Shown: positions 1 to 64,000 of the stretch, piece after piece
Numbering within the stretch: position 1 is the first letter of the stretch
Layout: each line of letters begins with the position of its first letter
Assembly (NCBI RefSeq): GCF_040782645.1
Contig: NZ_CP160403.1
Location: forward strand, 6,855,001 to 6,919,000
Length of the DNA stretch: 64,000 nucleotides
Source: Streptomyces sp. HUAS ZL42
GTDB taxonomy: Bacteria; Actinomycetota; Actinomycetes; Streptomycetales; Streptomycetaceae
Direction of reading: 5' to 3'
The notes under the pieces: generated by a model
What the model saw: only the letters and a program-made list of their open reading frames with translations
Told to the model about the DNA's origin: nothing
The model's database searches: none
Program-made: the position numbers and the translations under genes

Positions 1-73
1 CGACGGCGCTGGTCAGGGCGAGGGCGGCGAGGGAACGGGGGCCGAAGCGGATGGCTCGGGCTTGGCGGGTCAC
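1..73 (-). CDS. ECF transporter S component, N-terminal fragment
   Basis: Only the first 24 codons are inside the window. The reading frame starts at a GTG that overlaps the TGA of the ATPase gene (GTGA), so it is the next gene of the same operon. The visible peptide starts VTRQARAIRFGPRSLAALAL, a basic stretch followed by the start of a hydrophobic segment. That fits the N terminus of the integral-membrane substrate-binding (S) subunit expected after EcfT and EcfA. Its identity is inferred from operon position and this short peptide. The substrate is probably a corrinoid or cobalt-related compound because the operon sits under a cobalamin riboswitch. Confidence 0.6.
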   Translation of the reverse strand, partial: MTRQARAIRFGPRSLAALALTSAV

Positions 74-1740
74 TTGAGGGCCTCTCTCACCTGGGCGACC
101 GTCAGCCACTCCTGCGGGGCCAGGATCTTGGTGACCTGCGGTGCGAAGGAGGGCGACGAGACCACCACTTCCGCTGTGGGCCCGTCGGCGATCACCTCGC
201 CGTCCGCCAGCAGGACCACCCGGTGGGCGAGTTCGGCGGCCAGTTCCACGTCATGGGTGGCCAGGACGATGGCATGGCCTTCGGCGGCGAGGGCGCGCAG
301 CACGGTGACCAGGCGGGCCTTCGCCGCGTAGTCCAGGCCGCGGGTCGGTTCGTCGAGGAGGAGCAGGGGAGGGCGGGCTGTCAGGACCACTGCGAGGGCG
401 AGCGCGAGGCGCTGACCTTCGGAGAGGTCGCGGGGGTGGGTGGTGTCGGCCACCCCCGGGAGGAGCTCCGAGACGAGCGTGCGGCAGGTACCGGGGTCGG
501 CCCCGGCGTCGCCGTCGGCGGCCGCGCACTCGGCGGCGACCGTGTCGGCGTACAGGAGATCGCGTGGCTCCTGGGGGACGAGACCGACGCGGCGTACGAG
601 GTCGCGGGGCGGGGTGCGGTGGGGGACCGAGCCGCCGACTCTCACCGCACCGGCGCTCGGCTCGACCAGGCCGACGAGCGTGTTGAGGAGCGTGGACTTT
701 CCGGCGCCGTTGCGGCCCATGAGGGCGATCGTCTCGCCGGGGGAGACGGTGAGGTCCACATGGCGGAGGGCCTGGATGCGGGCGCGGCGGACGGCCAGGG
801 AGCGGACTTCGGCCGTGTACAAGGGCGTTGGTGCCGGACGCTTGCGCGGGCGCCGACGGGAGGTGGAGGTGGGCAGTGCGGGGGCGCCGGGCGTCTGTGG
901 GGAGTCGGGGGTGGCCACCCGGCGTCCGGTGAGCTGTTCCCGCAGGCCCGCTGCCCGTCGCCGCGCGTCCCGCACCGTCAGCGGCAGCGGCGACCAGCCC
1001 GCCAGCCGGCCCAGCCCTACGACCGGCGGGTACACGGGCGATACGGCCATCACCTCCGCCGGGGTGCCCAGGACCGGTGCCGCGCCCGGGGCCGGGAGGA
1101 GGGCGACCTGGTCGGCGTACTGGATGACGCGTTCCAGGCGGTGTTCGGCCATGAGGACCGTCGTGCCGAGATCGTGGACCAGGCGCTGCAGGACCGCGAG
1201 GACCTCCTCGGCGGCGGCCGGGTCGAGCGCGGAGGTCGGTTCGTCGAGCACCAGGACCCTGGGGTGCGGGGTGAGGACCGAGCCGATGGCGACGCGCTGC
1301 TGCTGGCCGCCGGAGAGGGTGGCGATCGGGCGGTCGCGCAGGTCGGCGAGGCCGAGGAGGTCGAGGGTCTCCTCGACGCGGCGGCGCATCACGTCGGGCG
1401 GCAGGCCCAATGACTCCATGCCGTAGGCGAGTTCGTCCTCGACGGTGTCGGTGACGAAGTGGGACAGCGGGTCCTGGCCCACCGTTCCTACCACGTCGGC
1501 GAGTTCGCGCGGCTTGTGGGTACGGGTGTCCCGGCCGGACACCGTGACACGGCCGCGCAGGGTGCCGCCGGTGAAGTGCGGGACGAGTCCGCTGACGGCT
1601 CCGAGGAGTGTCGACTTGCCGACACCCGACGGGCCTGCGAGGAGGACGAGTTCGCCTTCGGGGACCTCGAAGTCGACGCCCTGGATGGTGGGTTCGGTGG
1701 CACCGTCGTAGGTGACGGAGACGTTCTCGAAGCGGATCAC
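70..1740 (-). CDS. ECF transporter double ATP-binding protein (fused EcfA1-EcfA2)
   Basis: This 556-residue cytoplasmic ATPase carries two ABC domains in one chain. It powers an energy-coupling-factor vitamin or metal importer together with EcfT and the S component. Domain 1 has Walker A GPSGVGKST (36-44), signature LSGGQQQR (142-149) and Walker B VLVLDEP (162-168). Domain 2 has Walker A GRNGAGKST (342-350), a degenerate signature LSEGQR (439-444) and Walker B LLLLDEP (459-465). A proline/arginine-rich linker lies near 275-308. The GTG start overlaps the EcfT stop (GTGA), so translation is coupled. The altered second signature suggests the two sites are not equivalent. Confidence 0.9.
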   Translation of the reverse strand: MIRFENVSVTYDGATEPTIQGVDFEVPEGELVLLAGPSGVGKSTLLGAVSGLVPHFTGGTLRGRVTVSGRDTRTHKPRELADVVGTVGQDPLSHFVTDTVEDELAYGMESLGLPPDVMRRRVEETLDLLGLADLRDRPIATLSGGQQQRVAIGSVLTPHPRVLVLDEPTSALDPAAAEEVLAVLQRLVHDLGTTVLMAEHRLERVIQYADQVALLPAPGAAPVLGTPAEVMAVSPVYPPVVGLGRLAGWSPLPLTVRDARRRAAGLREQLTGRRVATPDSPQTPGAPALPTSTSRRRPRKRPAPTPLYTAEVRSLAVRRARIQALRHVDLTVSPGETIALMGRNGAGKSTLLNTLVGLVEPSAGAVRVGGSVPHRTPPRDLVRRVGLVPQEPRDLLYADTVAAECAAADGDAGADPGTCRTLVSELLPGVADTTHPRDLSEGQRLALALAVVLTARPPLLLLDEPTRGLDYAAKARLVTVLRALAAEGHAIVLATHDVELAAELAHRVVLLADGEVIADGPTAEVVVSSPSFAPQVTKILAPQEWLTVAQVREALK

Positions 1741-2903
1741 GACGGCTCCTTCGGGGCGAGGAAGGCCGGGAGCAGGCCGAGGAGGATCGCCGCCGCGGGC
1801 CACAGGGGGAGCGTGGGGGCCACGAGGGGGACCACCCCGGGGTGCAGGGCCGGCGGGTCGGCGGACGCGGCGAGGGTGAGCAGGGCGGCCACCGCGATGC
1901 CGGACGCGGCGACCAGGCAGGCGCGGGCGTTCCAGGTGTCGGGGCGGTAGCGCGTGCGGAGGGACCGGCGGCCGCCGAGGCGGAGTCCGGCAAGGGCCGC
2001 CGCCGTTCCGGCGAGGAGGAGCGGCAGGCCGTACGTGCCGCCTTCGGCGGTGAGCATGCCGTACGTTCCCGCGCAGACGCCGAGCAGTCCGCCGAGGGTG
2101 AGGACGGCGGTCGTACGGCGGACGGGGGCGGGGACGTCGGCGGTACGGCCGTAACCGCGGGCGTCCATCGCGGCGGCCAGGGCGACGGAACGTTCGAGGG
2201 CGCCCTCGAGGACGGGGAGGCCCACCTGCAGCAGGCCCCGGACTCCGCTGTCCGGGCGGCCGCGCAGGCGGCGGGCGGCGCGGAGACGGTGGACGTCGGC
2301 GATGAGGTTCGGGGCGAAGGTGAGGGCCACGACCACGGCGACGCCGGTCTCGTAGAGGGCGCCGGGGAGGGACTTGAGCAGGCGGGTCGGACTGGCGAGG
2401 GCGTTCGCCGCGCCTATGCAGATGAGGAGCGTGGCGAGCTTCAGGCCGTCGTAGAGGGCGAAGAGAAGGGCTTCGGCGGTGACCTTGCCGCCCAGGTGGA
2501 TGCCTTGTGCCCAGTGGGGGAGGGGGAGTTCGGGGAGGGTGACGATCACGTGTGTGCCCGGGATGGGGGAGCCGAGCGCTGCCGCGAAGACGAGGCGCAG
2601 GAGGAGGACGGCGAGGGCGAGTTTGGCGAAGGCGGTGTAGGAGCGGGCCGTGGGGGTGTGCGGGCGGCGGGCCGCGACGACGTAGGCGGAGGTGGCGATG
2701 AGGAGCGTGAGGAGCAGGGGGTTGGTGGTCCGGGTGGCGGCGGTGCCGAGGCCGAGGGACCAGAGCCACCAGGCGCCGGGGTGAAGAGAGGCGTAGCTGC
2801 GGGCAGTCGTGCCGCTGGGGCGGCACGGGTGGGCGCAGCGGCACCCCGCCAGCGCGGGTGAGCGACCCCACCCCCACCGTGCAGTGCCGGGCGAGCTACA
2901 CAT
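1737..2903 (-). CDS. ECF transporter transmembrane protein EcfT (CbiQ-like)
   Basis: This 388-residue integral membrane scaffold subunit couples ATP hydrolysis to the S component. Several hydrophobic helices are visible: around NPLLLTLLIATSAYVV, AKLALAVLLLRLVFAAAL, an ETGVAVVVALTFAP segment, and a C-terminal cluster. The AMDARGYGR stretch is the Ala-Arg-Gly coupling motif family members use to contact the ATPases. The ATG at 2903 overlaps the upstream TAG. No other in-frame start fits between this and the first conserved residues (TARSYASLHPGAWWLW), but the ribosome site is weak, so translation is probably coupled. It is part of the riboswitch-controlled operon. Confidence 0.85.
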   Translation of the reverse strand: MCSSPGTARWGWGRSPALAGCRCAHPCRPSGTTARSYASLHPGAWWLWSLGLGTAATRTTNPLLLTLLIATSAYVVAARRPHTPTARSYTAFAKLALAVLLLRLVFAAALGSPIPGTHVIVTLPELPLPHWAQGIHLGGKVTAEALLFALYDGLKLATLLICIGAANALASPTRLLKSLPGALYETGVAVVVALTFAPNLIADVHRLRAARRLRGRPDSGVRGLLQVGLPVLEGALERSVALAAAMDARGYGRTADVPAPVRRTTAVLTLGGLLGVCAGTYGMLTAEGGTYGLPLLLAGTAAALAGLRLGGRRSLRTRYRPDTWNARACLVAASGIAVAALLTLAASADPPALHPGVVPLVAPTLPLWPAAAILLGLLPAFLAPKEPS

Positions 2904-3531
2904 GCCTGCGTCGCCGTGCCTGCCAGAGTGCGGCCCCGCCCAGAGCTGCCACCAGTGCAGCTCCCGCGAGCAGGCCCGCCGACGGTCCGCCGTCCGTCGT
3001 GTCCTTCTTCGCAGCACCGGCCGTCGGCTTCTTCCCCGCCGGCACCTGCTCCCCGCACCCCTGCTCCGGATACCCCGCGATCGCACACAACAGGGCGTTG
3101 GCGTCGTACCGCAGGGGCTTGGCGACGGCGGCCAACGCCTCTGCCGTTGTCGCGCCGGAGGACACGCGCGCGCAGGCTGTTCGAGGCGCGGGCGGGGTCT
3201 CGCCGGACGGGGCGTCCGTCGTCGTACCGAAGTCGATGACCAGGGCGACCCGCTTCTTGCCGTCCTGCGCGGGCGTCCTCGCGCAGATGGTCGAGAAGTT
3301 CGCCGTCCCGCGCGGCCGGTTCGCGTCCTGGGAGTCCTCGCTGACCGCGAAGCGGAAACCCTGGACGTCGCCGTCGGAGGGGCGGGTGGTGGACGGGCCC
3401 TGGTCGGCGTAGGTCCAGTGGTTGCCGTCGCGTTCCCAGAAGGACCAGTAGCGGTAGCCGGCGGCTTGGGCCTGGCCGGTGCCGGCCAAGGTCAGCAGCA
3501 GGACCAGCAGCACGGAAATCCGGCGTGTCAC
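2896..3531 (-). CDS. secreted, membrane-anchored protein of the riboswitch operon
   Basis: This 211-residue exported protein starts with a signal peptide (TRRISVLLVLLLTLAGTGQAQA). The ectodomain begins GYRYWSFWERDGNHWTY. The chain ends in a single C-terminal hydrophobic anchor (SAGLLAGAALVAALGGAALW) followed by arginines. Several cysteines (STICAR, TACARV, ALLCAIAGY, GCGEQ) could form disulfides outside the cell. The GTG start overlaps the TGA of the upstream gene. Its place between the alpha/alpha-barrel protein and EcfT suggests an extracellular accessory of the uptake system. No named domain was recognised; that role is inference. Confidence 0.75.
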   Translation of the reverse strand: MTRRISVLLVLLLTLAGTGQAQAAGYRYWSFWERDGNHWTYADQGPSTTRPSDGDVQGFRFAVSEDSQDANRPRGTANFSTICARTPAQDGKKRVALVIDFGTTTDAPSGETPPAPRTACARVSSGATTAEALAAVAKPLRYDANALLCAIAGYPEQGCGEQVPAGKKPTAGAAKKDTTDGGPSAGLLAGAALVAALGGAALWQARRRRHV

Positions 3532-4772
3532 AGCTGCTGCTTCCTGCCCCGGCCGCTCAGCAGGAAGCCGATGCCGACGCCGGCGACGAGGAAGACGCCT
3601 ACGGTCCACCAGACGCCGAAGCCGGAATCGGAGTCGGAGCCTGCGTCGGAGTCCGTGGCGTCCTTGTCCGTCGCGGTCGTTGCCGTCTGCGGGGCCGGCC
3701 CCGTCGCGTTCAGCTGCGCGACCAGATCCGCGCCCCCGAAGTCGCGGGGGTCGGCCCCTGCGGCGTGGGCGGCGAGGATCAGCTGGGCATAGGCGGCGGG
3801 GCCGCTCTGCTTCGCCCAGGCCGCGGAGTTCCGCTCGAGCCACTTCAGGGGCTGCTGGGCCTGTGCGGCGCCGCCCTGTGCGGCGAGCGCGACCACGGCG
3901 TCGGCGGTGTTGCCGTAGTCGGGCTGGTCCTCGGCGCCGGCGAGCGCGGACTTCAGGTAGCCGTTCTGCTCGAGGGCCTTGGCCAGGTAGGCGGCGCCGT
4001 TGGCCGCGGCCTGCTGGGGTGCCGGATAACCCGCGTCGGTGCAGGCGGCGACCGGCTTCGCGGAACCGGCCTCCGCGACCAGCCCCTTGCCCAGCGCACC
4101 GAGGACGCCCGCGGCCGTCGCGTCCGCGTTGGCGGCCAACTCGCCCTTCTTGTCCGGCTGGTAGGCGAAGGCGCCCGCACCGTCGCCGGAGCAGGGAAGG
4201 GCGAGCCGCAGCAGGGCGTCGTACGGGGACCGGCCGTCCTTCACGACCTCGCCGGGCTTCTCGCCCGCGGCCGTGAGCGCGCCGATGACGACGGACGTCG
4301 AGTTCGCGTCGCTGGCCCCGCCGGCTGTGTAGCCCCAGCCGCCGTCCTTGTTCTGGACGGACTTCAGCCAGGCCACGCCCTTGTCGGCCCCGGTGTCGTG
4401 GCCACCGAGGGCCGCGAGTGCCTGTACGGCGGCCGCCGTGCTGTTGGTGTCGACCATGACCTTGGCGTCGCAGGCCTTGGCGGTGTCGGCGCGGAAGGCG
4501 GCGAACGCCCCGTTCGCGCACTGCTGTCCGGCCAGCCAGCCGACGGCCTCGGCGGCCGGTTTCACGCCCACGGTGTCCTGCGCGAGCAGGGCGAGGGACT
4601 GGCGCCAGACACCGTCGTACGTCGGGTCGCTGCTGCCGTACAGGCCGGACGGAATCGCCGCGGACGGGGACGGGGACGGGGACTGGGACGGGTCTGCGGC
4701 CATGGCGGGCGCGGCGGCGCCGATCACGGCGGTGGCGGCCAGGGCCGCGGCGCTGCGGCGGACGACGTTCAT
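3528..4772 (-). CDS. secreted alpha/alpha-barrel (prenyltransferase/squalene-oxidase repeat) protein, membrane-anchored
   Basis: This 414-residue exported protein is the first gene of the operon. It has a signal peptide (1-25, ending APAMA), a Ser/Pro-rich spacer and repeated helical-hairpin motifs such as AVGWLAGQQCANGAFAAF and GVAWLKSVQNKDGGWGY. A C-terminal helix (about 385-407) is followed by RGRKQQL. The repeat pattern is that of prenyltransferase/terpene-cyclase barrels, the fold shared with the cobalamin-binding domain of transcobalamin and intrinsic factor. With a cobalamin riboswitch directly upstream, a surface corrinoid-binding or scavenging role is plausible; this is inferred. ATG at 4772 has GGAGAGG upstream. 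Confidence 0.8.
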   Translation of the reverse strand: MNVVRRSAAALAATAVIGAAAPAMAADPSQSPSPSPSAAIPSGLYGSSDPTYDGVWRQSLALLAQDTVGVKPAAEAVGWLAGQQCANGAFAAFRADTAKACDAKVMVDTNSTAAAVQALAALGGHDTGADKGVAWLKSVQNKDGGWGYTAGGASDANSTSVVIGALTAAGEKPGEVVKDGRSPYDALLRLALPCSGDGAGAFAYQPDKKGELAANADATAAGVLGALGKGLVAEAGSAKPVAACTDAGYPAPQQAAANGAAYLAKALEQNGYLKSALAGAEDQPDYGNTADAVVALAAQGGAAQAQQPLKWLERNSAAWAKQSGPAAYAQLILAAHAAGADPRDFGGADLVAQLNATGPAPQTATTATDKDATDSDAGSDSDSGFGVWWTVGVFLVAGVGIGFLLSGRGRKQQL

Positions 4773-4801
4773 GATCGGCGGGTGCCTCTCCCTGCAGGGA
4801 G

Positions 4802-4992
4802 CCGGGCAGCACGGGACACCCCGGCGGCTCGGCTCCGTAGACCTCGACGGTGCCGTGCGGCGGCGGGTTGCCGACGCACCTGAGCCGGTCACGGTCCCGT
4901 ACGGGGCGATCCGGCTTGCCAGGGCAGTGGCTCACGGTTGCGGGTCAGCGCCGGAATTGCACCGGCTTCCCCCCGTGCGGGTGTGATGACGA
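4802..4992 (-). promoter_or_regulatory. cobalamin (AdoCbl-type) riboswitch
   Basis: On the minus strand the leader contains the conserved B12-box core: GGAAGCCGGTGCAATTCCGG, then CGCTGACCCGCAACCGTGAG and GCCACTGCC (about 4975 down to 4920). It lies 150-200 nt upstream of the first operon gene, ahead of its ribosome site. Cobalamin riboswitches repress uptake and synthesis genes when the coenzyme is abundant, so the downstream operon should be induced on B12 shortage. The outer boundaries are approximate. Confidence 0.9.
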
Positions 4993-5060
4993 CCCGGCCA
5001 CTCTACCCGCCGGTAGGGAAAGGGCTGTGGGCGGGCTGAGAGGGTGGGTAGGTTCGGGCC

Positions 5061-5716
5061 ATGGCGATCACGGGGAGACTGCTCGGCTCGGGCCGTACGG
5101 CCGATGTGTACGAGATCGACGAGGCGTGGGTGCTGCGCCGCAACCGGGAGAGCTGGGGGGACGCGGTCGCTGAGGGCGCGTTGATGAAGTACGTGCGCGG
5201 GCACGGCTTCCCCGTGCCCCGGGTGCGGCCGTCCGGTTCCCGCACCGACCTGGTGATGGAACGGCTGTTCGGGCCGACGATGCTGGAGGCCTGCCTGGCG
5301 GGCTCGCTGACGGCGGCGGAGGCCGGCGCCACCCTCGCCCGGCTGCTGCGCGACCTGCACGCGATCCCGGTCCGGCGCTCCGCCACCGCCCGCATCCTCC
5401 ACCTCGACCTGCACCCGGAGAACGTGATCCTCACGTCCGACGGCCCCCGCGTGATCGACTGGGGCACCGCGGAGGAGGGCGACCCGGCGCTGGACTGGGG
5501 CATGTCGGCGGTCATCATCGCCCAGGTCGCCGTCTCCACCGAGCCGTTGGCCGGACCGGCCCGCGCGATGCTGGCCGCTCTGCTCGCCGACTCCTCCGAT
5601 CTCACCGAGCCCGGCCTGACGGAGGCAGGGCGCCGACGGGCGGCCAATCCGACGATGAGCCGAGCGGAGGTCGAACTCCTCGGAGAAGCGACGGACTTGA
5701 TCCGGTCGTTCATGGT

Positions 5717-5720
<4 letters not shown>
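5061..5720 (+). CDS. aminoglycoside phosphotransferase/kinase-fold protein
   Basis: This 219-residue small protein-kinase-like phosphotransferase shows a glycine-containing nucleotide loop near the N terminus (LLGSGRTADVYEID). It has the catalytic loop HLDLHPEN (114-121) and the metal-binding VIDWG (131-135). It is shorter than canonical APH enzymes (about 260-300 residues), with the C-terminal helical part reduced. The substrate cannot be read from sequence. The ATG at 5061 fits the start of the glycine loop. The stop codon shares a CTAG with the stop of the convergent downstream gene (4-nt overlap). Confidence 0.8.
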
Positions 5721-6235
<515 letters not shown>

Positions 6236-6295
6236 GGGTTTGTTGGTACCAGGGGTGACGGCGGGCGACGACCTGTTTTACCCCACCCAGGTTGC

Positions 6296-7366
6296 TCACA
6301 CCGCCACGTACGTCACCGGATCGCTTCCCGGCACCGCCTCCGCCCGCCCCAGCTTCACCAGCCGGCGCAGATGGGCCTCCGCCTCGGAGACGGCGATGTT
6401 CCTCGAGCCGTACGGGATCTGGTCCCAGGGCCGGTTCCACTCCATGCGTTCCGCCAGCTGCCAGGGCGTAAGGGGTTCGGACAGCAACGCCCGTAGTCCG
6501 GAGAGGCGTTCCTCGTGGTGATCGAGCAACTCCCCTACCCGGGCCGCCGCGTCGGTGAACGCGTGCTGGTGGGCCGGGAGGATCTCGGCGGCGGCGAGAC
6601 GGCCGACGCGCTCCAGGGAGTCGAGGTAGTCGCCGAGGGGGTCGGTGACCGTGGCGTCGTCCGGGTCTTCGTAGAGGCCTATGTGCGGGGTGATCTCGGG
6701 AAGCAGGTGATCGCCGGAGAAGAGGCGGCCATGTCCCGGTAGTTGGGAGGGGTGCTGCTCCTCAAGGTGAAGGCAGACATGGCCGGGGGTGTGGCCCGGC
6801 GTCCAGATCGCGCGCAGGCGGCGGCCGGGCAGGTCGAGGAGTTCGCCGGGGACGATCTCGCGGTCGGGCAGGGCGGGGGAGAAGCCGGGCAGGGTGCGGC
6901 GACGGGCCGTGCGCAGGGGCGCGATGTGCTCCTCGGGGGCGCCCGCGGTCGTGAGCTTGTCCGCCATGTACGAGAACCAGCGCTCCGGGCGGGTCTCCCG
7001 GGTCCTGCGCACGATCGAGGCGTCCGCCGCATGCATCGCGACCCACGCCCCGGACACCTCCCGCACCCGGCCCGACAGTCCGTGGTGATCGGGGTGGTGG
7101 TGGGTGATGACGACCCCGTGAACATCGCCCACCGAGGCCCCACAGGCCGTCAGCCCTGCCGCGAGGGTGTCCCAGGACGCCGGGTCGTCCCATCCGGTGT
7201 CGACCAGGACCGGTCCGCGGTCGGTGTCGACGACGTACACGAGGGTGTACCCGAGGGGGTTGTCCGGAATGGGGACCCGGATGGAACGTACGCCGCCGCC
7301 GTGGTCGTAGACCTGCGTCATGGATTCCCCGTCCTGGCTGCCGCCACCGTCCTGGCTGCTCTTCAT
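6296..7366 (-). CDS. MBL-fold metallo-hydrolase
   Basis: This 356-residue metallo-beta-lactamase-fold enzyme has the metal motif THHHPDHHG (88-96), a downstream TPGHTPGH histidine and SGDHLLP carrying the bridging aspartate. A C-terminal winged-helix-like tail (LTPWQLAERMEW...VSEAEAHLRRLVKLGR) is typical of the beta-lactamase-like hydrolases often placed near acyl-CoA genes. The substrate may be an acyl thioester; this is inferred. ATG 7366 has a strong GGAGGG; an internal ATG at 7321 is possible. A KstR-type operator lies 36 nt upstream and the AICE begins immediately upstream of that. Confidence 0.85.
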   Translation of the reverse strand: MKSSQDGGGSQDGESMTQVYDHGGGVRSIRVPIPDNPLGYTLVYVVDTDRGPVLVDTGWDDPASWDTLAAGLTACGASVGDVHGVVITHHHPDHHGLSGRVREVSGAWVAMHAADASIVRRTRETRPERWFSYMADKLTTAGAPEEHIAPLRTARRRTLPGFSPALPDREIVPGELLDLPGRRLRAIWTPGHTPGHVCLHLEEQHPSQLPGHGRLFSGDHLLPEITPHIGLYEDPDDATVTDPLGDYLDSLERVGRLAAAEILPAHQHAFTDAAARVGELLDHHEERLSGLRALLSEPLTPWQLAERMEWNRPWDQIPYGSRNIAVSEAEAHLRRLVKLGRAEAVPGSDPVTYVAV

Positions 7367-7397
7367 GTGCCCTCCGCCCCACGGCCATTGCCCACTA

Positions 7398-7411
7398 TAA
7401 CTAGAACTGGT
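7398..7411. repeat. attL core repeat of the AICE
   Basis: TAACTAGAACTGGT, identical to 21652-21665 just outside the integrase gene. After one mismatch the identity continues for TCAG. Position and orientation fit attachment-site cores. The same bases form half of a KstR-type operator. Confidence 0.65.
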
Positions 7412-7415
7412 TTCA
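7402..7415. promoter_or_regulatory. KstR-type operator upstream of the MBL hydrolase
   Basis: TAGAACTGGTTTCA matches the KstR consensus TnnAACnnGTTnnA at every fixed position, 36 nt upstream of the MBL start codon. It overlaps the left AICE attachment repeat, so its right half is apparently element-derived. Confidence 0.6.
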
Positions 7416-7511
7416 GATCCGATGGGCCTGCGGAAGCTCTACCTGGGAATGCGCTGACCAGCAACGGAGCGGTCGTCATTGGTCGTTGTTGGGCGTCGTG
7501 GGCCGCTGTCG

Positions 7512-7531
7512 GACGGCCCAGGGACGGCCCC
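7512..7531 (+). repeat. left paired GACGGCCCA repeats (candidate integrase/Xis arm sites)
   Basis: GACGGCCCA at 7512 and GACGGCCCC at 7523, start-to-start spacing 11 bp. The same pair with the same 11-bp spacing and orientation occurs at the other end of the element (21557 and 21568). This is what arm-type recombinase binding sites would look like. Confidence 0.5.
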
Positions 7532-7670
7532 GGCGCGGGAGGGCCCGCTGTCGTCCAGGAGTGAGGTGTGGCGGGCGGACGCTGCCAGCCTTCGAAGTGC
7601 TTAGCGATGTGAGAACTGAGTGTGCAGATGTCCGAAGGGGGCTATTCTGGCCGACACGAGGAGGGGAACA

Positions 7671-7853
7671 ATGAGCGTACTGGCGTGGGCGTTTGGCGGC
7701 GTTGGCGGGGCACTTGTAGTTGCTGCGATTGGGTGGTTCATCTTCGACAGGAAGAGCGATACGGCCAAGCAGAGCCAGAGAAGTGGCAGTAATTCCAGGA
7801 ATTATCAAGCGGGTCGGGATCTGACCATCGGTGACATTGAAGAGAAGCCGTGA
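7671..7853 (+). CDS. small membrane protein of a two-gene cargo module
   Basis: This 60-residue protein has one N-terminal transmembrane helix (AWAFGGVGGALVVAAIGWFIF) and a short cytoplasmic tail ending QRSGSNSRNYQAGRDL. The same motif opens the next protein (QRAGDNSTNFQA). ATG 7671 follows a strong GAGGAGGGGA. The stop overlaps the GTG of the next gene (GTGA), so the two are coupled. GC is well below the chromosome, marking recent acquisition. The function is unknown. The shared motif suggests the tail and the N terminus of the partner adopt the same small repeat fold and assemble at the membrane (inference). Confidence 0.75.
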   Translation: MSVLAWAFGGVGGALVVAAIGWFIFDRKSDTAKQSQRSGSNSRNYQAGRDLTIGDIEEKP

Positions 7854-8869
7854 AGCAAATTCAGCGCGCGGGCGACAATTCTACCAATTTCCAGGCGGAA
7901 GTGATTCACGCGGGAATCAGCTATCGTGATGCGCGCGATATTGCCACGGATGTTTATAAGGAGAATATTCCCAAATTTGCCGAGATTGCGCGCGAAGTAG
8001 CCCTCGAGCGTGCGGAAATCTTCAATGAGAAACTTCTCGACGGAATCGCGCCGGAGACTCTGGAGGCATTGAAGGATCCTGACGTCCAGCGGTCCCTCTT
8101 CTTTGCTCAGCAGGAGTATGCATGCTCAGGAGAGGAAGACTTGAGGGATGTGCTTATCGAGCTATTGCGAAAAAGGATGACGAGTCCCGTGAGGGACATT
8201 AGGCAGCTGTCCATAACGGAAAGCCTTAAGACTGCCCCCAAGTTGTCCGCAGCGCACCTTTCCGCTCTCAGTGCGCTCCTGATTCTCATTCGAACAAGAC
8301 TCGGGGTGGCGAACGTCGAGGACTTGCGCAAGAAGCTGCGCGAGATATTGGCTCCCGTTGTAACAGACTTGCATTTGAGTAACGCTGACGTCGCTTACAT
8401 GGAGTACGCCGGTTGCCTGTCTATTCAGATTACGGAGCACTCGATCGGTAGCGTCTTGTTGGAAACCTACAAAGGTTGTTTCACGAGAGGCTTTACGGTA
8501 GAGCAGATCCCGGAGGATGCGCGTTCAGGCATCCGGTCTCTGCTAATGCCATGCCTGCGTGACCCTGCCAAACTGCAAATAGCAAGCCTCAATCAGGATA
8601 TGGTGGCTGAGCTCATCAAGGAGCGTGGACTTGAGGAGTACGCGCAGCAGATTACAGCATTGCTGGATGTCGGCATCATGAACGTCTCCGAAATTGCGGA
8701 GGAATTTGCTGGCCTACATCCCGCTCTGGAAAATCTGGTAAATATCTTCCATTCGACCAGTTTGAAGAGCTGCCAGTTGACGACCGTCGGGACCACGCTT
8801 GCGCACACCAACTTGCGACGCATGGTCGGAGAAGCCTTTGAGCCGAGACTAGACGTCTGGGTCCACTGA
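7850..8869 (+). CDS. unknown protein with N-terminal GDNSxNxQA motif (resembles LPO_1073/Vpar_1526-type proteins)
   Basis: This 339-residue soluble, mostly helical protein opens with QRAGDNSTNFQAEVIHAGISYRD split across a strand-like start. It continues with RDIATDVYKENIPKFAEIAR and amphipathic helices, and has no transmembrane segment. The opening resembles the proteins that databases call LPO_1073/Vpar_1526 family; that recollection is tentative and no biochemical role is known to me. The GTG start overlaps the stop of the small membrane protein. Codon use and AT content are unlike the neighbours. Its place at the AICE end, a usual cargo position, makes a defence or host-interaction role possible but unproven. 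Confidence 0.75.
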   Translation: MKQIQRAGDNSTNFQAEVIHAGISYRDARDIATDVYKENIPKFAEIAREVALERAEIFNEKLLDGIAPETLEALKDPDVQRSLFFAQQEYACSGEEDLRDVLIELLRKRMTSPVRDIRQLSITESLKTAPKLSAAHLSALSALLILIRTRLGVANVEDLRKKLREILAPVVTDLHLSNADVAYMEYAGCLSIQITEHSIGSVLLETYKGCFTRGFTVEQIPEDARSGIRSLLMPCLRDPAKLQIASLNQDMVAELIKERGLEEYAQQITALLDVGIMNVSEIAEEFAGLHPALENLVNIFHSTSLKSCQLTTVGTTLAHTNLRRMVGEAFEPRLDVWVH

Positions 8870-8903
8870 AACGTGACTTCGTCCAGGCTGTACGGGCTCT
8901 CAG

Positions 8904-9581
8904 TTAATGCCTCGCGGCATCCAGGAGCAGAAGCACCGCAGCGGGGTCGCCGTCGTACCTGAGGTGTGGTTCGTCCGGCTCGGGCGGTATGAAGCGAGTT
9001 CGGTACCGCTGAAGGTCGCTTTCGGAGAAGTAGATTGAGTTGGGGTCGTGCGCGTGGGCTTGGTTGCGTTTGCTGATCCTTGACCAGAGTTCGTCGTGAC
9101 TTGCTGCGAGATAGACGAGCACCGGGGTTGCGCCGGCGTCGGTGGCGATAGCTCGCCATCGGGTGCGGTCGTCCGGGGTCCAGAAGCCGTGGTCGACCAC
9201 AACGTCGTGTCCTGCCTTGAGTTGCTCGCGGAGTTCAACCGACACATCCTCAAGGACCGGACGCTCAAGGGTAGGGAAGGTGCCCCGCGGGAAGTCCACG
9301 CCGTACACGCCGTGGCGGCGATACATCTCCTCGTCAGGGCACAGGCGCACGAATCCACGAGCGGTGAGCGCGCGGGAAAGGGTCGTCTTGCCGGAACCGG
9401 GGAGACCAGCCATGAGGACGCAGAACGGCGGGCGTGAGGGCATCGGTCTCGTCAGGGTCCGGGAGATCGCAGACATCTCCGCTTCGGCTTCGGGGGTGAG
9501 TGTGTCGGCACGGTGAGCGGCGAGCAGGGCGTCCAAGCGGTCTTCAAGCACGCTCAAGAGTGTGTCGTCCACGGCCCTCAC
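8904..9581 (-). CDS. P-loop kinase / AAA-family ATPase (zeta-toxin or nucleotide-kinase-like)
   Basis: This 225-residue P-loop protein has Walker A GLPGSGKTT after the strand FCVLMAG, then LCPDEEMYRR and VVVDHGFW, the layout of small-molecule kinases such as zeta-toxin or chloramphenicol-phosphotransferase relatives. A lid-like region follows (SKRNQAHAHDPNSIYFSE). I chose the GTG at 9581 because it overlaps the GntR stop (GTGA) and has GGAGGT upstream; a longer ATG start at 9608 would lose that. It is cotranscribed with the GntR regulator at the AICE left end. The substrate is unknown. Confidence 0.8.
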   Translation of the reverse strand: MRAVDDTLLSVLEDRLDALLAAHRADTLTPEAEAEMSAISRTLTRPMPSRPPFCVLMAGLPGSGKTTLSRALTARGFVRLCPDEEMYRRHGVYGVDFPRGTFPTLERPVLEDVSVELREQLKAGHDVVVDHGFWTPDDRTRWRAIATDAGATPVLVYLAASHDELWSRISKRNQAHAHDPNSIYFSESDLQRYRTRFIPPEPDEPHLRYDGDPAAVLLLLDAARH

Positions 9582-10336
9582 TGAGAGACCTCCGATTCCG
9601 TCCGCCACGTGCGACCAGGGCCCCCAAGGTCGACACCGTACTCCACGATGTTGCCCTCGCTATCGATGAACTTCGCTGTCATCACGACCACGGGTTCCGT
9701 CGGCGGGTTCTCAGGATCCAGCTCCAGAAGCTGTGCGTCCTCCTCCGTCAGCAGGCGCGCTGAAGCAGTGTCGATCCGATGGGTGATCGGGAGGCCAGTC
9801 GCCTCGGCAATGAGCTGAAGCGAGGTACCCCCGGTCAACCGCTCGCTCTGTGCCAACTGGGGGATCAGCTTTCCGTACCGAGGCGGGATCCAAGACGTAC
9901 TGTGCGCCACAATGCCGTGCCGGTCCCTGTATACGCGGCGCCGGCGGATCACGTCGGAGCGAGGTTCGATGCCCAGTGCTTGGGCCACCTCTGGGGGCGC
10001 GGTAACTACAGCGGCCTGGTGTGAGTCGGACCGCTCGCCTGATCCCCAGCTTGATCCGGTACGGCGACCTCGGTCCTGACGCTGAGATCCCGAAGACATC
10101 GGAGCGGGTTGATCCAGGACTTCCGTCCCGATCCCGTGGATCCCCCTCACTAGGCCCTCGTTGCGCAGCTTGCGCAACGCCTTCTCCGCTGTCGCGGTGC
10201 TGACGCTCCACTCCTCCGCGAGGTTCTTGATGCTCGGCAGCAGCGATCCCGGCGGCAGCTGGCCAGACGTGATCAGCTCCGTGTAGTGGGCGGCAATCTT
10301 CGCGTATGGCGCTCGATTGTCAGCCTGACCAGCCAT
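9578..10336 (-). CDS. GntR/HutC-family transcriptional regulator of the AICE (KorSA-like role)
   Basis: This 252-residue regulator has an N-terminal winged helix (YAKIAAHYTELITSGQLPPGSLLPS split by SIKNLAEEWSVSTATAEKAL) and a C-terminal UTRA ligand-binding domain starting near VVTAPPEVAQALGIEPRSDV. In pSAM2-type elements the GntR protein KorSA represses transfer and excision; the position here suggests the same. ATG 10336 has AAAGGAG upstream. Direct and inverted GGGAACC repeats in its promoter are the likely operators, giving autoregulation. It is coupled to the downstream kinase. Confidence 0.85.
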   Translation of the reverse strand: MAGQADNRAPYAKIAAHYTELITSGQLPPGSLLPSIKNLAEEWSVSTATAEKALRKLRNEGLVRGIHGIGTEVLDQPAPMSSGSQRQDRGRRTGSSWGSGERSDSHQAAVVTAPPEVAQALGIEPRSDVIRRRRVYRDRHGIVAHSTSWIPPRYGKLIPQLAQSERLTGGTSLQLIAEATGLPITHRIDTASARLLTEEDAQLLELDPENPPTEPVVVMTAKFIDSEGNIVEYGVDLGGPGRTWRTESEVSQ

Positions 10337-10366
10337 TTCGTCTGCTCCTTTGTCTCTGCTCCCTGC

Positions 10367-10418
10367 GGTTCCCTAGCTTACCGCTTGACACCGCAGGGAA
10401 CCCTAGGGAACCTTAGGG
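10367..10418. promoter_or_regulatory. GntR operator/promoter region with GGTTCCCTAG repeats
   Basis: GGTTCCCTAG (10367-10376) is inverted relative to two tandem copies, GGGAACCCTAGGGAACC (10396-10412), plus CTTAGGG. A TTGACA hexamer (10385-10390) lies between them. The arrangement, 31-82 bp upstream of the GntR start, is a good autoregulatory operator cluster. Confidence 0.65.
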
Positions 10419-10956
10419 ATGTGCCCGCCGGTAGGGACGTAGGCCGAGGGGTGCTGTGCCTAGGTATGTCCGCATTGATGGCGGATCTACCGGCTCGGAG
10501 CAGCGTCAACGCCCGGAGGAAAGCCCGCAGGGGTGAGTACGAAGGCAGCGTCAGTTGGTTGAGAATTCAATAGGGATTCAAGTGCGACGGGGTGTGAGCC
10601 CCCGTCTCCGCAACGGCCCGGGTGACGGCCGTCGGTGGCCACTTTGAGGCGGGCGAACCTGTCCCGCCCTGCGTGTCAGCTCTGGAGAAACATCCGTAGG
10701 GATCATCCCTTCCCTTCAGGGAGGTCAGCCCCTCGGGTGCCACCTGGTGCGCTGCCGCCCTGCTGGCGTCAGAGCAGTGAGGATGACGCGCCCGATTTCC
10801 GGCTCGGGACCGTGCTCCGTGGCAACGGCGCACCGGTGAAGCCCGGTCTCGCTTCTTCCTGGCTTCGCAGCATCGATCGCTGCGGCCGGTTGCCTCCGCT
10901 GCTCGTCTTGTACGAGCAGCGCTGAGGGGAGCCGGATGTTCCGACTTCAACGGCGC
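10419..10956. other. non-coding stretch of the AICE
   Basis: About 540 bp between the GntR promoter and the DUF6284 leader hairpin. No open frame has both a ribosome site and convincing residues. It is rich in short inverted repeats (for example CCCTTCCCTTCAGGGAGG) and probably holds the long leader and promoter of the 11026-13166 operon. An origin function cannot be excluded. Confidence 0.4.
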
Positions 10957-10986
10957 GCACCCCCGGAGCGGCAACTCCGGGGGTGC
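10957..10986 (+). terminator. perfect hairpin in the leader of the DUF6284 operon
   Basis: GCACCCCCGGAG, a 6-nt loop, then CTCCGGGGGTGC: a 12-bp perfect stem, 40 nt before the first gene. There is no U-run, so it is either an attenuator-like leader structure or a protein-binding site as much as a terminator. Confidence 0.5.
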
Positions 10987-11025
10987 TGTTCGGGCCGTTC
11001 CACCTGTGAGAGGAACCACGACCCA

Positions 11026-11292
11026 ATGAGCCACATCGTCACTGTTCAGACCGCTGTTACCGCGTTCGCCGACTGGATCGAACCGACGGATGCGGAGTTG
11101 GACGCGATCGAGCAGGAGTCTCCGCTGATCCTGGCAGAGGTCGACCTGCTCGACGCGCAGATCATCACCCTGGATCGCGCCCCGTCCGAGTTGGACGCCC
11201 AGCGCATCCGCCGCGCCCGCCGCCGCCTGCTCGCGGCCCGCCGCACCCTCGCCAACCAGACCGGCACGGCCACCGCCGGCGGTGTGGCGTGA
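11026..11292 (+). CDS. DUF6284 family protein
   Basis: This 88-residue small acidic-then-basic protein starts MSHIVTVQTAVTAFADWIEP and has a helical RIRRARRRLLAARRTL stretch. It is a recurrent first gene in Streptomyces AICE and plasmid transfer operons; its function is unknown. Start ATG 11026, with GAGAGGA upstream. The stop overlaps the GTG of the next gene, so the block to 13166 is one coupled operon. Confidence 0.8.
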   Translation: MSHIVTVQTAVTAFADWIEPTDAELDAIEQESPLILAEVDLLDAQIITLDRAPSELDAQRIRRARRRLLAARRTLANQTGTATAGGVA

Positions 11293-12152
11293 GGGCCAAG
11301 ACTGTTCTGCCTGCCGTCGCTATGACGGCCGTGTCCATGGTCCTCACGCTGGCTGTGGTCGTGATGTGGCTGGGCACAGCCGTGCCGTGGCCCGTCGCCC
11401 TAGTCGTCGGTCTTGGTATCGACGGGGGATGGCTGGCCACTCTGGCCTACGAACGCCGGTTGGCCGCGCAGGGCGACCACAGCCGCATCGTGACCGCCGT
11501 GGGATGGTGCTTCGGCCTCATCGCCGCTGGCGTCCTGGTCGCCCACGCCGTGAGTGCTGACCACGCGGCCGGCGCGTGGCTGGCCGTGGCATGGCTGCCG
11601 ATCGCGGCCAAGGCCCTGTGGCTGGTCCACGGACTGTGGGAGCGCACCGCGCTGACCCCGCTGGCACTGGACGCGATCCGGGGCATCCGGCAGGAGGCCC
11701 GCGACGAAGCAGCCGTGGCCCGCGCACGCCTGCGGGCGGAAGCGGCCACCGAGGAGACCCGACTGACGGCCGTCACGGCCGCCGGGGCACGCGTCGCACG
11801 CGTCCAGGCACAGACCGCCAAGATGCTCTCGCAGGCCTGGTCGACGCTGGAAACCGCGCGCCAGCGTGAGGGCACGGGCAAGGCGCTGACCAGCGTGACG
11901 AGCCCCGTCACACCCGGTGTCCCGGCCCGCTGGGAACTGCCCGTGTGGGGCCCGAGCGAGCCGACCAGGACGCCCGTGCTGGACGCCGCGCCTGCGCTGT
12001 CCGATGACGTGCTGGACGCGCTGGTCGACGAGATCCGTCACAGCGAAGACCCCGCCCTGTCCTACCGCGAGATGGCCACCCGCTTTCGTGCGGCCGGCCA
12101 CTCCGCCTCCGAGGTCCGTCTTCGGGCCGCGTGGAAGCGCGTGGTCGCCTGA
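11289..12152 (+). CDS. membrane protein with C-terminal coiled/helical domain (DUF2637/SpdB-like spread protein)
   Basis: This 287-residue protein has about four transmembrane helices in the first 125 residues (TAVSMVLTLAVVVMWLG, WPVALVVGLGIDGGWLATLAY split, WCFGLIAAGVLVAHAV, LAVAWLPIAAKALWLVHG). A long charged helix rich in Ala/Glu/Arg follows (about 130-200). The tail DPALSYREMATRFRAAGHS looks like a helix-turn-helix. This layout is that of Spd-type proteins thought to spread conjugated DNA between hyphal compartments. The GTG start overlaps the DUF6284 stop. Confidence 0.75.
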   Translation: MRAKTVLPAVAMTAVSMVLTLAVVVMWLGTAVPWPVALVVGLGIDGGWLATLAYERRLAAQGDHSRIVTAVGWCFGLIAAGVLVAHAVSADHAAGAWLAVAWLPIAAKALWLVHGLWERTALTPLALDAIRGIRQEARDEAAVARARLRAEAATEETRLTAVTAAGARVARVQAQTAKMLSQAWSTLETARQREGTGKALTSVTSPVTPGVPARWELPVWGPSEPTRTPVLDAAPALSDDVLDALVDEIRHSEDPALSYREMATRFRAAGHSASEVRLRAAWKRVVA

Positions 12153-12544
12153 TGCCCGCCGCGTACGCCAAGTGCTACGACCCGTCCGGCGCCCGCTACG
12201 GCGTGCCCACCTACCCCTGGAAGCTGGCCCCCGACGGGATGGCCACCCGCCGGCAGTTACGGGCCCAGGGCCTGCGTCCGGGCGGTCAGCCGATACAGGC
12301 GCAGGTCATGCGGATCAACCGCCGTACCGGCGGGCCGCGCGTTGCCTACCTCTACCGCGAAGACCTCGCGCTTCCGGTACGGCCGATGACCTCACGCAAG
12401 TGGGGCGCCCTCGCGCTGGCGATGCTGGCTCGCCGCACCTGCCCGAAGTGCCGCATCACCTACAGCTACTGCATGCCCCGCTCGCTCGGCATCTGCGTGC
12501 TGTGCGCCTTCCCGGACAACTGCGCATCCCCGACAGGGAGCTGA
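12152..12544 (+). CDS. RRQRL-motif zinc-binding protein
   Basis: This 130-residue protein has the motif TRRQLRAQGLRPGGQP near residue 35 and a putative zinc site CPKC...CVLC (TCPKCRITYSYC and ICVLCAFPDNC). It belongs to the small RRQRL-motif proteins common in Streptomyces AICEs; their role is unknown but the Cys pairs suggest nucleic-acid binding. ATG 12152 overlaps the previous stop (TGATG). Confidence 0.75.
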   Translation: MPAAYAKCYDPSGARYGVPTYPWKLAPDGMATRRQLRAQGLRPGGQPIQAQVMRINRRTGGPRVAYLYREDLALPVRPMTSRKWGALALAMLARRTCPKCRITYSYCMPRSLGICVLCAFPDNCASPTGS

Positions 12545-12546
12545 CC

Positions 12547-12864
12547 ATGGGCAAGCCCAACACCCGTCGCCTGGACAAGGAGATCCGGCTGACGGAACGC
12601 AAGATCGAAGCGGTGCAGAACGAGGAAATGTGGCCGCTGAACAGTGCCGAGCGGCGCAAGGTCGTGGGCGCGCTCGCGGGCGGCTCCTACCGGGTGCTGC
12701 GGGGCAAGAGCACCGGCCGCGCCGAACGCGCCCTTGAGCAGGTCTGGAACGCGGTCAACATGCGGCTGACCGCTGAGCTGACCGCGTTGCAGATGGAGCG
12801 GCAGCGCATCGTGACCGAGGCAGCCAAGGAGAAGGCTGCCAAGAAGTCCTCGGGGTGGTGGTGA
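12547..12864 (+). CDS. small basic helical AICE protein
   Basis: This 105-residue, highly charged helical protein (TRRLDKEIRLTERKIEAVQN; ERALEQVWNAVNMRLTAEL; lysine-rich C terminus ending KKSSGWW) has no transmembrane helix or known domain. ATG 12547 lies 2 nt after the previous stop, behind the sequence GGGAGCTGACC. It is probably cytosolic and part of the transfer operon. The function is not known. Confidence 0.7.
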   Translation: MGKPNTRRLDKEIRLTERKIEAVQNEEMWPLNSAERRKVVGALAGGSYRVLRGKSTGRAERALEQVWNAVNMRLTAELTALQMERQRIVTEAAKEKAAKKSSGWW

Positions 12865-12866
12865 GC

Positions 12867-13166
12867 ATGGACGGCCGTTGCCCCGCCGCTCACCCGGAAG
12901 ACCCCACGCCCTGCGTCGGTCCGGTCGTGGTGAGCGTGCTGGACGCGGCGGGCGCCGGCGCCGACGGGTGCGAGCACCACGGCGCCCGGCTGCTGGCCTC
13001 CCTCGACGGCGGACGCGTCTACGCCCTGCCCGACGCCCCGCCCGGCGCCGCCATCCGCACCTTCACCGCCGCCGCCGGTATCCGCCCGTTCTGCTGGCTC
13101 GACGGCCCGCGTACCGAGCCGTCGCAGCTCAGCCACATCGAGAACCGCGCCCGCCGCGGGCGCTGA
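12867..13166 (+). CDS. hypothetical AICE protein
   Basis: This 99-residue protein has CPAAHPEDPTPC and CEHHGARLLASLDGG segments, whose Cys/His residues could bind a metal. I placed the start at ATG 12867; a GTG at 12861 overlapping the previous stop (GTGA) is equally possible. It is the last gene before the translocase. A 100-bp spacer separates it from the ftsK-like gene. Confidence 0.65.
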   Translation: MDGRCPAAHPEDPTPCVGPVVVSVLDAAGAGADGCEHHGARLLASLDGGRVYALPDAPPGAAIRTFTAAAGIRPFCWLDGPRTEPSQLSHIENRARRGR

Positions 13167-13265
13167 ATCGCGCCGCCGGGGTGGCCGCGCTTTCCCGCAT
13201 GCCCAGCCACCCGGCACCCTCTCTCAACTCCCGCCCCGATCGGGGCAGTCAGGAGCAATCCCCGC

Positions 13266-15383
13266 ATGTCCGAGAACGTCGTTCACCTGCACAAGAACAC
13301 CGAACCGACCGCCGATGAGGCGAGCGTGACCACGCTGACCGTGGTGCCCGACCCGGCGCCCGCCAAGCCCGTGCCGCTGTGGGTGCGCTCCGGCCGCGCG
13401 GTGAAGCACGCGGTGACCCACGAGACCACCAAGACGACCGTGCGCGCGGTCGCGCGGCACAGCCTCTACACCGTCAACGGGGGCCGGATCGTGGCCCGTC
13501 GCGCCTGGGACGGCAAGACCGGCGCCCGCTATGAGCGCATGCTGCGTGCCGCTGAGGCTGCCGGCAACTTCGAGGTGGCCGAAGAGTGGGAGGACCGCCT
13601 CCAGCGCTTCCGCGAGGCCCGCCACCGCCGCCGCATGGACCTGCTCCACTCGCCCGTCGACGCTGCCAAAACCGTCGGAGTCGGCGTCGGTATGAGCATC
13701 GGCGTCCTGGTGGCGCTCGGGGTCGTGATGGCCATCAACAACCACGACGTCGGCGACGTCATCACCCCGCTCGCGGCCACCATCGAGTTCATTGGCCTGC
13801 TCATCAGGATCGTGCAGATCGTGTGGGGTCCCGCCCTCGTCATCGGCCCGTTCCTGGCCCTGCTGGCGCTGTGGACGGTCGGCAGCAAGCAGCAGGCCGC
13901 CCCCGCCTGGGCGCTGCCCGCGAACGTTCGATCCGGCGAGGGTGAGCCGATTACCCCGTCCATCGTGGTCAAGGCCCTGCGTGACCTGGGGGTCGCTCCG
14001 CTGCGGGGCGCCATCAAGGAGATGGGCGACGCCGGCGCGTCCATGCTGTCTCCGATCCGGATCGCCGGATGTGGCGTGGAAGTCGACGTCACGCTCCCGT
14101 CCGGAGTGTCGACCAACGAGGTGCAGAACAAGCGGCGCAAGCTCGCCGAGAACCTCACCCGGCACGAACACGAAGTCTTCATCACCATCCCCGAGGCCGC
14201 CCGCACGGTCCGACTGTGGATCGCCGACTCCGGCGCGCTGGACGAGCCGATCGGCCCGTCCCCGCTGGTCACCGACGAGACACTGACCGCCGACTACGCC
14301 AAGGGCCGCGCCCCCTGGGGGCAGGACCTGCGCGGGGATGCTGCGAGCCTGAGCGTGTATCAACGCCACCTGCTCATCACCGGCCTGTCCAACCAGGGCA
14401 AGACCGCCGCCCTGCGCGCCCTCGCCCTGTGGCTGGCCCTGGACCGGTCGGTCGAGTTCTGGATGGGCGACCTCAAGGGCGCCGGCGACTGGGCCATGTT
14501 CGACGGGCTCGCCACCGTCCTGATCCAGGGGCCGACCGATGACCACGTCATCCAGGTGACCGAGATGGCCGAGGACGCCGTGGAGGAGATGAACCGCCGT
14601 CTCCAGGCGCCGCCCGGCACGGAGTTCCCGCTGCTGGTCGTCATCGTGGACGAGGCGCAGGTGGCGTTCATGTGCCCGGTCAAGGACAAGGAAAAGCGCC
14701 CGTACGGTGGCTCCAGCGCCACATCCCGGTACTTCATGGCCGCCCGGAAGATCCACAACCAGGGGCGAGCCGTGAACGTGCTGCTGTGGCAGGGCACCCA
14801 GGACCCCACCGACCAGAACCTCCCCAAGCTCGTTCGCGAGGGCGCCCACACCCGCGCCTCGCTCGCGCTGGGCACGGAGTCCCAGGCCCGCATGGCGCTG
14901 GGAGACAAGGCGGTCGACGGCGGCGCCGCGCCGAACCTGCTGCGTCCGGGTCTGGACAAGGGCACCCTCGTGGTCGCCTCCGACGGGATCGAGATCCCCA
15001 AGGGGCAGTCGTCCATCACGGTGCGCACGCACTACATCAGCACCGAGGACGCCACCGCGATCGCGGAGCGTGCCAAGGCGATGCGCGACGGGGTCACCAC
15101 CTTGCACGTCGTCGACCGAGGCGAGGAGCGTGACCCGCTCGCGGACATCGCCTCCGTGGTCGGCGACGCGACCCGGGTGCGCACGCAGGACGTTCTCAAG
15201 CGGCTCGCGGTGCTCAACGCGGACGCATACGGCAAGTGGTCGTTCCTCGATCTCAAGCGCGTCCTGGACGGCACAGGAGCCGAGCCGTACAAGTCCGACG
15301 GGGTCATGGTCGTGGGCCGTGACCGCCTCGCCCGTGCCCTCGCCAACCGCGACGGCGACGGTTCCGCTTCCGCCTCCCAGTGA
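13266..15383 (+). CDS. FtsK/SpoIIIE-family DNA translocase, TraB/TraSA-like conjugation protein
   Basis: This 705-residue motor is the main transfer protein of AICEs. It moves double-stranded DNA between mycelia as a hexameric ring. Transmembrane helices lie near 140-165 and 180-205. The ATPase domain has Walker A GLSNQGKT (373-380) and Walker B VVIVDEAQ (D462, E463). A C-terminal winged-helix-like region (VLKRLAVLNADAYGKWSFLDL split) fits the gamma-like DNA-recognition domain that binds 8-bp TRS repeats in clt. Candidate repeats lie directly downstream. ATG 13266 is preceded by GGAGCAATCCCGC. Confidence 0.88.
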   Translation: MSENVVHLHKNTEPTADEASVTTLTVVPDPAPAKPVPLWVRSGRAVKHAVTHETTKTTVRAVARHSLYTVNGGRIVARRAWDGKTGARYERMLRAAEAAGNFEVAEEWEDRLQRFREARHRRRMDLLHSPVDAAKTVGVGVGMSIGVLVALGVVMAINNHDVGDVITPLAATIEFIGLLIRIVQIVWGPALVIGPFLALLALWTVGSKQQAAPAWALPANVRSGEGEPITPSIVVKALRDLGVAPLRGAIKEMGDAGASMLSPIRIAGCGVEVDVTLPSGVSTNEVQNKRRKLAENLTRHEHEVFITIPEAARTVRLWIADSGALDEPIGPSPLVTDETLTADYAKGRAPWGQDLRGDAASLSVYQRHLLITGLSNQGKTAALRALALWLALDRSVEFWMGDLKGAGDWAMFDGLATVLIQGPTDDHVIQVTEMAEDAVEEMNRRLQAPPGTEFPLLVVIVDEAQVAFMCPVKDKEKRPYGGSSATSRYFMAARKIHNQGRAVNVLLWQGTQDPTDQNLPKLVREGAHTRASLALGTESQARMALGDKAVDGGAAPNLLRPGLDKGTLVVASDGIEIPKGQSSITVRTHYISTEDATAIAERAKAMRDGVTTLHVVDRGEERDPLADIASVVGDATRVRTQDVLKRLAVLNADAYGKWSFLDLKRVLDGTGAEPYKSDGVMVVGRDRLARALANRDGDGSASASQ

Positions 15384-15563
15384 CAGGGAGCCATTCCCGC
15401 CCGGGGCAGGGAGGCAGGGAGAACTCCCTGACCCCCTCCCTGCCCCGGCTCCCTGGCCCTGACCTGCACTGATGATCACTCAGGGAGGCAGGGAGGCACC
15501 CCAGGTCAGCGCCCGAAAACCCCCTCCACAACGCCTCCGGAAGGGGGTGTCTCTTCCTCCCTG
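15384..15563. repeat. cluster of CAGGGAGG octamers downstream of the translocase (candidate clt locus)
   Basis: Exact CAGGGAGG copies start at 15407, 15481 and 15489, and exact inverted copies (CCTCCCTG) at 15435 and 15556. One-mismatch copies start at 15384, 15415, 15423 and 15448. The inner part forms a long imperfect palindrome around 15401-15448. TraB-type translocases recognise repeated 8-bp motifs in a non-coding clt locus beside their gene, which this matches in place and form. Confidence 0.6.
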
Positions 15564-15587
15564 ACCCACTGCCGGAAGGGATTCCGC

Positions 15588-16052
15588 ATGTACCCCGAAC
15601 CCGCCCGCCAGGTGTCCGCCGAACGGGCCGTGGAAGTCCGCCAACCCACCCCGATACAGCCCATCGTCGCGGTTCCGGCGCCGCACGTTCCCGTCCAGCC
15701 GGGCACCGTTCCGGCGGTGACGAGCATCGTCCTGCCCGACGGCCGCGTGGTCACCGGCTACGCCCTCGAACCCGCCAAGCCCGAACCGATCGCGGCGAAA
15801 CCGCCCGTCTCCGGCGCTGCCGTGAACGTCGCCCTCGGGGGCGTCGGGTTCCTTGCCGTATGTGGCGGACTGCTGCTGCTCACCACATTCATCACCGCCC
15901 TGACCGCGCTGATCACCCAGCTCATCACGCTCGCCGCCGTCATTTTCGGCGGATGGATCGCCGTGCAGGTGCTCGGCTCGAGCAGCCGCAAGGGCGGCAC
16001 GACGGTGAACATCCGCCGCGCCGTCATCAAGCGGAACCACTTCCACGGCTAG
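15588..16052 (+). CDS. SpdD-like small membrane protein
   Basis: This 154-residue protein has a Pro/Val-rich N-terminal part (PAPHVPVQPGTVPAV), then two hydrophobic helices (VALGGVGFLAVCGGLLLLTT; LITLAAVIFGGWIAVQVL) and a basic C terminus (NIRRAVIKRNHFHG). Position after the translocase and two-helix topology fit spread proteins that assist intramycelial transfer. ATG 15588 follows GGAAGGGATTCCGC. Confidence 0.7.
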   Translation: MYPEPARQVSAERAVEVRQPTPIQPIVAVPAPHVPVQPGTVPAVTSIVLPDGRVVTGYALEPAKPEPIAAKPPVSGAAVNVALGGVGFLAVCGGLLLLTTFITALTALITQLITLAAVIFGGWIAVQVLGSSSRKGGTTVNIRRAVIKRNHFHG

Positions 16053-16071
16053 CAGGGCAATGCCGTGCCGG

Positions 16072-17100
16072 CTATGGCTGGTTGTAGGCGAGCGGCCAGC
16101 CGGCGAAGCCGCCGTCGTCGGTCTGGTAGACCAGCTCTACGTACTCCTCACCGAGGAGATCCTTCACATCCTCGGTGGGCTCGCTGGGCAGCAGCACAGC
16201 AACCCGCAGTTCCCTGCGCCCGGGGATGTGGCGGCGGTAGTCGGCCAACTGCCCGATAGCCATTCGGACATTAGCCCGGGTCGTCAGTCCCTTCGCCTCG
16301 TACAGCGCGTGATCCGTCGCGTCGTACAGGTCAGGCGTCAGCGCCCCGGGCTCACCCTCGATGGTGATCTGGAAGCTGTGGGTCTTGTGGCCGGCCGCGG
16401 TCAGATGCGCCACGAACGCCTTGACCAACTCTCCTTCACGGCGCAGCACCTTGCGCTGCCCGGCAGGAATGTCCGCGACGGTCTCGGCGGTGCTGTGCTG
16501 CTCGGTCCTCTTGACCTTCGCTCCGCTCTGCTTCGGCAGTGCGACAGGTTCCGGCACCTCAACGACGGGTTCGACGATCTCGACATCCGACTTCGCGGCG
16601 GCCGGCATCCGGTCTGCCTCCGTCCACGCTGGCGTGGTTCCCTCAGCCGGCCGGAACCGGAAGACGAGCACGTTGCGCATCAACCCGTCCTTGCCGGGCC
16701 CGCGCCGAACGTCGTACGGCTTGATCGGGTCCAGCACCATCTGACCGATGTAGCGCTGCTGCATCGCACCGCTACCCGGCACCCTGCCGTGCGCGACGAA
16801 CAGATGCACCTCGCGGCCCTTTTCGGCATGGGTGATCAGGGACCCGTTGCGGCCTGAAGGCTTGTGGTGTCCATTGGCGCCGGCGCCGGTGTACAGGTAC
16901 AGCGGCCCGAACTCGTCGTCTTCGGCGCGGCCATCGAAGGTGTAGCCGTACTCCTCACCCGCCGACGGGTCGGAGTACACGAACACCATGCCCGCCTCGT
17001 CAGCCGGCTCGATGCCCTGGAACGTCCCGCAGCCATAGGCCGCCGCGATGGCATCGCGCGTCGTCACCAAACCGGGCACAAGATCAACGCTCGTCGTCAT
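16072..17100 (-). CDS. predicted modification-sensing nuclease: SRA/YDG-like N domain fused to PD-(D/E)XK
   Basis: This 342-residue protein is on the strand opposite to the transfer and replication genes. Residues 20-150 (SDPSAGEEYGYTFDGR; LYLYTGAGANGHHKPSGRNG; VHLFVAHGR; RYIGQMVL; NVLVFRFRP) follow the strand order of PUA/SRA-like base-sensing domains found in modification-dependent enzymes. Residues 250-290 hold a PD-(D/E)XK core: PD (256-257), E268-A-K270, then Q284xxxY288. This suggests recognition and cleavage of modified or foreign DNA, a type IV-like restriction factor carried by the element. The domain calls are from pattern only. ATG 17100. Confidence 0.65.
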   Translation of the reverse strand: MTTSVDLVPGLVTTRDAIAAAYGCGTFQGIEPADEAGMVFVYSDPSAGEEYGYTFDGRAEDDEFGPLYLYTGAGANGHHKPSGRNGSLITHAEKGREVHLFVAHGRVPGSGAMQQRYIGQMVLDPIKPYDVRRGPGKDGLMRNVLVFRFRPAEGTTPAWTEADRMPAAAKSDVEIVEPVVEVPEPVALPKQSGAKVKRTEQHSTAETVADIPAGQRKVLRREGELVKAFVAHLTAAGHKTHSFQITIEGEPGALTPDLYDATDHALYEAKGLTTRANVRMAIGQLADYRRHIPGRRELRVAVLLPSEPTEDVKDLLGEEYVELVYQTDDGGFAGWPLAYNQP

Positions 17101-17240
17101 GGCGCGACCTTAACCACCCCCACTGACACCCTGCCGCCCCATTTCCCGGGGCGCAGGCAAAAGGGCGACCCCCCTTCCGCCAAGAACGCGGGGCCGCCCT
17201 CATCACCCAGCACCCTGCAACAGGACTGGAGACATCCAGC

Positions 17241-18146
17241 ATGACCCATGACCCCCGTTCCGCGCTGCTACGCGCAGCGCTGGAAGCCGCCGAACGCGGT
17301 TGGCACGTCTTTCCGCTCCGGCCCGGCAGCAAGCGGCCCGCCCTCCACGGAGAACGCACCTGCACCCGCACCGGCCCGTGCGCGAGCGGCCACCTGAAGT
17401 GGGAGCAGCGTGCCACCACCGACGCCGACCGCATCCGGACCGCCTGGTCGGGGGCGCCGTTCAACGTCGGTATCGCCACCGGCCCCTCCGGGCTGCTGGT
17501 CGTCGACCTGGACGTGCCGAAGGACAAGGGCAGTTCGGACGCGCCTAGCGGCGCGGCGACCTTTGGAGCGCTCTGCGAGCGCGCCGGGCATGCCGTCCCC
17601 ACCACCTACTGCACCCGGACCGCGAGCGGCGGACAGCACCTGTACTTCACCGCCCCGAACGGCATCCGCCTCGCCAACACGGCAGGAGCCGTCGGCGAGT
17701 TGGTCGACACCCGCGCTTGGGGCGGCTACGTCGTCGCTGCCGGCAGCATCACCCTCGCAGGAGCCTACGAAGCCCTGTGTGGCCCCGTAACGGCCTCTCT
17801 GCCCTCGTGGCTGCAAAGCATCCTGCAACCCGCACCCAAGGCTTCTCAGGCCCCTTCAGTGGCCTTATCGGGGCAATCTCGCCGATACGCGGATGTAGCG
17901 CTCGCCAACGAGACGCGGAACGTAGCCACGGCCCAACTCGGGGAGCGCGAGCGGAAGTTGTTCGTTGCGGCGCGCGCCCTGGGACGGTTCGTCGCGTGGG
18001 GCGACCTCCCCCGGCACGTGGTTGAGCAGGCTCTTCAGGAGGCAGGCGAGGCGGCTGGACTCGCCGCGTCCGAGTGCCGCTCCACCCTCCGCAGCGCCCT
18101 CAACTGGTCCATCGCCCACAACCAGACCAGGAGGGATGCAGCATGA
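17241..18146 (+). CDS. bifunctional DNA primase/polymerase (prim-pol)
   Basis: This 301-residue replication protein has the family start AAERGWHVFPLRPGSKRPAL, an arginine/cysteine-containing CTRTGPCASGHLKWEQRAT segment, and the catalytic acidic pair VVDLDVPKDKG. Later come TASGGQHLYF (the conserved GGxH) and AGAVGELVDTRAWGGYVV. It primes replication of the excised element. ATG 17241 follows GGACTGGAGACATCCAGC. Its stop overlaps the next start (ATGA). Prim-pol plus helicase places the element in the RepPP-type AICEs. Confidence 0.88.
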   Translation: MTHDPRSALLRAALEAAERGWHVFPLRPGSKRPALHGERTCTRTGPCASGHLKWEQRATTDADRIRTAWSGAPFNVGIATGPSGLLVVDLDVPKDKGSSDAPSGAATFGALCERAGHAVPTTYCTRTASGGQHLYFTAPNGIRLANTAGAVGELVDTRAWGGYVVAAGSITLAGAYEALCGPVTASLPSWLQSILQPAPKASQAPSVALSGQSRRYADVALANETRNVATAQLGERERKLFVAARALGRFVAWGDLPRHVVEQALQEAGEAAGLAASECRSTLRSALNWSIAHNQTRRDAA

Positions 18147-18493
18147 GCACCCCTCCCCGCCTCTCCCTGAAGAGCATCACCGAGACCCCGTCCGGGCCGT
18201 CCGCCGCTCCGCAGCCCGTGGACACGACGGCCGTCGGCGCGCCGAAAGTCGCCGCCCGCAAGGGCGTCCGAACATGCCCTGACCCGCAGCAGGGCGACGG
18301 CCGGTATCCCGTCGCCTGGCTGCACATCCGCGCACCGTACGGCGCCACCCCGAGCGCGACGTCGACGTGCCTGTGCGGCCGGCACCGCACCGCCGTCGGC
18401 GAGCGCCGCGTGCACGCCCTGATCACCGACCACACCGCCCACCGCGACAACTGCCCGCTCCGCGCACCCAGGGAAGGGAGGACTGCGGCATGA
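18143..18493 (+). CDS. small Cys/His-containing protein between prim-pol and helicase
   Basis: This 116-residue protein has a disordered N-terminal half rich in Pro/Thr and a C-terminal part with TCLCGRHRTAVGERRV and DNCPL. The Cys/His residues (also RTCPDP) could form a zinc ribbon. It is coupled on both sides by ATGA overlaps, so it is made in step with the primase and helicase and is probably a replication accessory. No family was recognised. Confidence 0.7.
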   Translation: MSTPPRLSLKSITETPSGPSAAPQPVDTTAVGAPKVAARKGVRTCPDPQQGDGRYPVAWLHIRAPYGATPSATSTCLCGRHRTAVGERRVHALITDHTAHRDNCPLRAPREGRTAA

Positions 18494-19941
18494 CGGACCC
18501 CACCACGACCGAGACCGAAGAACTTCCGCCGCCGTCCAACCCCATGGCCGTGGCCCGCCGCATCCTGCCCGACTGGCAGACCCAGGACGGACAGCCCGTA
18601 TGCCGCCGCTGGCGCACGTCCTGGATGCGCTGGAACGGCACCTGCTGGCGGGAGCTGGACGAAGAGCAGGTCCGCAAGGCCATGTATGAGCGCCTGGAGC
18701 ACGCCGTCTACCGGGCGCCAGCCAAGGACGGCCAGACCGAGGAGCGTGCCTGGGCACCCACGAAACCAAAGATCAGCAACCTGCTCGATGCCCTCGGGTC
18801 CATCACCCTGCTGCCCACCGAGGTCGACGCTCCCACCTGGACAGACGCAGAGAGCGAACAGGACGACGGGCCGATCGTGGCATGCGAGAACGGCCTGTTG
18901 CGCATCCGGGACCGCGCACTGCTGCCGCACACCCCTGACTTCTTCAACCTCGTGTCCGTCCCCTTCGCCTACCGCCCAGAGGCGACCGCACCGACCTGGG
19001 AAGCGTTCCTGACACAAATCTGGCCCAACGACCCCGACGCCATCCAGGCCCTTCAAGAGTGGTTCGGCTACGTCCTCTCAGGCCGCACCGACCAACAGAA
19101 GATCCTGCTCATGGTCGGCCCGTCCCGCTCCGGCAAAGGCACCATCGCCCGCGTCCTCAAAGAGCTGGTCGGCAAAGAGAATCTTGCCGGGCCCACGCTC
19201 GCCGGACTCGGCACCAACTTCGGCTTGTCCACCCTGATCGGCAAGCCACTCGCGGTCATCGCCGACGCCCGGCTGTCCGGCAACGACAACAGTCAAGTCG
19301 TCGAACGGCTCCTGACCATCTCCGGCGAGGACACCATCGACATCGACCGCAAATACCGCGCCGTGTGGACCGGCAAACTGCCCACCCGGCTGGTGATCCT
19401 GTCCAACGAGTTGCCGCACTTCGGCGACTCCTCCGGCGTCATCGCCCGCCGCTTCATCCTGCTGAACATGACGGTGTCCTGGCTGGGCAAGGAAGATCCC
19501 ACCCTGTTCGATCGGCTCGTTGCCGAGATGCCCGGCATTCTCAACTGGGCCCTGGAAGGGCTCGCCCGCCTCCAGCGCACCGGCCGAATCACCGAACCGG
19601 CCTCCAGTCGTGAAGCCATCACCACCATGCAGGACACCGCCTCACCCACCTCCGCGTTCATCCGGGAACGCTGCACCACCGGACCCACCTGCTCCGTGCC
19701 CGTGGACGCGCTGTGGAACGTCTGGCGGGAGTGGGCCGAGGACAACGGCGTCCGCCCTGGCACCAAGCAGGTGTTCGGCCGCAACCTGCTCTCCGTCGTC
19801 CCCCAACTCAGCCGCTCCAGGCCCCGCGACGCGTACGGCCGGCAGGTGGTCACCTACACCGGGATCACGCTGAACATGTCCGAACCACATTTGCCTGAGT
19901 CGCGACTCATCGCCTCTCAAGCCCCCTCTGAGCGCCGCTGA
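18490..19941 (+). CDS. phage/plasmid primase-helicase, P4 family (SF3 helicase, D5-like)
   Basis: This 483-residue replication helicase has an N-terminal D5-type region (PDFFNLVSVPFAYRPEA; TQIWPNDPDAIQALQEWFGY split), then SF3 Walker A GPSRSGKGT (from G210, with K216). Walker B-like PLAVIADAR and the sensor strand RLVILSNELPHFGD follow, and RRFILLNM closes the ATPase. It unwinds element DNA for prim-pol. ATG 18490 overlaps the previous stop and has GGGAGGACTGCGGC. The two 14-bp palindromes before xis start inside its last codons. Confidence 0.88.
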   Translation: MTDPTTTETEELPPPSNPMAVARRILPDWQTQDGQPVCRRWRTSWMRWNGTCWRELDEEQVRKAMYERLEHAVYRAPAKDGQTEERAWAPTKPKISNLLDALGSITLLPTEVDAPTWTDAESEQDDGPIVACENGLLRIRDRALLPHTPDFFNLVSVPFAYRPEATAPTWEAFLTQIWPNDPDAIQALQEWFGYVLSGRTDQQKILLMVGPSRSGKGTIARVLKELVGKENLAGPTLAGLGTNFGLSTLIGKPLAVIADARLSGNDNSQVVERLLTISGEDTIDIDRKYRAVWTGKLPTRLVILSNELPHFGDSSGVIARRFILLNMTVSWLGKEDPTLFDRLVAEMPGILNWALEGLARLQRTGRITEPASSREAITTMQDTASPTSAFIRERCTTGPTCSVPVDALWNVWREWAEDNGVRPGTKQVFGRNLLSVVPQLSRSRPRDAYGRQVVTYTGITLNMSEPHLPESRLIASQAPSERR

Positions 19942-19962
19942 GTGCCGATGAGTCGCGACTCA
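19896..19962. promoter_or_regulatory. two perfect TGAGTCGCGACTCA palindromes upstream of xis
   Basis: The 14-bp palindrome occurs at 19896-19909 and 19949-19962, 53 bp apart (about five helical turns), on the same DNA face. Partial TGAG half-sites lie between. One copy is inside the end of the helicase gene and the other lies 33 bp before the xis start. It is most likely an operator controlling xis-int; an iteron role is also possible. Confidence 0.65.
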
Positions 19963-19994
19963 GAGCAATGTATTTCCAACTCGTGGAGGACTCA

Positions 19995-20240
19995 GTGAGC
20001 GCGCCCGCCCCCGTCCGAGACGACCCCCGCGCCATCCTCCGGGGTGGTCTCCCGGACCGGTACCTCACCGCTGACGACATAGCTGTGATCTTCAAGGTGC
20101 CCAAGGAAACCGTCTACCAGTGGCGCAAGAAGCGCATCGGCCCGCCCGGCTTCCGAATCGGCAAGTACATCCGTTACGACCCCGCTGACGTGCGCGCATA
20201 CGTCACCGGTCGCAAGGACGCCGAGCGCGACACCGCCTGA
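19995..20240 (+). CDS. xis: excisionase (MerR/AlpA-type helix-turn-helix)
   Basis: This 81-residue recombination directionality factor is built on a winged helix: RYLTADDIAVIFKVPKETVYQW split by a turn, then RIGPPGFRIGKYIRYDPADVRAYV. It assists the integrase in excising the element. I chose GTG 19995 because GGAGG lies 6 nt upstream; an upstream ATG at 19968 lacks a site. It sits directly before int, as in pSAM2-type elements, and behind the paired palindromes. Confidence 0.85.
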   Translation: MSAPAPVRDDPRAILRGGLPDRYLTADDIAVIFKVPKETVYQWRKKRIGPPGFRIGKYIRYDPADVRAYVTGRKDAERDTA

Positions 20241-20262
20241 CCGAATACCCCACCAAAGACAG

Positions 20263-20291
20263 AGGGAGAGCCGCTATCGGCGGCTCTCCCT
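20263..20291 (+). terminator. hairpin between xis and int
   Basis: AGGGAGAGCCG, 7-nt loop, CGGCTCTCCCT: an 11-bp perfect stem 23 nt after the xis stop and 30 nt before the int start. It could attenuate int expression relative to xis. No T-run follows. Confidence 0.6.
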
Positions 20292-20320
20292 GCTGCTTGT
20301 CGAGAAGGGACCGCCGCCAC

Positions 20321-21586
20321 ATGGCCGGCCACATCCAAGACCGCTGGTACAAAACCGAGAAGGACGCCAACGGCAAGACCATCCGCGTCAAGACCGACCG
20401 GTACGGCACGGGCATGCGCTACCGGGCCCGGTACGTCGGCCCGGACGGAACCGAGAAGTCCAAGAGCTTCCCCGACGGCAAGAAGCGTCTAGCCGATCAG
20501 TGGCTTGCCCAGATTGAGGCCGACATGGCGCGGGGGCAGTACGTCGATCCCAAGGCTGGCCGCACCACCTTCCAGCAGTACGCCGAACGCTGGGTCGCTG
20601 CGCAGACGACCGACGTTTCCACCCGAGCGGGCACAGAGTCCCGACTCAGGCTGCACGCCTACCCGCACATCGGTTCCCGCCCGCTCAGCTCCTTCCAGCC
20701 GGAGCAAATCCGCACGTGGTCAAGGCAGTTGGAAGACAAGGGTCTTGCCGCGTCGTACCGGCGGGTCATCTTCGCCAACGTCTCCGCCGTATTCACGGCA
20801 GCCTTGGACGACGGATTGATCAGTAAGAACCCCTGCCGTGCAGCCTCAGTGAAGGCGCCGGCAATGGTGCCCAGTCGAGTGCGGCCCTGGACGGCCGAGC
20901 GCGTATTCGCCGTACGTGCCGCCCTGTCTGAGGGCTACCGCGCCATGGTGGACGCGGGCGGTGGTTGCGGCCTACGGCAGGGCGAGATCTTTGGTCTCCC
21001 TGTCGATGAAATCAACTTCCTGAAAGGGTGGTTGCACGTCGGCTATCAGGTGAAGTTGGTCGACAATCAGGCCGTATTCGCACCTCCGAAGCGCGGCAAG
21101 GTGCGTGACGTTCCGCTGCCCGAGCGGGTTGGGCAGGCATTCGCGGTTCACATGAAGCGATTTCCGCCTACGGAGGTGACGTTGCCGTGGCTTGTCCCAG
21201 GAGGGCAGCCCGTGACGAAGAAGCTTATGTTCACCGCTCCCGAAGGCGGTGCGCTCGTGCGGCACAACTTCAACCGGGATGCCTGGAAGCCCGCCCTGGT
21301 GTCCGCTGGAGTCCTCCCTGAGCCTGAGCAGGGCCAACGGATCGCGGAATCGCGCGAGGACGGCATGCATGCGCTCAGGCACTTCTACGCGTCCGTCCTG
21401 CTCGACGCGGGGGAGAACATCAAGGCGTTGAGCCGCTACCTGGGGCACAGCGACCCTGGGTTCACCCTGCGGGTCTACACGCACCTCATGCCGAGCAGCG
21501 AGAGCCGCACGCGGCGGGCGGTCGACGGCGTGTATCGGGCCGCTCGTGAGGGCGATGACGGCCCACAGACGGCCCACGCGGCATGA
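20321..21586 (+). CDS. int: tyrosine recombinase / integrase of the AICE
   Basis: This 421-residue site-specific recombinase has an N-terminal arm-binding part (MAGHIQDRWYK; GTGMRYRARYVGPDG), a SAM-like core-binding domain (about 80-165) and a catalytic domain. The catalytic residues are R219 (GCGLRQGE), H350-x-x-R353 (HALRH), H376 (LGHSDP) and Y386 (VYTHL). All are present, so it should be active. I chose ATG 20321; a TTG at 20297 is less likely. The C-terminal codons contain the GACGGCCCA repeats, and the attachment repeat lies 66 bp beyond the stop. Confidence 0.92.
   Translation: MAGHIQDRWYKTEKDANGKTIRVKTDRYGTGMRYRARYVGPDGTEKSKSFPDGKKRLADQWLAQIEADMARGQYVDPKAGRTTFQQYAERWVAAQTTDVSTRAGTESRLRLHAYPHIGSRPLSSFQPEQIRTWSRQLEDKGLAASYRRVIFANVSAVFTAALDDGLISKNPCRAASVKAPAMVPSRVRPWTAERVFAVRAALSEGYRAMVDAGGGCGLRQGEIFGLPVDEINFLKGWLHVGYQVKLVDNQAVFAPPKRGKVRDVPLPERVGQAFAVHMKRFPPTEVTLPWLVPGGQPVTKKLMFTAPEGGALVRHNFNRDAWKPALVSAGVLPEPEQGQRIAESREDGMHALRHFYASVLLDAGENIKALSRYLGHSDPGFTLRVYTHLMPSSESRTRRAVDGVYRAAREGDDGPQTAHAA
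21557..21576 (+). repeat. right paired GACGGCCCA repeats (candidate arm sites)
   Basis: Two exact GACGGCCCA copies at 21557 and 21568, 11 bp apart, inside the last codons of int. They mirror the left-end pair at 7512 and 7523. Confidence 0.5.
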
Positions 21587-21592
21587 AGTAGC

Positions 21593-21623
21593 CCCCCACC
21601 AGCGGTGAACCCGCTGGTGGGGG
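21593..21623 (+). terminator. terminator hairpin after int
   Basis: CCCCCACCAGCGG, 5-nt loop, CCGCTGGTGGGGG: a 13-bp stem starting 7 nt after the int stop. It isolates element transcription from the aldehyde dehydrogenase promoter. Confidence 0.75.
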
Positions 21624-21651
21624 CCTATCTGGCGTTAGGTCTGGCCTAGTT

Positions 21652-21665
21652 TAACTAGAACTGGT
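21652..21665. repeat. attR core repeat of the AICE
   Basis: TAACTAGAACTGGT, identical to 7398-7411, 66 bp after the int stop. Host sequence begins here; the following bases complete a perfect dyad. Confidence 0.65.
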
Positions 21666-21673
21666 ATCAGTTC
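21656..21673. promoter_or_regulatory. operator dyad upstream of aldehyde dehydrogenase
   Basis: AGAACTGGTATCAGTTCT at 21657-21674 is a perfect 7-bp dyad with a 4-bp centre. TAGAACTGGTATCA (21656-21669) is the KstR consensus with one mismatch (GTA for GTT). It lies about 85 bp upstream of the start codon. Two ACACCGTCAG repeats follow (21678 and 21691). Confidence 0.55.
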
Positions 21674-21755
21674 TGAAACACCGTCAGAAGACACCGTCAG
21701 GAACGGGAACCACCGTCCGGGAACGGGATCGCCGGCTCCTCAGGAGGCAGTCGCC

Positions 21756-23213
21756 ATGGCCGAGCTCATGGAACACGGACAGCTGTTCATCGGCGGGGAG
21801 TTGACCGACCCGCTCGGCAAGGACGTCATCGAGGTGGTCTCGCCGCACACGGAAGAGGTCATCGGGCGGGTGCCGCACGCCTCTTCGGCCGACGTGGACC
21901 GGGCGGTGGCCGTGGCGCGCAAGGCGTTCGACGAGGGGCCCTGGCCGCGGCTGTCGCTCGACGAGCGGATCGAGGTCGTCACCCGCATCAAGGACGCGAT
22001 CGCCGTACGGCACGAGGAGATCGCCCGGGTGATCTCGTCGGAGAACGGATCACCGTACTCCTGGAGCGTCCTCGCGCAGGCCCTCGGCGCGATGATGGTG
22101 TGGGACGCGGCGATCACGGTCGCGCGGAACTTCACGTACGAGGAGACCCGCGACGGAGTGCTCGGCAGGATCCTCGTGCGGCGCGAGCCGGTCGGGGTGG
22201 TCGCGGCCGTGGTCCCCTGGAACGTCCCGCAGTTCGTGGCCGCCGCGAAACTCGCGCCCGCGCTGCTCACCGGCTGCACGGTGATCCTCAAGCCGTCGCC
22301 GGAGTCGCCGCTGGACGCGTACATCCTCGCCGACATCGCGAGGGAGGCCGGGCTGCCGGAGGGCGTCCTGTCGATCCTCCCGGCGGACCGCGAGGTGAGC
22401 GAGTACCTGGTCGGGCACCCGGGCGTCGACAAGGTCTCCTTCACCGGCTCGGTCGCGGCCGGGAAGCGCGTGATGGAGGTGGCCTCCCGCAACCTCACCC
22501 GCGTCACCCTCGAACTGGGCGGGAAGTCGGCGGCGATCGTCCTGCCGGACGCGGACATCGAGACGTCCGTCCCCGGGATCGTCTCCGCGGCCTGGATGAA
22601 CAACGGGCAGGCGTGCGTGGCCCAGACCCGCATTCTGCTGCCGCGCTCGCGCTACGACGAGTTCGCCGACGCCTTCGCGGCGGCCGCGAGCGCGCTGGTG
22701 GTCGGCGACCCGCTGGACCCGGCGACCCAGGTGGGCCCGCTGGTGGCCGAGAGGCAGCAGCGCAGGAACCTCGACTACATCCGCATCGGCCAGGAGGAGG
22801 GCGCGAAGATCCTCACCGGCGGCGGGCGCCCACCGGGCCTGGACCGCGGCTGGTACGTGGAGCCGACCCTCTTCGGCGACGTCGACAACTCCATGCGGAT
22901 CGCCCGGGAGGAGATCTTCGGCCCGGTGATCTGCCTGCTCCCGTACGGCGACGAGTCCGAGGCGCTGAAGATCGCCAACGACTCGGACTACGGGCTGTCC
23001 GGCAGCGTGTGGACGGCGGACGTCGGGCACGGCATCGAGGTGGCGCGGCAGGTCCGTACCGGCACGTACTCGGTCAACACCTTCAGCCTGGACATGCTCG
23101 GCCCGTTCGGCGGCTACAAGAACTCCGGGCTGGGGAGGGAGTTCGGCCCGGAGGGCTACGGCGAGTATCTCGAACACAAGATGATCCACCTCCCGGCCGG
23201 CTGGGAGGCGTGA
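21756..23213 (+). CDS. NAD(P)-dependent aldehyde dehydrogenase
   Basis: This 485-residue cytoplasmic enzyme oxidises an aldehyde to the acid. Residues N156 (PWN), E253 (LELGGKS) and the nucleophile C287 (NNGQACVA) are all present. Length is normal for the ALDH superfamily. GGAGG lies 8 nt before ATG 21756. A KstR-type operator dyad lies upstream and a ferredoxin gene follows after 6 nt, the pairing often seen next to P450 and steroid/lipid genes. Before AICE insertion it would have been divergent from the MBL hydrolase across one operator (inference). Confidence 0.9.
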   Translation: MAELMEHGQLFIGGELTDPLGKDVIEVVSPHTEEVIGRVPHASSADVDRAVAVARKAFDEGPWPRLSLDERIEVVTRIKDAIAVRHEEIARVISSENGSPYSWSVLAQALGAMMVWDAAITVARNFTYEETRDGVLGRILVRREPVGVVAAVVPWNVPQFVAAAKLAPALLTGCTVILKPSPESPLDAYILADIAREAGLPEGVLSILPADREVSEYLVGHPGVDKVSFTGSVAAGKRVMEVASRNLTRVTLELGGKSAAIVLPDADIETSVPGIVSAAWMNNGQACVAQTRILLPRSRYDEFADAFAAAASALVVGDPLDPATQVGPLVAERQQRRNLDYIRIGQEEGAKILTGGGRPPGLDRGWYVEPTLFGDVDNSMRIAREEIFGPVICLLPYGDESEALKIANDSDYGLSGSVWTADVGHGIEVARQVRTGTYSVNTFSLDMLGPFGGYKNSGLGREFGPEGYGEYLEHKMIHLPAGWEA

Positions 23214-23219
23214 GCGGTC

Positions 23220-23453
23220 ATGGGTGACCGCTGGCACGTCGAGGTCGATCGCTCCCTGTGCATCGGCTCCGCCCAGTGCATCCACCACGCCCCGGACGCC
23301 TTCCGCCTCGACACCGCCCGCCAGTCCCACCCGGTCGACCCCGACACGGACGCGGGCGAACAGGTCCTGGCGGCGGCGGAGAGCTGCCCGGTGGAGGCCA
23401 TCGTGATCACGCTGGTGGGGAGCGGGGAGGCGGTGTTTCCACCGGAGGAATAG
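23220..23453 (+). CDS. ferredoxin ([3Fe-4S]-type, P450-associated family)
   Basis: This 77-residue single-cluster ferredoxin has CIGSAQC (C14 with C20) and a late CPVEAI (C61). Having three usable cysteines with Ala/Gln in place of the usual second ligand is typical of actinobacterial 3Fe-4S ferredoxins that reduce cytochromes P450. No P450 lies in the window, so its partner must be elsewhere. It is coupled 6 nt behind the aldehyde dehydrogenase. Confidence 0.85.
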   Translation: MGDRWHVEVDRSLCIGSAQCIHHAPDAFRLDTARQSHPVDPDTDAGEQVLAAAESCPVEAIVITLVGSGEAVFPPEE

Positions 23454-23547
23454 GAACTGTCGATGCCTCGAACAGGACTGTAGGCGCCTCGCTGTACGCT
23501 CCCCGGGTTTCTGTTTCACGTGAGGTTCACGGGATGGGTGGGGAAGC

Positions 23548-24410
23548 GTGCGCAAGTTTGAGGCCAAGCAGCTGATCAAGCAGGCGTACCAGGCGTGGGA
23601 CGCAGAGGACTGGCTGCGTGCGGCCAGCCGCTTCGAACAGGTCCTCGCGCACTTCCCGGACGAGAAGCAGAGCGCGGTGTGGTGGTACGACGCCGCGCTC
23701 GCGTACAAGTTCCTGCGCAACTGGCAGAAGGCCTACGACCTGGGCCGCGAGGCCGCCGCCCGGGCACCGCGGGGCGAGGGCGACCCCGCGTACTGGAACC
23801 TCGGCATAGCGGCGACGATCCAGCGCGAGTGGGCGACCGCTCGGGACGCCTGGACCGGCTTCGGGATCGACGTCCCGGACGGGGAGGGCGAGCTCGTGGG
23901 CCGCTTCGGCAACGCCTGTGTACGGCTGGACTCCGGCGGTGAGCGGGAGGTCGTGTGGATCGAGCGGCTGTGCCCCACGCGCGGGCGGGTGGTCAATGTG
24001 CCGGTGACCGGCGGTCGGCGGTACGGCGAGATCGTCGTCCACGACGGGGTGCCGAACGGGGAGCGGATCGTCGACGGCACGACGTATCCCGTCTTCGACG
24101 AGCTGATGCTCTTCGAGGCGTCGGACCTGCCGACCCTGGAGGTTACGGTGCACGCCGGGGAGTCGGCCGACCTGGAGGCGCTGGTCGACCGTTCACTGAG
24201 CACGGCTTCGGGGCGGAGCCCGCGAGCAGCGTGCGGATGCTGTGCGCCTGCTGCAGCGAGGGCACCCACCAGCAGGAACGGTCCGTGGTGGCGGGCGCCC
24301 AGCAGGTGTCGCTGGCGGCTCCGGAGCAGGAGGCGCGGCGGTTGCCGGAGCGATGGGCGGGGGAGATGGTGATGGGGCGGAGTTGGAGCGGGCTGGGGCC
24401 GGTGGGCTAG
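23548..24410 (+). pseudogene. TPR-repeat protein, frameshifted near the C terminus
   Basis: The 5' part encodes a tetratricopeptide-type protein (KQAYQAWDAEDWLRAASRFEQ split; WWYDAALAYKFLRNWQKAYDLG split; DPAYWNLGIAATIQREWATA) followed by a beta-rich domain. After LVDR (about 24190) the frame turns into Arg/Ser-rich nonsense. The +2 frame from 24192 continues sensibly (FTEHGFGAEPASSVRMLCAC, then CSEGTHQQERS) to a stop at 24410. A single missing base at 24190-24192 restores one protein of about 287 residues. Either a real mutation or a base-call error. GTG start 23548. Confidence 0.75.
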
Positions 24411-24705
24411 GCATTCCATCCGTTTTTGCCCAAAAAAATCACTATTCCAGGGGTTCTCTTCGTGCGCAGAGGTTCTATCCTGTAATTGGCCTACGGGACG
24501 AGTGAGGGAGTTCGACCGGAGTAGCCGACATTGGCGTGAGGCAGACGGTCTCCGCCGGTGCCGACGTCGACGGTCGGGCTGAGAGGCCGGAAGGTCGGAA
24601 GACCGAAAGGTCCGAAGACTGGAAGGCGACCCCCAGTCACCTGATCCGGACAATACCGGCGAAGGGAACCCGTCTCGTAGGTCCTTTCTGTGCCCGGTTC
24701 GCCCG
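24411..24705. other. intergenic stretch without a recognisable gene
   Basis: The first 80 bp are unusually AT-rich (runs of A and T after TTTTTGCCC), followed by short direct repeats (GGAAGGTCGGAAGACCGAAAGG region, 24588-24610). It marks the border between ordinary chromosome and the RHS/immunity graveyard. No promoter or RNA is clear. Confidence 0.4.
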
Positions 24706-25083
24706 TCACGCCTCCTGGTAGAGGTTGACGATGTTGCCGTCCGGGTCACGCAACCACACCGAGCGCCGTCCCCACGGCTGGGCTGTCGGGGGCTTGAGGA
24801 TCTCGACACCCCGGCCCAGCAGACGCTCGTGCCGCGCATCCACGTGAGTGACCTGGAACTCCAGCGTGAAGCCGCCGCTCGCGGCGCCGGCCATCGAGCC
24901 GGGCACCATCGACTCCATGCCCTGAGTGGAGAGGAACGACAGGACGGCACCGGGGACCGTCACCCGGGCGAAGGGGTCGCCACCTTCGATCTCTGCGTCC
25001 AGGACAGCGGCGTAGAAGGCGGCGAGGGCCGGAACGTCGTCGGTGATCAGGGAGGTGCCGGTGAAGTGTCTGCATCGGGGCAT
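24706..25083 (-). CDS. VOC-family (glyoxalase/bleomycin-resistance fold) protein
   Basis: This 125-residue single vicinal-oxygen-chelate domain pair has TSLITDDVPALAAFYAAVLDA as a split N-terminal module. The C-terminal module ends WLRDPDGNIVNLYQE, with the conserved metal-ligand glutamate and the RDPDGN turn. It may detoxify or bind a small metabolite; the substrate is not readable. Its start lies in the degraded immunity gene, whose frame runs on into it from upstream. Confidence 0.8.
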   Translation of the reverse strand: MPRCRHFTGTSLITDDVPALAAFYAAVLDAEIEGGDPFARVTVPGAVLSFLSTQGMESMVPGSMAGAASGGFTLEFQVTHVDARHERLLGRGVEILKPPTAQPWGRRSVWLRDPDGNIVNLYQEA

Positions 25084-25370
25084 CGTAGGTCGATGCCGGG
25101 ACGCTCGGGTCGGAACTCCTCTCGACCACGGTTACGTCGAGCTCCTGGTGATTGCGGAACGCAGACTCGAACAGCAATTTCCTGGCCTCGCCTCTGGTGA
25201 GTTCGAGCAGCGCTTCCTCGCGATGGTTTCGAATGTCGCCGACGTAGGGCGGAACACGTGAACGACTGGTGCAAAAGGTGACGTTGGCGGTGAGGGTGTC
25301 CTCCGAAAAGCCGCCCTCGGAAAGGGAGATGTATCCCAGGATGGGGTGCGTGCATTCCTCAGGAGCGGCT

Positions 25371-25416
25371 AGAGATCTTTAACGGTGCGGGTTACGTCGG
25401 GTCGTGACAGCTGTCG
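25371..25416 (+). repeat. left terminal inverted repeat
   Basis: Starts AGAGATCTTTAACGGTG and ends GTGACAGCTGTCG. It pairs with 26887-26932 with a single mismatch (position 18, C versus T). Confidence 0.9.
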
Positions 25417-25438
25417 TGGGCCGCGCTATGCCGGGAGG

Positions 25439-25725
25439 GTGAGGTATCCCGATGGCGGTGGATTGACGGCCGAGGAACGTTCTCGGCGTGAGCAAGTCCG
25501 GCTCGCAGCCGCCGATCTGATCGAGGCTGCCGGAGCCAGTGACCGGGAGGTGGCCCGACGGTTCAGGGTGACCCGGATGTCGGCGAACCGGTGGCGGCGG
25601 GCGTTGGCTTCGGGCGGTCGGCAGGCTCTGGTCTCAAAGGGCCCCGGCGGCGCCCGCTGCAAGCTCGATGCGGAACAACTCCGTCACTTGGAAGCTGTGT
25701 TGGACGCTGGCCCGGCCGCCGTGGA
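25439..25725 (+). pseudogene. IS630-family transposase, N-terminal fragment
   Basis: From GTG 25439 (GGGAGG upstream) the frame encodes [17 protein letters not shown], then [20 protein letters not shown], the N-terminal helix-turn-helix of IS630-type transposases. After [11 protein letters not shown] (about 25725) homology stops. A second start-like segment ([20 protein letters not shown]) follows, suggesting a fused piece of a related copy. The catalytic DDE domain is missing. Confidence 0.7.
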
Positions 25726-25869
25726 TGGGGACGGGCTGACCGCTGCGGGGCGTCGGCGCCGGGAGACGGTACGGATGCAGGCGGCCGAGCGGATGGACCG
25801 GGCGCCGCGACACTGGGCCGGTGCGGTCGACCACCAGGAGCCGGATCCCATCACGGATGCGTGCCACGA

Positions 25870-26559
25870 CTACGAGGAGAATGCTCCGAGTTCTTGTTCT
25901 GTCTTTCCGGACCGGCCGGTCTGTGCGCGCGACGCTTCGGCCCGCTCCTTGACGCCGAGGAGAAAGCGGCGGGTCATGATGAATGCCGCCGGCTCCATGA
26001 TGCGCATGCCCAGCCACCAGAGCACCTTCTTCGGTACGTGCTCGCTGCCGCGCGTGACAAATCGTGTGCGTTGATCGTCGAGCGGATGCAGAACAAACTG
26101 CCAGACCCACTTGAAGCCGCGATCCTCGTAACTCAGCGCGAGTGCGCGAAGCGGTTGCACAACTCCCACGGCGAGCTCTGTGTTGTGCCCCCAGGGGATC
26201 TTGTCACCGACGGCAAGGTGCTGAAACTCGGGGAGGATGCGCGTCGCGCTTGGGCGATCGAGAAAGCCGAAGAGCCGGTCGAGCCAGTCGTAGCTATACA
26301 GCCCGCCGCGCTGGTAGCCGATCTGCACCAACCACGGCCAGATGTCCTCTGGAGGCGCATTCACGGTGATCGCCTGCATCGACATGTCCGTCGGATTGGG
26401 GATCAACGCGTCGCCGGGCATCACGCGCGCAAGCTCCTCAGGCGTGGTTCCCCACCGGCTGAAGCATCGCCGAACGGGAAACCAGTAGACCGCCGTGAGC
26501 GCGAGGACGCCGCCGAGTTTCCGAAGGCGCCCCTCCGCAGCAAGATCGTTCAGCGCCAT
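25870..26559 (-). CDS. SRPBCC-fold protein (passenger of the IS630-like unit)
   Basis: This 229-residue protein has one N-terminal hydrophobic segment ([17 protein letters not shown]). A START/polyketide-cyclase-like body follows: [49 protein letters not shown]. The cavity fold binds hydrophobic ligands; the ligand is unknown. GGAGG before ATG 26559 and an intact frame suggest a functional gene carried as a passenger. Confidence 0.8.
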
Positions 26560-26830
26560 CCCGGGCCTCCTTCATCGCTCGGCACCAGACTCGCACAAAC
26601 AACCTTCTCGTACATCCGCTCCCAGGCGCATCGCGCCTGGGAGCGGCCACCTGCGCCGCACTCACCCTCGGTGGTGGCGCCTGGCTCGCGGGTCTGCTGT
26701 AGCGGTGCTGAGGCGCGATCCAGATTTTTCGGAGTTCGACGGTCCGAGGATGTCAAGAACGTGCCACCGGCACCGTCCCAGGGACATCAGCGGCCACCAC
26801 CGGCCGCACGAGGAAGAAGGAGACACCAGC

Positions 26831-26911
26831 ATGGCGATTCAGCGGATGGACAACGTCGGCATCGTCGTCGAGGACATGGATGCCGCCGACAGCTGTCACG
26901 ACCCGACGTAA
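26831..26911 (+). pseudogene. VOC-family gene, 5' fragment cut by the inverted repeat
   Basis: ATG 26831 with AAGGAG upstream encodes MAIQRMDNVGIVVEDMDAAD, the typical start of a glyoxalase-fold protein. The frame then enters the terminal inverted repeat and stops at TAA 26909. The rest of the gene is absent, showing the unit captured DNA from another locus. Confidence 0.7.
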
Positions 26912-26932
26912 CCCACACCGTTAAAGATCTCT
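26887..26932 (-). repeat. right terminal inverted repeat
   Basis: Reverse complement of 25371-25416 with one mismatch. It lies directly against the CTAG junction with the immunity pseudogene. Confidence 0.9.
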
Positions 26933-27101
26933 AGCAGGGCCAGGCACGCGTAAGCGAGTGAGCGTCGTAGGAGTCGGTCCTGCCTTTCCGGGCCGGAAGC
27001 GGAAACGAAAGCGGCGCCTACCCACTGGCAGCCCTGCAAGCCGGATACAGCGGTGCTGGGCAGGTTCGTTCCTACGAGATGGGACATTCTGTCGTTCATT
27101 C

Positions 27102-27542
27102 TCACGGGTGCTCACCGCCGTCGAACGCGTTCCAAGCCTCGCTCACCGCTGCCTGGAGGTCTGTGTCAGAGAGGTCGCCGGGCTCTACGAGGTCGGGATC
27201 GGGGGAGTAGTCCTCGAGGAGCATGAGCACCCGGTCGAAGAGGCCTTCGAGGGAGCCTTGGATCCGTTCGCCATTCGCCTGCGAGGCGCGCCGGGTTTCC
27301 CTCCAGCCGTGGGCGAAGTCCGATGCGTTGCGGGTGCCCCGCGTGAACTCGTCCAGGAGGGACAGTTGGCGCGCTGCAGCGCTCTCCGGATCGACGTCGG
27401 AAGGATGGGGCCACGCCCTGTGCGCGGCTGGGTAGGCGGCTGCGACGGCCGTCAGGGAGGGGCACTGTTCCGCGACCGTGCGGGCGTAACGGCTGAAGCG
27501 TGCCCGTGCGGAGTCGATGCCTTCATTGACGGCCGCGGCCAT
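27102..27542 (-). CDS. colicin-immunity-domain protein
   Basis: This 146-residue helical protein (RYARTVAEQCPSL; LLDEFTRGTRNASDFAHGWR; LEGLFDRVLMLLEDYSPDPD) matches the layout of the small colicin-immunity-type proteins that occur in arrays next to RHS/polymorphic toxins. The stop codon overlaps the start of the decayed immunity copy (GTGA). No toxin gene is adjacent, so it is probably an orphan protecting against toxins of neighbours. ATG 27542. Confidence 0.7.
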   Translation of the reverse strand: MAAAVNEGIDSARARFSRYARTVAEQCPSLTAVAAAYPAAHRAWPHPSDVDPESAAARQLSLLDEFTRGTRNASDFAHGWRETRRASQANGERIQGSLEGLFDRVLMLLEDYSPDPDLVEPGDLSDTDLQAAVSEAWNAFDGGEHP

Positions 27543-27735
27543 GAAAGCCGGGGTTCCCGCGAGAAGGGCGTAACCCGCTTCCGGGAGCAGGACAGTTCCT
27601 TAGTGGTCGGGTGTCCAGAGGAGGGATGTCGGACGGACACCCGAAACGCCCCGTCGAAGGGGAGCTGGAAATCATCGTGTCCAGCGAACCATGAGCGACG
27701 GCCGACAAAGGCCGGACCAGGGATATCCTCGGACG

Positions 27736-28719
27736 ATGTCGAATCGGGCGGTAGCAGCTGGAGTAGGTCTCGCGCGGGTGATGGCGCACTGCGGGGGCAG
27801 CCCATCAGTAGCCGTGCACTATCTGGCGGGTGCCATCGCCTCCGCACCTGAGAACCCCGAGCCCTATGCGGTTCTTGCCGAGTTGTGGAGGGACAAGCCG
27901 TCGGAGCTGGCCGAGGTCGTCCAGGGTGCCGACTCCTTGAGGACGGTACTGGCGCAGTCGTACATCAGCTTCCTTCAGGACGACATGGACGGCGCGGCGC
28001 TGGCGATCGGATCGGTCACGGGCGTGCGACCCGACATCGCCTGGGCCAACGCCCCCTGGTTCAGCGATGAACGATTTCTCGGTGTGGTGAGTGCCGATGC
28101 GCTGGCCGAGGCCGCGATGCGGACGATGGACTATGGCCATGATCTGGACACCGAAGCCATGCGGGAACGATTTCGGCCCTGGTTCGAAGCCATCGACGTG
28201 ATCTCTGCCCGCCAGCCGTTGCCGGAGGCGTTGGCGAAGATGGCGATCTTGCTGCGGGCATGCGGTCTCACCGACGCGTCGTTTGCCCTCTGCGACCAGG
28301 CGGACTCCATTGAGCGGATCATGCTGACGGAAGTTGTGCGAGCAGGCACGTGGCGCAAGCTGAGTGATCTTCAGCAGACCGCGACGGCGTTCGAGCGCGC
28401 TTGTGCCCTGGAACCGGCCAACTGGTCGCTCTATCTCGACCTGGCCGACGTGCGTGCTGAGCAAGGCGACTTCACCTCTGCCGTCCGGCTGATCGATCAG
28501 GGGATGAGGCACGAGCCGGCTGAGCTCTCACTTCGCGCGGCCGGGGCTGCCTACCGTGCACGACTGACCGGCTCACGTGCCGATCTGAGCGAACTCATCG
28601 AACTGGCGCCGCATCTGCCGAACGACTCGTACCGGGACCTGCTGATTGATCACGCGTGTGCCGGTCCCGCGCTGCCGGCCGAACTCGTGGCTGCGGCCCG
28701 GCGCATCCAGAACAGCTGA
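27736..28719 (+). CDS. TPR-like helical repeat protein
   Basis: This soluble protein of 328 residues from ATG 27736 (342 if ATG 27691 is used; neither has a strong ribosome site) is built of helix pairs. The C-terminal part shows TPR spacing (TATAFERACALEPANWSLYL; LADVRAEQGDFTSAVRLIDQ; GMRHEPAEL). It is a likely scaffold or adaptor. No partner gene lies next to it. It is divergent from the immunity genes and flanked downstream by transposase remnants. Confidence 0.65.
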   Translation: MSNRAVAAGVGLARVMAHCGGSPSVAVHYLAGAIASAPENPEPYAVLAELWRDKPSELAEVVQGADSLRTVLAQSYISFLQDDMDGAALAIGSVTGVRPDIAWANAPWFSDERFLGVVSADALAEAAMRTMDYGHDLDTEAMRERFRPWFEAIDVISARQPLPEALAKMAILLRACGLTDASFALCDQADSIERIMLTEVVRAGTWRKLSDLQQTATAFERACALEPANWSLYLDLADVRAEQGDFTSAVRLIDQGMRHEPAELSLRAAGAAYRARLTGSRADLSELIELAPHLPNDSYRDLLIDHACAGPALPAELVAAARRIQNS

Positions 28720-28879
28720 GGGTCCGCTCCTCCACGAGCAGCAGCTCCAGCCAGCAAGTGCCCAGCAGCGCGACAACCCCCGGTCTGCCCCTGTCTGTCG
28801 GGATCTCGGGGAGCGAACCTGCACGACAGCCAGGCTCTTATCCCCTGGTGAAGGGCATACCGCCGATCCGCTCCCGCCG

Positions 28880-29055
28880 CGGACGGCGGCGACGCAGGCA
28901 TCGCTGGACGATCGAACGCACCAACGGCCTGGCTCGCCGGCTGCCGCCGTCTCCACCGACGCTACGAACGCAAAGCCGACCACTTCCTGGCCTTCACCTG
29001 CATCGCCTGCACCCTCATCTGCTACCGAGGGCTCGACAGCCAAGTGTGCCGCTAA
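28880..29055 (+). pseudogene. IS5-like transposase, C-terminal remnant
   Basis: The frame gives RHRWTIERTNG and then, after a frameshift near 28930, WLAGCRRLHRRYERKADHFL followed by AFTCIACTLICYRGLDSQ up to TAA 29055. RWxIERTxxW and the tail are the end of IS5-family (IS1647-like) transposases. No other part of the IS is present. Confidence 0.7.
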
Positions 29056-29096
29056 TTCGATGGAACGCATCGAATGGTGCCCTCACGCTGGTCACC

Positions 29097-29253
29097 GTGG
29101 CAGAACCCAAGCACCAAATCCGCGCCCTTTACACGGCTTCCACGGTCACCGTCTACCAGGCGTACGTCCGGAGATCGGTCTTCCCGCGGCCCGAGACGGT
29201 CGCTTCCCGGAAGCCTGGCAGCGGGACCGGATGACGTGGATCACCAAGCCGCT
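29097..29253 (+). pseudogene. DUF4291 gene, 5' remnant
   Basis: The frame opens VAEPKHQIRALYTASTVTVY QAY, then a one-base loss shifts it to PEIGLPAARDGRFPEAWQRD RMTWI. It matches the first 50 residues of the intact DUF4291 protein at 32540-33133 and then breaks off at MTWI, where it runs into a third copy of the repeat seen at 31616 and 32454. Confidence 0.75.
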
Positions 29254-29297
29254 TTCACAGCCCTCATCCAGCGCGGCAGCTCTGGACCCAGGTGGAG

Positions 29298-31358
29298 CTA
29301 CTCCACCTCGATGCCGAAATCCTGAACGAGTTCCTCCAAGCCGCCCGTGTAGCCCTTGCCGCCCAGGACGAAGTCCCAGTCTCCGTTCGATCTTCGGCGG
29401 AAGGAGCCGAGTACCAAGGCGGTTTCGCGCGTCCGGCCGTCGGAGACTTCAAGCTGTCCCAGCTCAGCCAGCCCCGGGTCGAGCAGGCGGATGCAGGCGT
29501 CCGTGAAACCGGAGAGGTCGGCGTTCGGGTTGACCTCTGGGTCGATGGCCGCCACGAGCACGAACCGGTCGGCCTCATTGGGCAACCCGTCGAAGGAGAC
29601 ACAGATCGCGGCCTTGTCAGGTGCAGTGGCCGGGAGAGCACGCACTGAGCCGTCCGGCGTCTGCGGGTTGTTGAAGAAGACGAAGTGATCGTCACTGAGG
29701 ACCCGGTTGCCACGGCAGACGAGAGCGCACACGTCCAAGGCGACGCTTCCAGTCCACGACATGCCCAAGACGTTGTAATCGTCTGGCAGCCGAGTGTCCG
29801 GCACGGAGGGCGTCGGCTGTGCTGAGACTTGCCGAGCGCCGTCACCAAGCCGCCCACGCAGCCCATGACGATGCAACAGATCCACGAGTTCGGGGCCCGA
29901 GATGAGTTCCAGCGGCTTGCCGTTGGCGAAAGTGTGCGAGCCAGGGCCGAACCCTGACGTCGTCACGAGGACACCTTTGTTGGCGCCGGCGTCCTGCACG
30001 GTTCCATACAAGTCGCGCACAGCGGTGGGCGGCACCGTGTTGCGGTAGCGCTTCACCTGCACGACGATCTTGCCGCCTCGGATCGGTGCCGGATCCAGTG
30101 CGTCGACGTCTACACCACCATCGTTGGAGCGCTGGGTGGTCACCGCCTGCATCCCCATAGCCCGGAAGAGATCGGCAACGAGATTCTCGAAGGCGATCGG
30201 GTCCATTGCGAACAGGTCCGGCTCCTCATCGCTGCCATGGGCGACAATGCGGTTCCCGACATCCTGGGGCCGCCTACTCGGCCGTACCGGTGCGAGCTGG
30301 TCCGGCCGAGCCGAGAGCTGCCCGCGCAGGGCGTCAGCCAGGCAACTACCTGCGTCCACCTGCGCCAGGTGCAGGTCACGGAACGAAAAGCGCGAGGCCA
30401 TGACGGTTGCGAGGAAAATTTGGCCCGGTCGGCCCGTTGTAGGGTCATGCCCATCGACGAACCCGTTCAAGGTCACTGACTCAAGCGCACCCAGCTCGTC
30501 TGCGGCGAACAGCTCGTGCAAAACAAGCAGCATGCACTGAGCCAGAACCTCCCTGTACAAAGAACGGCGCTGGCCTGCTGGGCGGGGAGTCTCCTTGTCC
30601 TGGTCGACGCCGGACATGTACCGAACAGCCTTGACCTCCGGCACGATGCTGTAGGCAGGCAACTCCCAATCCAGCACCAATTGCCGGGCGGCCGGGTCGT
30701 AGGCTGCTGCCACCTGGCGTGGGAAACCTTCCGGCCATGCCGTCGAGGCGTAGAGAGCGGCAGAGAAGTACTCGATCACGGAATCGGGATCCTGGCGCCT
30801 AACGCCTTCGGTTATCGCCACGACGCCGGCGTTGTGTCGCCGTACATCAGCCAGCTGAGTATCGGCCCACTGCTGGTACTCCCGCTGGTACGACGTCAGC
30901 TGTTGCTGTCGGTGCGCCTCCGCGGCTTGAGCAATCTGCCAGTCCCGCTCGAAGCGCGCTCGTGCTTCGGCCTGCGCCTGGGCCCGGCGACTCGCAGTCC
31001 AGCCGCTCTGCGTTTGGTAGAGATTGTAATCCGGCATGGGCACTGGCTGTGCCAGTGGTCCTGGAGCGAAGGGCTGGACCTCCTCAGGTCGCATGAGAGA
31101 GGCAGCCCTAAAGGCCGGAGCCTGGCAACCCGAGGCAAGAAGACCTTGCAACGACGCAACCTGCGCGTCCAGCTCCTCCGTGCGCCGTAGAGCTTCTGCC
31201 TGCCGGTAGTCGCGGTGGCTCTGAGCAGCTCGTCGCTGGTAGGCCCGCGCTTGCTGATCTTGCTGTCTCCGCCGTCTGGCTTCGGCTTCCAGTTGGCGCT
31301 GCTGCTGCCGTTGCATCTCAGCCCAGACACCGACAAAACCAGTAGAGCGACGACTCAT
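29298..31358 (-). CDS. Mrr-type restriction endonuclease fused to a TerD domain
   Basis: This 686-residue protein has an N-terminal Gln/Arg-rich coiled coil (about 10-65; a second near 125-180) and an uncharacterised middle. At about 375-490 is an Mrr-like endonuclease with the PD-(D/E)XK core NDGGVDVDAL...IVVQVKRY. At about 530-686 is a TerD domain (LGMSWTG; DHFVFFNNPQTPDGSV; FVLGGKGYTGGLEELVQDFG), a calcium-binding stress fold. The fusion suggests a DNA-cleaving defence or stress protein. It is on its own promoter, with palindromes at 31414-31425. ATG 31358 lies 11 nt after GGAGGG. Confidence 0.8.
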   Translation of the reverse strand: MSRRSTGFVGVWAEMQRQQQRQLEAEARRRRQQDQQARAYQRRAAQSHRDYRQAEALRRTEELDAQVASLQGLLASGCQAPAFRAASLMRPEEVQPFAPGPLAQPVPMPDYNLYQTQSGWTASRRAQAQAEARARFERDWQIAQAAEAHRQQQLTSYQREYQQWADTQLADVRRHNAGVVAITEGVRRQDPDSVIEYFSAALYASTAWPEGFPRQVAAAYDPAARQLVLDWELPAYSIVPEVKAVRYMSGVDQDKETPRPAGQRRSLYREVLAQCMLLVLHELFAADELGALESVTLNGFVDGHDPTTGRPGQIFLATVMASRFSFRDLHLAQVDAGSCLADALRGQLSARPDQLAPVRPSRRPQDVGNRIVAHGSDEEPDLFAMDPIAFENLVADLFRAMGMQAVTTQRSNDGGVDVDALDPAPIRGGKIVVQVKRYRNTVPPTAVRDLYGTVQDAGANKGVLVTTSGFGPGSHTFANGKPLELISGPELVDLLHRHGLRGRLGDGARQVSAQPTPSVPDTRLPDDYNVLGMSWTGSVALDVCALVCRGNRVLSDDHFVFFNNPQTPDGSVRALPATAPDKAAICVSFDGLPNEADRFVLVAAIDPEVNPNADLSGFTDACIRLLDPGLAELGQLEVSDGRTRETALVLGSFRRRSNGDWDFVLGGKGYTGGLEELVQDFGIEVE

Positions 31359-31690
31359 GTGCTGCAGGCCCTCCCCAGGACGTTGGCAGCCGAAAGGCGC
31401 TTTGGTTGTCCCCACAACCAGTTGTAACAAGACGACTCTAGCCAGCAATCACCGTCTCGCATATCCACTCGGCAAAGGAAGCGCGGTCGTTCCATCTCCG
31501 CAGGTCAACGCGACTGGAGGGTAACAAGGACCGTGCCTGGCCGTAGTACCCAAACGGTCGCATATACCGGCACTGGTCTCGCAGTGCGCACCGGATCCAG
31601 AAAGGACTTTGAACACGGCTTGACATGGGTCATCAAGCCGCGTTGACAGACCGCTACGCGCCGGCCGGGAAAGGGGAGCCGCTGCGGCTC
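31359..31690. other. intergenic region with palindromes and a gene remnant
   Basis: ACAACCAGTTGT (31414-31425) plus an overlapping GGTTGT/ACAACC pair lie 55-75 bp upstream of the Mrr-TerD start and may be its operator. On the minus strand, 31438-31626 encodes a 62-residue open stretch (RYMRPFGYYGQARSLLP) that looks like the end of a lost gene; no family was recognised. Confidence 0.45.
31616..31640. repeat. palindromic repeat, copy A
   Basis: CGGCTTGA, 9-nt loop CATGGGTCA, TCAAGCCG. Identical over 25 bp to copy B at 32454-32478. The two copies bracket the DUF3885 gene. A diverged third copy lies at 29232-29257. Confidence 0.75.
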
Positions 31691-32356
31691 TTACAGGCCG
31701 GCTGGGTGGCTGGAAAGCCAGTCTGTGTGTTGGTCACGCACACGGTCACGCTCTGCAGGCGTGGCAAGGATGACGTCTGCGCCGCCGTCGTAGGGATGGT
31801 GGATGCGCTGCAATTCCGTGTCGACAACGAAGACTTCAACGAGCGTCTCGTCCGCGACGGCTCGCAACAGACCGTCGAGGCAGCCACGGTTCCACCTACG
31901 GCGGTCGGCGTACAGACGTGTGTGGATGTGGAACCGCGGGTCGGAGTCGTCCTGCTCCGACTCTGTCCACCAGCGGATGCCGTCGGGGTGCAGTATCTGT
32001 CGTGGCGTCGGGTAGCCCGCGTGCCCGGTCGGTGTGTTCGACCAGTCCATGGTCACCACGAACACGTCCGTGCCCGCGAACAACTCGTCGAGGATCGTGC
32101 TGTACCGGTCCAGCACGATCGCGTATTCGTCCTCGGATTCCGGGTAGCGCTTCGAGCCGGGAAGGCTGTGGAAGCGCACCCAGCGATCCGCGTACCTAGT
32201 GCGAAACGTGTGAGCGACGGGAGGGCCCGACGGATGGCGTTCCCTCCACAAAGCCACCAGGAGATCAGGGTCGATGGCGAAACTCCCCCTTGGCCGGAGC
32301 CACGCCGATCGGACGGGAGACGCCGATCCCGCCGTGGCCGTTGATGTTGCGATCAA
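31691..32356 (-). CDS. DUF3885 domain protein
   Basis: This protein is 221 residues from ATG 32356. The conserved part starts at about residue 29 (IDPDLLVALWRERHPSGPPV) with WVRFHSLPGSKRYPESEDEY, AIVLDRYSTILDELFAGTDV, and VEVFVVDTELQRIHHPYDGGADVI. DUF3885 proteins often appear near polymorphic-toxin and immunity loci; the function is unknown. The first 28 residues are not family-like and overlap a degraded msrA-like remnant, so the native start was probably lost in a rearrangement. Flanked on both sides by the same palindromic repeat. Confidence 0.7.
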   Translation of the reverse strand: MIATSTATAGSASPVRSAWLRPRGSFAIDPDLLVALWRERHPSGPPVAHTFRTRYADRWVRFHSLPGSKRYPESEDEYAIVLDRYSTILDELFAGTDVFVVTMDWSNTPTGHAGYPTPRQILHPDGIRWWTESEQDDSDPRFHIHTRLYADRRRWNRGCLDGLLRAVADETLVEVFVVDTELQRIHHPYDGGADVILATPAERDRVRDQHTDWLSSHPAGL

Positions 32357-32430
32357 GATACTGCTGGTGGTGCCCGTCCGCCGTGCCGAACGTACAGCCC
32401 TCCCAGGAAGGCAGGCCGTTCACCCCGATC
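32290..32430 (-). pseudogene. possible msrA C-terminal remnant
   Basis: The minus strand reads SWEGCTFGTADGHHQQYLDR and NINGHGGIGVSRPIGVA. HHQQYL followed by Asn and a Gly-rich G-V-x-x-P tail resembles the C terminus of peptide methionine sulfoxide reductase A. There is no upstream portion. Tentative. Confidence 0.4.
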
Positions 32431-32453
32431 ACGGTGGATGCAGTCTGTGAAAG

Positions 32454-32478
32454 CGGCTTGACATGGGTCATCAAGCCG
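32454..32478. repeat. palindromic repeat, copy B
   Basis: Identical to 31616-31640 over 25 bp. It lies between the msrA-like remnant and the intact DUF4291 gene. Confidence 0.75.
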
Positions 32479-32539
32479 CTGTCAGAGACCTCAACCATGC
32501 TGTCGGCATGGCCCTGAACGGCTGCCGGCGTGTTGCTGG

Positions 32540-33133
32540 TCAGTGCCGCAGGTGGGCGAGCAGTTCGTCACCGGCGGGGTATCGCTGTTCCTGGGGAAGC
32601 AGTCGTGTCGCGGAGTCCAGATCGCCGCGATTGACGAGTGTGCGGATTTCTCGGGCCAGTGGAGTCACGTCGCTGATGGACACGGTCCAATCGTCCGCGT
32701 AGCGCGACGATGCCTCGCCCGTGAGTCCGAGTTGCAGCGAGCGGTGCGGCAGGGGACGCAGGTTCAGGTCGCGTTCGGGGTCCCACTGGACACGGGCCGG
32801 TGCGCGCTTGAGTTCACGCTGCCAGGTGCCGCGATCGGGATGCAGGCCGCGAACGTAGCTCGACAGGCAGGCGTGGCGCAGCGCCCAGTCGAAGCCGACG
32901 CGAGTGATCTCGATGGCAAGAACGGTCTCCTGCCCGGCACCGGTCCCCCAGTTGGAGCGGTACATCATCCACAGGAAGCTGGGTTTAATCCACGTCATGC
33001 GACTCCGCAGCCACGTGGAGGGAAAGCGGCCGTCGCGGACAGCGGGCACTCCAATTTCAGGGGCGTAGGCCTGGTAGACGGTGATCGTGGATGCCGTGTG
33101 GAGCGCGCGGATCCCGCGGTGCGGTTCTTCCAT
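32540..33133 (-). CDS. DUF4291 family protein
   Basis: This 197-residue protein has the family blocks IRALHTASTITVYQAYAPEI, DGRFPSTWLRSRMTWIKPSF, LWMMYRSNWGTGAGQETVLA, DWALRHACLSSY, LKRAPARVQWDPERDLNLRP and a C-terminal LAREIRTLVNRGDLD. It is full length for the family. The function is unknown. No good ribosome site precedes ATG 33133. A truncated second copy lies at 29097-29253. Confidence 0.75.
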   Translation of the reverse strand: MEEPHRGIRALHTASTITVYQAYAPEIGVPAVRDGRFPSTWLRSRMTWIKPSFLWMMYRSNWGTGAGQETVLAIEITRVGFDWALRHACLSSYVRGLHPDRGTWQRELKRAPARVQWDPERDLNLRPLPHRSLQLGLTGEASSRYADDWTVSISDVTPLAREIRTLVNRGDLDSATRLLPQEQRYPAGDELLAHLRH

Positions 33134-33289
33134 GGCGTACAGCGTGGGGGTCGGCCAGCTCGGGTGGCCACCGATTTTTGACTGCTGCTCGCTACGACGG
33201 AGTACGCCGTCTCGACGACGGCTGCAGCACCGTGCGAGTTGCCAGGCCGGATGGCTCGCGAGTCCGCTGAGATGAGAGCCTCTGCGTGG

Positions 33290-33888
33290 TCAGTCGAACG
33301 CCACGACCAGGCGGACGCCGTCATCACCGAAGCGGTCTGCCAGGGCCTTCATCACGGCGAAGACGTGTGGCCAGTGCGTTTCCGGTCCCACGGCGCCAAC
33401 GGTCAGCGGTTCGTATGCGCACATCACTTCGTCGGTGGTCCACTCCACGCGTCGCGTCGCGTCGCACTGCGCAAGTCCGCGGGCGGCGCCCCTACCGCGG
33501 AAAGAGCTTCCGACGGCCAGGAATCGGATACGAGTTGTTGATGCAGTATCGACGGCAGCGATTTCGTGCACCAGGTCAGCCGGCCGATGAAGTGATCAGG
33601 CGCGGTCGCGCGACCCATCGAAGCAAGCTCCGCCCAGCTGACCCAGGTCGCGCCGTACAGGTCACCCGCTGCAACCCAGGACCCCAACTGCGAACGCGTC
33701 CCGCTCGACAGATCGACGGGAAGGCCGCGGTCTGGTGCGAGGGGTTGAAAGCCCGCGTAGTTGCGCACTCCGAAGAGACAGCCGAAGGCCGCGTAGTCGG
33801 TCTCGTCGTACAGCGGCCAGAGATCCATGGCGGCCACCCACGGCTCGCCGTCGTACTCCCTGACTGCAGCACGACGCCTCCTACCCAC
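33290..33888 (-). pseudogene. hypothetical protein gene with a frameshift
   Basis: The 5' frame (from 33888) encodes REYDGEPWVAAMDLWPLYDE and DYAAFGCLFGVRNYAGFQPL to DHFIGRLT. The sensible continuation LVHEIAAVDTASTTRIRFLA, RRVEWTTDEVMCAYEPLTVG and WPHVFAVMKALADRFGDDGV is in the next frame and ends at 33290. One missing base near 33580 explains this. No known family was recognised. The frames together give about 200 residues. Confidence 0.65.
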
Positions 33889-34242
33889 AGAGCATTCCTA
33901 CCCGGTGCCCGAAGGAGGCTTGGACCACTTGCACCGATGAGCAGAGCCGCCAATTGAGATGACCTCTTAGCTTGGCGTTTTATCGTCCTTGGTCGAACAC
34001 GGCCTCGAACTTGCTGACGTTTTCGTCTGAGTGTCTGACGTGAGAGCGGCCTTCGCCTGATCCTGTGCTCCGTCACAGAGGCGCTTGACCAGTACGAAGG
34101 CCGTAGCAATGAGTCTGCTGCAGCGGGATGTCCCGCGGGATGCGTTTGCCGAACTGTCATGTTTCCGGTCAGAGTTCTATGCCTGCCTGACCCAGCGGCC
34201 CGACGCCTGAGACTCGATCATGTTCTTCCTCGACGCTGCTGC
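33889..34242. other. remnant region of a lost insertion sequence
   Basis: It holds the transposase start fragment at 34109-34210 and, before it, a pair of inverted GGCCTTCG/CGAAGGCC segments (34044-34051 and 34094-34101) that look like an IS end. Nothing else coding is visible. Confidence 0.5.
34109..34210 (+). pseudogene. transposase N-terminal remnant (NF041680/IS701-like)
   Basis: ATG 34109 opens MSLLQRDVPRDAFAELSCFR and SEFYACLTQRPDA then TGA. This resembles the start of Streptomyces IS701-like transposases, which normally continue for some 400 residues. Only 33 codons remain. Confidence 0.6.
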
Positions 34243-34701
34243 TCACGAGAACTCGTGCAGTACCACCCAGTAGTCGTACTCCTCCTCCGAGGCGGCGCAC
34301 AGGCGGCGGCCGTCGAGTGAAACGGCGAGAAACTCGGGCGAACCTGTCACATCGGCGATGCGTGCGGGCAGGTTGCTGCCGACGGTGTCTCTGACCCTCA
34401 CCCAGCCGATCTCACTGCTTCCTGAGCCGGGCGGGAGGATGAGGAACTCGGCGTTGTCGTCGTAGAGCGAGACGCTTGAGGCATAGTGGTACCACTTCGC
34501 GTCCAGTTCGGCGGCGGCATCCGGGGACGGGGTGGGGATGGTGGCGACCGGCTTGACCTCGAGTCCGTTGACGGCGTAGATGGCGGACATCACGGGAGGA
34601 CCGTTCTGTGCCGCTTGCTCCAGCACTTGAAGGCCGCAGCGCTCCAGGACATCCACCACTTCGGCTTGTGGCTTGTTGATCTCGGCCCGCCTTTCGGTCA
34701 C
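34243..34701 (-). CDS. hypothetical protein of the immunity array
   Basis: This 152-residue protein begins MTERRAEINKPQAEVVDVLE and includes ILPPGSGSSEIGWVRV, ADVTGSPEFLAVSLDGRRLC and EEEYDYWVVLHEFS. It is coupled by a 4-nt ATGA overlap to the Imm50 gene upstream, so it is probably another small immunity protein. No signal peptide or membrane helix is visible. The family was not recognised. Confidence 0.65.
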   Translation of the reverse strand: MTERRAEINKPQAEVVDVLERCGLQVLEQAAQNGPPVMSAIYAVNGLEVKPVATIPTPSPDAAAELDAKWYHYASSVSLYDDNAEFLILPPGSGSSEIGWVRVRDTVGSNLPARIADVTGSPEFLAVSLDGRRLCAASEEEYDYWVVLHEFS

Positions 34702-35084
34702 CCGTTTGTGTATGCGGTCAGATTTGAGATGTAGGCGGTGTCGGCGACGGCCCGGATGTGGGTCTCAGGTGAAGTGACCTCGATGGAAACTCCGTTGTCC
34801 TGTGCAAGAACAATGTCCGCCGTCACCTCTGAGCCGAAACCTTCCAAGGCGATCGCACGAAGACCGCTGAATAAGAGCTCGATCTGCACGGTGTTGAAAC
34901 CCTGTGCGATCCACTTCCGTGGGGGTTGGTCGGGGTAACGGGGAAGGTCCACGCGCAACCTCAGCGTGGGTCCGTCCTCGTGTAGAATCACCTCCCTCAT
35001 AAGGACGTTGGAGAGGTCCGGTGGAGTGTCCTGATAAACAGCGGAAATTCCCTCCGGATTGTGTATCAACGATGTCCATGGCAT
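34698..35084 (-). CDS. Imm50-family immunity protein
   Basis: This 128-residue protein starts MPWTSLIHNPEGISAVYQDT and has VILHEDGPTLRLRVDLPRYP, PRKWIAQGFNTVQIELLFSG, RAIALEGFGSEVTADIVLAQ, the pattern of Imm50 proteins that neutralise polymorphic toxins. It lies in the array directly downstream of the RHS gene and its neighbour 35100-35621. It may protect against a related tip rather than the present one. Confidence 0.7.
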   Translation of the reverse strand: MPWTSLIHNPEGISAVYQDTPPDLSNVLMREVILHEDGPTLRLRVDLPRYPDQPPRKWIAQGFNTVQIELLFSGLRAIALEGFGSEVTADIVLAQDNGVSIEVTSPETHIRAVADTAYISNLTAYTNG

Positions 35085-35099
35085 GGTGAACCGTTCGAC

Positions 35100-35621
35100 T
35101 TATGGCATCTTATCGAACATCAATTTCTTGGCATCGTCTCTGGTGAGCTCGAGCAGCGCTTCCTCTCGGTAGCTTCGGATGTCACCGACGTAGGGCGGAA
35201 CATGCGGGCGACTTGTGCAAAAGGTGATGTTGGCTGTGAGGGAGTCGTCCGACAAGCCTCCCTCGGAAAAGGAGACGTATCCCTGGATGGGGTGGGCGCT
35301 TTCCTCTGGGGTGGCTTTCAGGGCCATGCAGGCGTAAGCGAGCGAGCGCCGCAGGAGTTGATCCCGCCTTTCCGGGCCTGAGGCGGGAAGGTCGTAGTCC
35401 ATCATGCCGCGCCCGTTCACCGTGGCTTCGAAGTGAACAATATCTGCAAAGTCTTCGAGGGCAGCCCCGTTGTATCCGGACTGCAGTGCTGAAAGCAGGT
35501 GGGCACCGCTCTCGTCCACGATCCAACCCCCCTCCGCGATCGCTCGATACGCGGCGGGGACATCGCCCGTTCGAACACAGGGTAGATCCGTCCCTAGAAG
35601 ATCGGACATTCTGTCGTTCAT
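35100..35621 (-). CDS. probable cognate immunity protein of the RHS toxin
   Basis: This 173-residue soluble protein starts at ATG 35621 eight nt after the RHS stop, the usual toxin-immunity spacing. Visible blocks are GWIVDESGAHLLSALQSGYN, ASGPERRDQLLRRSLAYACM, HPIQGYVSFSEGGLSDDSLT and VPPYVGDIRSYREEALLELT. A decayed second copy sits at 25084-27105, so this family has been duplicated and discarded before. No named Imm family was recognised. Base composition is less GC-rich than the core chromosome, like the toxin tip. Confidence 0.7.
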   Translation of the reverse strand: MNDRMSDLLGTDLPCVRTGDVPAAYRAIAEGGWIVDESGAHLLSALQSGYNGAALEDFADIVHFEATVNGRGMMDYDLPASGPERRDQLLRRSLAYACMALKATPEESAHPIQGYVSFSEGGLSDDSLTANITFCTSRPHVPPYVGDIRSYREEALLELTRDDAKKLMFDKMP

Positions 35622-35628
35622 TCTCACG

Positions 35629-38600
35629 TCAATCTTCTCCCAGAACCTTGAGACCCTTGCGAATGCCTGCCTGGAAACCAGGGATCTTAGCGACCTCCCG
35701 TTCGACCGAGCGTGGCAATCCGTCGAATTTTCCATCGTCGAAATTGTACTGGTACTTCGCCGTGGGATTGCTCTGGTCCTGGAAATGCAGCTGTCCGGCT
35801 CGTTGCCCTGGGTTCGGATTCTCGACGTCGATCCTATACGGCCCGTGATTCCACATGGTCTTGCTCGTTACCTGAGTCCCGTTGGCCCCGATCATGCTGC
35901 TTGTCGGACGTTCCTTGATCCCGTACGCGTCGCGCATATCGCGAATCCGTTGTTCCACGGCGTCGGGGTGGTAAGGGTCGTTCCTGAAAGCAGGCTGGGA
36001 GGTGTACCCCTCGGGGGGCTCACACTTCAACCCGAGCGGGTCGGCCCACATGTAGGGGTTGGGGACATAGGCGGCGGGATTGGGTCCCGGAACCAGTCCG
36101 AGGGGGTCGGGAGTGACGTACCGCGCGGTCTCGGGGTCGTAGTGGCGGAAGTAGTTGTAGTGGAGGCCGGTTTCGGGGTCGTAGTACTGGCCGGGGAAGC
36201 GTAGTGGCGTGTATGCGGTGCTGTTCTTCGCCCAGGCGGTGGTGCCCCACAGGGTGCTGCGGGTGCGCCAAGCGATCTCGCCCTGTTCGTCGACGAGTTC
36301 GCTGGGTGTGCCGACTAGGTCGGTGACGATGGCGAAGAAGCGGGAGTCGATCTCGCCCTGGGGTGCGTCAGCCGTAAGAATGCGTTCAGTCTGACCGATT
36401 GGTCGCAGGCCCTGATGGTCCCAGGTGAGTGTGACTGGGCCGGGCAGGTTGGAGGATGTTGTGGTCTGCTCGCACAAAATCCTGCCGTCCCATGTGAAGT
36501 CGACCCGTTCGAGGACGGTTTCGCCGTCCTCGGCGAGGCGGAGTTTGGCGGTGCGACGGCCCAGAGGGTCATAGGTGTAGCGCCAGCGAGTGCCGTCTGG
36601 GGTGGTCACCGAGGCCAGGCGGTCTTCAGCGTCCCAGGTGTAGCGCCATGTGTCGGGTTTGCGGGACAGGCGGGTTTTTTGGCGCAGGACGATGCGGCCG
36701 AGCTCGTCGTGTTCGTAGCGGGCGTGGCCCGCGCGTGTGAGGCGAGTTCCCGTGTAGGTGCGCTCGCCTGCTGCTTCCTGACCGGGGTGGCCCGCCGGCC
36801 ATGAGGCTGACGTCTGGTTACCTGCCGCGTCGTAGGCGTAGGTCTCGGTCCAGTTCGCCGCGTGTACGGCCGTCACCCGGCCCGCCTCGTCGAGGTCAAG
36901 GCGGCGGGCACCGGAGAGTTGGTCGTCGATGCCGATCAGATGGCCGTCGGAGCGGTAGGTGTAAGCCCGGTGCTGCACCCTTCGACCGTCCCTGCGCAGT
37001 ACGGACTGGGAGGTCAGGTGGCCGAGAGCGTCGAATGTGTGCTCCAGGGTGAGCGACTGGCCGATGCGGCGGGAAAGCTCACGGCCTGTCTCGTCGTAGC
37101 CGAAGTCGATGCTCCGGCCAGCGACGACCATGCCGACGCAACGCCCGGCCGCGTCATAGGACCAGTTCGTCGTGGCGCCGGTCGGGGTGGTGCGGCCGGT
37201 ACGGCGGCCCAGCTCGTCGTAGGTGTGGGTCAACGCGCGGCCATTGGTTGTCTCCGAGACGACACGACCGTAACGGTCGCGCAGGATTGTGAGCGTGGTG
37301 CCGTCCGGGCCGGTGGCCTGCGCCAGCTGGTCGGTGAAGTCGTAGGCGTAACTGGTGCCCTGACCGGCCGCGTCCTTGTGCACCACCTGTCCCAGCTGAT
37401 TACGTTCGAAGGTGACCGTTTGGCCCAGGGCGTCGGTACGCGAGGACAGGCGGCCTGCCACGTCGTACGCGTACGTGAGGGTGCGGCCGTCATAGTCCGT
37501 CTCCGCGACCAGCCGCCCCGCCGGGTCGTACTCGTAACCCCACGTGAGCCCCTGTGGGTTGGTGACCTGCTTCAGCCGCAGCTCGGCGTCGTGGGCGAAC
37601 TCGTAGCGCACCCCGTCGGGGCCGGTGCGGGCGGTGAGCAGGTCGAAGTCCGTGTACTCGAACCGGCTCACACCTCCAAGCCGGTCTCTATGGCTGGTGC
37701 AGTTGCCCTCGCCGTCATACGTCCACGACTCACTCGCCCTGTCGGGATCCGTGCGCCGAGACAGGCGGCCCTCCACGGTCCAGTCGAAGCGCGTGGTGGC
37801 GCCGGTCGGATCAGTGACCGCGACGGTGCGGCCGAAAGCGTCGCGCTCGTAACAGGTCACTGCCCCCAGCGGGTCCGTCACCTCAAGCGGCAACCCCGCC
37901 CGGTTGCAGACGACGCCGGTGGTGTGGCCGAGTGGGTCGGTTACGGCCGTCAGGTGGCCGGCCTCGTTGTAGGTGAAGCGGGTGGTCCGGTTGGCCGTAT
38001 CGGTCACCGAGATCTGGTTGCCGCGCTCGTCGAAGCTCTGGCGGATGACCGTGCCGTCCGGGTTGACCAGCTTCACCGGCAAACCGAGCTCGTTGTACTC
38101 CGCCCGTGCCTCACGGCCGTCCGGGCGTACGACCGAAGTGAGGTTGCCTTCGTCGTCGTAGCGGAACGTCGCTGTGTGACCGAGTGGGTCCGTCTGGGAG
38201 AGCAGACGGTTGTAGCGGTCGCGCTGGTAGCGCGTGACCCCGCCGAGCGCGTCCGTTTCGGCGATCACCTGGCAGCGTTCGTTGATCAGGTAGCGAGTGG
38301 TGTGGCCGAACGAGTCCGTGACGGTCGTCGTGTGCTCGCCGGTTTCGCCGTCGGCCGGTCCGTAGGTGAAGGTCGAGCGCAGGTGGCCGGCCGCGCCTGA
38401 CTGGTGGGTGCAGCGGTCCTGGTCGTCGTAGGCGTAGGTGAAGTGGCTGTCGTTGGTGTCGGTCCAGGAGGTGATGCGGCCGAGTTCGTCGTAGCCGAAG
38501 CGGGTGGGGCGGCCGGAGGAGTTGGTGACCTCGGTGAGGTGGCCGTCGGTGTAGCCGTAGCGGAGCAGTTCCTGGTCGCCGCCGTCCGCTGCCGCGCCGG

Positions 38601-40353
38601 CCAGGTGGAGTGCGGTGATACGGCCGTCCGCCGTGGAGATGCGCAGGTGGTAGCCGCCGCTGTGGGTTAGCGATCGCGGGGCGCCGTCTACGTCGTACTC
38701 GAACGTGATCCAGTGGCCGTTGCGGTCGTCGAGTTGTTCCAGCACTGCCAGGCGGTCGGTGCGGTCGGCGAAGTGGAGTGTCCGGCCCGATTCTGGGTCG
38801 GCGAGGGTGTAGCCGTCGTCCCCCCGGTCGAGGGGCCAGCGTGGGCCGTGGCTGGGCAGCGTGGGTACGCCCGGTGCTGGGTGCGGGTACGCGAGCGTCA
38901 GGCCGTCCTCGCCGACGAAGACGACGCCCTCCGTGTCGATCTCCAGGCGCTGGTCCAGCGTGGAGGACCAGGTCGGGCCGAACCAGCCGCCCAGCCGGTA
39001 CGACGACTCGAACTGGCGCCTGACGACCAGCGGGAGCTGGGCCGTGAGGGATACGTCCGTCTGCGGCAGCACCATCCTGCCCGTCGCCACGTCGACGGGG
39101 TCCTTCGCGCAGACCTTCTCGCCCGGTCGGCGGCCGACGTCGTCGGCCCCCTCCTCCACCGCGTTCCGCGCGGTCTTGCGCAGACCCTGCGAAGCCGCCC
39201 CCTCCGCTCCCTCCTTCAGCGCGAGCCGCAGTCCGCCCCGCGCCAGCCCCGCCCCCTTCGTGCCGATCAGCTCGGGCAGGAGGCGGCCGACGAACTCGGA
39301 AGGATCCTTCTTGAAGCCGTCCACGGCGGCCTGGACGACCCGCTCGGGGTGGGAGGCCGTGGAGACCAGGCCCGAGAGCGTCATGCTGACGTTCTGCAGG
39401 TACGCGGCCGGGTGCGTGAGGTTGTAGGGGTCGGTGGGATTCAAATCGCGGGCGAAGTTGAGCAGGCCCGCCGTGCCCTTCAGGGCGCCGCCGACCACAT
39501 GCGTCAGCTCGGTGTTGACGGCCTGGTAGCCGTCGACCAGGTCGCTGCCGATGCGGTCCAGCGGCGGGGGTTCCGCAGGGGCGTGCGCCACCGCGGCCTT
39601 CACCTTCGTCTGTGCGTCGGAGGCAGCCGTGTTGCGCTGCTTGCGGGCCTCGGCGAGTTTGTCGTGGGCGGCCTTGACGTCGGCCTTTCCCGGGTCCTTG
39701 AAGGGTTCGGGCTTCGGGCCCGGGTCCTCGTTCGCCTTGATCTTGGCGTTGTAGGCGTCGACCCTCTTGTTGTACGAGTCCACCGCGTCCTGCGACGCCT
39801 TGACACCCTTCTTGTAGAGCTCGATGGCCTCCTTGGCCTGGCCCTGGGCCCACTTGACGGTGCCGGCGTACGACTCGAGCGCACCGGACGCCGTCTTGCA
39901 GGCCTCGGCGGCCTGGGTCCACTTGGCGGGGTGGACACCGAACTTCTCGCGGAAGGCGTCACCGCCCTCACCCTTCCAGCTGCCCGAGTCGACCTTCTTC
40001 ATGCCCTGGCCGACCTTGTCGAAGGCCGCGTTGAAGTCCTTGAGGTGTCCCGCGCTCTCCAGGATCTTGTCGGGGTTGCCGTGGACGAGCTCGTTCGGGT
40101 CCTCGGTCTGGCCGAGTTGCTGTTCGCCGGGCGTGGCGCCCAGGTCGGAGGCGACCTCGTCGCCCCAGTCCTCCACCCCGTCGGCCCAGTCGTGCAGGCC
40201 GACGCGGTCCAGGCCGTCGCCCACCTTGTTCGTGGCGTAGTCGACGCCCTCGCCGAGCTTCTTCTTGCCCTCGTCGACGAGGTGTTCGCCGTAGCTCAGG
40301 CCCTCGTTGAGGCCGTCCTTGAGGCCGTCGCCGATGTCTCCGAAGATGCCCAT
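35629..40353 (-). CDS. WXG/RHS-repeat polymorphic toxin
   Basis: This 1574-residue effector has an N-terminal WXG100-like helical region (about 80-260, with DSGSWKGEGGDAFREKFGVH) suited to type VII secretion. A DUF6531-like entry (DPVDVATGRMVLPQTDVSLT, about 420) follows, then long YD/RHS repeats (GYDELGRITSW and many more, about 560-1350) forming a shell. The RHS core ends RYVTPDPLGL and YMWADPLGL. The tip (1443-1574) is the toxin: FRNDPYHPDAVEQRIRDMRD, GPYRIDVENPNPGQRAGQLH, KYQYNFDDGKFDGLPRSVER. Its activity is not recognised. The tip DNA is less GC-rich, as expected for exchanged cassettes. Confidence 0.88.
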   Translation of the reverse strand: MGIFGDIGDGLKDGLNEGLSYGEHLVDEGKKKLGEGVDYATNKVGDGLDRVGLHDWADGVEDWGDEVASDLGATPGEQQLGQTEDPNELVHGNPDKILESAGHLKDFNAAFDKVGQGMKKVDSGSWKGEGGDAFREKFGVHPAKWTQAAEACKTASGALESYAGTVKWAQGQAKEAIELYKKGVKASQDAVDSYNKRVDAYNAKIKANEDPGPKPEPFKDPGKADVKAAHDKLAEARKQRNTAASDAQTKVKAAVAHAPAEPPPLDRIGSDLVDGYQAVNTELTHVVGGALKGTAGLLNFARDLNPTDPYNLTHPAAYLQNVSMTLSGLVSTASHPERVVQAAVDGFKKDPSEFVGRLLPELIGTKGAGLARGGLRLALKEGAEGAASQGLRKTARNAVEEGADDVGRRPGEKVCAKDPVDVATGRMVLPQTDVSLTAQLPLVVRRQFESSYRLGGWFGPTWSSTLDQRLEIDTEGVVFVGEDGLTLAYPHPAPGVPTLPSHGPRWPLDRGDDGYTLADPESGRTLHFADRTDRLAVLEQLDDRNGHWITFEYDVDGAPRSLTHSGGYHLRISTADGRITALHLAGAAADGGDQELLRYGYTDGHLTEVTNSSGRPTRFGYDELGRITSWTDTNDSHFTYAYDDQDRCTHQSGAAGHLRSTFTYGPADGETGEHTTTVTDSFGHTTRYLINERCQVIAETDALGGVTRYQRDRYNRLLSQTDPLGHTATFRYDDEGNLTSVVRPDGREARAEYNELGLPVKLVNPDGTVIRQSFDERGNQISVTDTANRTTRFTYNEAGHLTAVTDPLGHTTGVVCNRAGLPLEVTDPLGAVTCYERDAFGRTVAVTDPTGATTRFDWTVEGRLSRRTDPDRASESWTYDGEGNCTSHRDRLGGVSRFEYTDFDLLTARTGPDGVRYEFAHDAELRLKQVTNPQGLTWGYEYDPAGRLVAETDYDGRTLTYAYDVAGRLSSRTDALGQTVTFERNQLGQVVHKDAAGQGTSYAYDFTDQLAQATGPDGTTLTILRDRYGRVVSETTNGRALTHTYDELGRRTGRTTPTGATTNWSYDAAGRCVGMVVAGRSIDFGYDETGRELSRRIGQSLTLEHTFDALGHLTSQSVLRRDGRRVQHRAYTYRSDGHLIGIDDQLSGARRLDLDEAGRVTAVHAANWTETYAYDAAGNQTSASWPAGHPGQEAAGERTYTGTRLTRAGHARYEHDELGRIVLRQKTRLSRKPDTWRYTWDAEDRLASVTTPDGTRWRYTYDPLGRRTAKLRLAEDGETVLERVDFTWDGRILCEQTTTSSNLPGPVTLTWDHQGLRPIGQTERILTADAPQGEIDSRFFAIVTDLVGTPSELVDEQGEIAWRTRSTLWGTTAWAKNSTAYTPLRFPGQYYDPETGLHYNYFRHYDPETARYVTPDPLGLVPGPNPAAYVPNPYMWADPLGLKCEPPEGYTSQPAFRNDPYHPDAVEQRIRDMRDAYGIKERPTSSMIGANGTQVTSKTMWNHGPYRIDVENPNPGQRAGQLHFQDQSNPTAKYQYNFDDGKFDGLPRSVEREVAKIPGFQAGIRKGLKVLGED

Positions 40354-41012
40354 CAGCCCTCACCGCCCTGCTGCTGTTCGGTGGCTTTGGCGCGTTCCTC
40401 GGGCGACGGGCCGAAGGTGTCCTCGAGCATCTGGTCGTACTGCTGGTCCGAGACCCCGAACGTCTCGTGCAGGTTCTCCGGGTTGAGGCCGAGAGGGCCG
40501 ACGGTATGCGAGGTCATCACGTCCCGGCCCGCGTCCTTCCAGCCCTGCGCGCTGTTGGCCATCGCCTGGTCGAAGGACTCCTTGCTGTAGTCCACACCAC
40601 CGAACGCACCCGACGTGGCGATGTCGCCCCAGCCCATCTGCGTGACCTCCTCCTCGGAGGCGTACGGGTTGCCGATGGCCGCGTTCGTGACGACCTTGAA
40701 GGTGCCCTCGACGTACTGTTCGGTCTCGTAGTACGTGCCCGCCGACAGACCGGTCTTGAGGGCGAACCCGTTGCCCTCGTTGATCAGCGAGCGCACGCCC
40801 CACTCCCAGCGCTCGCAGAACCCCTTGAACTCCGCCGTCAGTCCCTCGTGGCCGAGTTCGAGCCCGGACAGCGCGATGTCGCCGAAGCCGCGCCCTGCCC
40901 CGGCCATCCCGACCATGCCCAGTTCCTTCAACTCGCCCAGTGCCTCGGTCAGCCCCTTGGCGATCAGACCGAGCCCGTCGGCCGCGAGGTCCTTGCCGCC
41001 CCCGTCCGTCAT
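40353..41012 (-). CDS. RHS-associated WXG-like helical protein
   Basis: This 219-residue, mostly helical acidic protein (LGLIAKGLTEALGELKELG; ALSGLELGHEGLTAEFKGFC; WGVRSLINEGNGFALKTGLS) is placed immediately upstream of the RHS gene with a TGATG overlap. The size, helical content and coupling suggest a WXG/LXG-type secretion partner or adaptor for the toxin. No catalytic motif is visible. It is coupled upstream by a 4-nt overlap to the SseB-like gene. Confidence 0.7.
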   Translation of the reverse strand: MTDGGGKDLAADGLGLIAKGLTEALGELKELGMVGMAGAGRGFGDIALSGLELGHEGLTAEFKGFCERWEWGVRSLINEGNGFALKTGLSAGTYYETEQYVEGTFKVVTNAAIGNPYASEEEVTQMGWGDIATSGAFGGVDYSKESFDQAMANSAQGWKDAGRDVMTSHTVGPLGLNPENLHETFGVSDQQYDQMLEDTFGPSPEERAKATEQQQGGEG

Positions 41013-41764
41013 GCCATGCCCTCCTCACGATCCACGGCCACCGCGTCCGGCACGATCCCGCGCACCGGTGGGAAGACCATCCCGTCCTCCCCGTCCGCGC
41101 AGTCCAGCGCCACCCCGCACGGCACCCCGGCCGCCGGTACGGCCACATCCAGCAGGCGTGCGCCCAGGATTGTCTGATACGTCCATTCACGGGCCGCCTC
41201 GCCACGGGCCTGGGCGTAACGGGCCAGCGAGTGTTCGTCGGAAAAGGCCAGGATGAAGCGGATGCCGTTCAAGTCGGCGGTCAGCAGGCCGCGTTCGTCG
41301 TCGGGGCCGGGTACGTCGCCGAGCGGCACCAGCACGGGGGTGCGGCGGAACTCGCCGAGCAGGGCCGCGAACTCCCGTCTGCGGGCCCTGACTTCGGTGT
41401 CCTCGGCGGTCTGCTCCGGTCCGGGCTCGGTCTGGGGCGCCGGTCGCGGGTCGGCCGCGGGTTCCGGCTTCGCCGGCCGCTCGGGCGCGAGTGCCGGCGC
41501 GGGCGTCGGCTGCCGGTCGGTCGCGACTTCTGGCTCCGGCTCCAACTTCGAAAGTGACGGCGAATCAGGCTGGAGCTTCGGCTGTGCCCCCGGATCAGGC
41601 CGCGACTCCGGCTGTGACTCCCAAGCAGGCTGCGGCTCCAACTCCGGCTCAGTCCGCTCCCGATGCTCCTGCGAAGACACCGTCATCTCCGCATAGTCGT
41701 CCAGCCTCGACCTGGGAACCCTGTTGTGCGGTGACTCGTCTGTTCCGCCCCCGTGTTCAGACAT
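41009..41764 (-). CDS. SseB-family protein with disordered N-terminal half
   Basis: This 251-residue protein has a Glu/Pro-rich disordered half (about 30-125) with imperfect Glu-Pro-Gln repeats. It is followed by an SseB-type domain: FAALLGEFRRTPVLVPLGDV, GIRFILAFSDEHSLARYAQA, DVAVPAAGVPCGVALDCADG. Such proteins commonly start Streptomyces RHS/WXG toxin operons. ATG 41764 is used; ATG 41686 is an alternative. The operon 41764 to 34243 is one direction with overlaps. Confidence 0.75.
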   Translation of the reverse strand: MSEHGGGTDESPHNRVPRSRLDDYAEMTVSSQEHRERTEPELEPQPAWESQPESRPDPGAQPKLQPDSPSLSKLEPEPEVATDRQPTPAPALAPERPAKPEPAADPRPAPQTEPGPEQTAEDTEVRARRREFAALLGEFRRTPVLVPLGDVPGPDDERGLLTADLNGIRFILAFSDEHSLARYAQARGEAAREWTYQTILGARLLDVAVPAAGVPCGVALDCADGEDGMVFPPVRGIVPDAVAVDREEGMA

Positions 41765-41841
41765 GCAACCATCATCGCTAATGCATTCTCAGGGAACAAC
41801 GAACTCGCCGTCACACCCTTGTCACAGCGGATCCGCCCCTG

Positions 41842-42465
41842 TCACCGGGGCTCCGCCTCAGGGGCCGTCAGGTCGATCAGGCGGCACACCGTCTCGATGT
41901 CGATCTTGACCTGGGCGATGGAGGCGCGGCCCGAGAGCCAGGTGATGAGGGCCGAGTGCCAGGTGTGCTCGATGACGCGGACCGCGGAGAGCTGGTCGGG
42001 GGTGGGGTTCTCCAGGCCCATCGCGTCCAGGATGATCACCGTCGTCTGGCGGGAGACCTGGTCGACCTCGGGCGAGACGCTCCGGTCGGCGAAGGTGAGT
42101 GCGCGGACCATCGCGTCGGCCAGGTGCGGCTCGCGCTGCAGGGCGCGGAACGCCCGCATCAGGGTCTCCGCCACCCGCTCGGCCGCCGTCTCGCCCTGCG
42201 GCGGCTTCTTCCGCAGCGTGCCGTGCATGTGCTCCAACTGGTCCTGCATGGTCGCCACCAGCAGGTGCACCTTGGACGGGAAGTAGCGGTAGAGCGTGCC
42301 GAGGGCCACCTGCGAGGACTCCGCGACCTCCCGCATCTGCACGGCGTCGAAACCGCCCCGGCTGGCCAGCTGCGCGCTCGCGTGCAGGATGCGGCGCCGG
42401 CGCGCCTCCTGCCGCTCGGTGAGGGGCGGGGAGGCGGGCTGTGCGCCACTGACTTCCGCAGGCAT
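41842..42465 (-). CDS. TetR-family regulator, KstR-like
   Basis: This 207-residue repressor has the N-terminal HTH RILHASAQLASRGGFDAVQM, then REVAESSQVALGTLYRYFPS and KVHLLV. The C-terminal ligand domain has EPHLADAMVRALTFADRSVS, PEVDQVSRQTTVIIL and HSALITWLSGRAS. The HTH and the EVDQV and WLxxRAS features resemble KstR, the mycobacterial repressor of lipid/steroid catabolism relieved by acyl-CoA ligands. A perfect KstR-consensus site lies in its upstream region, so autoregulation is likely. I used ATG 42465; a longer start at 42549 is less convincing. Confidence 0.85.
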   Translation of the reverse strand: MPAEVSGAQPASPPLTERQEARRRRILHASAQLASRGGFDAVQMREVAESSQVALGTLYRYFPSKVHLLVATMQDQLEHMHGTLRKKPPQGETAAERVAETLMRAFRALQREPHLADAMVRALTFADRSVSPEVDQVSRQTTVIILDAMGLENPTPDQLSAVRVIEHTWHSALITWLSGRASIAQVKIDIETVCRLIDLTAPEAEPR

Positions 42466-42605
42466 GGGTCCCGTCCGTGACAGTCGGTGAGGGTGAGTGA
42501 TCAGACAGCATGCCAGGGCACCGGCCGTGGCGTGAATCACCTGATCCACCGCTCACAGCGGCGCTACCTGCCGGTAGATTCAGAGCCTCTTGAACGATCA
42601 AGTCT

Positions 42606-42619
42606 GTAACTTGTTCTAG
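42606..42619. promoter_or_regulatory. KstR-type operator between regulator and glycosyltransferase
   Basis: TGTAACTTGTTCTA fits TnnAACnnGTTnnA at all fixed positions. It lies 54 bp upstream of the glycosyltransferase start and 141 bp upstream of the regulator start, so one site could control both directions. Confidence 0.7.
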
Positions 42620-42672
42620 ATTAGCGTCCCCGCGTAATGTCGCGGGAAAGAGCAGGGAGAAGGGGGCTCAGA

Positions 42673-44124
42673 GTGACCGCTGAGGCCAGGGAGGCCGGTC
42701 CCCTGGAGGGATCTGCCGCCGACGGCGAGCGACCGCTCAACATCGCGCTCCTCACGTATAAAGGGAACCCGTTCTGCGGGGGACAGGGCGTCTACGTCCG
42801 GCATCTCTCCCGCGAGCTGGCCCGCCTCGGCCACCGGGTCGAGGTCATCGGCTCCCAGCCCTATCCGGTCCTCGACGAGGGCTACGACGGCCTGAGCCTC
42901 ACCGAGCTGCCCAGCCTCGACCTCTACCGTCAGCCCGACCCCTTCCGCACCCCGGGGCGCGACGAGTACCGCGACTGGATCGACGCGCTGGAAGTCGCCA
43001 CCATGTGGACCGGAGGCTTCCCCGAGCCGCTCACCTTCTCCCTCCGTGCCCGCCGCCATCTGCGTGCCCGGCGCGGCGAGTTCGACGTCGTGCACGACAA
43101 CCAGACGCTCGGATACGGACTGTTGGGCGACGTCGGCGCCCCGCTGGTGACGACCATCCACCATCCCATCACCGTCGACCGCCAGTTGGAGCTCGACGCG
43201 GCGCAGGGATGGGCACGGCGGTACTCCGTGCGCCGCTGGTACGCCTTCACGCGCATGCAGAAGCGGGTCGCGCGCCGCCTGCCCTCCGTGCTCACGGTGT
43301 CCGGCACCTCCCGGCAGGAGATCGTCGACCACCTCGGGGTGCGCGGCGACCGCATCCACGTGGTCCACATCGGCGCCGACACCGACCTTTTCTCGCCCGA
43401 TCCGTCGGTGCCGCAGGTGCCGGGCCGGATCGTGACGACGTCCAGTGCGGACGTGCCGCTCAAGGGACTCGTCTTCCTCGTCGAGGCGCTGGCGAAGGTG
43501 CGCACGGAGCACCCGGACGCCCACCTCGTCGTGGTCGGCAAGCGGCCCGCCGAGGGGCCGGTCGCGCAGGCCGTCGAGCGGTACGGCCTCGAGGGCGCCG
43601 TCGAGTTCGTCAAGGGGATCTCGGACGAGGAACTGGTCGACCTGGTGCGCTCGGCGCAGGTCGCGTGTGTGCCGTCGCTGTACGAGGGCTTCTCGCTGCC
43701 GGCCGCCGAGGCGATGGCGACGGGCACACCGCTGGTCGCCACGACCGGCGGGGCGATTCCCGAGGTGGCCGGGCGCGACGGGGAGACGTGCGTCGCGGTG
43801 CCGCCGGGTGACGCGGGAGCGCTGGCCGCCGGGCTCGGCCGGCTGCTCGGCGATCGTGGGTTGAGGGCTCGGCTGGGTGCGGCGGGGCGTGAGCGGGTGC
43901 TGCGGAACTTCACCTGGGCGCGCGCCGCGGAGGGCACGGTGGCCCGCTACCGCGAGGCCATCGCCGTCCCCCACGCTCGGCTTCGCTCGCGCGGGGCGAC
44001 CCCCGTCGCGGGCCCGGCTCCGGGCCGCTCCGCGGCGGCCACAGAACCGAGCGCCCCCTTCCAGACGACCACCCCGGTCCAAGTGACCGTCGACAACGAC
44101 CGCGAAAGCAGGGCCACGTGCTGA
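42673..44124 (+). CDS. glycosyltransferase family 4 (GT-B)
   Basis: This 483-residue cytoplasmic glycosyltransferase has an N-terminal domain IALLTYKGNPFCGGQGVYVR and LSRELARLGHRVEVIG. The C-terminal nucleotide-sugar domain has SADVPLKGLVFLVEALAKV and the EX7E-type motif PSLYEGFSLPAAEAMATG. The last 45 residues are Pro/Ala-rich and probably disordered. GTG 42673 has GAAGGGGGC upstream; ATG 42637 is the alternative. It is the first gene of a three-gene coupled operon. The acceptor is unknown, possibly a lipid given the KstR-type site. Confidence 0.85.
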   Translation: MTAEAREAGPLEGSAADGERPLNIALLTYKGNPFCGGQGVYVRHLSRELARLGHRVEVIGSQPYPVLDEGYDGLSLTELPSLDLYRQPDPFRTPGRDEYRDWIDALEVATMWTGGFPEPLTFSLRARRHLRARRGEFDVVHDNQTLGYGLLGDVGAPLVTTIHHPITVDRQLELDAAQGWARRYSVRRWYAFTRMQKRVARRLPSVLTVSGTSRQEIVDHLGVRGDRIHVVHIGADTDLFSPDPSVPQVPGRIVTTSSADVPLKGLVFLVEALAKVRTEHPDAHLVVVGKRPAEGPVAQAVERYGLEGAVEFVKGISDEELVDLVRSAQVACVPSLYEGFSLPAAEAMATGTPLVATTGGAIPEVAGRDGETCVAVPPGDAGALAAGLGRLLGDRGLRARLGAAGRERVLRNFTWARAAEGTVARYREAIAVPHARLRSRGATPVAGPAPGRSAAATEPSAPFQTTTPVQVTVDNDRESRATC

Positions 44125-44861
44125 CCGTCGACTTCTCCCGGTTCCCGCTCGCCCCGGGCGACCGTGTCCTGGACCTCGGCTGTGGTGCCGGCCGGCACGC
44201 TTTCGAGTGCTATCGGCGGGGCGCCCAGGTCGTGGCCCTCGACCAGAACGGCGAGGAGATCCGCGAGGTCGCCAGGTGGTTCGCGGCGATGAAGGAGGCC
44301 GGTGAGGCCCCCGAGGGCGCCACCGCCACGGCCATGGAGGGCGACGCGCTCGCGCTGCCCTTCCCCGACGAGTCCTTCGACGTCGTGATCATCTCCGAGG
44401 TGATGGAGCACATCCCCGACGACAAGGGCGTACTCGCCGAGATGGTCCGCGTGCTCAAGCCGGGCGGCCGCATCGCCATCACCGTCCCGCGCTACGGCCC
44501 CGAGAAGATCTGCTGGGCCCTGTCCGACGCCTACCACGAGGTCGAGGGCGGTCACATCCGCATCTACAAGGCGGACGAGCTGCTGGAGAAGATCCGCGAG
44601 GCGGGCCTGAAGCCGTACGGCACGCACCACGCGCACGCGCTGCACTCGCCGTACTGGTGGCTGAAGTGCGCGTTCGGCGTCGACAACGACAAGGCACTGC
44701 CGGTGCGGGCGTACCACCAGTTGCTGGTCTGGGACATCATGAAGAAGCCCCTCGCGACCCGGGTCGCCGAGCAGGCGCTGAACCCGCTGATCGGCAAGAG
44801 CTTCGTGGCGTACGCGACCAAGCCCCACCTTCCGGCGATCTCCGAGGCGGACGCCAAGTGA
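44118..44861 (+). CDS. class I SAM-dependent methyltransferase
   Basis: This 247-residue methyltransferase has motif I VLDLGCGAGRHAFEC, acidic D at VVALDQN, GDALALPFPDESFDVVIISE (motif II/III) and EMVRVLKPGGRIAITVPRY. The C-terminal extension DKALPVRAYHQLLVWDIMKK may hold the acceptor site. The GTG start lies 7 nt inside the glycosyltransferase end, so translation is coupled. The pathway is not identifiable from sequence. Confidence 0.85.
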   Translation: MLTVDFSRFPLAPGDRVLDLGCGAGRHAFECYRRGAQVVALDQNGEEIREVARWFAAMKEAGEAPEGATATAMEGDALALPFPDESFDVVIISEVMEHIPDDKGVLAEMVRVLKPGGRIAITVPRYGPEKICWALSDAYHEVEGGHIRIYKADELLEKIREAGLKPYGTHHAHALHSPYWWLKCAFGVDNDKALPVRAYHQLLVWDIMKKPLATRVAEQALNPLIGKSFVAYATKPHLPAISEADAK

Positions 44862-45928
44862 CCACTCCCCGGACAGAACACCTCGTCCTGACCGGGGTCC
44901 TCACCGCCGAGCAGGCCGCCGCGACCGTCGCCGGCATCCTCGCCGTGCAGCGGGAGGACGGCGCGATCCCGTGGTTCCGGGGGCACCATCTCGATCCCTG
45001 GGACCACACCGAGGCCGCGATGGCCCTCGACGCGGCGGGCGAGCACGAGGCCGCCGAGCGGGCGTACGCATGGCTGGCGTGGCATCAGAACGAGGACGGT
45101 TCGTGGTACGCGGCGTACGCGGACGGGGACTTCGAGGACGTCACCGACCGGGGCCGTGAGACGAACTTCGTCGCCTACATAGCCGTCGGCGTGTGGCACC
45201 ACTACCTGTCCACCGGCGACGACACGTTCCTGGACCGCATGTGGCCGTCCGTCTACGCGGCGATCGAGTTCGTGCTGCGACTGCAGCGGCCCGGCGGGCA
45301 GATCGGCTGGCGGCAGGACGACGACGGCACGGCCACCGCGGACGCGCTGCTGACCGGCTCCTCCTCCATCCACCACGCGCTGCGCTGCGCTCTCGCCATC
45401 GCCGAGCAGCGCGAAGAGCCGCAGCCGGACTGGGAGTTGGCGGCGGGCGCGCTGCGGCACGCGATTCGGCGGCACCCCGAGCGGTTCCTCGACAAGGACC
45501 GCTACTCGATGGACTGGTACTACCCGGTGCTGGGCGGCGCGCTCACGGGCGCGGAGGCCAAGGCCCGCATCGAGGAGGCCTGGGACCGCTTCGTCGTCCC
45601 CGGCCTCGGTGTGCGCTGCGTCGTCCCCAACCCGTGGGTGACGGGTGGCGAGTCGGCCGAACTCGCCCTGGCGCTCTGGGCGATGGGCGAGTCCGACCGC
45701 GCGCTGGACATCCTCCAGGCGATCCAGCATCTGCGGGACGCGCAGAGCGGTCTGTACTGGACGGGGTACGTCTTCGAGGACGAGGCGATCTGGCCCCGGG
45801 AACTGACGACCTGGACGGCCGGCTCCGTCCTCCTCGCGGTCGCCGCGCTGGGCGGCCACGAGGCGACGTGTGCGGTGTTCGGGGGCGAGCTCCTGCCCAG
45901 GGGACTGGACCCCGACTGCTGCGACTGA
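44858..45928 (+). CDS. alpha/alpha-barrel (prenyltransferase/glycosidase-like) protein
   Basis: This 356-residue protein is made of repeated helical hairpins with catalytic-looking W/D residues: QREDGAIPWFRGHHLDPWDH, AYAWLAWHQNEDGSWYAAYA, RGRETNFVAYIAVGVWHHYL, DKDRYSMDWYYPVLGGALTG. The six-hairpin toroid is shared by terpene cyclases and several glycoside hydrolases. There is no signal peptide. The GTG start overlaps the methyltransferase stop (GTGA). It probably completes a three-step modification with the glycosyltransferase and methyltransferase. Confidence 0.75.
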   Translation: MTTPRTEHLVLTGVLTAEQAAATVAGILAVQREDGAIPWFRGHHLDPWDHTEAAMALDAAGEHEAAERAYAWLAWHQNEDGSWYAAYADGDFEDVTDRGRETNFVAYIAVGVWHHYLSTGDDTFLDRMWPSVYAAIEFVLRLQRPGGQIGWRQDDDGTATADALLTGSSSIHHALRCALAIAEQREEPQPDWELAAGALRHAIRRHPERFLDKDRYSMDWYYPVLGGALTGAEAKARIEEAWDRFVVPGLGVRCVVPNPWVTGGESAELALALWAMGESDRALDILQAIQHLRDAQSGLYWTGYVFEDEAIWPRELTTWTAGSVLLAVAALGGHEATCAVFGGELLPRGLDPDCCD

Positions 45929-46054
45929 CGTCGGCGGGCGGCGCCCAAGAGCTCGGGTGGTTATGCCCGGGTGGTTCTGCTGCCCGGGTGGCGGGTGCCG
46001 GCCGTCATGGGCTGATCGCGCCCACGCGGCGGAGCCGCACAATGTGACAGCCCC

Positions 46055-46071
46055 GCGCCCCTTTGGGGCGC
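46055..46071. terminator. bidirectional terminator
   Basis: GCGCCCC TTT GGGGCGC, between the barrel-protein operon and the convergent small membrane protein gene. Confidence 0.65.
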
Positions 46072-46072
46072 T

Positions 46073-46366
46073 TCAGTGGCGGTGAGCCCTGTTGGCGATC
46101 GCGTGCCCCACGAACAGGTACACGACCGCGGCCAGGCCGTACCCCGCCACGACCCGTGCCCACGCCTCGTCGAACGTGAACAGGTTGTACGACCAACCCG
46201 CGAGCCAGCGGGCCGCGTCATGGATGAACTGCACGAAGTCGTTCGTGCGGTTGGCGTCCAGCAGGTACATCAGGATCCACAGGCCCAGGATCAGGGCCAT
46301 GATGTCGGCGACGATCGCGATGACCGTGCCGGCCTGATTCGAACCGTTCCGATATCGAGGGGACAT
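46073..46366 (-). CDS. small two-helix membrane protein
   Basis: This 97-residue protein has two hydrophobic segments: AGTVIAIVADIMALILGLWI and ARVVAGYGLAAVVYLFVGHA, joined by an amphipathic helix (VQFIHDAARWLAGWSYNLF). There is no domain name. It is convergent with the barrel-protein operon across the terminator and upstream of the LLM gene in the opposite order. ATG 46366. Confidence 0.75.
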   Translation of the reverse strand: MSPRYRNGSNQAGTVIAIVADIMALILGLWILMYLLDANRTNDFVQFIHDAARWLAGWSYNLFTFDEAWARVVAGYGLAAVVYLFVGHAIANRAHRH

Positions 46367-46420
46367 ACCCGTCGGGTTGCCGTTGAACGCGGGATGAAAC
46401 CCCTGACTGGAATCTCCGCT

Positions 46421-47431
46421 TCAGGAGTTGAGCTCGGCGAGCACCCGCAGCGTGTTCGGATCCGGGGCCAGTACCAGCAGGTCGGTCACCGGTCCCTTGC
46501 GCCACAGCTCCAGCCGTTCGGCGATGCGTTCACGCGGGCCGACCAGGGAGATCTCGTCGGCGAAGGCGTCCGGCACGGCCAGTACCGCCTCCTCCCTGCG
46601 GCCGGACAGGAACAGTTCCTGGATGCGCCGGGCCTGCTCCTCGTACCCCATGCGTGCCATCAGGTCGGCGTGGAAGTTTCGGGCGGCGTGCCCCATCCCG
46701 CCGATGTAGAAGCCGAGCATGGCCTTGACGGGCAGCAGTCCCTCGGAGACGTCGTCGCAGACGCTGACCCGGGCCATCGGGGCGACGACGAATCCCTCCG
46801 GCAGGTCGGCGACCGCATCGCCGTACACCTCGGGCCGGCTCGGCGCCCAGTACAGCGGCAGCCAGCCGTCGGCGATCCGGACCGTCTGTGCGACGTTCTT
46901 CGGCCCTTCGGCGCCGAGCAGGATCGGCAGGTCGGGGCGGAGGGGGTGGGTGATCGGCTTCAGGGGCTTGCCGATTCCGGTGGCGTCCGGGCCGCGGTAG
47001 GGGTGGGCGTGGAAGCGCCCGTCGAGTTCCACCGGCGCTTCCCGTCTGAGGACCTGCCGTACGACGTCGACGTACTCCCGGGTCGCGGTCAGTGGCGACC
47101 TGGGGAACGGCCGCCCGTACCAGCCCTCGACGACCTGCGGGCCCGACAGGCCGAGTCCGAGCATCATCCGGCCGCCAGAGAGGTGGTCGAGGGTGAGGGC
47201 GTGCATCGCGGTGGTGGTGGGGGAGCGGGCCGCCATCTGGGCAACCGCCGTACCGAGCTTGATCCTTGACGTCCGGGCGGCGATCCAGGTCAGCGGAGTG
47301 AAGGCGTCCGACCCCCATGCCTCGGCCGTCCACACGGAGTGGTAGCCGAGCCGCTCCGCCTCCCGCGCCAGCGGCACGTGGTCCGCGGAGGGGCCGCGGC
47401 CCCAGTAGCCGAGTGCGAGACCGAGCCGCAT
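46421..47431 (-). CDS. LLM-class F420-dependent oxidoreductase
   Basis: This 336-residue TIM-barrel flavin-like enzyme uses coenzyme F420. It shows MRLGLALGYWGRGPSADHVP, YHSVWTAEAWGSDAFTPLTW, AARTSRIKLGTAVAQMAARS and LDHLSGGRMMLGLGLSGPQV, all standard for the family, and length is normal. The substrate is unknown; mycobacterial relatives act on lipids and steroids. GGAGG 5 nt before ATG 47431. A CTGACG dyad overlaps the region just upstream of the ribosome site. Confidence 0.9.
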   Translation of the reverse strand: MRLGLALGYWGRGPSADHVPLAREAERLGYHSVWTAEAWGSDAFTPLTWIAARTSRIKLGTAVAQMAARSPTTTAMHALTLDHLSGGRMMLGLGLSGPQVVEGWYGRPFPRSPLTATREYVDVVRQVLRREAPVELDGRFHAHPYRGPDATGIGKPLKPITHPLRPDLPILLGAEGPKNVAQTVRIADGWLPLYWAPSRPEVYGDAVADLPEGFVVAPMARVSVCDDVSEGLLPVKAMLGFYIGGMGHAARNFHADLMARMGYEEQARRIQELFLSGRREEAVLAVPDAFADEISLVGPRERIAERLELWRKGPVTDLLVLAPDPNTLRVLAELNS

Positions 47432-47440
47432 GCCTACCTC

Positions 47441-47455
47441 CTGACGGTACGTCAG
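47441..47455. promoter_or_regulatory. operator dyad CTGACGGTACGTCAG before the LLM gene
   Basis: A perfect CTGAC-GTCAG dyad in CTGACGGTACGTCAG, only 10-24 bp upstream of the start codon and touching the GGAGG. TGACG-type dyads are typical TetR-family operators for acyl-CoA genes. It differs from the KstR-type site, so another regulator is involved. Confidence 0.6.
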
Positions 47456-47527
47456 TTCCGGGAGGGCGACTGTACGACAACGGCCCCCCGCCCGGAAGGG
47501 CGAGGGGCCGTGAACGGCACTGGGGAA

Positions 47528-48325
47528 TCAGCCGCGCTGGATGCCCGAGGTGTCCCGCAGCACGCCGCGGCGGCCGTCCTGGGTCTGGGCGACCAGGCCC
47601 GGGCCGCTCTGCTCGACGGCCAGGTACCAGGTGCCCGGCGCCAGTTCCGCGATCGGCATCGGCGAACCGTCCTCCGCGTACAGCGGCCGCGGCACCGGCA
47701 CGGCGAACCAGAACGGCGAGAACTCCGCGGCCGGCGGCTGGCCCTGCTGCGGGGCCGGCGCGCCGTACGGCTGACCCTGCTGCTGCGGCGGCTGCCCGCC
47801 GAACTGCGGCTGCGGCGCGCCCGGGTAGCCGTAACCACCCTGCGGCTGGCCGCCGTAGGGCTGCGGGGCCGGCGGCTTGGGGGCGGGGATCAGGCCGGCC
47901 TGGAGGGCGGGGACGAGCGGGGTGGCGATGGCGCCGCCCGCCAGCAACAGGGTGGCGATGAGGCCGAGGATGAGGCCGGTACCGGTGTCGACGTTGTCGC
48001 TGCCGATGGTGTCGCTGAACGCGCCCAGCGGGTCGATGATCGTCCAGAGCGCGGTCCACGCGGCGAAGACGGTCAGCGCGACACCGAGCGGACCGAGGTC
48101 GAGTCCGGCGACCTTGCGGGGCTGCGGGAGGGCGCGGGCCACGACGATCAGGACCGCACCGATGATCCCGCCGACGTACATGCTCATCACCAGGCCGAGG
48201 TTGTCCCACGCGTTGGGGACGTCGTCGCCGGAGCCGTCGAACGTGTCGAGGAACGACGCGATGAACAGCAGAAGCGCTGCTCCGATCACCACGCCGTCGC
48301 CTCGAGTGAGGGAGCGGATATTCAC
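47528..48325 (-). CDS. DUF5336-like membrane protein with Pro/Gln-rich segment
   Basis: This 265-residue protein has four hydrophobic helices in the first 145 residues (GVVIGAALLLFIASFLDTF; GLVMSMYVGGIIGAVLIVVA; LGVALTVFAAWTALWTIIDP; LILGLIATLLLAGGAIATPL). A QPYGGQPQGGYGYPGAPQ-type disordered linker follows, then a C-terminal globular tail (FWFAVPVPRPLYAEDGSPMP; TWYLAVEQSGPGLVAQTQDG). GTG 48325. The role is unknown. The tail looks like a sensing or cargo domain. Confidence 0.75.
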   Translation of the reverse strand: MNIRSLTRGDGVVIGAALLLFIASFLDTFDGSGDDVPNAWDNLGLVMSMYVGGIIGAVLIVVARALPQPRKVAGLDLGPLGVALTVFAAWTALWTIIDPLGAFSDTIGSDNVDTGTGLILGLIATLLLAGGAIATPLVPALQAGLIPAPKPPAPQPYGGQPQGGYGYPGAPQPQFGGQPPQQQGQPYGAPAPQQGQPPAAEFSPFWFAVPVPRPLYAEDGSPMPIAELAPGTWYLAVEQSGPGLVAQTQDGRRGVLRDTSGIQRG

Positions 48326-48494
48326 TTCAGGTCCTTCGTCAGTCGTCTCGTCGTCGATAGAGCGTCGGAAGAGGCGTCGCTGTCACCATGTCGCCGTCCG
48401 GCCCCGGTGTGAAGCGCGGGGGTGGCCCCTCATCGTAGGGACGACCCTATCGTCCGCACGATCAGGCTGTCGGCCCGGATCAGCGCCCTGATCA

Positions 48495-49415
48495 CTACCC
48501 GCGCAGGAAGCTCACGATTCCCTCAGAGATCCCTTGCGCCGCCTTCTGCCGCCAGGCACCACTGGTCAGCAGTGCCGCGTCCTTGCTATCGCGCATGTTG
48601 CCGCACTCGATGAACACCTTGGGAACCGTTGACAGATTGAGACCGCCGAGGTCGCGGCGGGTGACGAGTCCGGTGCCGTCGCCGACGTAGTTGGAGGGCG
48701 CGCTGCCCGTTGCGCGGACGAAGCTGCCCGCGATGCGCTCGCCGAGGTCGCGGGAAGGGCCGGCGATCGGGCGGGTGTCGGCGGCTCCCGCGTGCACCGA
48801 CGCCGGAAGGATCACATGGAAGCCGCGGTTGCCGGCCGCCGAACCGTCGGCGTGGACGGACACGACGGCGTCGGCGTGCGCGTCGTTCCCGATCCGCGCC
48901 CGCTCGTCCACACAGGGCCCGTAGGGCCGGTCGCCGTCCTGGGTCAGCTTCACGGTCGCGCCCTGCCGCTCCAGGAGGGTGCGCAGGCGATGGGCCACGT
49001 CGAGCGTGAACCGGGCTTCGGTGTAACCGGAGTTGGTGGAGGTCCCCGTGGTGTCGCACTCCTTCCAGTTCGTGCCGATGTTCACCTTGCGGTTGATGTC
49101 GGCGGTGTGCTGGAAGTTGCCCGGGTTGTGGCCCGGGTCGATGACGACGACCTTGCCCTCGAGGGGCGCGGCGGCATCCGAGCCGGGCTTCTCGTCGTCG
49201 GTCGCGGCGCCGCCCGTCGGGGAGGCGGGAGCGCTGGTCGCCGTCCCCACGGCCGCCCGCTGCGGACTCCCCGGCTCACCCTGTGCGCCCACCGCCTCGT
49301 AGACGAGCCAGCCCAGCAGCGCCCCCGGCACCAGCGCGGCGACCGCGACGATCAGCGGACGGCGACGGGAACGAGGGGGGTGGGGCGGCTCGAAGCCCGG
49401 ACCTGCGTACGACAC
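48495..49415 (-). CDS. N-acetylmuramoyl-L-alanine amidase (Amidase_3), membrane-anchored
   Basis: This 306-residue peptidoglycan hydrolase has an N-terminal anchor (RRPLIVAVAALVPGALLGWL) and a disordered linker. Amidase_3 shows zinc ligands in VVIDPGHNPGNFQHTAD (H), the glutamate of GYTEARFTLDVAHRLRTLL, and VVSVHADGSAAGNRGFHVIL (H). The catalytic glutamate is in VPKVFIECGNMRDSKDAALL. It cuts the amide between MurNAc and the stem peptide outside the membrane. All key residues are present. ATG 49415. Confidence 0.9.
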   Translation of the reverse strand: MSYAGPGFEPPHPPRSRRRPLIVAVAALVPGALLGWLVYEAVGAQGEPGSPQRAAVGTATSAPASPTGGAATDDEKPGSDAAAPLEGKVVVIDPGHNPGNFQHTADINRKVNIGTNWKECDTTGTSTNSGYTEARFTLDVAHRLRTLLERQGATVKLTQDGDRPYGPCVDERARIGNDAHADAVVSVHADGSAAGNRGFHVILPASVHAGAADTRPIAGPSRDLGERIAGSFVRATGSAPSNYVGDGTGLVTRRDLGGLNLSTVPKVFIECGNMRDSKDAALLTSGAWRQKAAQGISEGIVSFLRG

Positions 49416-49436
49416 GACAGCGACTTTAACCGAGGG

Positions 49437-50087
49437 TCAGATCCCCGCCCCGGATCGCCGCAGGACACGCAACGAGTCCGTGACGGAGATCTCCGTGAAC
49501 GCGCCTGACTCGAGTGCCCGCAGATAGACGCGGTAGGGGGCCTGGCCGGTGAACTCGTCCGCCGGGTCGGGGAACACGTCGTGGATGACGAGCAGCCCGC
49601 CCTCGGCCACATGCGGTGCCCAGCCCTCGTAGTCGGCGCCGGCGTGTTCGTCGGTGTGGCCGCCGTCGATGAAGACCAGGCCGAGGGGGGAGTTCCAGAT
49701 CTTCGCGATCTGCGGGGAGCGGCCGACCAGGGCGACGACGTGCTCCTCCAGGCCCGCCTTGTGCAGCGTGCGCCGGAAGGTGGGGAGCGTGTCCATCAGG
49801 CCGATCTCGGGGTCGACCGTCTCCGGGTCGTGGTACTCCCAGCCGGGCTGCTGCTCCTCGCTGCCGCGGTGGTGGTCGACGGTGATCGCGGTGACGCCGG
49901 CCTGGCGGGCCGCGTCGGCGAGCAGGATCGTGGAGCGCCCGCAGTACGTCCCGACCTCCAGCAGCGGCAGCCCCAGCCGCCCCGCCTCGACCGCGGCCGC
50001 GTACAGCGCGAGGCCCTCGTCCACGGGCATGAACCCCTTCGCCGCCTCGAACGCGGCCAGGATCTCGGGCTTGGGTGCCGCGGGCAT
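49437..50087 (-). CDS. class I SAM-dependent methyltransferase (CmcI/cephalosporin-hydroxylase-like fold)
   Basis: This 216-residue protein has LLEVGTYCGRSTILLADAAR (motif I), VTAITVDHHRGSEEQQPGWE, VVALVGRSPQIAKIWNSPLG, LVFIDGGHTDEHAGADYEGW and GLLVIHDVFPDPADEF. The metal-site aspartates in FIDGGHT and IHDVF place it in the class I O-methyltransferase-like group. The start at ATG 50087 has an AAAGGC upstream. A neighbour of the amidase, 22 bp away, in the same direction. Confidence 0.85.
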   Translation of the reverse strand: MPAAPKPEILAAFEAAKGFMPVDEGLALYAAAVEAGRLGLPLLEVGTYCGRSTILLADAARQAGVTAITVDHHRGSEEQQPGWEYHDPETVDPEIGLMDTLPTFRRTLHKAGLEEHVVALVGRSPQIAKIWNSPLGLVFIDGGHTDEHAGADYEGWAPHVAEGGLLVIHDVFPDPADEFTGQAPYRVYLRALESGAFTEISVTDSLRVLRRSGAGI

Positions 50088-50240
50088 GGGGCCTGCCTTT
50101 CCAAAGGGGGACGTACGACGGGGACGTACGACGGGAGGCGTACGAGCGTATGGGCGCCCCATGCTGCCGCACCCCCCGTCGGCGGGGCGACAGGGGGTGC
50201 GGGTGGCGTGGATCTCAGTGCGGCTCAGGGGCTCGGCGGT

Positions 50241-51980
50241 TCAGGCCGTGACCGTCTCGCCCGGCAGGGACAGGTCCAGGTCCACCGGGGTGTCGTCGCC
50301 GGTGTGGGTCGCGGAGGAGGCGTGCGGGCCGTGGCCCTCGGCCTTCGCGGCGAGGACGTAGGCGCCCTCCGCGGGGACGGCGAGGGCGTAGCTGCCGTCC
50401 TGCGCCGAGAGGGTCGCGCCCGCCTGGCGGCCGCGCCGGTCGATCAGGGTGACGTTGGCGCGGGCGACGGGGGTGCCGTCGGCGTCCAGGACGCGGCCGC
50501 GGAAGCCGCGCAGGGCCTCCTCGGCGCGGGCCAGGTTGGTGTCCTCCTCGCTGCTCGCGCGCAGCTGAGGCTTGCCCGAGGGACGGCGGCCGGGCAGGAA
50601 GAGGGCCGACAGCAGGCCGAGCGCCACCGCGGCCGTCGCGATCAGGAAGGAGACGCGGAAGCCGTGCATGGTCGGGATCTCGACGCCGTTCACGGTGTTC
50701 GCCGTGTTCGCCAGCACCATGCCGATCACGGCGCTGGACACGGACGTACCGATGGAACGCATCAGCGTGTTGAGGCCGTTCGCCGCGCCCGTCTCCGACG
50801 CCGGGACCGCGCCGACGATCAGGGCGGGCAGGGAGGAGTAGGCGAGGCCGATGCCGGCGCCGAGGACCACCGCGATGACGAGGCTCTGCCAGGCGGCGCT
50901 CATCAGGCCGAGGCCGGCGCCGTAGCCGATCGCGATGATCAGCAGGCCGAGGATCAGGGTGACCTTGGGGCCGTACTTCGCCGACAGCCGGGCGTAGACG
51001 GGCGCGGTGAACATCATCGTCAGGCCGAGCGGCGCCACCAGCAGACCCGCGACGACCATCGACTGGCCGAGGCCGTACCCGGTGGCCTTCGGCAGCTGGA
51101 GGAGCTGGGGCAGGACCAGGGAGACGACGTAGAAGGAGACGCCGACCATGATCGACGCGAGGTTGGTGAAGAGGACCGCGGGGCGGGCCGTGGTGCGCAG
51201 GTCCACCAGCGGGGCCTTGACGCGCAGCTCCATCACGCCCCACAGGGCGAGTACGACGGCCGACGCGCCGAACAGGCCGAGCGTGGTGCCCGAGGTCCAG
51301 CCCCAGTCGCTGCCCTTGGTGATCGGCAGCAGGAACAGGACCAGGCCGGTGGAGAGGCCGAGCGCGCCGAGCAGGTCGAAGGTGCCCTCGGCGCGCGTGG
51401 GGGACTCCGGTACGACGAGGAGGGTGAGGAGGATCGAGACGGCGCCCAGGCCCGCGGCGCCGTAGAAGAGGGCGTGCCAGTCGGCGTGCTGGGCGACCAG
51501 GGCCGCGGCGGGCAGTGCGAGGCCGCCGCCGACACCGATCGAGGAGCTCATCAGGGCCATCGCCGAGCCGAGCTTCTCGCGGGGCAGCATGTCGCGCATC
51601 AGGCCGATGCCGAGCGGGATCGCGCCCATCGCGAAGCCCTGGAGCGTACGGCCGACGATCATCGGGAGCAGGTCGCTGGTGACCGCGCTGACCAGCGCGC
51701 CGGCCACCATCACCGCCAGGCTGAGGACCAGCATGCGCCGCTTGCCGTACAGGTCGCCGAGGCGGCCCATGATCGGGGTGGCGACGGCTCCCGAGAGAAG
51801 CGTCGAGGTCAGGACCCAGGTGGCGTTGCCGGGTGCGGTGTCCAGCAGCTGCGGCAGGTCCTTGATGACCGGGACGAGCAGGGTCTGCATCACCGCGACC
51901 ACGATGCCCGCGAAGGCGAGGACCGGGACGAGGGCCCCGCTCGCTCTCCGGGCGGGCTGGTCGGTCGACGTGAGCGTCAT
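50241..51980 (-). CDS. MFS exporter (DHA2 type) with C-terminal carboxypeptidase-regulatory-like domain
   Basis: This 579-residue protein has about 14 transmembrane helices with the MFS motif GRLGDLYGKRRMLVLSLA and the DHA2 signature region. After the last helix, residues about 495-579 form an Ig-like carboxypeptidase-regulatory domain (GRVLDADGTPVARANVTLID; QDGSYALAVPAEGAYVLAAK). A soluble domain of this kind on an exporter tail is uncommon. GGAGG 11 nt upstream of ATG 51980. It is divergent from the second MFS gene across the GCAAC-N6-GTTGC dyad. Confidence 0.85.
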   Translation of the reverse strand: MTLTSTDQPARRASGALVPVLAFAGIVVAVMQTLLVPVIKDLPQLLDTAPGNATWVLTSTLLSGAVATPIMGRLGDLYGKRRMLVLSLAVMVAGALVSAVTSDLLPMIVGRTLQGFAMGAIPLGIGLMRDMLPREKLGSAMALMSSSIGVGGGLALPAAALVAQHADWHALFYGAAGLGAVSILLTLLVVPESPTRAEGTFDLLGALGLSTGLVLFLLPITKGSDWGWTSGTTLGLFGASAVVLALWGVMELRVKAPLVDLRTTARPAVLFTNLASIMVGVSFYVVSLVLPQLLQLPKATGYGLGQSMVVAGLLVAPLGLTMMFTAPVYARLSAKYGPKVTLILGLLIIAIGYGAGLGLMSAAWQSLVIAVVLGAGIGLAYSSLPALIVGAVPASETGAANGLNTLMRSIGTSVSSAVIGMVLANTANTVNGVEIPTMHGFRVSFLIATAAVALGLLSALFLPGRRPSGKPQLRASSEEDTNLARAEEALRGFRGRVLDADGTPVARANVTLIDRRGRQAGATLSAQDGSYALAVPAEGAYVLAAKAEGHGPHASSATHTGDDTPVDLDLSLPGETVTA

Positions 51981-52057
51981 GGGGTGAGGCCTCCGGGCCG
52001 GAAGGGAAGTTCGAGGATCCGTGCGGGATACGTGCAAGCTGAACCCCGTGCGCCTGG

Positions 52058-52073
52058 GCAACTATTCCGTTGC
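52058..52073. promoter_or_regulatory. operator dyad between the divergent MFS genes
   Basis: GCAACTATTCCGTTGC: 5-bp arms with 6-bp spacer, 78 bp upstream of one start and 133 bp upstream of the other. No regulator gene is adjacent. Confidence 0.5.
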
Positions 52074-52205
52074 TTCGGCATGCTAACGAATTCTTGACCT
52101 TCTCTTGGGACAGTGGCCCGCCCCCTACGCGCGGGGCCTAGTCCGCACGACCGACACGCGGCTGCGGCGAAATGCCGATGCAAGGGGCACCGCCCAGTTG
52201 AGACC

Positions 52206-53636
52206 ATGACGCCCATGCTCGGAGCCGCTGACGCCACCGCCCGCATGTCCCGCCGTACCGCGCCGCCCACCTGGCTGGTGGTGGCGCTCGCCTGTGCGGG
52301 GCAGTTCCTCGTCGTGCTCGACGTGTCCGTCGTCAACGTGGCACTGCCGTCGATGCGGGCCGAGCTCGGGCTGAGCGCGTCCGGCCTGCAGTGGGTGGTG
52401 AACGCGTACGCGATTGCCTTCGCCGGGTTCATGCTGCTCGGCGGGCGGGCCGGTGACCTGTACGGCCGCAAGCGGATGTTCCTGGTGGGGCTCGCCCTGT
52501 TCACGCTGGCCTCGCTGGGCGGCGGGCTGGCCCAGGACGGCTGGCAGCTGCTGCTCGCACGGGCCGTGCAGGGGCTCGGGGCGGCGGTGCTCGCGCCCTC
52601 CACACTCACGATCCTCACCGCCGCCGTCCCGGAAGGCGCCGCACGCGCGCGTGCCATCGCGACCTGGACGGCCGTCGGCGCGGGCGGCGGGGCCGCGGGC
52701 GGCCTGGTCGGCGGGGTGCTGGTGGACCTGCTGTCGTGGCGGTGGGTGCTGCTGATCAACGTGCCGGTCGGGGCCTTCGTGCTCGTCGCCTCCCTGGCCT
52801 GGCTCGCGGAGAGCCGCAACGGCGACGGGCGGCGCCTCGACCTGCCGGGCGCGGTGCTGGTCACGGCCGGCCTCGCCACACTGGCGTACGGCATCTCGCA
52901 GACGGAGGCCCAGGGGTGGACGGCGGGGGCCACCCTGACACCGCTCGCCGCGGGTCTCGTCCTCGTCGGCCTCTTCCTCGCCGTCGAGGCCCGTACGACG
53001 GCTCCGCTGATGCCACTGGGACTGTTCCGCGTGCGCGCGGTGTCGTCGGCGAACGTGGCGATGTTCCTCTGCGGCTTCGCGATGTTCTGCATGTGGTTCT
53101 TCATGACGATGTACGCCCAGAACGTGCTGGGCTACACCCCGCTGGAGGCCGGCCTCGCGCTGATGCCCAGCTCCCTTGCGGTCGTCCTGGGCTCGAAGCT
53201 CGCGCCCCGCTTCATGCCGGTGGCCGGGGCGCGTGGCGTGGCGGTCCTGGGGACGCTGGTCGCGGCGGCCGGATTCGGCTGGCAGTCGAGGATGGGCGCG
53301 GAAGGCGCGTACATCACGTCGATCATGCTGCCGGGGATCCTGATGATGCTGGGCGCGGGCCTGGCGGCGACACCGCTCGCCGCGCTGGCCACGTCGGGGG
53401 CGGCGCCGGGCGAGGCCGGACTGGTGTCCGGACTGGTCAACACCTCGCGCACGATGGGTGGTTCGCTGGGGCTGGCCGTCATGTCGACGATCGCGGCGGC
53501 GCGTACGGCGGGCAGCGGGTCGCCGGAGGCCCTGACGGAGGGGTACGCGCTGGCCTTCCGGGGCGGGACGGGGGTGCTGGTGGTGGGGGCGGTGCTGATG
53601 CTGGTGTGGCTGCCGCGGAGGGTCGCGGTGCGGTGA
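52206..53636 (+). CDS. MFS exporter (DHA2/EmrB-QacA type)
   Basis: This 476-residue drug-efflux-type transporter has VVALACAGQFLVVLDVSVVN (motif D1, helix 1), GGRAGDLYGRKRMFLVGLAL (motif A) and about 14 helices. The sequence VQGLGAAVLAPSTLTILTAA carries motif B/C features. I used ATG 52206; ATG 52245 is possible because neither has a strong ribosome site. The substrate is unknown. It shares its regulatory region with the divergent exporter at 50241. Confidence 0.85.
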   Translation: MTPMLGAADATARMSRRTAPPTWLVVALACAGQFLVVLDVSVVNVALPSMRAELGLSASGLQWVVNAYAIAFAGFMLLGGRAGDLYGRKRMFLVGLALFTLASLGGGLAQDGWQLLLARAVQGLGAAVLAPSTLTILTAAVPEGAARARAIATWTAVGAGGGAAGGLVGGVLVDLLSWRWVLLINVPVGAFVLVASLAWLAESRNGDGRRLDLPGAVLVTAGLATLAYGISQTEAQGWTAGATLTPLAAGLVLVGLFLAVEARTTAPLMPLGLFRVRAVSSANVAMFLCGFAMFCMWFFMTMYAQNVLGYTPLEAGLALMPSSLAVVLGSKLAPRFMPVAGARGVAVLGTLVAAAGFGWQSRMGAEGAYITSIMLPGILMMLGAGLAATPLAALATSGAAPGEAGLVSGLVNTSRTMGGSLGLAVMSTIAAARTAGSGSPEALTEGYALAFRGGTGVLVVGAVLMLVWLPRRVAVR

Positions 53637-53778
53637 CGGGAATCCCGGGGTCCCGGGTGCAGTGCGGAAAATCTTCGCCGAATCCCGGCCCCCCCGGGAG
53701 GCGGCGCGAAAATTGTTCGCGTGGTGAGGCAACGATCCGGGCGGTCCATGGACTCCTTCTGACATCCAGGAGGTGTCC

Positions 53779-54318
53779 ATGGGGGATCGCAAGCAGGCAG
53801 GGGACGGTGAGTTCCAGGCCTTTGTCATCGGCCGCTGGCCGCGGCTGATGCGGACGGCATTTCTCCTCACGGGGGAGCAGCACGCCGCGGAGGACCTGGT
53901 CCAGTCGACGCTCGAACGGGTCTATGTGGCCTGGCGCAGGGTCGGCTCGGCCGACGACCCGGAGGCGTACGTACGGCGCGTGATGGTCAACGCGCACGCG
54001 CGCAAACACCGCAGGAGACTCAGGGAGTTCCTGGCGCCGAAGGACGACACGGGGATCGTCCACGAGATCGCCGACACCGGCGACCGCATCTCCCAGGCCG
54101 ACGACCGCAACGCCCTGCTGAAGGCGCTCGCCCAGCTGCCCGCGCGGCAGCGGGAGGCGGTGGTCCTGCGGTATTGGGAGGACCTGACGGAGACACAGAC
54201 CGCCGAGGCGATGGGCTGCTCGGTGGGCGCGGTGAAGAGCAACGCGGCCAAGGGGATCGCGAAACTCCGCGCCATACCGGGTCTCGCCGGGATGGTCACG
54301 CACGGAGGCCGGAAGTGA
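53779..54318 (+). CDS. SigE-family ECF RNA polymerase sigma factor
   Basis: This 179-residue sigma factor has region 2 (FVIGRWPRLMRTAFLLTGEQ; AAEDLVQSTLERVYVAWRRV; DPEAYVRRVMVNAHARKHRR) and region 4 (LPARQREAVVLRYWEDLTET; QTAEAMGCSVGAVKSNAAKG). It is a Streptomyces SigE-type ECF protein. ATG 53779 has AGGAGGT 4-5 nt upstream, which decided the start. The stop overlaps the GTG of the next gene, a membrane partner that probably regulates it. Confidence 0.9.
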   Translation: MGDRKQAGDGEFQAFVIGRWPRLMRTAFLLTGEQHAAEDLVQSTLERVYVAWRRVGSADDPEAYVRRVMVNAHARKHRRRLREFLAPKDDTGIVHEIADTGDRISQADDRNALLKALAQLPARQREAVVLRYWEDLTETQTAEAMGCSVGAVKSNAAKGIAKLRAIPGLAGMVTHGGRK

Positions 54319-55151
54319 CGAGCGCGGACCGGGAGACGAACCACGACATGACGCACCACGACATCGCCTTCCTGCTGGCGGACGCCGCCGACGAGGTCGA
54401 GATCGGCACGGCCCCCACCCAGGCGCTGATCCGCGGCGGCCGCCGCCGCAAGACCCGCCGCTGGGCGGTGGCCGCGGGCACGGCGCTGGTGGTCGCGGGC
54501 TCAACAGGGGCGCTCGCGATGACGGGAGTGCCGGGCGGCGGGCACGCGGTGGCGCCGATGGCGACCCAGCCGCCGGTGAACAGTAGTAGCCCGCAGGTGT
54601 TCCAGCCGCACGGCAGGGCCATGCTCGCGACCGGTACGGACGGGGACAAGGAGTGGCGCGTCACCATCGACGTGTGGCCGGCGCCGGTCAACGCGGCCGA
54701 CGCCCAGGCCATGATGAACGCGATGGCGGAGTACGGCGAGACGCCCACCGGCGTGACCACGGCCGCCGAACTGGTCGGCAAGAGCGCCTACTTCGTGCAC
54801 CGCGGCACCGGGCAGAACGGCATCGGCTGGGAACATCTGACCCTGCACGCCCTGACCGGCAAGGGCGACACCATGTCGGGCGGGGACATCGAGGCCGTCG
54901 CGGTCCCGCTCGACCCGGCCGCCACCGACGGCCCCGAGCGTCTGGTGATCGGCCATGTGGCAAAGACCGCCCAGGAGGTGACCTGCACCTGGAAGGACGG
55001 CACGAAGACGGTGGTCCGCCGGGCACCGGCCGACGGAGACATCAACAGCGACGAGATGGCGATCCGGATACCCGACGGATCCCCGTACGGCTGGTTCGTC
55101 TGCCTGGCGCCGAAGGGGACGGCGTACAAGTCGGTGGAGGTGACGAAGTAG
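54315..55151 (+). CDS. membrane-anchored extracytoplasmic partner of the sigma factor
   Basis: This 278-residue protein has a cytoplasmic N-terminal region of about 58 residues, one transmembrane helix (WAVAAGTALVVAGSTGALAM) and an extracellular domain (EWRVTIDVWPAPVNAADAQA; HLTLHALTGKGDTMSGGDIE; VTCTWKDGTKTVVRRAPADG). There is no ZAS motif, so it is not a standard zinc anti-sigma. The GTGA overlap with the sigma gene still suggests an anti-sigma or sensor role (inferred). Confidence 0.75.
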   Translation: MTSADRETNHDMTHHDIAFLLADAADEVEIGTAPTQALIRGGRRRKTRRWAVAAGTALVVAGSTGALAMTGVPGGGHAVAPMATQPPVNSSSPQVFQPHGRAMLATGTDGDKEWRVTIDVWPAPVNAADAQAMMNAMAEYGETPTGVTTAAELVGKSAYFVHRGTGQNGIGWEHLTLHALTGKGDTMSGGDIEAVAVPLDPAATDGPERLVIGHVAKTAQEVTCTWKDGTKTVVRRAPADGDINSDEMAIRIPDGSPYGWFVCLAPKGTAYKSVEVTK

Positions 55152-55334
55152 GACGAGGGAGGCGGAAGAGCGGACGGGCGTCGAGAGAGCCCCCGGCGGG
55201 GCGGCGGAGCACGCGGCCGTGGCGGAGCTGGGGCGGGGTGCCGCGAGTGGTCATCGGCCTCGGTGTCAGGTCCTTTCTGGTCCCGCCAGGTCCCGCAAAC
55301 CAAGGCGGGACGCATCGGCAACGTCAGCCGGCCG

Positions 55335-55967
55335 TCAGAGCCAGCCCTGCCGCCGTGCCTCCCGCATCGCCTCCATCCGGTTGCGGGTGGCCGTCTTGCC
55401 GATCGCGGAGGAGAGGTAGTTGCGGACCGTGGACTCGGACAGGTGCAGCTTGGCGGCGATGTCGGCGACCGTCGCGCCGTCGGTCGAGGCATTGAGGACG
55501 TCGCACTCGCGGGCCGTCAGCGGGTTCGGGCCGGCGCTCAGCGCGGCCGCGGCCAGCGCCGGATCGACCACCGTCTCGCCGGTGAGTACGCGCCGGATCG
55601 CGGCGGCCAGCTCCTCCACCGGACCGTCCTTGACGAGGAACCCCGCCGCGCCCGCCTCCATGGCCCGGCGCAGGTAGCCGGGCCGGCCGAAGGTGGTGAG
55701 GATCAGCACCCGGCAGTCCGGGACCTGTTCGCGCAACTCGGCCGCCGCGTCCAGCCCGCTCATGCCCGGCAGTTCGATGTCCAGCAGGGCCACGTCCGGC
55801 CGGTGGTTCAGTGCGGCGTCCACGATCGCGTCGCCCGCAGAGACCTGGGCGACGACCTCCAAGTCCTCCTCCATGCCGAGCAGTAAGGCCAGGGCACCCC
55901 GCATCATCCCCTGGTCCTCGGCGAGCAGGACCCTCACGCACTTCGCCTGCCGGTGATCCCGCGGCAT
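55335..55967 (-). CDS. NarL/FixJ-type response regulator
   Basis: This 210-residue protein has a receiver domain (VRVLLAEDQGMMRGALALLL; phospho-acceptor D in DVALLDIELPGMSGLDAAAE; K in FLVKDG). A LuxR HTH follows (LTARECDVLNASTDGATVAD; IAAKLHLSESTVRNYLSSAI). ATG 55967 gives an extra ten residues; a GTG at 55937 would start at the receiver. It matches the histidine kinase at 56691, which is on the same strand upstream but now separated by about 720 bp and the AbfB fragment. Confidence 0.88.
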   Translation of the reverse strand: MPRDHRQAKCVRVLLAEDQGMMRGALALLLGMEEDLEVVAQVSAGDAIVDAALNHRPDVALLDIELPGMSGLDAAAELREQVPDCRVLILTTFGRPGYLRRAMEAGAAGFLVKDGPVEELAAAIRRVLTGETVVDPALAAAALSAGPNPLTARECDVLNASTDGATVADIAAKLHLSESTVRNYLSSAIGKTATRNRMEAMREARRQGWL

Positions 55968-56039
55968 CTCGTCCACGGCCCAAGCGTAAGGCGCGGCAGG
56001 CGCGCTGAGCCAATGCGTTCTCCGGCCCATCAGTAATCA

Positions 56040-56071
56040 AAGACTCGCTATTGTTCCGTTCCGCGAGTCTT
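56040..56071. terminator. hairpin upstream of the response regulator
   Basis: AAGACTCGC, 14-nt AT-rich loop, GCGAGTCTT. It stands between the response regulator and the AbfB fragment and may end transcription coming from either side. Confidence 0.5.
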
Positions 56072-56155
56072 GACGGCCCCCGACCGCAGGCAAACAATCG
56101 CCTCTGCATTGGGAGTTCGCCTTTGCAATTTCTGTACCATTCCCGTCTTCTGTAA

Positions 56156-56713
56156 TTGTTCGACACTTCGATCGGCCAAATAAGTTCGGGATTTCGGTCG
56201 AACGATGTCCGGTATACCGGACGACATCCCCCCGCACTGCCCTACCACCCGGGTTCGGAGATCTCCCTGCGCGCGACGACCTCGTGCTGCACGACCGACT
56301 ACATCCGCCACCAGAACAACGCGGCGGTGATCTCCCCGGTGACGTCGAGCAGTTCGAGCCTCGACAAGAACGACGCCACCTGGATCGTCCGCCGGGGCCT
56401 GGCGAGCAGCTCCTGCGTCTCCTTCGAGTCGCGCAACTACCCCGGTGACTTCCTGCGGCACTACAACTACCAGCTCTACCGCCAACCCATGGACGGCACC
56501 GCGCAGTTCAGAGCCGACGCCACCTTCTGTCCGACGACCGGCAAGAGCGGCACGGGCACCTCGTTCGCGTCGTACAACTACCCGAGCAGATTCATCCGGC
56601 ACTACGACTACAACGTCTACATAGCGAGCAACGGCGGCTCGAACGCCTTCGACAGCACCACGTCCTGGGCGAACGACGTCAGCTGGGTGGTCAGTCAGCC
56701 CTGGGCGCCGTAG
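56156..56713 (+). CDS. AbfB (arabinofuranosidase-type, CBM42) domain fragment
   Basis: This open frame encodes an almost complete AbfB-type carbohydrate-binding beta-trefoil: CVSFESRNYPGDFLRHYNYQ, TGTSFASYNYPSRFIRHYDY and DVSWVVSQPWAP, with the F-x-R-H-Y repeats. There is no signal peptide and no catalytic domain. The only upstream start is a TTG at 56156 with no ribosome site, and the first 30 residues are not family-like. This suggests the 5' part of a secreted enzyme gene was lost. It is convergent with, and overlaps by 23 nt, the histidine kinase gene. Confidence 0.6.
   Translation: MFDTSIGQISSGFRSNDVRYTGRHPPALPYHPGSEISLRATTSCCTTDYIRHQNNAAVISPVTSSSSSLDKNDATWIVRRGLASSSCVSFESRNYPGDFLRHYNYQLYRQPMDGTAQFRADATFCPTTGKSGTGTSFASYNYPSRFIRHYDYNVYIASNGGSNAFDSTTSWANDVSWVVSQPWAP
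56208..56221. promoter_or_regulatory. perfect palindrome TCCGGTATACCGGA
   Basis: A 14-bp perfect palindrome, flanked by GATG and CGACATC. It lies in the region before the AbfB-type domain. Possibly a regulator site left over from the lost gene. Confidence 0.45.
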
Positions 56714-57989
56714 ACAGGGACAACTCCGCCTGCTCCGTGGGGAGGTCGCCTTGTTCCACGGGGAGAGCGCCGTCCACGGGAAGCTCGGCGGTGACCGTGA
56801 AACCGCCTCGTGGCGACGGGCCCGCCCGCAGGGACCCGCCCGCCGCCGCGAGGCGTTCGGTCAGGCCCTTCAGACCGGTCCCGCCGATGCCCTCGGCGGG
56901 ACCGGTCACCGATGTGCCGGTGCCGTTGTCGGTGACCCTCAGACGTACGCGGTCCGCGGTGCCGTCGACCGTGATCTCGCAGCGGGTCGCACCGCTGTGG
57001 CGCACGGCGTTGGTGACCGCCTCACGCACGACCCAGCCCAGCAGGGCCTCGTTCTGCGGGGCGAGGGGCGGGCCGGACTGGCGGACCACGGGATCGATGC
57101 CCGCCGCGGACAGCGCCGAGCGAGCCCCCTCCAGTTCCGTGCCGAGGCTGCCCTCGCGGTAGCCGGTCACCGCCTCGCGGATCTCCGTCAGGGCCTGGCG
57201 GCCCACGGACTCGATGTCCGCGACCTGCGTCAGCGCCGCCGCCATGTCCCGGGGAGCGAGGCGCCGTGCCGCCTCCGACTTCACCACGATCACCGACATG
57301 GTGTGGCCGAGCAGGTCGTGCAGATCGCGGGAGAAGCGCATGCGCTCCTTCTCGACGGCACGGTGGGCCAGTTCCTCGCGGGCGGCCTGCAGTTCGCGGA
57401 CCGCCTCGGACAGGCTGAGGATCGCTGCCGTGACCATCGTCGACAGGAACGTGCCGTACGCGATGTTGATCCCGTTCCAGCCGTCGTGCACGGCGGAGAC
57501 GAGGCCCGCCAGCGCGGAGAGTCCCAGGCCGATCCTGCCGAGCCACCGCCCGCGCACGACGGCGCCCGTCGCCAGGCCGAGCAGGGGGAAGAAGAGCAGC
57601 CAGTTGTCGCCGTACCCGATGGCCAGACCGCAGGTCAGCAGCCCCATGAGGACGAGCGCCACCCGCGTGGACGTCGCCTGGCGCTTCTCCTTGTCGAAGG
57701 CGCGGAACGCCACATAGATGTAGAGGGAGTTGAAGGTGAGCAGGCCCAGGCCGCCGATCACCGGGTTCGGCGCCTTGCCCTGGAAGATGTTGGAGAACGC
57801 GCCCAGCCCCATCAGCAGCCAGGGCAGCAGGGCGAACCCGGTGGGCGGCGCGCCGGGGTGCTCCGGCACCTTTTCGCAGGCGCGGGCCGCCTTCGACTCC
57901 GCCCTGCAGCGGGCGTTGTCCTCCTTCCACGCCACACGCGCACGCCGCCACGCGTCCAGACGGCACGAGACCTTGCGCAACCAGGACAT
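56691..57989 (-). CDS. membrane sensor histidine kinase (NarX/DesK-like)
   Basis: This 432-residue protein has five or six hydrophobic helices (about 50-190). The dimerisation/phospho-acceptor helix is FSRDLHDLLGHTMSVIVVKS, with H in the DLHD motif. The HATPase domain follows (AVTNAVRHSGATRCEITVDG; RLRVTDNGTGTSV; GGTGLKGLTERLAAAGGSLR). The C-terminal tail is Glu/Gln-rich. ATG 57989 with GGGGGAAGAG. It should phosphorylate the response regulator at 55335-55967; the two genes have been pulled apart by the AbfB insertion. Confidence 0.88.
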   Translation of the reverse strand: MSWLRKVSCRLDAWRRARVAWKEDNARCRAESKAARACEKVPEHPGAPPTGFALLPWLLMGLGAFSNIFQGKAPNPVIGGLGLLTFNSLYIYVAFRAFDKEKRQATSTRVALVLMGLLTCGLAIGYGDNWLLFFPLLGLATGAVVRGRWLGRIGLGLSALAGLVSAVHDGWNGINIAYGTFLSTMVTAAILSLSEAVRELQAAREELAHRAVEKERMRFSRDLHDLLGHTMSVIVVKSEAARRLAPRDMAAALTQVADIESVGRQALTEIREAVTGYREGSLGTELEGARSALSAAGIDPVVRQSGPPLAPQNEALLGWVVREAVTNAVRHSGATRCEITVDGTADRVRLRVTDNGTGTSVTGPAEGIGGTGLKGLTERLAAAGGSLRAGPSPRGGFTVTAELPVDGALPVEQGDLPTEQAELSLSTAPRAD

Positions 57990-58305
57990 GTCTCTTCCCC
58001 CGATCGGATGTTCCCCGGTCCTGGCACCGAGGCTACGGATCAGCCGCCGCGCCCGGCAGGGGCCGCCCGTACGGACTCCGGCAGTACAAATGTCACGGTC
58101 CACTGGGCTGACCCAACTGGTCTGACACACCGTCAGGAGCCTTCACAACTTAGGAGCGCTGGGCTATACAGGGGGCGCCGGACTGGAACGCGTTCTAGAT
58201 CGGCTCGTGGAGACCTCGGTGCGCCCGACGGTGCGGACGGCCGTACCGGGGTTCTCCTCCTCCGTGACCAGAGCCCGGCCAGAGACCGCCGAGATCAGGA
58301 GCCCC
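57990..58305. other. divergent intergenic region of histidine kinase and MaoC operon
   Basis: Contains the KstR-type operator at 58184-58197 about 109 bp before the MaoC start. An AT-richer stretch (58138-58170, ACAACTTAGGAG) may hold the promoter. No gene is visible. Confidence 0.5.
58184..58197. promoter_or_regulatory. KstR-type operator upstream of the MaoC/ADH/SDR operon
   Basis: TGGAACGCGTTCTA matches TnnAACnnGTTnnA at every fixed base and has GGAACGCGTTC as its symmetric core. It lies 109 bp upstream of the first gene. Together with the KstR-like regulator at 41842 it suggests direct repression of this operon. Confidence 0.75.
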
Positions 58306-59163
58306 ATGCCCATCGACGCAGCCAAGGCGCTCGCCGCCGAACCCCGCTCCGGCGAGCTCTCCTGGGACCAGAAGGACGTACAGCTCTACCACCTCGGCAT
58401 CGGCGCCGGCGTCCCCGCCACCGACCCCGACGAGCTGCGCTACACCCTGGAGTCCCGGCTGCACGTCCTGCCCAGCTTCGCCACCGTCGCGGGCGCGGGG
58501 AGGCCCGGCGTGATCAGCGGACTGTCCATGCCCGGTGTCGAGGTGGACCTCGCCCGCGTCCTGCACGGCGGCCAGGAACTGACCGTCCACCGCCCCATCC
58601 CGGTCGAGGGCACCGCGACCGCCACCGGCCGGATCGCCGCCGTGTACGACAAGGGCAAGGCGGCCGTCCTCGTGATGCGCACCGAAGTCGCCGACGCCGA
58701 CGGCCCGTTGTGGACCAGCGACGCGCAGATCTTCGTACGGGGCGAGGGGGGATGGGGAGGCGACCGGGGGCCGTCCGGCCGCCTCGACCCCCCGGACGGC
58801 GAACCCGACCGGATCGTCGAGCGGCCCGTCCGCGAGGACCAGGCCCTGCTCTACCGCCTCTCCGGCGACCTCAACCCGCTGCACGCCGACCCCGAGTTCG
58901 CCAAGCTCGCCGGCTTCGAGCGGCCCATCCTGCACGGCCTGTGCACGTACGGCATGACGCTGAAGGCGGTCGTCGACACGCTGCTCGGCGGCGACGTGAC
59001 CAGGGTCCGCTCCTACGCCACCCGCTTCGCCGGGGTCGTCTACCCGGGCGAGACCCTGCGCATCCGCATGTGGCGGCAGCAGGACGCCGTCCGGGTGGCC
59101 GTGAGTGCCGTCGAGCGGGAGGACGCGCCCGTCCTTGCCGACACCATCGTCCAGCACACATGA
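58306..59163 (+). CDS. MaoC-family (R)-specific enoyl-CoA hydratase (hydratase-2, double hot-dog)
   Basis: This 285-residue enzyme hydrates trans-2-enoyl-CoA. The N-terminal hot-dog half has VQLYHLGIGAGVPATDPDEL and LHVLPSFATVAG. The catalytic hydratase-2 motif is YRLSGDLNPLHADPEFAKLA followed by GFERPILHGLCTYG. Relatives act on sterol side-chain and branched enoyl-CoAs. AGGAG precedes ATG 58306. A KstR-type operator lies 109 bp upstream. It is the first gene of a three-gene lipid-oxidation operon. Confidence 0.9.
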   Translation: MPIDAAKALAAEPRSGELSWDQKDVQLYHLGIGAGVPATDPDELRYTLESRLHVLPSFATVAGAGRPGVISGLSMPGVEVDLARVLHGGQELTVHRPIPVEGTATATGRIAAVYDKGKAAVLVMRTEVADADGPLWTSDAQIFVRGEGGWGGDRGPSGRLDPPDGEPDRIVERPVREDQALLYRLSGDLNPLHADPEFAKLAGFERPILHGLCTYGMTLKAVVDTLLGGDVTRVRSYATRFAGVVYPGETLRIRMWRQQDAVRVAVSAVEREDAPVLADTIVQHT

Positions 59164-59224
59164 ATCAGACATCTGAATCAGCACATCTGAATCAGCACAT
59201 CTGAGTCAGTCCTCCTGAGTCAGT
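59158..59224 (+). repeat. 14-bp tandem repeat (ACATCTGAATCAGC) across the hydratase stop
   Basis: Units: ACATGAATCAG, ACATCTGAATCAGC twice (59169 and 59183), ACATCTGAGTCAGT, CCTCCTGAGTCAGT. The first unit contains the hydratase TGA. The repeat fills the gap to the alcohol dehydrogenase and differs in length from typical spacers. Confidence 0.8.
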
Positions 59225-59244
59225 ACTCCGAGGGGAGCCGCACC

Positions 59245-60321
59245 ATGCGCGCAGCCGTACTGCACGAGATCGGCCAGGAAAAGCTCGAGGTCCTCGACGA
59301 CGTCGAGGCCGTCGGCTTCGGCCCCGGCAAGGTGAGGATCCGGGTGCGCGCCACGGGGCTGTGCCACTCGGACCTGTCGGCGATGAACGGGGTGCTGCCG
59401 CAGCCGGGGCCGTTCGTGCCCGGGCACGAGGGCGCGGGCGAGATCCTCGAAGTCGGCGAAGGCGTGACCAACGTGAAGGCCGGGGACCGGGTCGTCGTCT
59501 GCTGGCTGCCCGCCTGCGGCGTCTGTCCCGCCTGCAAGCGCGGGCAGACCGAACTGTGCCTCGCCGGGTTCATGAACGCGGGCATCCCCAACTTCAAGCG
59601 GCCCGGCGGCGATGTGTTCGGCTTCGCCGGTACGGGCACCTTCACCGAGGAGGTCGTCGTCGCCGCCGGGTGCGCGGTGCCGATCCCCGACGACGTGCCC
59701 TTCGACATCGCCGCCCTCATCGGCTGCGGGGTGACCACGGGCCTGGGCGCCGCGCTCAACACCGCCGACGTGGAGGCCGGTTCGTCCGTCGCCGTCATCG
59801 GGTGCGGCGGGGTCGGCATCTCCGCGATCCAGGGGGCCCGGCTCAAGGGCGTGGCCGAGATCGTCGCCGTCGACCCGGTCGCCTCGCGCCGCGAGGCCGC
59901 GCTCAAGTTCGGCGCCACCAAGGCGGTTTCGCCGGACGAGCTGGCAGACGCCAAACAGTCCGTCACCGGCGGCGAGGGCTTCGACTACGTCTTCGAGGTC
60001 GTCGGCAAGTCGGCCACCGCCCGCGCGGCGTACGAGGCGACCCGGCGCGGCGGCACGCTCGTCGTGGTCGGCGCGGGCGCCATGGACGACTTCCTGCAGC
60101 TCAACATGTTCGAGCTGTTCTTCGACGAGAAGCGGATCCTGCCCTCGATGTACGGCGGCGGGGACGTCCTGCGCTCCTACGAGCGCACCATCGCCCTGTG
60201 GCGGGCCGGCCGCGTCGACCTGGAGGGCCTCATCACCCACCGGGTGCCGCTCTCCGAGATCAACGAGGCCCTCGACCAGATGCGTACGGGTGCGGCGCTG
60301 CGTACCTGCATCGAGATCTGA
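59245..60321 (+). CDS. zinc-dependent alcohol dehydrogenase (class III-like MDR)
   Basis: This 358-residue enzyme has catalytic zinc ligands C39 (GLCHSD), H and E in VPGHEGAGEI, and C in IGCGVTTG. The structural zinc cysteines are in CWLPACGVCPACKRGQTELC. The Rossmann motif is SVAVIGCGGVGISAIQGARL. It oxidises an alcohol with NAD(P). Length is normal for the family. GAGGGGAGCCGCACC precedes ATG 59245. It is in the operon with hydratase and SDR. Confidence 0.92.
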   Translation: MRAAVLHEIGQEKLEVLDDVEAVGFGPGKVRIRVRATGLCHSDLSAMNGVLPQPGPFVPGHEGAGEILEVGEGVTNVKAGDRVVVCWLPACGVCPACKRGQTELCLAGFMNAGIPNFKRPGGDVFGFAGTGTFTEEVVVAAGCAVPIPDDVPFDIAALIGCGVTTGLGAALNTADVEAGSSVAVIGCGGVGISAIQGARLKGVAEIVAVDPVASRREAALKFGATKAVSPDELADAKQSVTGGEGFDYVFEVVGKSATARAAYEATRRGGTLVVVGAGAMDDFLQLNMFELFFDEKRILPSMYGGGDVLRSYERTIALWRAGRVDLEGLITHRVPLSEINEALDQMRTGAALRTCIEI

Positions 60322-60330
60322 GGGGCCTGT

Positions 60331-61269
60331 ATGTCACTGCCACTGGACGGTCTCTCCGCCATCGTCACGGGCGCCGGCCGCGGGCTCGGCCGGGCCGAGG
60401 CGCTGGAGCTCGCCCGGCTCGGCGCGGCCGTCGTGGTCAACGACTACGGGCAGCCCGGCCGCGACGGCTCGGGCGAGGCCTCCACCGGCCCCGCGGAGGA
60501 GGTCGCCGCCGAGATACGCGCCGCGGGCGGCACCGCACTCGCCCACACCGGCGACGTCTCCGACTTCCGACAGGCCCGGGAACTCGTCGAGTCGGCGATC
60601 GGGGAGTTCGGCAAGCTGGACATCCTGGTCAACAACGCCGGCATCCTGCGCGACCGCATGGTCTTCTCCATGACGGAGGGCGAGTGGGACGCGGTGATCC
60701 GGGTCCACCTCAAGGGCCACTTCAATACGACCCGTTTCGCGGCCGCGCATTGGCGCGAGCGGTCAAAGGCGGCGGGCGGTCCGGTGTACGGGCGGATCGT
60801 GAACACGTCGTCGGAGGCGTTCCTGGCCGGTTCGGCGGGCCAGCCCAACTACGCGGCGGCGAAAGGCGGAATCGTCGGCCTGACCACGTCCACGGCCCTC
60901 GCCCTCGCCAAGTACGGCGTGACGGTCAACGCCATCTGCCCGCGCGCCCGCACCCGGATGACCGAGGACGTCTTCGCCGGCCTCGAGCAGCCGGACGAGG
61001 GCCTCGACCCGCTCGCCCCCGAGCACGTCGCCCCGCTCGTCGGCTACCTCGCCTCACCGGCCGCCGGACGGATCAACGGGCAGCTGCTCGTGGTGCACGG
61101 CGGCATGGTCGCCGTAGTCGAACGGCCGCATGTCCAGGCCAAGTTCGACAGCAAGCAGGACACGTTCACGTACGACGAGCTGGACGCCGTACTCACTCCG
61201 CACTACGCGGAGCGGCCGCAGGGGGAGACGTTCGCGGCGGCTGAGGTGCTGGGGCTGAAACGGGGCTGA
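60331..61269 (+). CDS. SDR-family 3-hydroxyacyl-CoA dehydrogenase (17beta-HSD4/MFE-2-like)
   Basis: This 312-residue short-chain dehydrogenase has nucleotide motif TGAGRGLGRAEALELARLGA, NNAG at ILVNNAGILRDRMVFSMTEG, catalytic S in IVNTSSEAFLAGSAGQ, and PNYAAAKGGIVGL (YxxxK). The extended C-terminal part (VQAKFDSKQDTFTYDELDAV) is like the dehydrogenase half of peroxisomal multifunctional enzyme 2, the natural partner of a hydratase-2. Start ATG 60331, 9 nt after the ADH stop. Confidence 0.88.
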   Translation: MSLPLDGLSAIVTGAGRGLGRAEALELARLGAAVVVNDYGQPGRDGSGEASTGPAEEVAAEIRAAGGTALAHTGDVSDFRQARELVESAIGEFGKLDILVNNAGILRDRMVFSMTEGEWDAVIRVHLKGHFNTTRFAAAHWRERSKAAGGPVYGRIVNTSSEAFLAGSAGQPNYAAAKGGIVGLTTSTALALAKYGVTVNAICPRARTRMTEDVFAGLEQPDEGLDPLAPEHVAPLVGYLASPAAGRINGQLLVVHGGMVAVVERPHVQAKFDSKQDTFTYDELDAVLTPHYAERPQGETFAAAEVLGLKRG

Positions 61270-61279
61270 CCACAACGGA

Positions 61280-61318
61280 ACGGCCCCTGTACGTCCGTCG
61301 TGGACGTACAGGGGCCGT
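61280..61318. terminator. strong terminator after the SDR operon
   Basis: A 17-bp perfect stem: ACGGCCCCTGTACGTCC, loop GTCGT, GGACGTACAGGGGCCGT. It also faces the convergent 52-residue gene, so it may serve both directions. Confidence 0.85.
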
Positions 61319-61333
61319 CTGCTCGACGTACCG

Positions 61334-61492
61334 TCAGGCCGCCCTCTCGGCTGCCTGCTCCACCGGCTTGCGGTGGCGGCCGCGCGGAGCCGTCTCGCTC
61401 TCGTGGGCCGAGACCTGGCCGCGGTGCCTGCCGTGTCCGGCGGTCTCCTGGACCTCGCCCGTGCGTGGCTGGATTGTGCTGGTGTCGCTCAT
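61334..61492 (-). CDS. small conserved Streptomyces protein
   Basis: This 52-residue basic protein (MSDTSTIQPRTGEVQETAGH; GRHRGQVSAHESETAPRGRH; RKPVEQAAERAA) has paired GHGRHRGQVSAHESET / PRGRHRKP segments and no membrane helix. The ATG is at 61492 and the TGA ends 16 nt before the terminator stem. Similar short proteins occur at this position in other Streptomyces as far as I recall. The function is unknown. Confidence 0.65.
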   Translation of the reverse strand: MSDTSTIQPRTGEVQETAGHGRHRGQVSAHESETAPRGRHRKPVEQAAERAA

Positions 61493-61597
61493 CGGAACTA
61501 CTCACCCCGTCAACATGATCCTTCTTTACAGCCGGGCGAGTTTAACCGGCACACCAAGGGCTGAATCCAGCCGCACACGCCAACCGGCACTACTTCG

Positions 61598-62842
61598 TTA
61601 CCTGCTTGGCACACGACCTTTCAAAGGCGCCTGCTGCAAGGGCACCGGACGTGCGGCGCCGGGCTCCGGACGTGCGGCGCCGGGCTCCTGGTGGTCCGCG
61701 GTGCCGGGCTCCTGGTGGTCCGCGGTGCCGGGCTCCGGGCGGTCCGCGTCCGACGCCTCGCCGGGGCGGTCGTCCGATGCCTGGCGCCGTACGCCCACCG
61801 TCGCCGAGTTCCGCACGGGCACCGCCATCCGCGCCACCCCGCACGGCACCTCCTCGGTGGCGTACGGCAGTCGGAGCTCCCCCTCCCTCGTCCACAGTCC
61901 GGCGCCCGCCAACCACCCCTCGGGCGCCGGGAGATGGTGCATCCGCCGCTCGGCGGGCCGCCACGCGCCCAGCGTGCAGCCGAACGGCCCGTCGATCCGC
62001 AGCGCCACCGCACAGCCCTCAGGCGTCAGCACCTGCCCCGGCTGGATCGCGAACGGGGTGACGCTGCAGCCGGGCACGCGCAGGCACTCCGGGAAGCGCA
62101 CCGGCAGCGTGCTGCCCAGCACGCCCCAGCCCAGCCGTTCCTCCCCGGGCGAGGGAGCGTCGGAGCGGACGAGCAGCAGTCCGCTGTCGGCGTCGGCGAG
62201 CAGCAGCCGGTCGTCGCTGCCCGCGGCGATCTGCAGCAGCGGCGACATCTCGCCACCGCGCTCCAGGTCCACCACGACCGCCTTCGTCCGGCCCCCGGTC
62301 TCCCGGTCGAGGGCCAGCATCCGTCCCGTGCGGTCCAGCCACACCCCGCCCGAGCAGCGCCCGGGGATCTCGGCGAGGTGCTCGGGCCCGAAGGCGCCGC
62401 CCGCCACCAGCCACACCGCCGTCGAACTCGGGCCCACAGCAAGCGCGTACGCCCGCTCGCCGCACGGCGCCGGAGGCAGCAGCCGCAGCCGGGTGCCCGC
62501 GTCGGGGCACTCGATCCCGCCCAGCGGGAGCTCGCCGGTGCCGGGCCCCGTCGGGTAGAGGAGCGAGAAGGAGTGCCACCCGTCCGCCACCCGGCGGATG
62601 AGGACCCGCCCGTCGCTCATGGGCTGCAGCTCCGTGCCGGGCTCCTCCGGCTGGTTGCCGGGCAGCGGTACGGCGTACGGTTCGGGGCCGTCCAGCGTCC
62701 AGCGCTCCGGGAACCAGGAGCCGGACGCGGCGTCCCGCGCCAGCCGCGCGGCGTAGGCGCCGTCCGCCGTGATCACGCACCCTGCCGGCGGCGTACCGCC
62801 GTCCTCGTTCTCCGCAGCGGGCTCGATCGCACAGGCTGTCAT
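61598..62842 (-). CDS. beta-propeller-like hypothetical protein
   Basis: This 414-residue, strand-rich protein (ADGAYAARLARDAASGSWFP; DGRVLIRRVADGWHSFSLLY; VWLDRTGRMLALDRETGGRT; DDRLLLADADSGLLLVRSD) looks like a propeller. The C-terminal 40 residues are a low-complexity tail of near-identical GTADHQEP and GAARPEP repeats. GGAGGTG before ATG 62842 decided the start. There is no signal peptide. The function is unknown. Confidence 0.75.
   Translation of the reverse strand: MTACAIEPAAENEDGGTPPAGCVITADGAYAARLARDAASGSWFPERWTLDGPEPYAVPLPGNQPEEPGTELQPMSDGRVLIRRVADGWHSFSLLYPTGPGTGELPLGGIECPDAGTRLRLLPPAPCGERAYALAVGPSSTAVWLVAGGAFGPEHLAEIPGRCSGGVWLDRTGRMLALDRETGGRTKAVVVDLERGGEMSPLLQIAAGSDDRLLLADADSGLLLVRSDAPSPGEERLGWGVLGSTLPVRFPECLRVPGCSVTPFAIQPGQVLTPEGCAVALRIDGPFGCTLGAWRPAERRMHHLPAPEGWLAGAGLWTREGELRLPYATEEVPCGVARMAVPVRNSATVGVRRQASDDRPGEASDADRPEPGTADHQEPGTADHQEPGAARPEPGAARPVPLQQAPLKGRVPSR
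61635..61750. repeat. tandem repeats in the tail of the propeller-like gene
   Basis: Two copies of a GCCGGGCTCCTGGTGGTCCG-type unit (about 61681-61728) and two of GGACGTGCGGCGCCGGGCTC (about 61648-61690). On the minus strand they encode the repeated GTADHQEP and GAARPEP peptides. Unequal exchange would change tail length in frame. Confidence 0.7.
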
Positions 62843-63060
62843 CGTTCGGTCACCTCCGGTGACGAAGCTAGTTTTCGTACGCACAGCCGGAGGACGGGCC
62901 GGTAACCGCTTCACACATAAGGGTGGCGAAGAAGCGATTCGCCTGAGGGAACGGGGTCGGATGTGCTGGCCGGGGCGGGCCGGACGCGCCGATCCGGGCC
63001 GGGCCGCTCACCTGCCCGGTAGCGGTTCAGCCGCACGGAGGGGCCAGGTAGCCTTTTCCC

Positions 63061-63912
63061 GTGCCCCGTCTGTCTGAAGTCATCGCCGCGCTGGAGACCC
63101 TGTGGCCCGCCGAGCGGGCCGAGTCCTGGGACGCGGTCGGCACGGTCGTGGGCGACCCCGACCAGGAGGTCTCCCGGGTCCTCTTCGCCGTCGACCCGGT
63201 CCAGGAGATCGTCGACGAGGCGCTGAAGCTCGACGCCGACCTGCTGGTCACCCACCACCCGCTCTACCTGCGCGGTACGACGACGGTCGCGGCCTCCACC
63301 TTCAAGGGCCGCGTGGTGCACACCCTCATCAAGAACGACATCGCGCTGCACGTGGCCCACACCAACGCCGACACGGCGGACCCGGGCGTCAGCGACGCAC
63401 TGGCCGGAGCGCTCGACCTGCGGGTCGTACGCCCCCTGGTGCCGGACCCGACCGATCCGTCCGGCCGTCGCGGCCTGGGCCGGATCTGCGAACTGGACCA
63501 CCCGGTGACCGTCGGCGAGTTCGCCGCCCGCGCCGCCGAACGGCTGCCCGCCACCGCGCAGGGCATCCGCGTAGCCGGCGACCCCGACGCGCCCCTCCGC
63601 ACGATCGCCGTCAGCGGAGGCAGCGGCGACAGCCTCTTCGACCACGTACGCGCGGCCGGCGTCGACGCCTTCCTCACCGCGGACCTGCGCCACCACCCGG
63701 CGTCCGAGGCCCGCGCCCACAGTCCCCTCGCGCTGCTCGACGCGGCGCACTGGGCCACCGAATGGCCCTGGTGCGAGCTGGCCGCCGCCCAGCTCGACGA
63801 GATCTCCGACCGCCACGGATGGGACCTTCGCGTCCACGTCTCGAAGACGGTCACCGACCCCTGGACGGCCCACGCGGCCTCCCCGGAATCGAACGCAGGA
63901 GCCCCCAACTGA
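63061..63912 (+). CDS. Nif3-like dinuclear metal-centre protein
   Basis: This 283-residue hexameric YbgI/Nif3-fold protein has SWDAVGTVVGDPDQEVSRVL, VTHHPLYLRGTT (metal-ligand histidines) and HVAHTNADTADPGVSDALAG. The C-terminal block is FLTADLRHHPASEARAHSPL, LLDAAHWATE. Its metal-dependent function is not settled (sometimes called GTP cyclohydrolase I type 2). GTG 63061. The stop overlaps the next gene. Confidence 0.9.
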   Translation: MPRLSEVIAALETLWPAERAESWDAVGTVVGDPDQEVSRVLFAVDPVQEIVDEALKLDADLLVTHHPLYLRGTTTVAASTFKGRVVHTLIKNDIALHVAHTNADTADPGVSDALAGALDLRVVRPLVPDPTDPSGRRGLGRICELDHPVTVGEFAARAAERLPATAQGIRVAGDPDAPLRTIAVSGGSGDSLFDHVRAAGVDAFLTADLRHHPASEARAHSPLALLDAAHWATEWPWCELAAAQLDEISDRHGWDLRVHVSKTVTDPWTAHAASPESNAGAPN

Positions 63913-64000
63913 ACGCCGCGCCCGCCGACCAGATCCGACTCCTCGAAGTCCAGGACCTCGACGTCCGCCTCCAGCAGCTCGCGCACAAGCGGAAGTCGCT
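63909..64000 (+). CDS. zinc-ribbon coiled-coil protein, N-terminal fragment
   Basis: The window ends after about 30 codons, NAAPADQIRLLEVQDLDVRL and QQLAHKRKS. These match the start of the C4-type zinc-ribbon protein that follows Nif3 in actinomycetes and has a long coiled coil before the ribbon. The first codon appears to be CTG at 63909 overlapping the Nif3 TGA, which would be a rare start. Confidence 0.75.
   Translation, partial: MNAAPADQIRLLEVQDLDVRLQQLAHKRKS

Follow-up and report, generated by a model that had tools for sequence, protein, structure and literature searches.

The AICE-like element in the window (the whole 64,000-nucleotide stretch of Streptomyces sp. HUAS ZL42 analyzed here) has probably inserted into a promoter-operator shared by two divergent genes, encoding an MBL-fold hydrolase and an aldehyde dehydrogenase, with its ends replacing the displaced operator and promoter halves. 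Judged from sequence comparisons, insertion looks like replacement and not like rewiring. The first-pass annotation had proposed that two promoters are rewired each time the element moves, a view disfavored by the likely substitutes that both ends carry; it was right about the element, its site and the empty junction, and half right about the KstR type of the operator. The features at the two ends are as follows.

6296–7366, minus strand: MBL-fold hydrolase, left host flank (NF053820, Strvi_7410 family, E 3.4e-205)
7388–7393, plus strand: TTGCCC, left behind on the MBL side; putative former −35-like hexamer of the aldehyde dehydrogenase promoter
7394–7399, minus strand: TATAGT, putative −10-like hexamer of the MBL promoter
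7398–7416, plus strand: attL, TAACTAGAACTGGTTTCAG
7402–7415, plus strand: TAGAACTGGTTTCA, full KstR-consensus match created by insertion, at the MBL promoter
21642–21647, plus strand: TGGCCT, proposed new −35 hexamer brought by the element, 17 bp before TATCAG
21652–21670, plus strand: attR, TAACTAGAACTGGTATCAG
21657–21674, plus strand: complete dyad AGAACTGGTATCAGTTCT, kept by the aldehyde dehydrogenase gene
21672–21688, plus strand: second, adjoining imperfect dyad TCTGAAACACCGTCAGA
21756–23213, plus strand: aldehyde dehydrogenase, right host flank (profile match)

The direct repeat on which the annotation was built was confirmed: TAACTAGAACTGGT lies at 7398–7411 and 21652–21665, flanking the element, with no third copy in the window at up to two mismatches (0.02 in shuffles). 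The likeness extends past this core over TAACTAGAACTGGT[T/A]TCAG, in which 18 of 19 positions are identical. The right copy starts 65 bp past the integrase stop (21586) and, as had been described, keeps the whole dyad, while the left copy is altered to AGAACTGGTTTCAGATCC, with three mismatches to AGAACTGGTATCAGTTCT. The pattern AGAACTG-N4-CAGTTCT occurs at a single place in the 9.87-Mb genome. Insertion outside a tRNA gene, also claimed earlier, agrees with the position of the only tRNA gene in the window (2172–2263). That attB is a conserved promoter-operator and not a tRNA gene is well supported by these sequences, and the att bases of the empty site would also form the probable −35/−10 spacer of the aldehyde dehydrogenase promoter.

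Between the repeats we found an intact-looking AICE-like gene set, in keeping with the intact AICE that had been reported.

9578–10336, minus strand: GntR/UTRA regulator of the element
10936–11292, plus strand: DUF6284 protein of the element
13266–15383, plus strand: FtsK/SpoIIIE-like putative transfer protein (PHROG FtsK-like, 2.1e-21)
17241–18146, plus strand: Prim-Pol replication protein (PF09250, 1.4e-44)
18367–19941, plus strand: P4/D5-type primase (profile match)
19968–20240, plus strand: excisionase-like HTH_17 protein (profile match)
20297–21586, plus strand: tyrosine integrase (profile match)

Of the features by which AICEs are recognized, a site-specific integrase gene stands beside one att site, and the replication module (RepSA, RepAM or Prim-Pol) is represented by the PF09250 Prim-Pol, accompanied by the D5/P4 primase. 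The FtsK/SpoIIIE-like protein scored 22.1 bits against Pfam PF01580, below the cut-off of 24, and a PDB sequence search with it returned no match. According to the sections of PMC3218068 used here, AICEs (pSAM2, SLP1 and the 144 of that study) share with this element the att-adjacent tyrosine integrase, excisionase-like protein, Prim-Pol module, GntR regulator and FtsK-like protein, but most of those with tyrosine integrases reside at tRNA 3′ ends, not in a divergent promoter-operator. The contrast with tRNA insertion drawn by the annotation thus stands for AICEs generally and is weaker within the element's own integrase clade, where a tRNA gene was found in 1 of 29 loci of integrase relatives, 1.4 kb from the integrase. 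The pSLS integrase subfamily is described in the same sections as an exception among AICEs that also avoids tRNA genes (PMC3218068), a trait shared by the window's element.

Joining the outer flanks had been predicted to give one dyad, and relatives without the element show this uninterrupted junction. It was present in 13 of 80 Streptomyces MBL loci (12 called by script, plus L078 by eye) and in 18 of the 25 sister-genus loci examined (an MBL match was present in 35 genomes of other genera); these 18 have a whole block and an equally spaced TTG hexamer. The 18-bp dyad is exact in 3 of 12 merged Streptomyces loci and differs at one or a few bases in the others. Merged Streptomyces loci retain TTGCCC, and the position of this hexamer in the window agrees with them and with the sister genera. 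The script left 8 of the 80 loci unclassified: five of a collapsed variant clade, L044 (contig end), L064 (aldehyde dehydrogenase absent within the locus; probably the same element as L143) and L078. The uninterrupted block is best explained as an old, family-wide regulatory sequence.

The same bases are also occupied by elements L142, L143 and L179 and, in another genus, by a decayed element (L236); L143 and L179 each adjoin an older remnant. The site is well supported as an insertion hotspot, and elements of at least two integrase lineages have used it repeatedly. The att core is where the block is split in 60 of the 80 Streptomyces loci; 56 of these 60 carry TGGACT in a re-count anchored on TATCAG alone. 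When ACTATA alone served as the anchor for the MBL side (55 of 60), the AGAAC and GTT arms carry 1.69–2.0 bits and the two center bases only 0.38 and 0.58 bits; this center, part of the stretch common to attB and attP, shows 11 different dinucleotides across split loci, with the palindrome arms kept. Against the split consensus, which leaves out 5 of the 60 loci, the ends of L142 matched at 13 of 16 positions (0 of 200,000 random) and 11 of 18 (1209 of 200,000), and the ends of the window's own element at 2 of 16 and 7 of 18. The window's element therefore differs in lineage from the one that left the fossils. Since the split flanks match element ends in consensus, the split loci probably represent fossil attL/attR pairs. 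The annotation had named two separate operator copies in relatives as evidence against itself; such copies are present in these 60 loci, and we read them as old attL/attR remnants.

Intermediate stages of decay are represented by L236 and the L143 remnant. Remnants L145, L181 and L182 have two sites with no match to the window's integrase in between, and this combination of attL and attR without an integrase makes them candidate CIME-like (cis-mobilisable) remnants. One further candidate, G218 (L216), was left out: 11.6 kb separate its MBL gene from an attR-like site, likewise with no match to the window's integrase in the interval, but attL is absent.

The left element end converts TAGAACTGGTATCA into TAGAACTGGTTTCA, so that the window's attL satisfies the KstR consensus TnnAACnnGTTnnA, as 0 of 12 merged (empty) sites do. 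The attL of L143, L179 and L236 also carries the full consensus, as do remnants L145, L182 and L181 on their MBL side; the attL of L142 misses its first T. A KstR-type operator, as previously proposed, was thus partly borne out: in its favor are the half-sites AGAAC/GTTCT and the KstR-like regulator encoded nearby, and the 8 bp between the half-sites of the empty dyad and the mismatch of all merged sites to the consensus speak against it. According to the parts of PMC1995591 used here, mycobacterial KstR operators similarly have TnnAACnnGTTnnA overlapping the −10 region, often between divergent genes, but with 2 bp between the half-sites, whereas in our case the strict consensus arises only after insertion. 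The regulator and two further consensus sites are located as follows.

41842–42465, minus strand: KstR-like TetR regulator, candidate operator reader (NF033703, 6.1e-60)
42605–42618, plus strand: KstR consensus site upstream of the KstR-like gene
58184–58197, plus strand: KstR consensus site upstream of MaoC/ADH/SDR genes

The KstR-like protein scores 202 bits (curated cut-off 280), with homology spanning nearly the whole model, and its gene, which has its own consensus site, lies about 20 kb from the element. The window contains four consensus sites against 0.07 expected, and the genome 31 (P 4.8e-5 for four in this window). Eight other TetR genes gave no KstR match at E 1e-10 (9 of the genome's 128 TetR matches tried), and a genome-wide search for a regulon of the long dyad returned 9 places at up to one mismatch versus 13 in the control. 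The KstR-like protein may bind the operator.

In the replacement model, the tyrosine integrase would insert the element by site-specific recombination within TAACTAGAACTGGT, its target being the shared promoter-operator of the divergent pair, and the element would bring, at its ends, replacements for the halves that it displaces. At the left end this would complete the KstR-type operator of the MBL promoter; at the right end a hexamer would come to lie 17 bp ahead of TATCAG, and the dyad would stay with the aldehyde dehydrogenase. With substitutes at both ends, each gene would be left with an operator copy after insertion, and decay of the element would leave both ends between the genes, probably serving as their promoters. 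At the right end of the window's element, TGGCCT (elsewhere mostly TGGACT) takes the place of the TTGCCC of empty sites, 17 bp before TATCAG. As a point against the model, sigma-70 and consensus promoter scans returned nothing at the left or right element end; from their placement, the hexamers may act as promoter elements, and regulation may be unchanged after insertion. We consider it unlikely that each move rewires or uncouples the two promoters through their shared operator: the left copy does lack the long dyad's right arm, and the aldehyde dehydrogenase is cut off from the old TTGCCC, but the left end supplies a KstR-consensus site and the right-end hexamer sits at the same spacing (17 bp) in the two element lineages.

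Alternatively, the two-site arrangement could be older host regulation, with elements having captured host sequence and merged sites having arisen by deletion. The 60 split loci would fit this scheme, as would the scatter of merged Streptomyces loci over the tree (10 changes; L143 omitted, its gene being cut by the locus boundary). In addition, 6 of 14 dyad-bearing sister-genus spacers (L223, L228, L229, L230, L232 and L233, in genera g3, g5 and g9) contain a further, separate KstR-like core towards the MBL gene, 68–139 bp before the dyad and with no sign of such an element, which indicates that two operators per spacer are possible without insertion. Genus g13 contributes L221, with a KstR-consensus site next to its MBL gene, and L219, with a similar site; both lack the dyad of the other genera. 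However, the six spacers keep TTG...TAGAACTGGTATC[AT]G (or a variant) whole on the dehydrogenase side, unlike the split Streptomyces loci, which are cut inside the att core; the cut flanks match the ends of L142, L143 and L179; L236 and the L143 remnant capture decay in progress; and merged Streptomyces loci hold TTGCCC, which deletion from a split locus would not restore. We therefore regard this scheme as improbable. Least probable is that the dyad is a mere integrase core site whose conservation says nothing about any regulator: an imperfect palindrome, AACTAGAACTGGTT (by eye), is centered on the crossover region and a long-dyad regulon was not seen, but the dyad is kept in genera where no element was seen at it, and the fossils keep the arms and vary the center, an operator pattern and not an attachment-site pattern.

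Elements that target tRNA genes rebuild the tRNA, and some gene-targeting elements resupply a promoter. The replacement model adds an apparent case of an attP with spare operator and promoter halves for two divergent genes, by virtue of which insertion may be silent. In the parts of the sources used here, dusA-specific islands and SXT in prfC also give a host gene a new promoter upon integration, but they insert at the 5′ end of a coding gene, whose N-terminus they replace too (PMC8409611), whereas here the coding sequence is untouched and both divergent genes would be served. Streptomyces integrative-element hotspots, surveyed at 36 tRNA genes, 14 protein genes and one intergenic site, likewise show tandem elements, a partial integrase, flanking repeats and empty sites in relatives; operator or promoter replacement is not described in the sections of that survey used here (PMC9513070).

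More tentatively, in most Streptomyces with the pair the MBL and aldehyde dehydrogenase promoters could be domesticated AICE ends. Two integrase lineages would have converged on one KstR-type operator, both carrying exchangeable operator/−35 halves in attP, and decay would have left each gene its own operator, now under selection; we hold this wider reading to be possible, though short of likely. The many fossil copies would offer a natural series for studying the conversion of mobile-element ends into regulatory DNA of the host, and they raise the question of why an operator can suit as a landing site.

The element at 7398-21665 is bounded by a direct repeat, exact over 14 bp and matching at 18/19 positions over a longer stretch, and its flanking genes both point away from it, encoding an MBL-fold hydrolase on the left (attL side) and an aldehyde dehydrogenase (ALDH) on the right (attR side). 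Its gene modules are of the kinds that PMC3218068 describes for recognising AICEs; the weakest member is the FtsK-like protein, at 22.1 bits in Pfam vs a cut-off of 24. The window spans bases 6855001-6919000 of the genome, which is a single contig of 9.87 Mb and holds a second integrase, 71% identical to that of the window, at G000:C1:4467159-4468427. Elsewhere in the window, an Mrr-type restriction endonuclease domain is fused to a TerD domain within a single 716-aa reading frame (29298-31448).

Genes of the element
20297-21586: tyrosine integrase, outermost element gene at the right end
Inward from the integrase: excisionase-like HTH protein, D5/P4 primase, Prim-Pol protein, FtsK-like protein, GntR/UTRA regulator

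The first-pass annotation had placed this insertion in a KstR-type operator and predicted the junction of its outer flanks; that empty-site layout is present in relatives, where merged (uninterrupted) sites read like CATTGCCCACTATAACTAGAACTGGTATCAGTTCTGA. Among the matches listed, we took the 80 Streptomyces loci that best matched the MBL protein, and ALDH divergently adjoins MBL in 78 of them. By script, these 80 loci comprise 12 merged sites, 60 two-site loci, in which the conserved promoter-operator block is split between the MBL and ALDH sides, and 8 not classified, one of which (L078) is merged by eye. The 18-bp dyad recurs without any change in 3/12 merged loci, and a scan with CTAGAACTGGTNTCAG found matches in 84/392 genomes of the genus; all 30 matching places that were fetched adjoin the ALDH gene. 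The block, together with a TTG hexamer standing 17 bp ahead of TATC[AT]G or TAACAG, is also kept in 18 of 25 loci examined from sister genera of the family, and the pattern was unmatched in L208, L211, L219, L221, L224, L234 and L235. Because the block is kept at empty Streptomyces sites and in these 18 loci, it is host sequence that predates the element.

The same insertion place is used in 2 of 29 fetched integrase relatives (L090 and L093). In the wider stretches, 13.2 kb lie between the att sites of L142, 10.2 kb between those of L143, followed by a 0.77-kb remnant, and 11.0 kb between those of L179, followed by a 0.22-kb remnant; L181 carries a similar remnant by itself, a state as if prior to integration of the L143/L179 type. 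Accretion thus occurs at this site, the L143 and L179 elements standing in tandem with older remnants of the same site. L236, from another genus, has a 3.8-kb decayed element between attL and attR, with an integrase trace confined to the C-terminus (residues 337-423, 75% identical). In a quickly built tree of integrases (31 rows), well-supported branches force two origins for the four users of the site: the L090, L093 and L179 integrases group together (support 99) beside an integrase at the nusG 3' end, and that of the window lies apart, its own position being poorly supported. Other integrase relatives adjoin glnA and nusG ends (one locus of each by profile, the remaining labels from short motifs), and a tRNA gene occurs in 1 of the 29 loci, 1.4 kb from the integrase.

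The two-site form likely represents attL and attR of vanished L142-kind elements. In the 60 such loci, Streptomyces loci among the matches listed, the cut through the merged-site block falls inside the att core, with consensus CACTATAACTAGAACNNGTTTCGATGGGAGCCC on the MBL side and CCGTGGACTCCTCCGAGTGGAACTGGTATCAG on the other; the intact L142 ends, in the same registers, are GTTTCAATGGGTGCCCAAGTC and CCGTGGACTACTTTAACGAGAACTGG. For scoring, the split-end consensus was built from 55 loci (5/60 dropped), and chance was judged on 200000 random stretches.

Identity of element ends to the split consensus (in brackets, random stretches of 200000 reaching the score) and hexamer at attR
L142: left 13/16 (0); right 11/18 (1209); TGGACT
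L143: left 11/16 (121); right 12/18 (251); TGGACT
L179: left 11/16 (112); right 11/18 (1245); TGGACC
L236: left 3/16; right 11/18 (1162); TGGACT
Window: left 2/16; right 7/18; TGGCCT

L236 resembles the consensus on the right only, and the ends of the window's element on neither side. The L143 remnant keeps, with little change, the stretch 3' of int in the intact element, before CCGTGGACTCCTTTGACCAGAACTGGTATCAG. On a tree of 96 ALDH genes, 10 changes between merged and split forms are needed. The merged Streptomyces loci may have escaped insertion altogether or may have been restored by recombination. Simple excision from old fossils is argued against, since the MBL side of every split locus but L081 has lost TTGCCC, the old -35-like hexamer. 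Spacers of 0.3-1.8 kb between fossil ends (L004, L023, L040, L080 and similar) may contain small genes. In a five-species clade (L027, L046, L066, L070, L077), the MBL-ALDH spacer has no MBL-side operator; CACTATA is joined directly to CGTGGACTCC, and an element-like right end makes up most of the spacer left.

On the MBL side, the KstR consensus TnnAACnnGTTnnA (as given in PMC1995591) is absent from the empty site, TAGAACTGGTATCA, and present at the window's attL, TAGAACTGGTTTCA, and in L143, L179, L236, L145, L182 and L181; the L142 site lacks it. Split loci carry the full consensus in 16/60 cases and TnnAACnnGTT in 56/60. With ACTATA as sole anchor (55/60 split loci), the arms AGAAC and GTT reach 1.69-2.0 bits, against 0.38 and 0.58 bits for the pair of centre bases between them. 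Such kept arms around a drifting centre show the conservation pattern of an operator, and are unlike attachment-site conservation because the drifting centre falls inside the block common to attB and attP.

Operator number per spacer is not simply one, as two also exist in sister genera. The dyad was found in 14 of 19 sister-genus MBL-ALDH spacers scanned, and 6 of these 14 (L223, L228, L229, L230, L232 and L233, from genera g9, g3 and g5) bear, 68-139 bp from the dyad in the direction of MBL, an extra core of KstR-like type (TnnAACnnGTT); no element match was seen in these six. In genus g13, the MBL-side sites of L219 and L221 resemble split Streptomyces loci, that of L221 being a full KstR consensus, and no dyad was found on their dehydrogenase side. 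The MBL-side site of L211 (genome G468, another genus) runs into other DNA, AGAACTGATTCTACGTCAG, perhaps marking a further element inserted at this place.

The gene at 41842-42465 encodes a TetR regulator that aligns with almost all of the KstR model (6.1e-60, 202 bits vs a cut-off of 280), and we infer this KstR-like protein as the binder of attB or attL. The consensus occurs 4 times in the window against 0.07 expected, and 31 times genome-wide against 15 for the reversed pattern; the probability of 4/31 sites falling in the window is 4.8e-5, and of 3/30, without attL, 1e-3.

KstR consensus sites in the window
attL
27121
42605: upstream of the KstR-like gene
58184: upstream of MaoC, alcohol dehydrogenase and SDR genes

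A perfect TAGAACCTGTTCTA stands immediately before an acyl-CoA dehydrogenase gene (genome position 4844115). Beside the consensus site upstream of the MaoC gene lies CTGACACACCGTCAG (58122-58136), close to the second dyad near ALDH (21672-21688); a second regulator common to the MaoC and ALDH sites is possible.

On the ALDH side, the hexamer 17 bp before TATCAG is TTGCCC in 11 of 12 merged sites and TTGCTC in the other. In split loci it is TGGACT in 56/60, TGGCCT in 2 and TTGCTC in 2, the same with TATCAG as sole anchor. Among 91 cores from other fetched loci, some repeated between searches, we counted TGGACT 46 times, TTGCCC 24, TGGCTT 9 and others 12. Because the attR sites of the window, L142, L143, L179 and L236 all carry a TGG hexamer in register, it is common to both element lineages and was brought by both, the window's lineage being represented by one intact element.

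According to PMC3218068, AICEs with a tyrosine integrase overwhelmingly target tRNA genes, the pSLS integrase subfamily being the exception. A Streptomyces population study reports 36 tRNA, 14 protein-gene and 1 intergenic integration sites and describes accretion and decay (PMC9513070), and elements in dusA and SXT in prfC are described as supplying a new promoter (PMC8409611). Neither an AICE at the MBL-ALDH pair nor a case of operator replacement turned up in a literature search that was thin in subscription journals. The insertion site and the hotspot rest on sequence, and we put forward, as a bold proposal, that regulation would be preserved after insertion.
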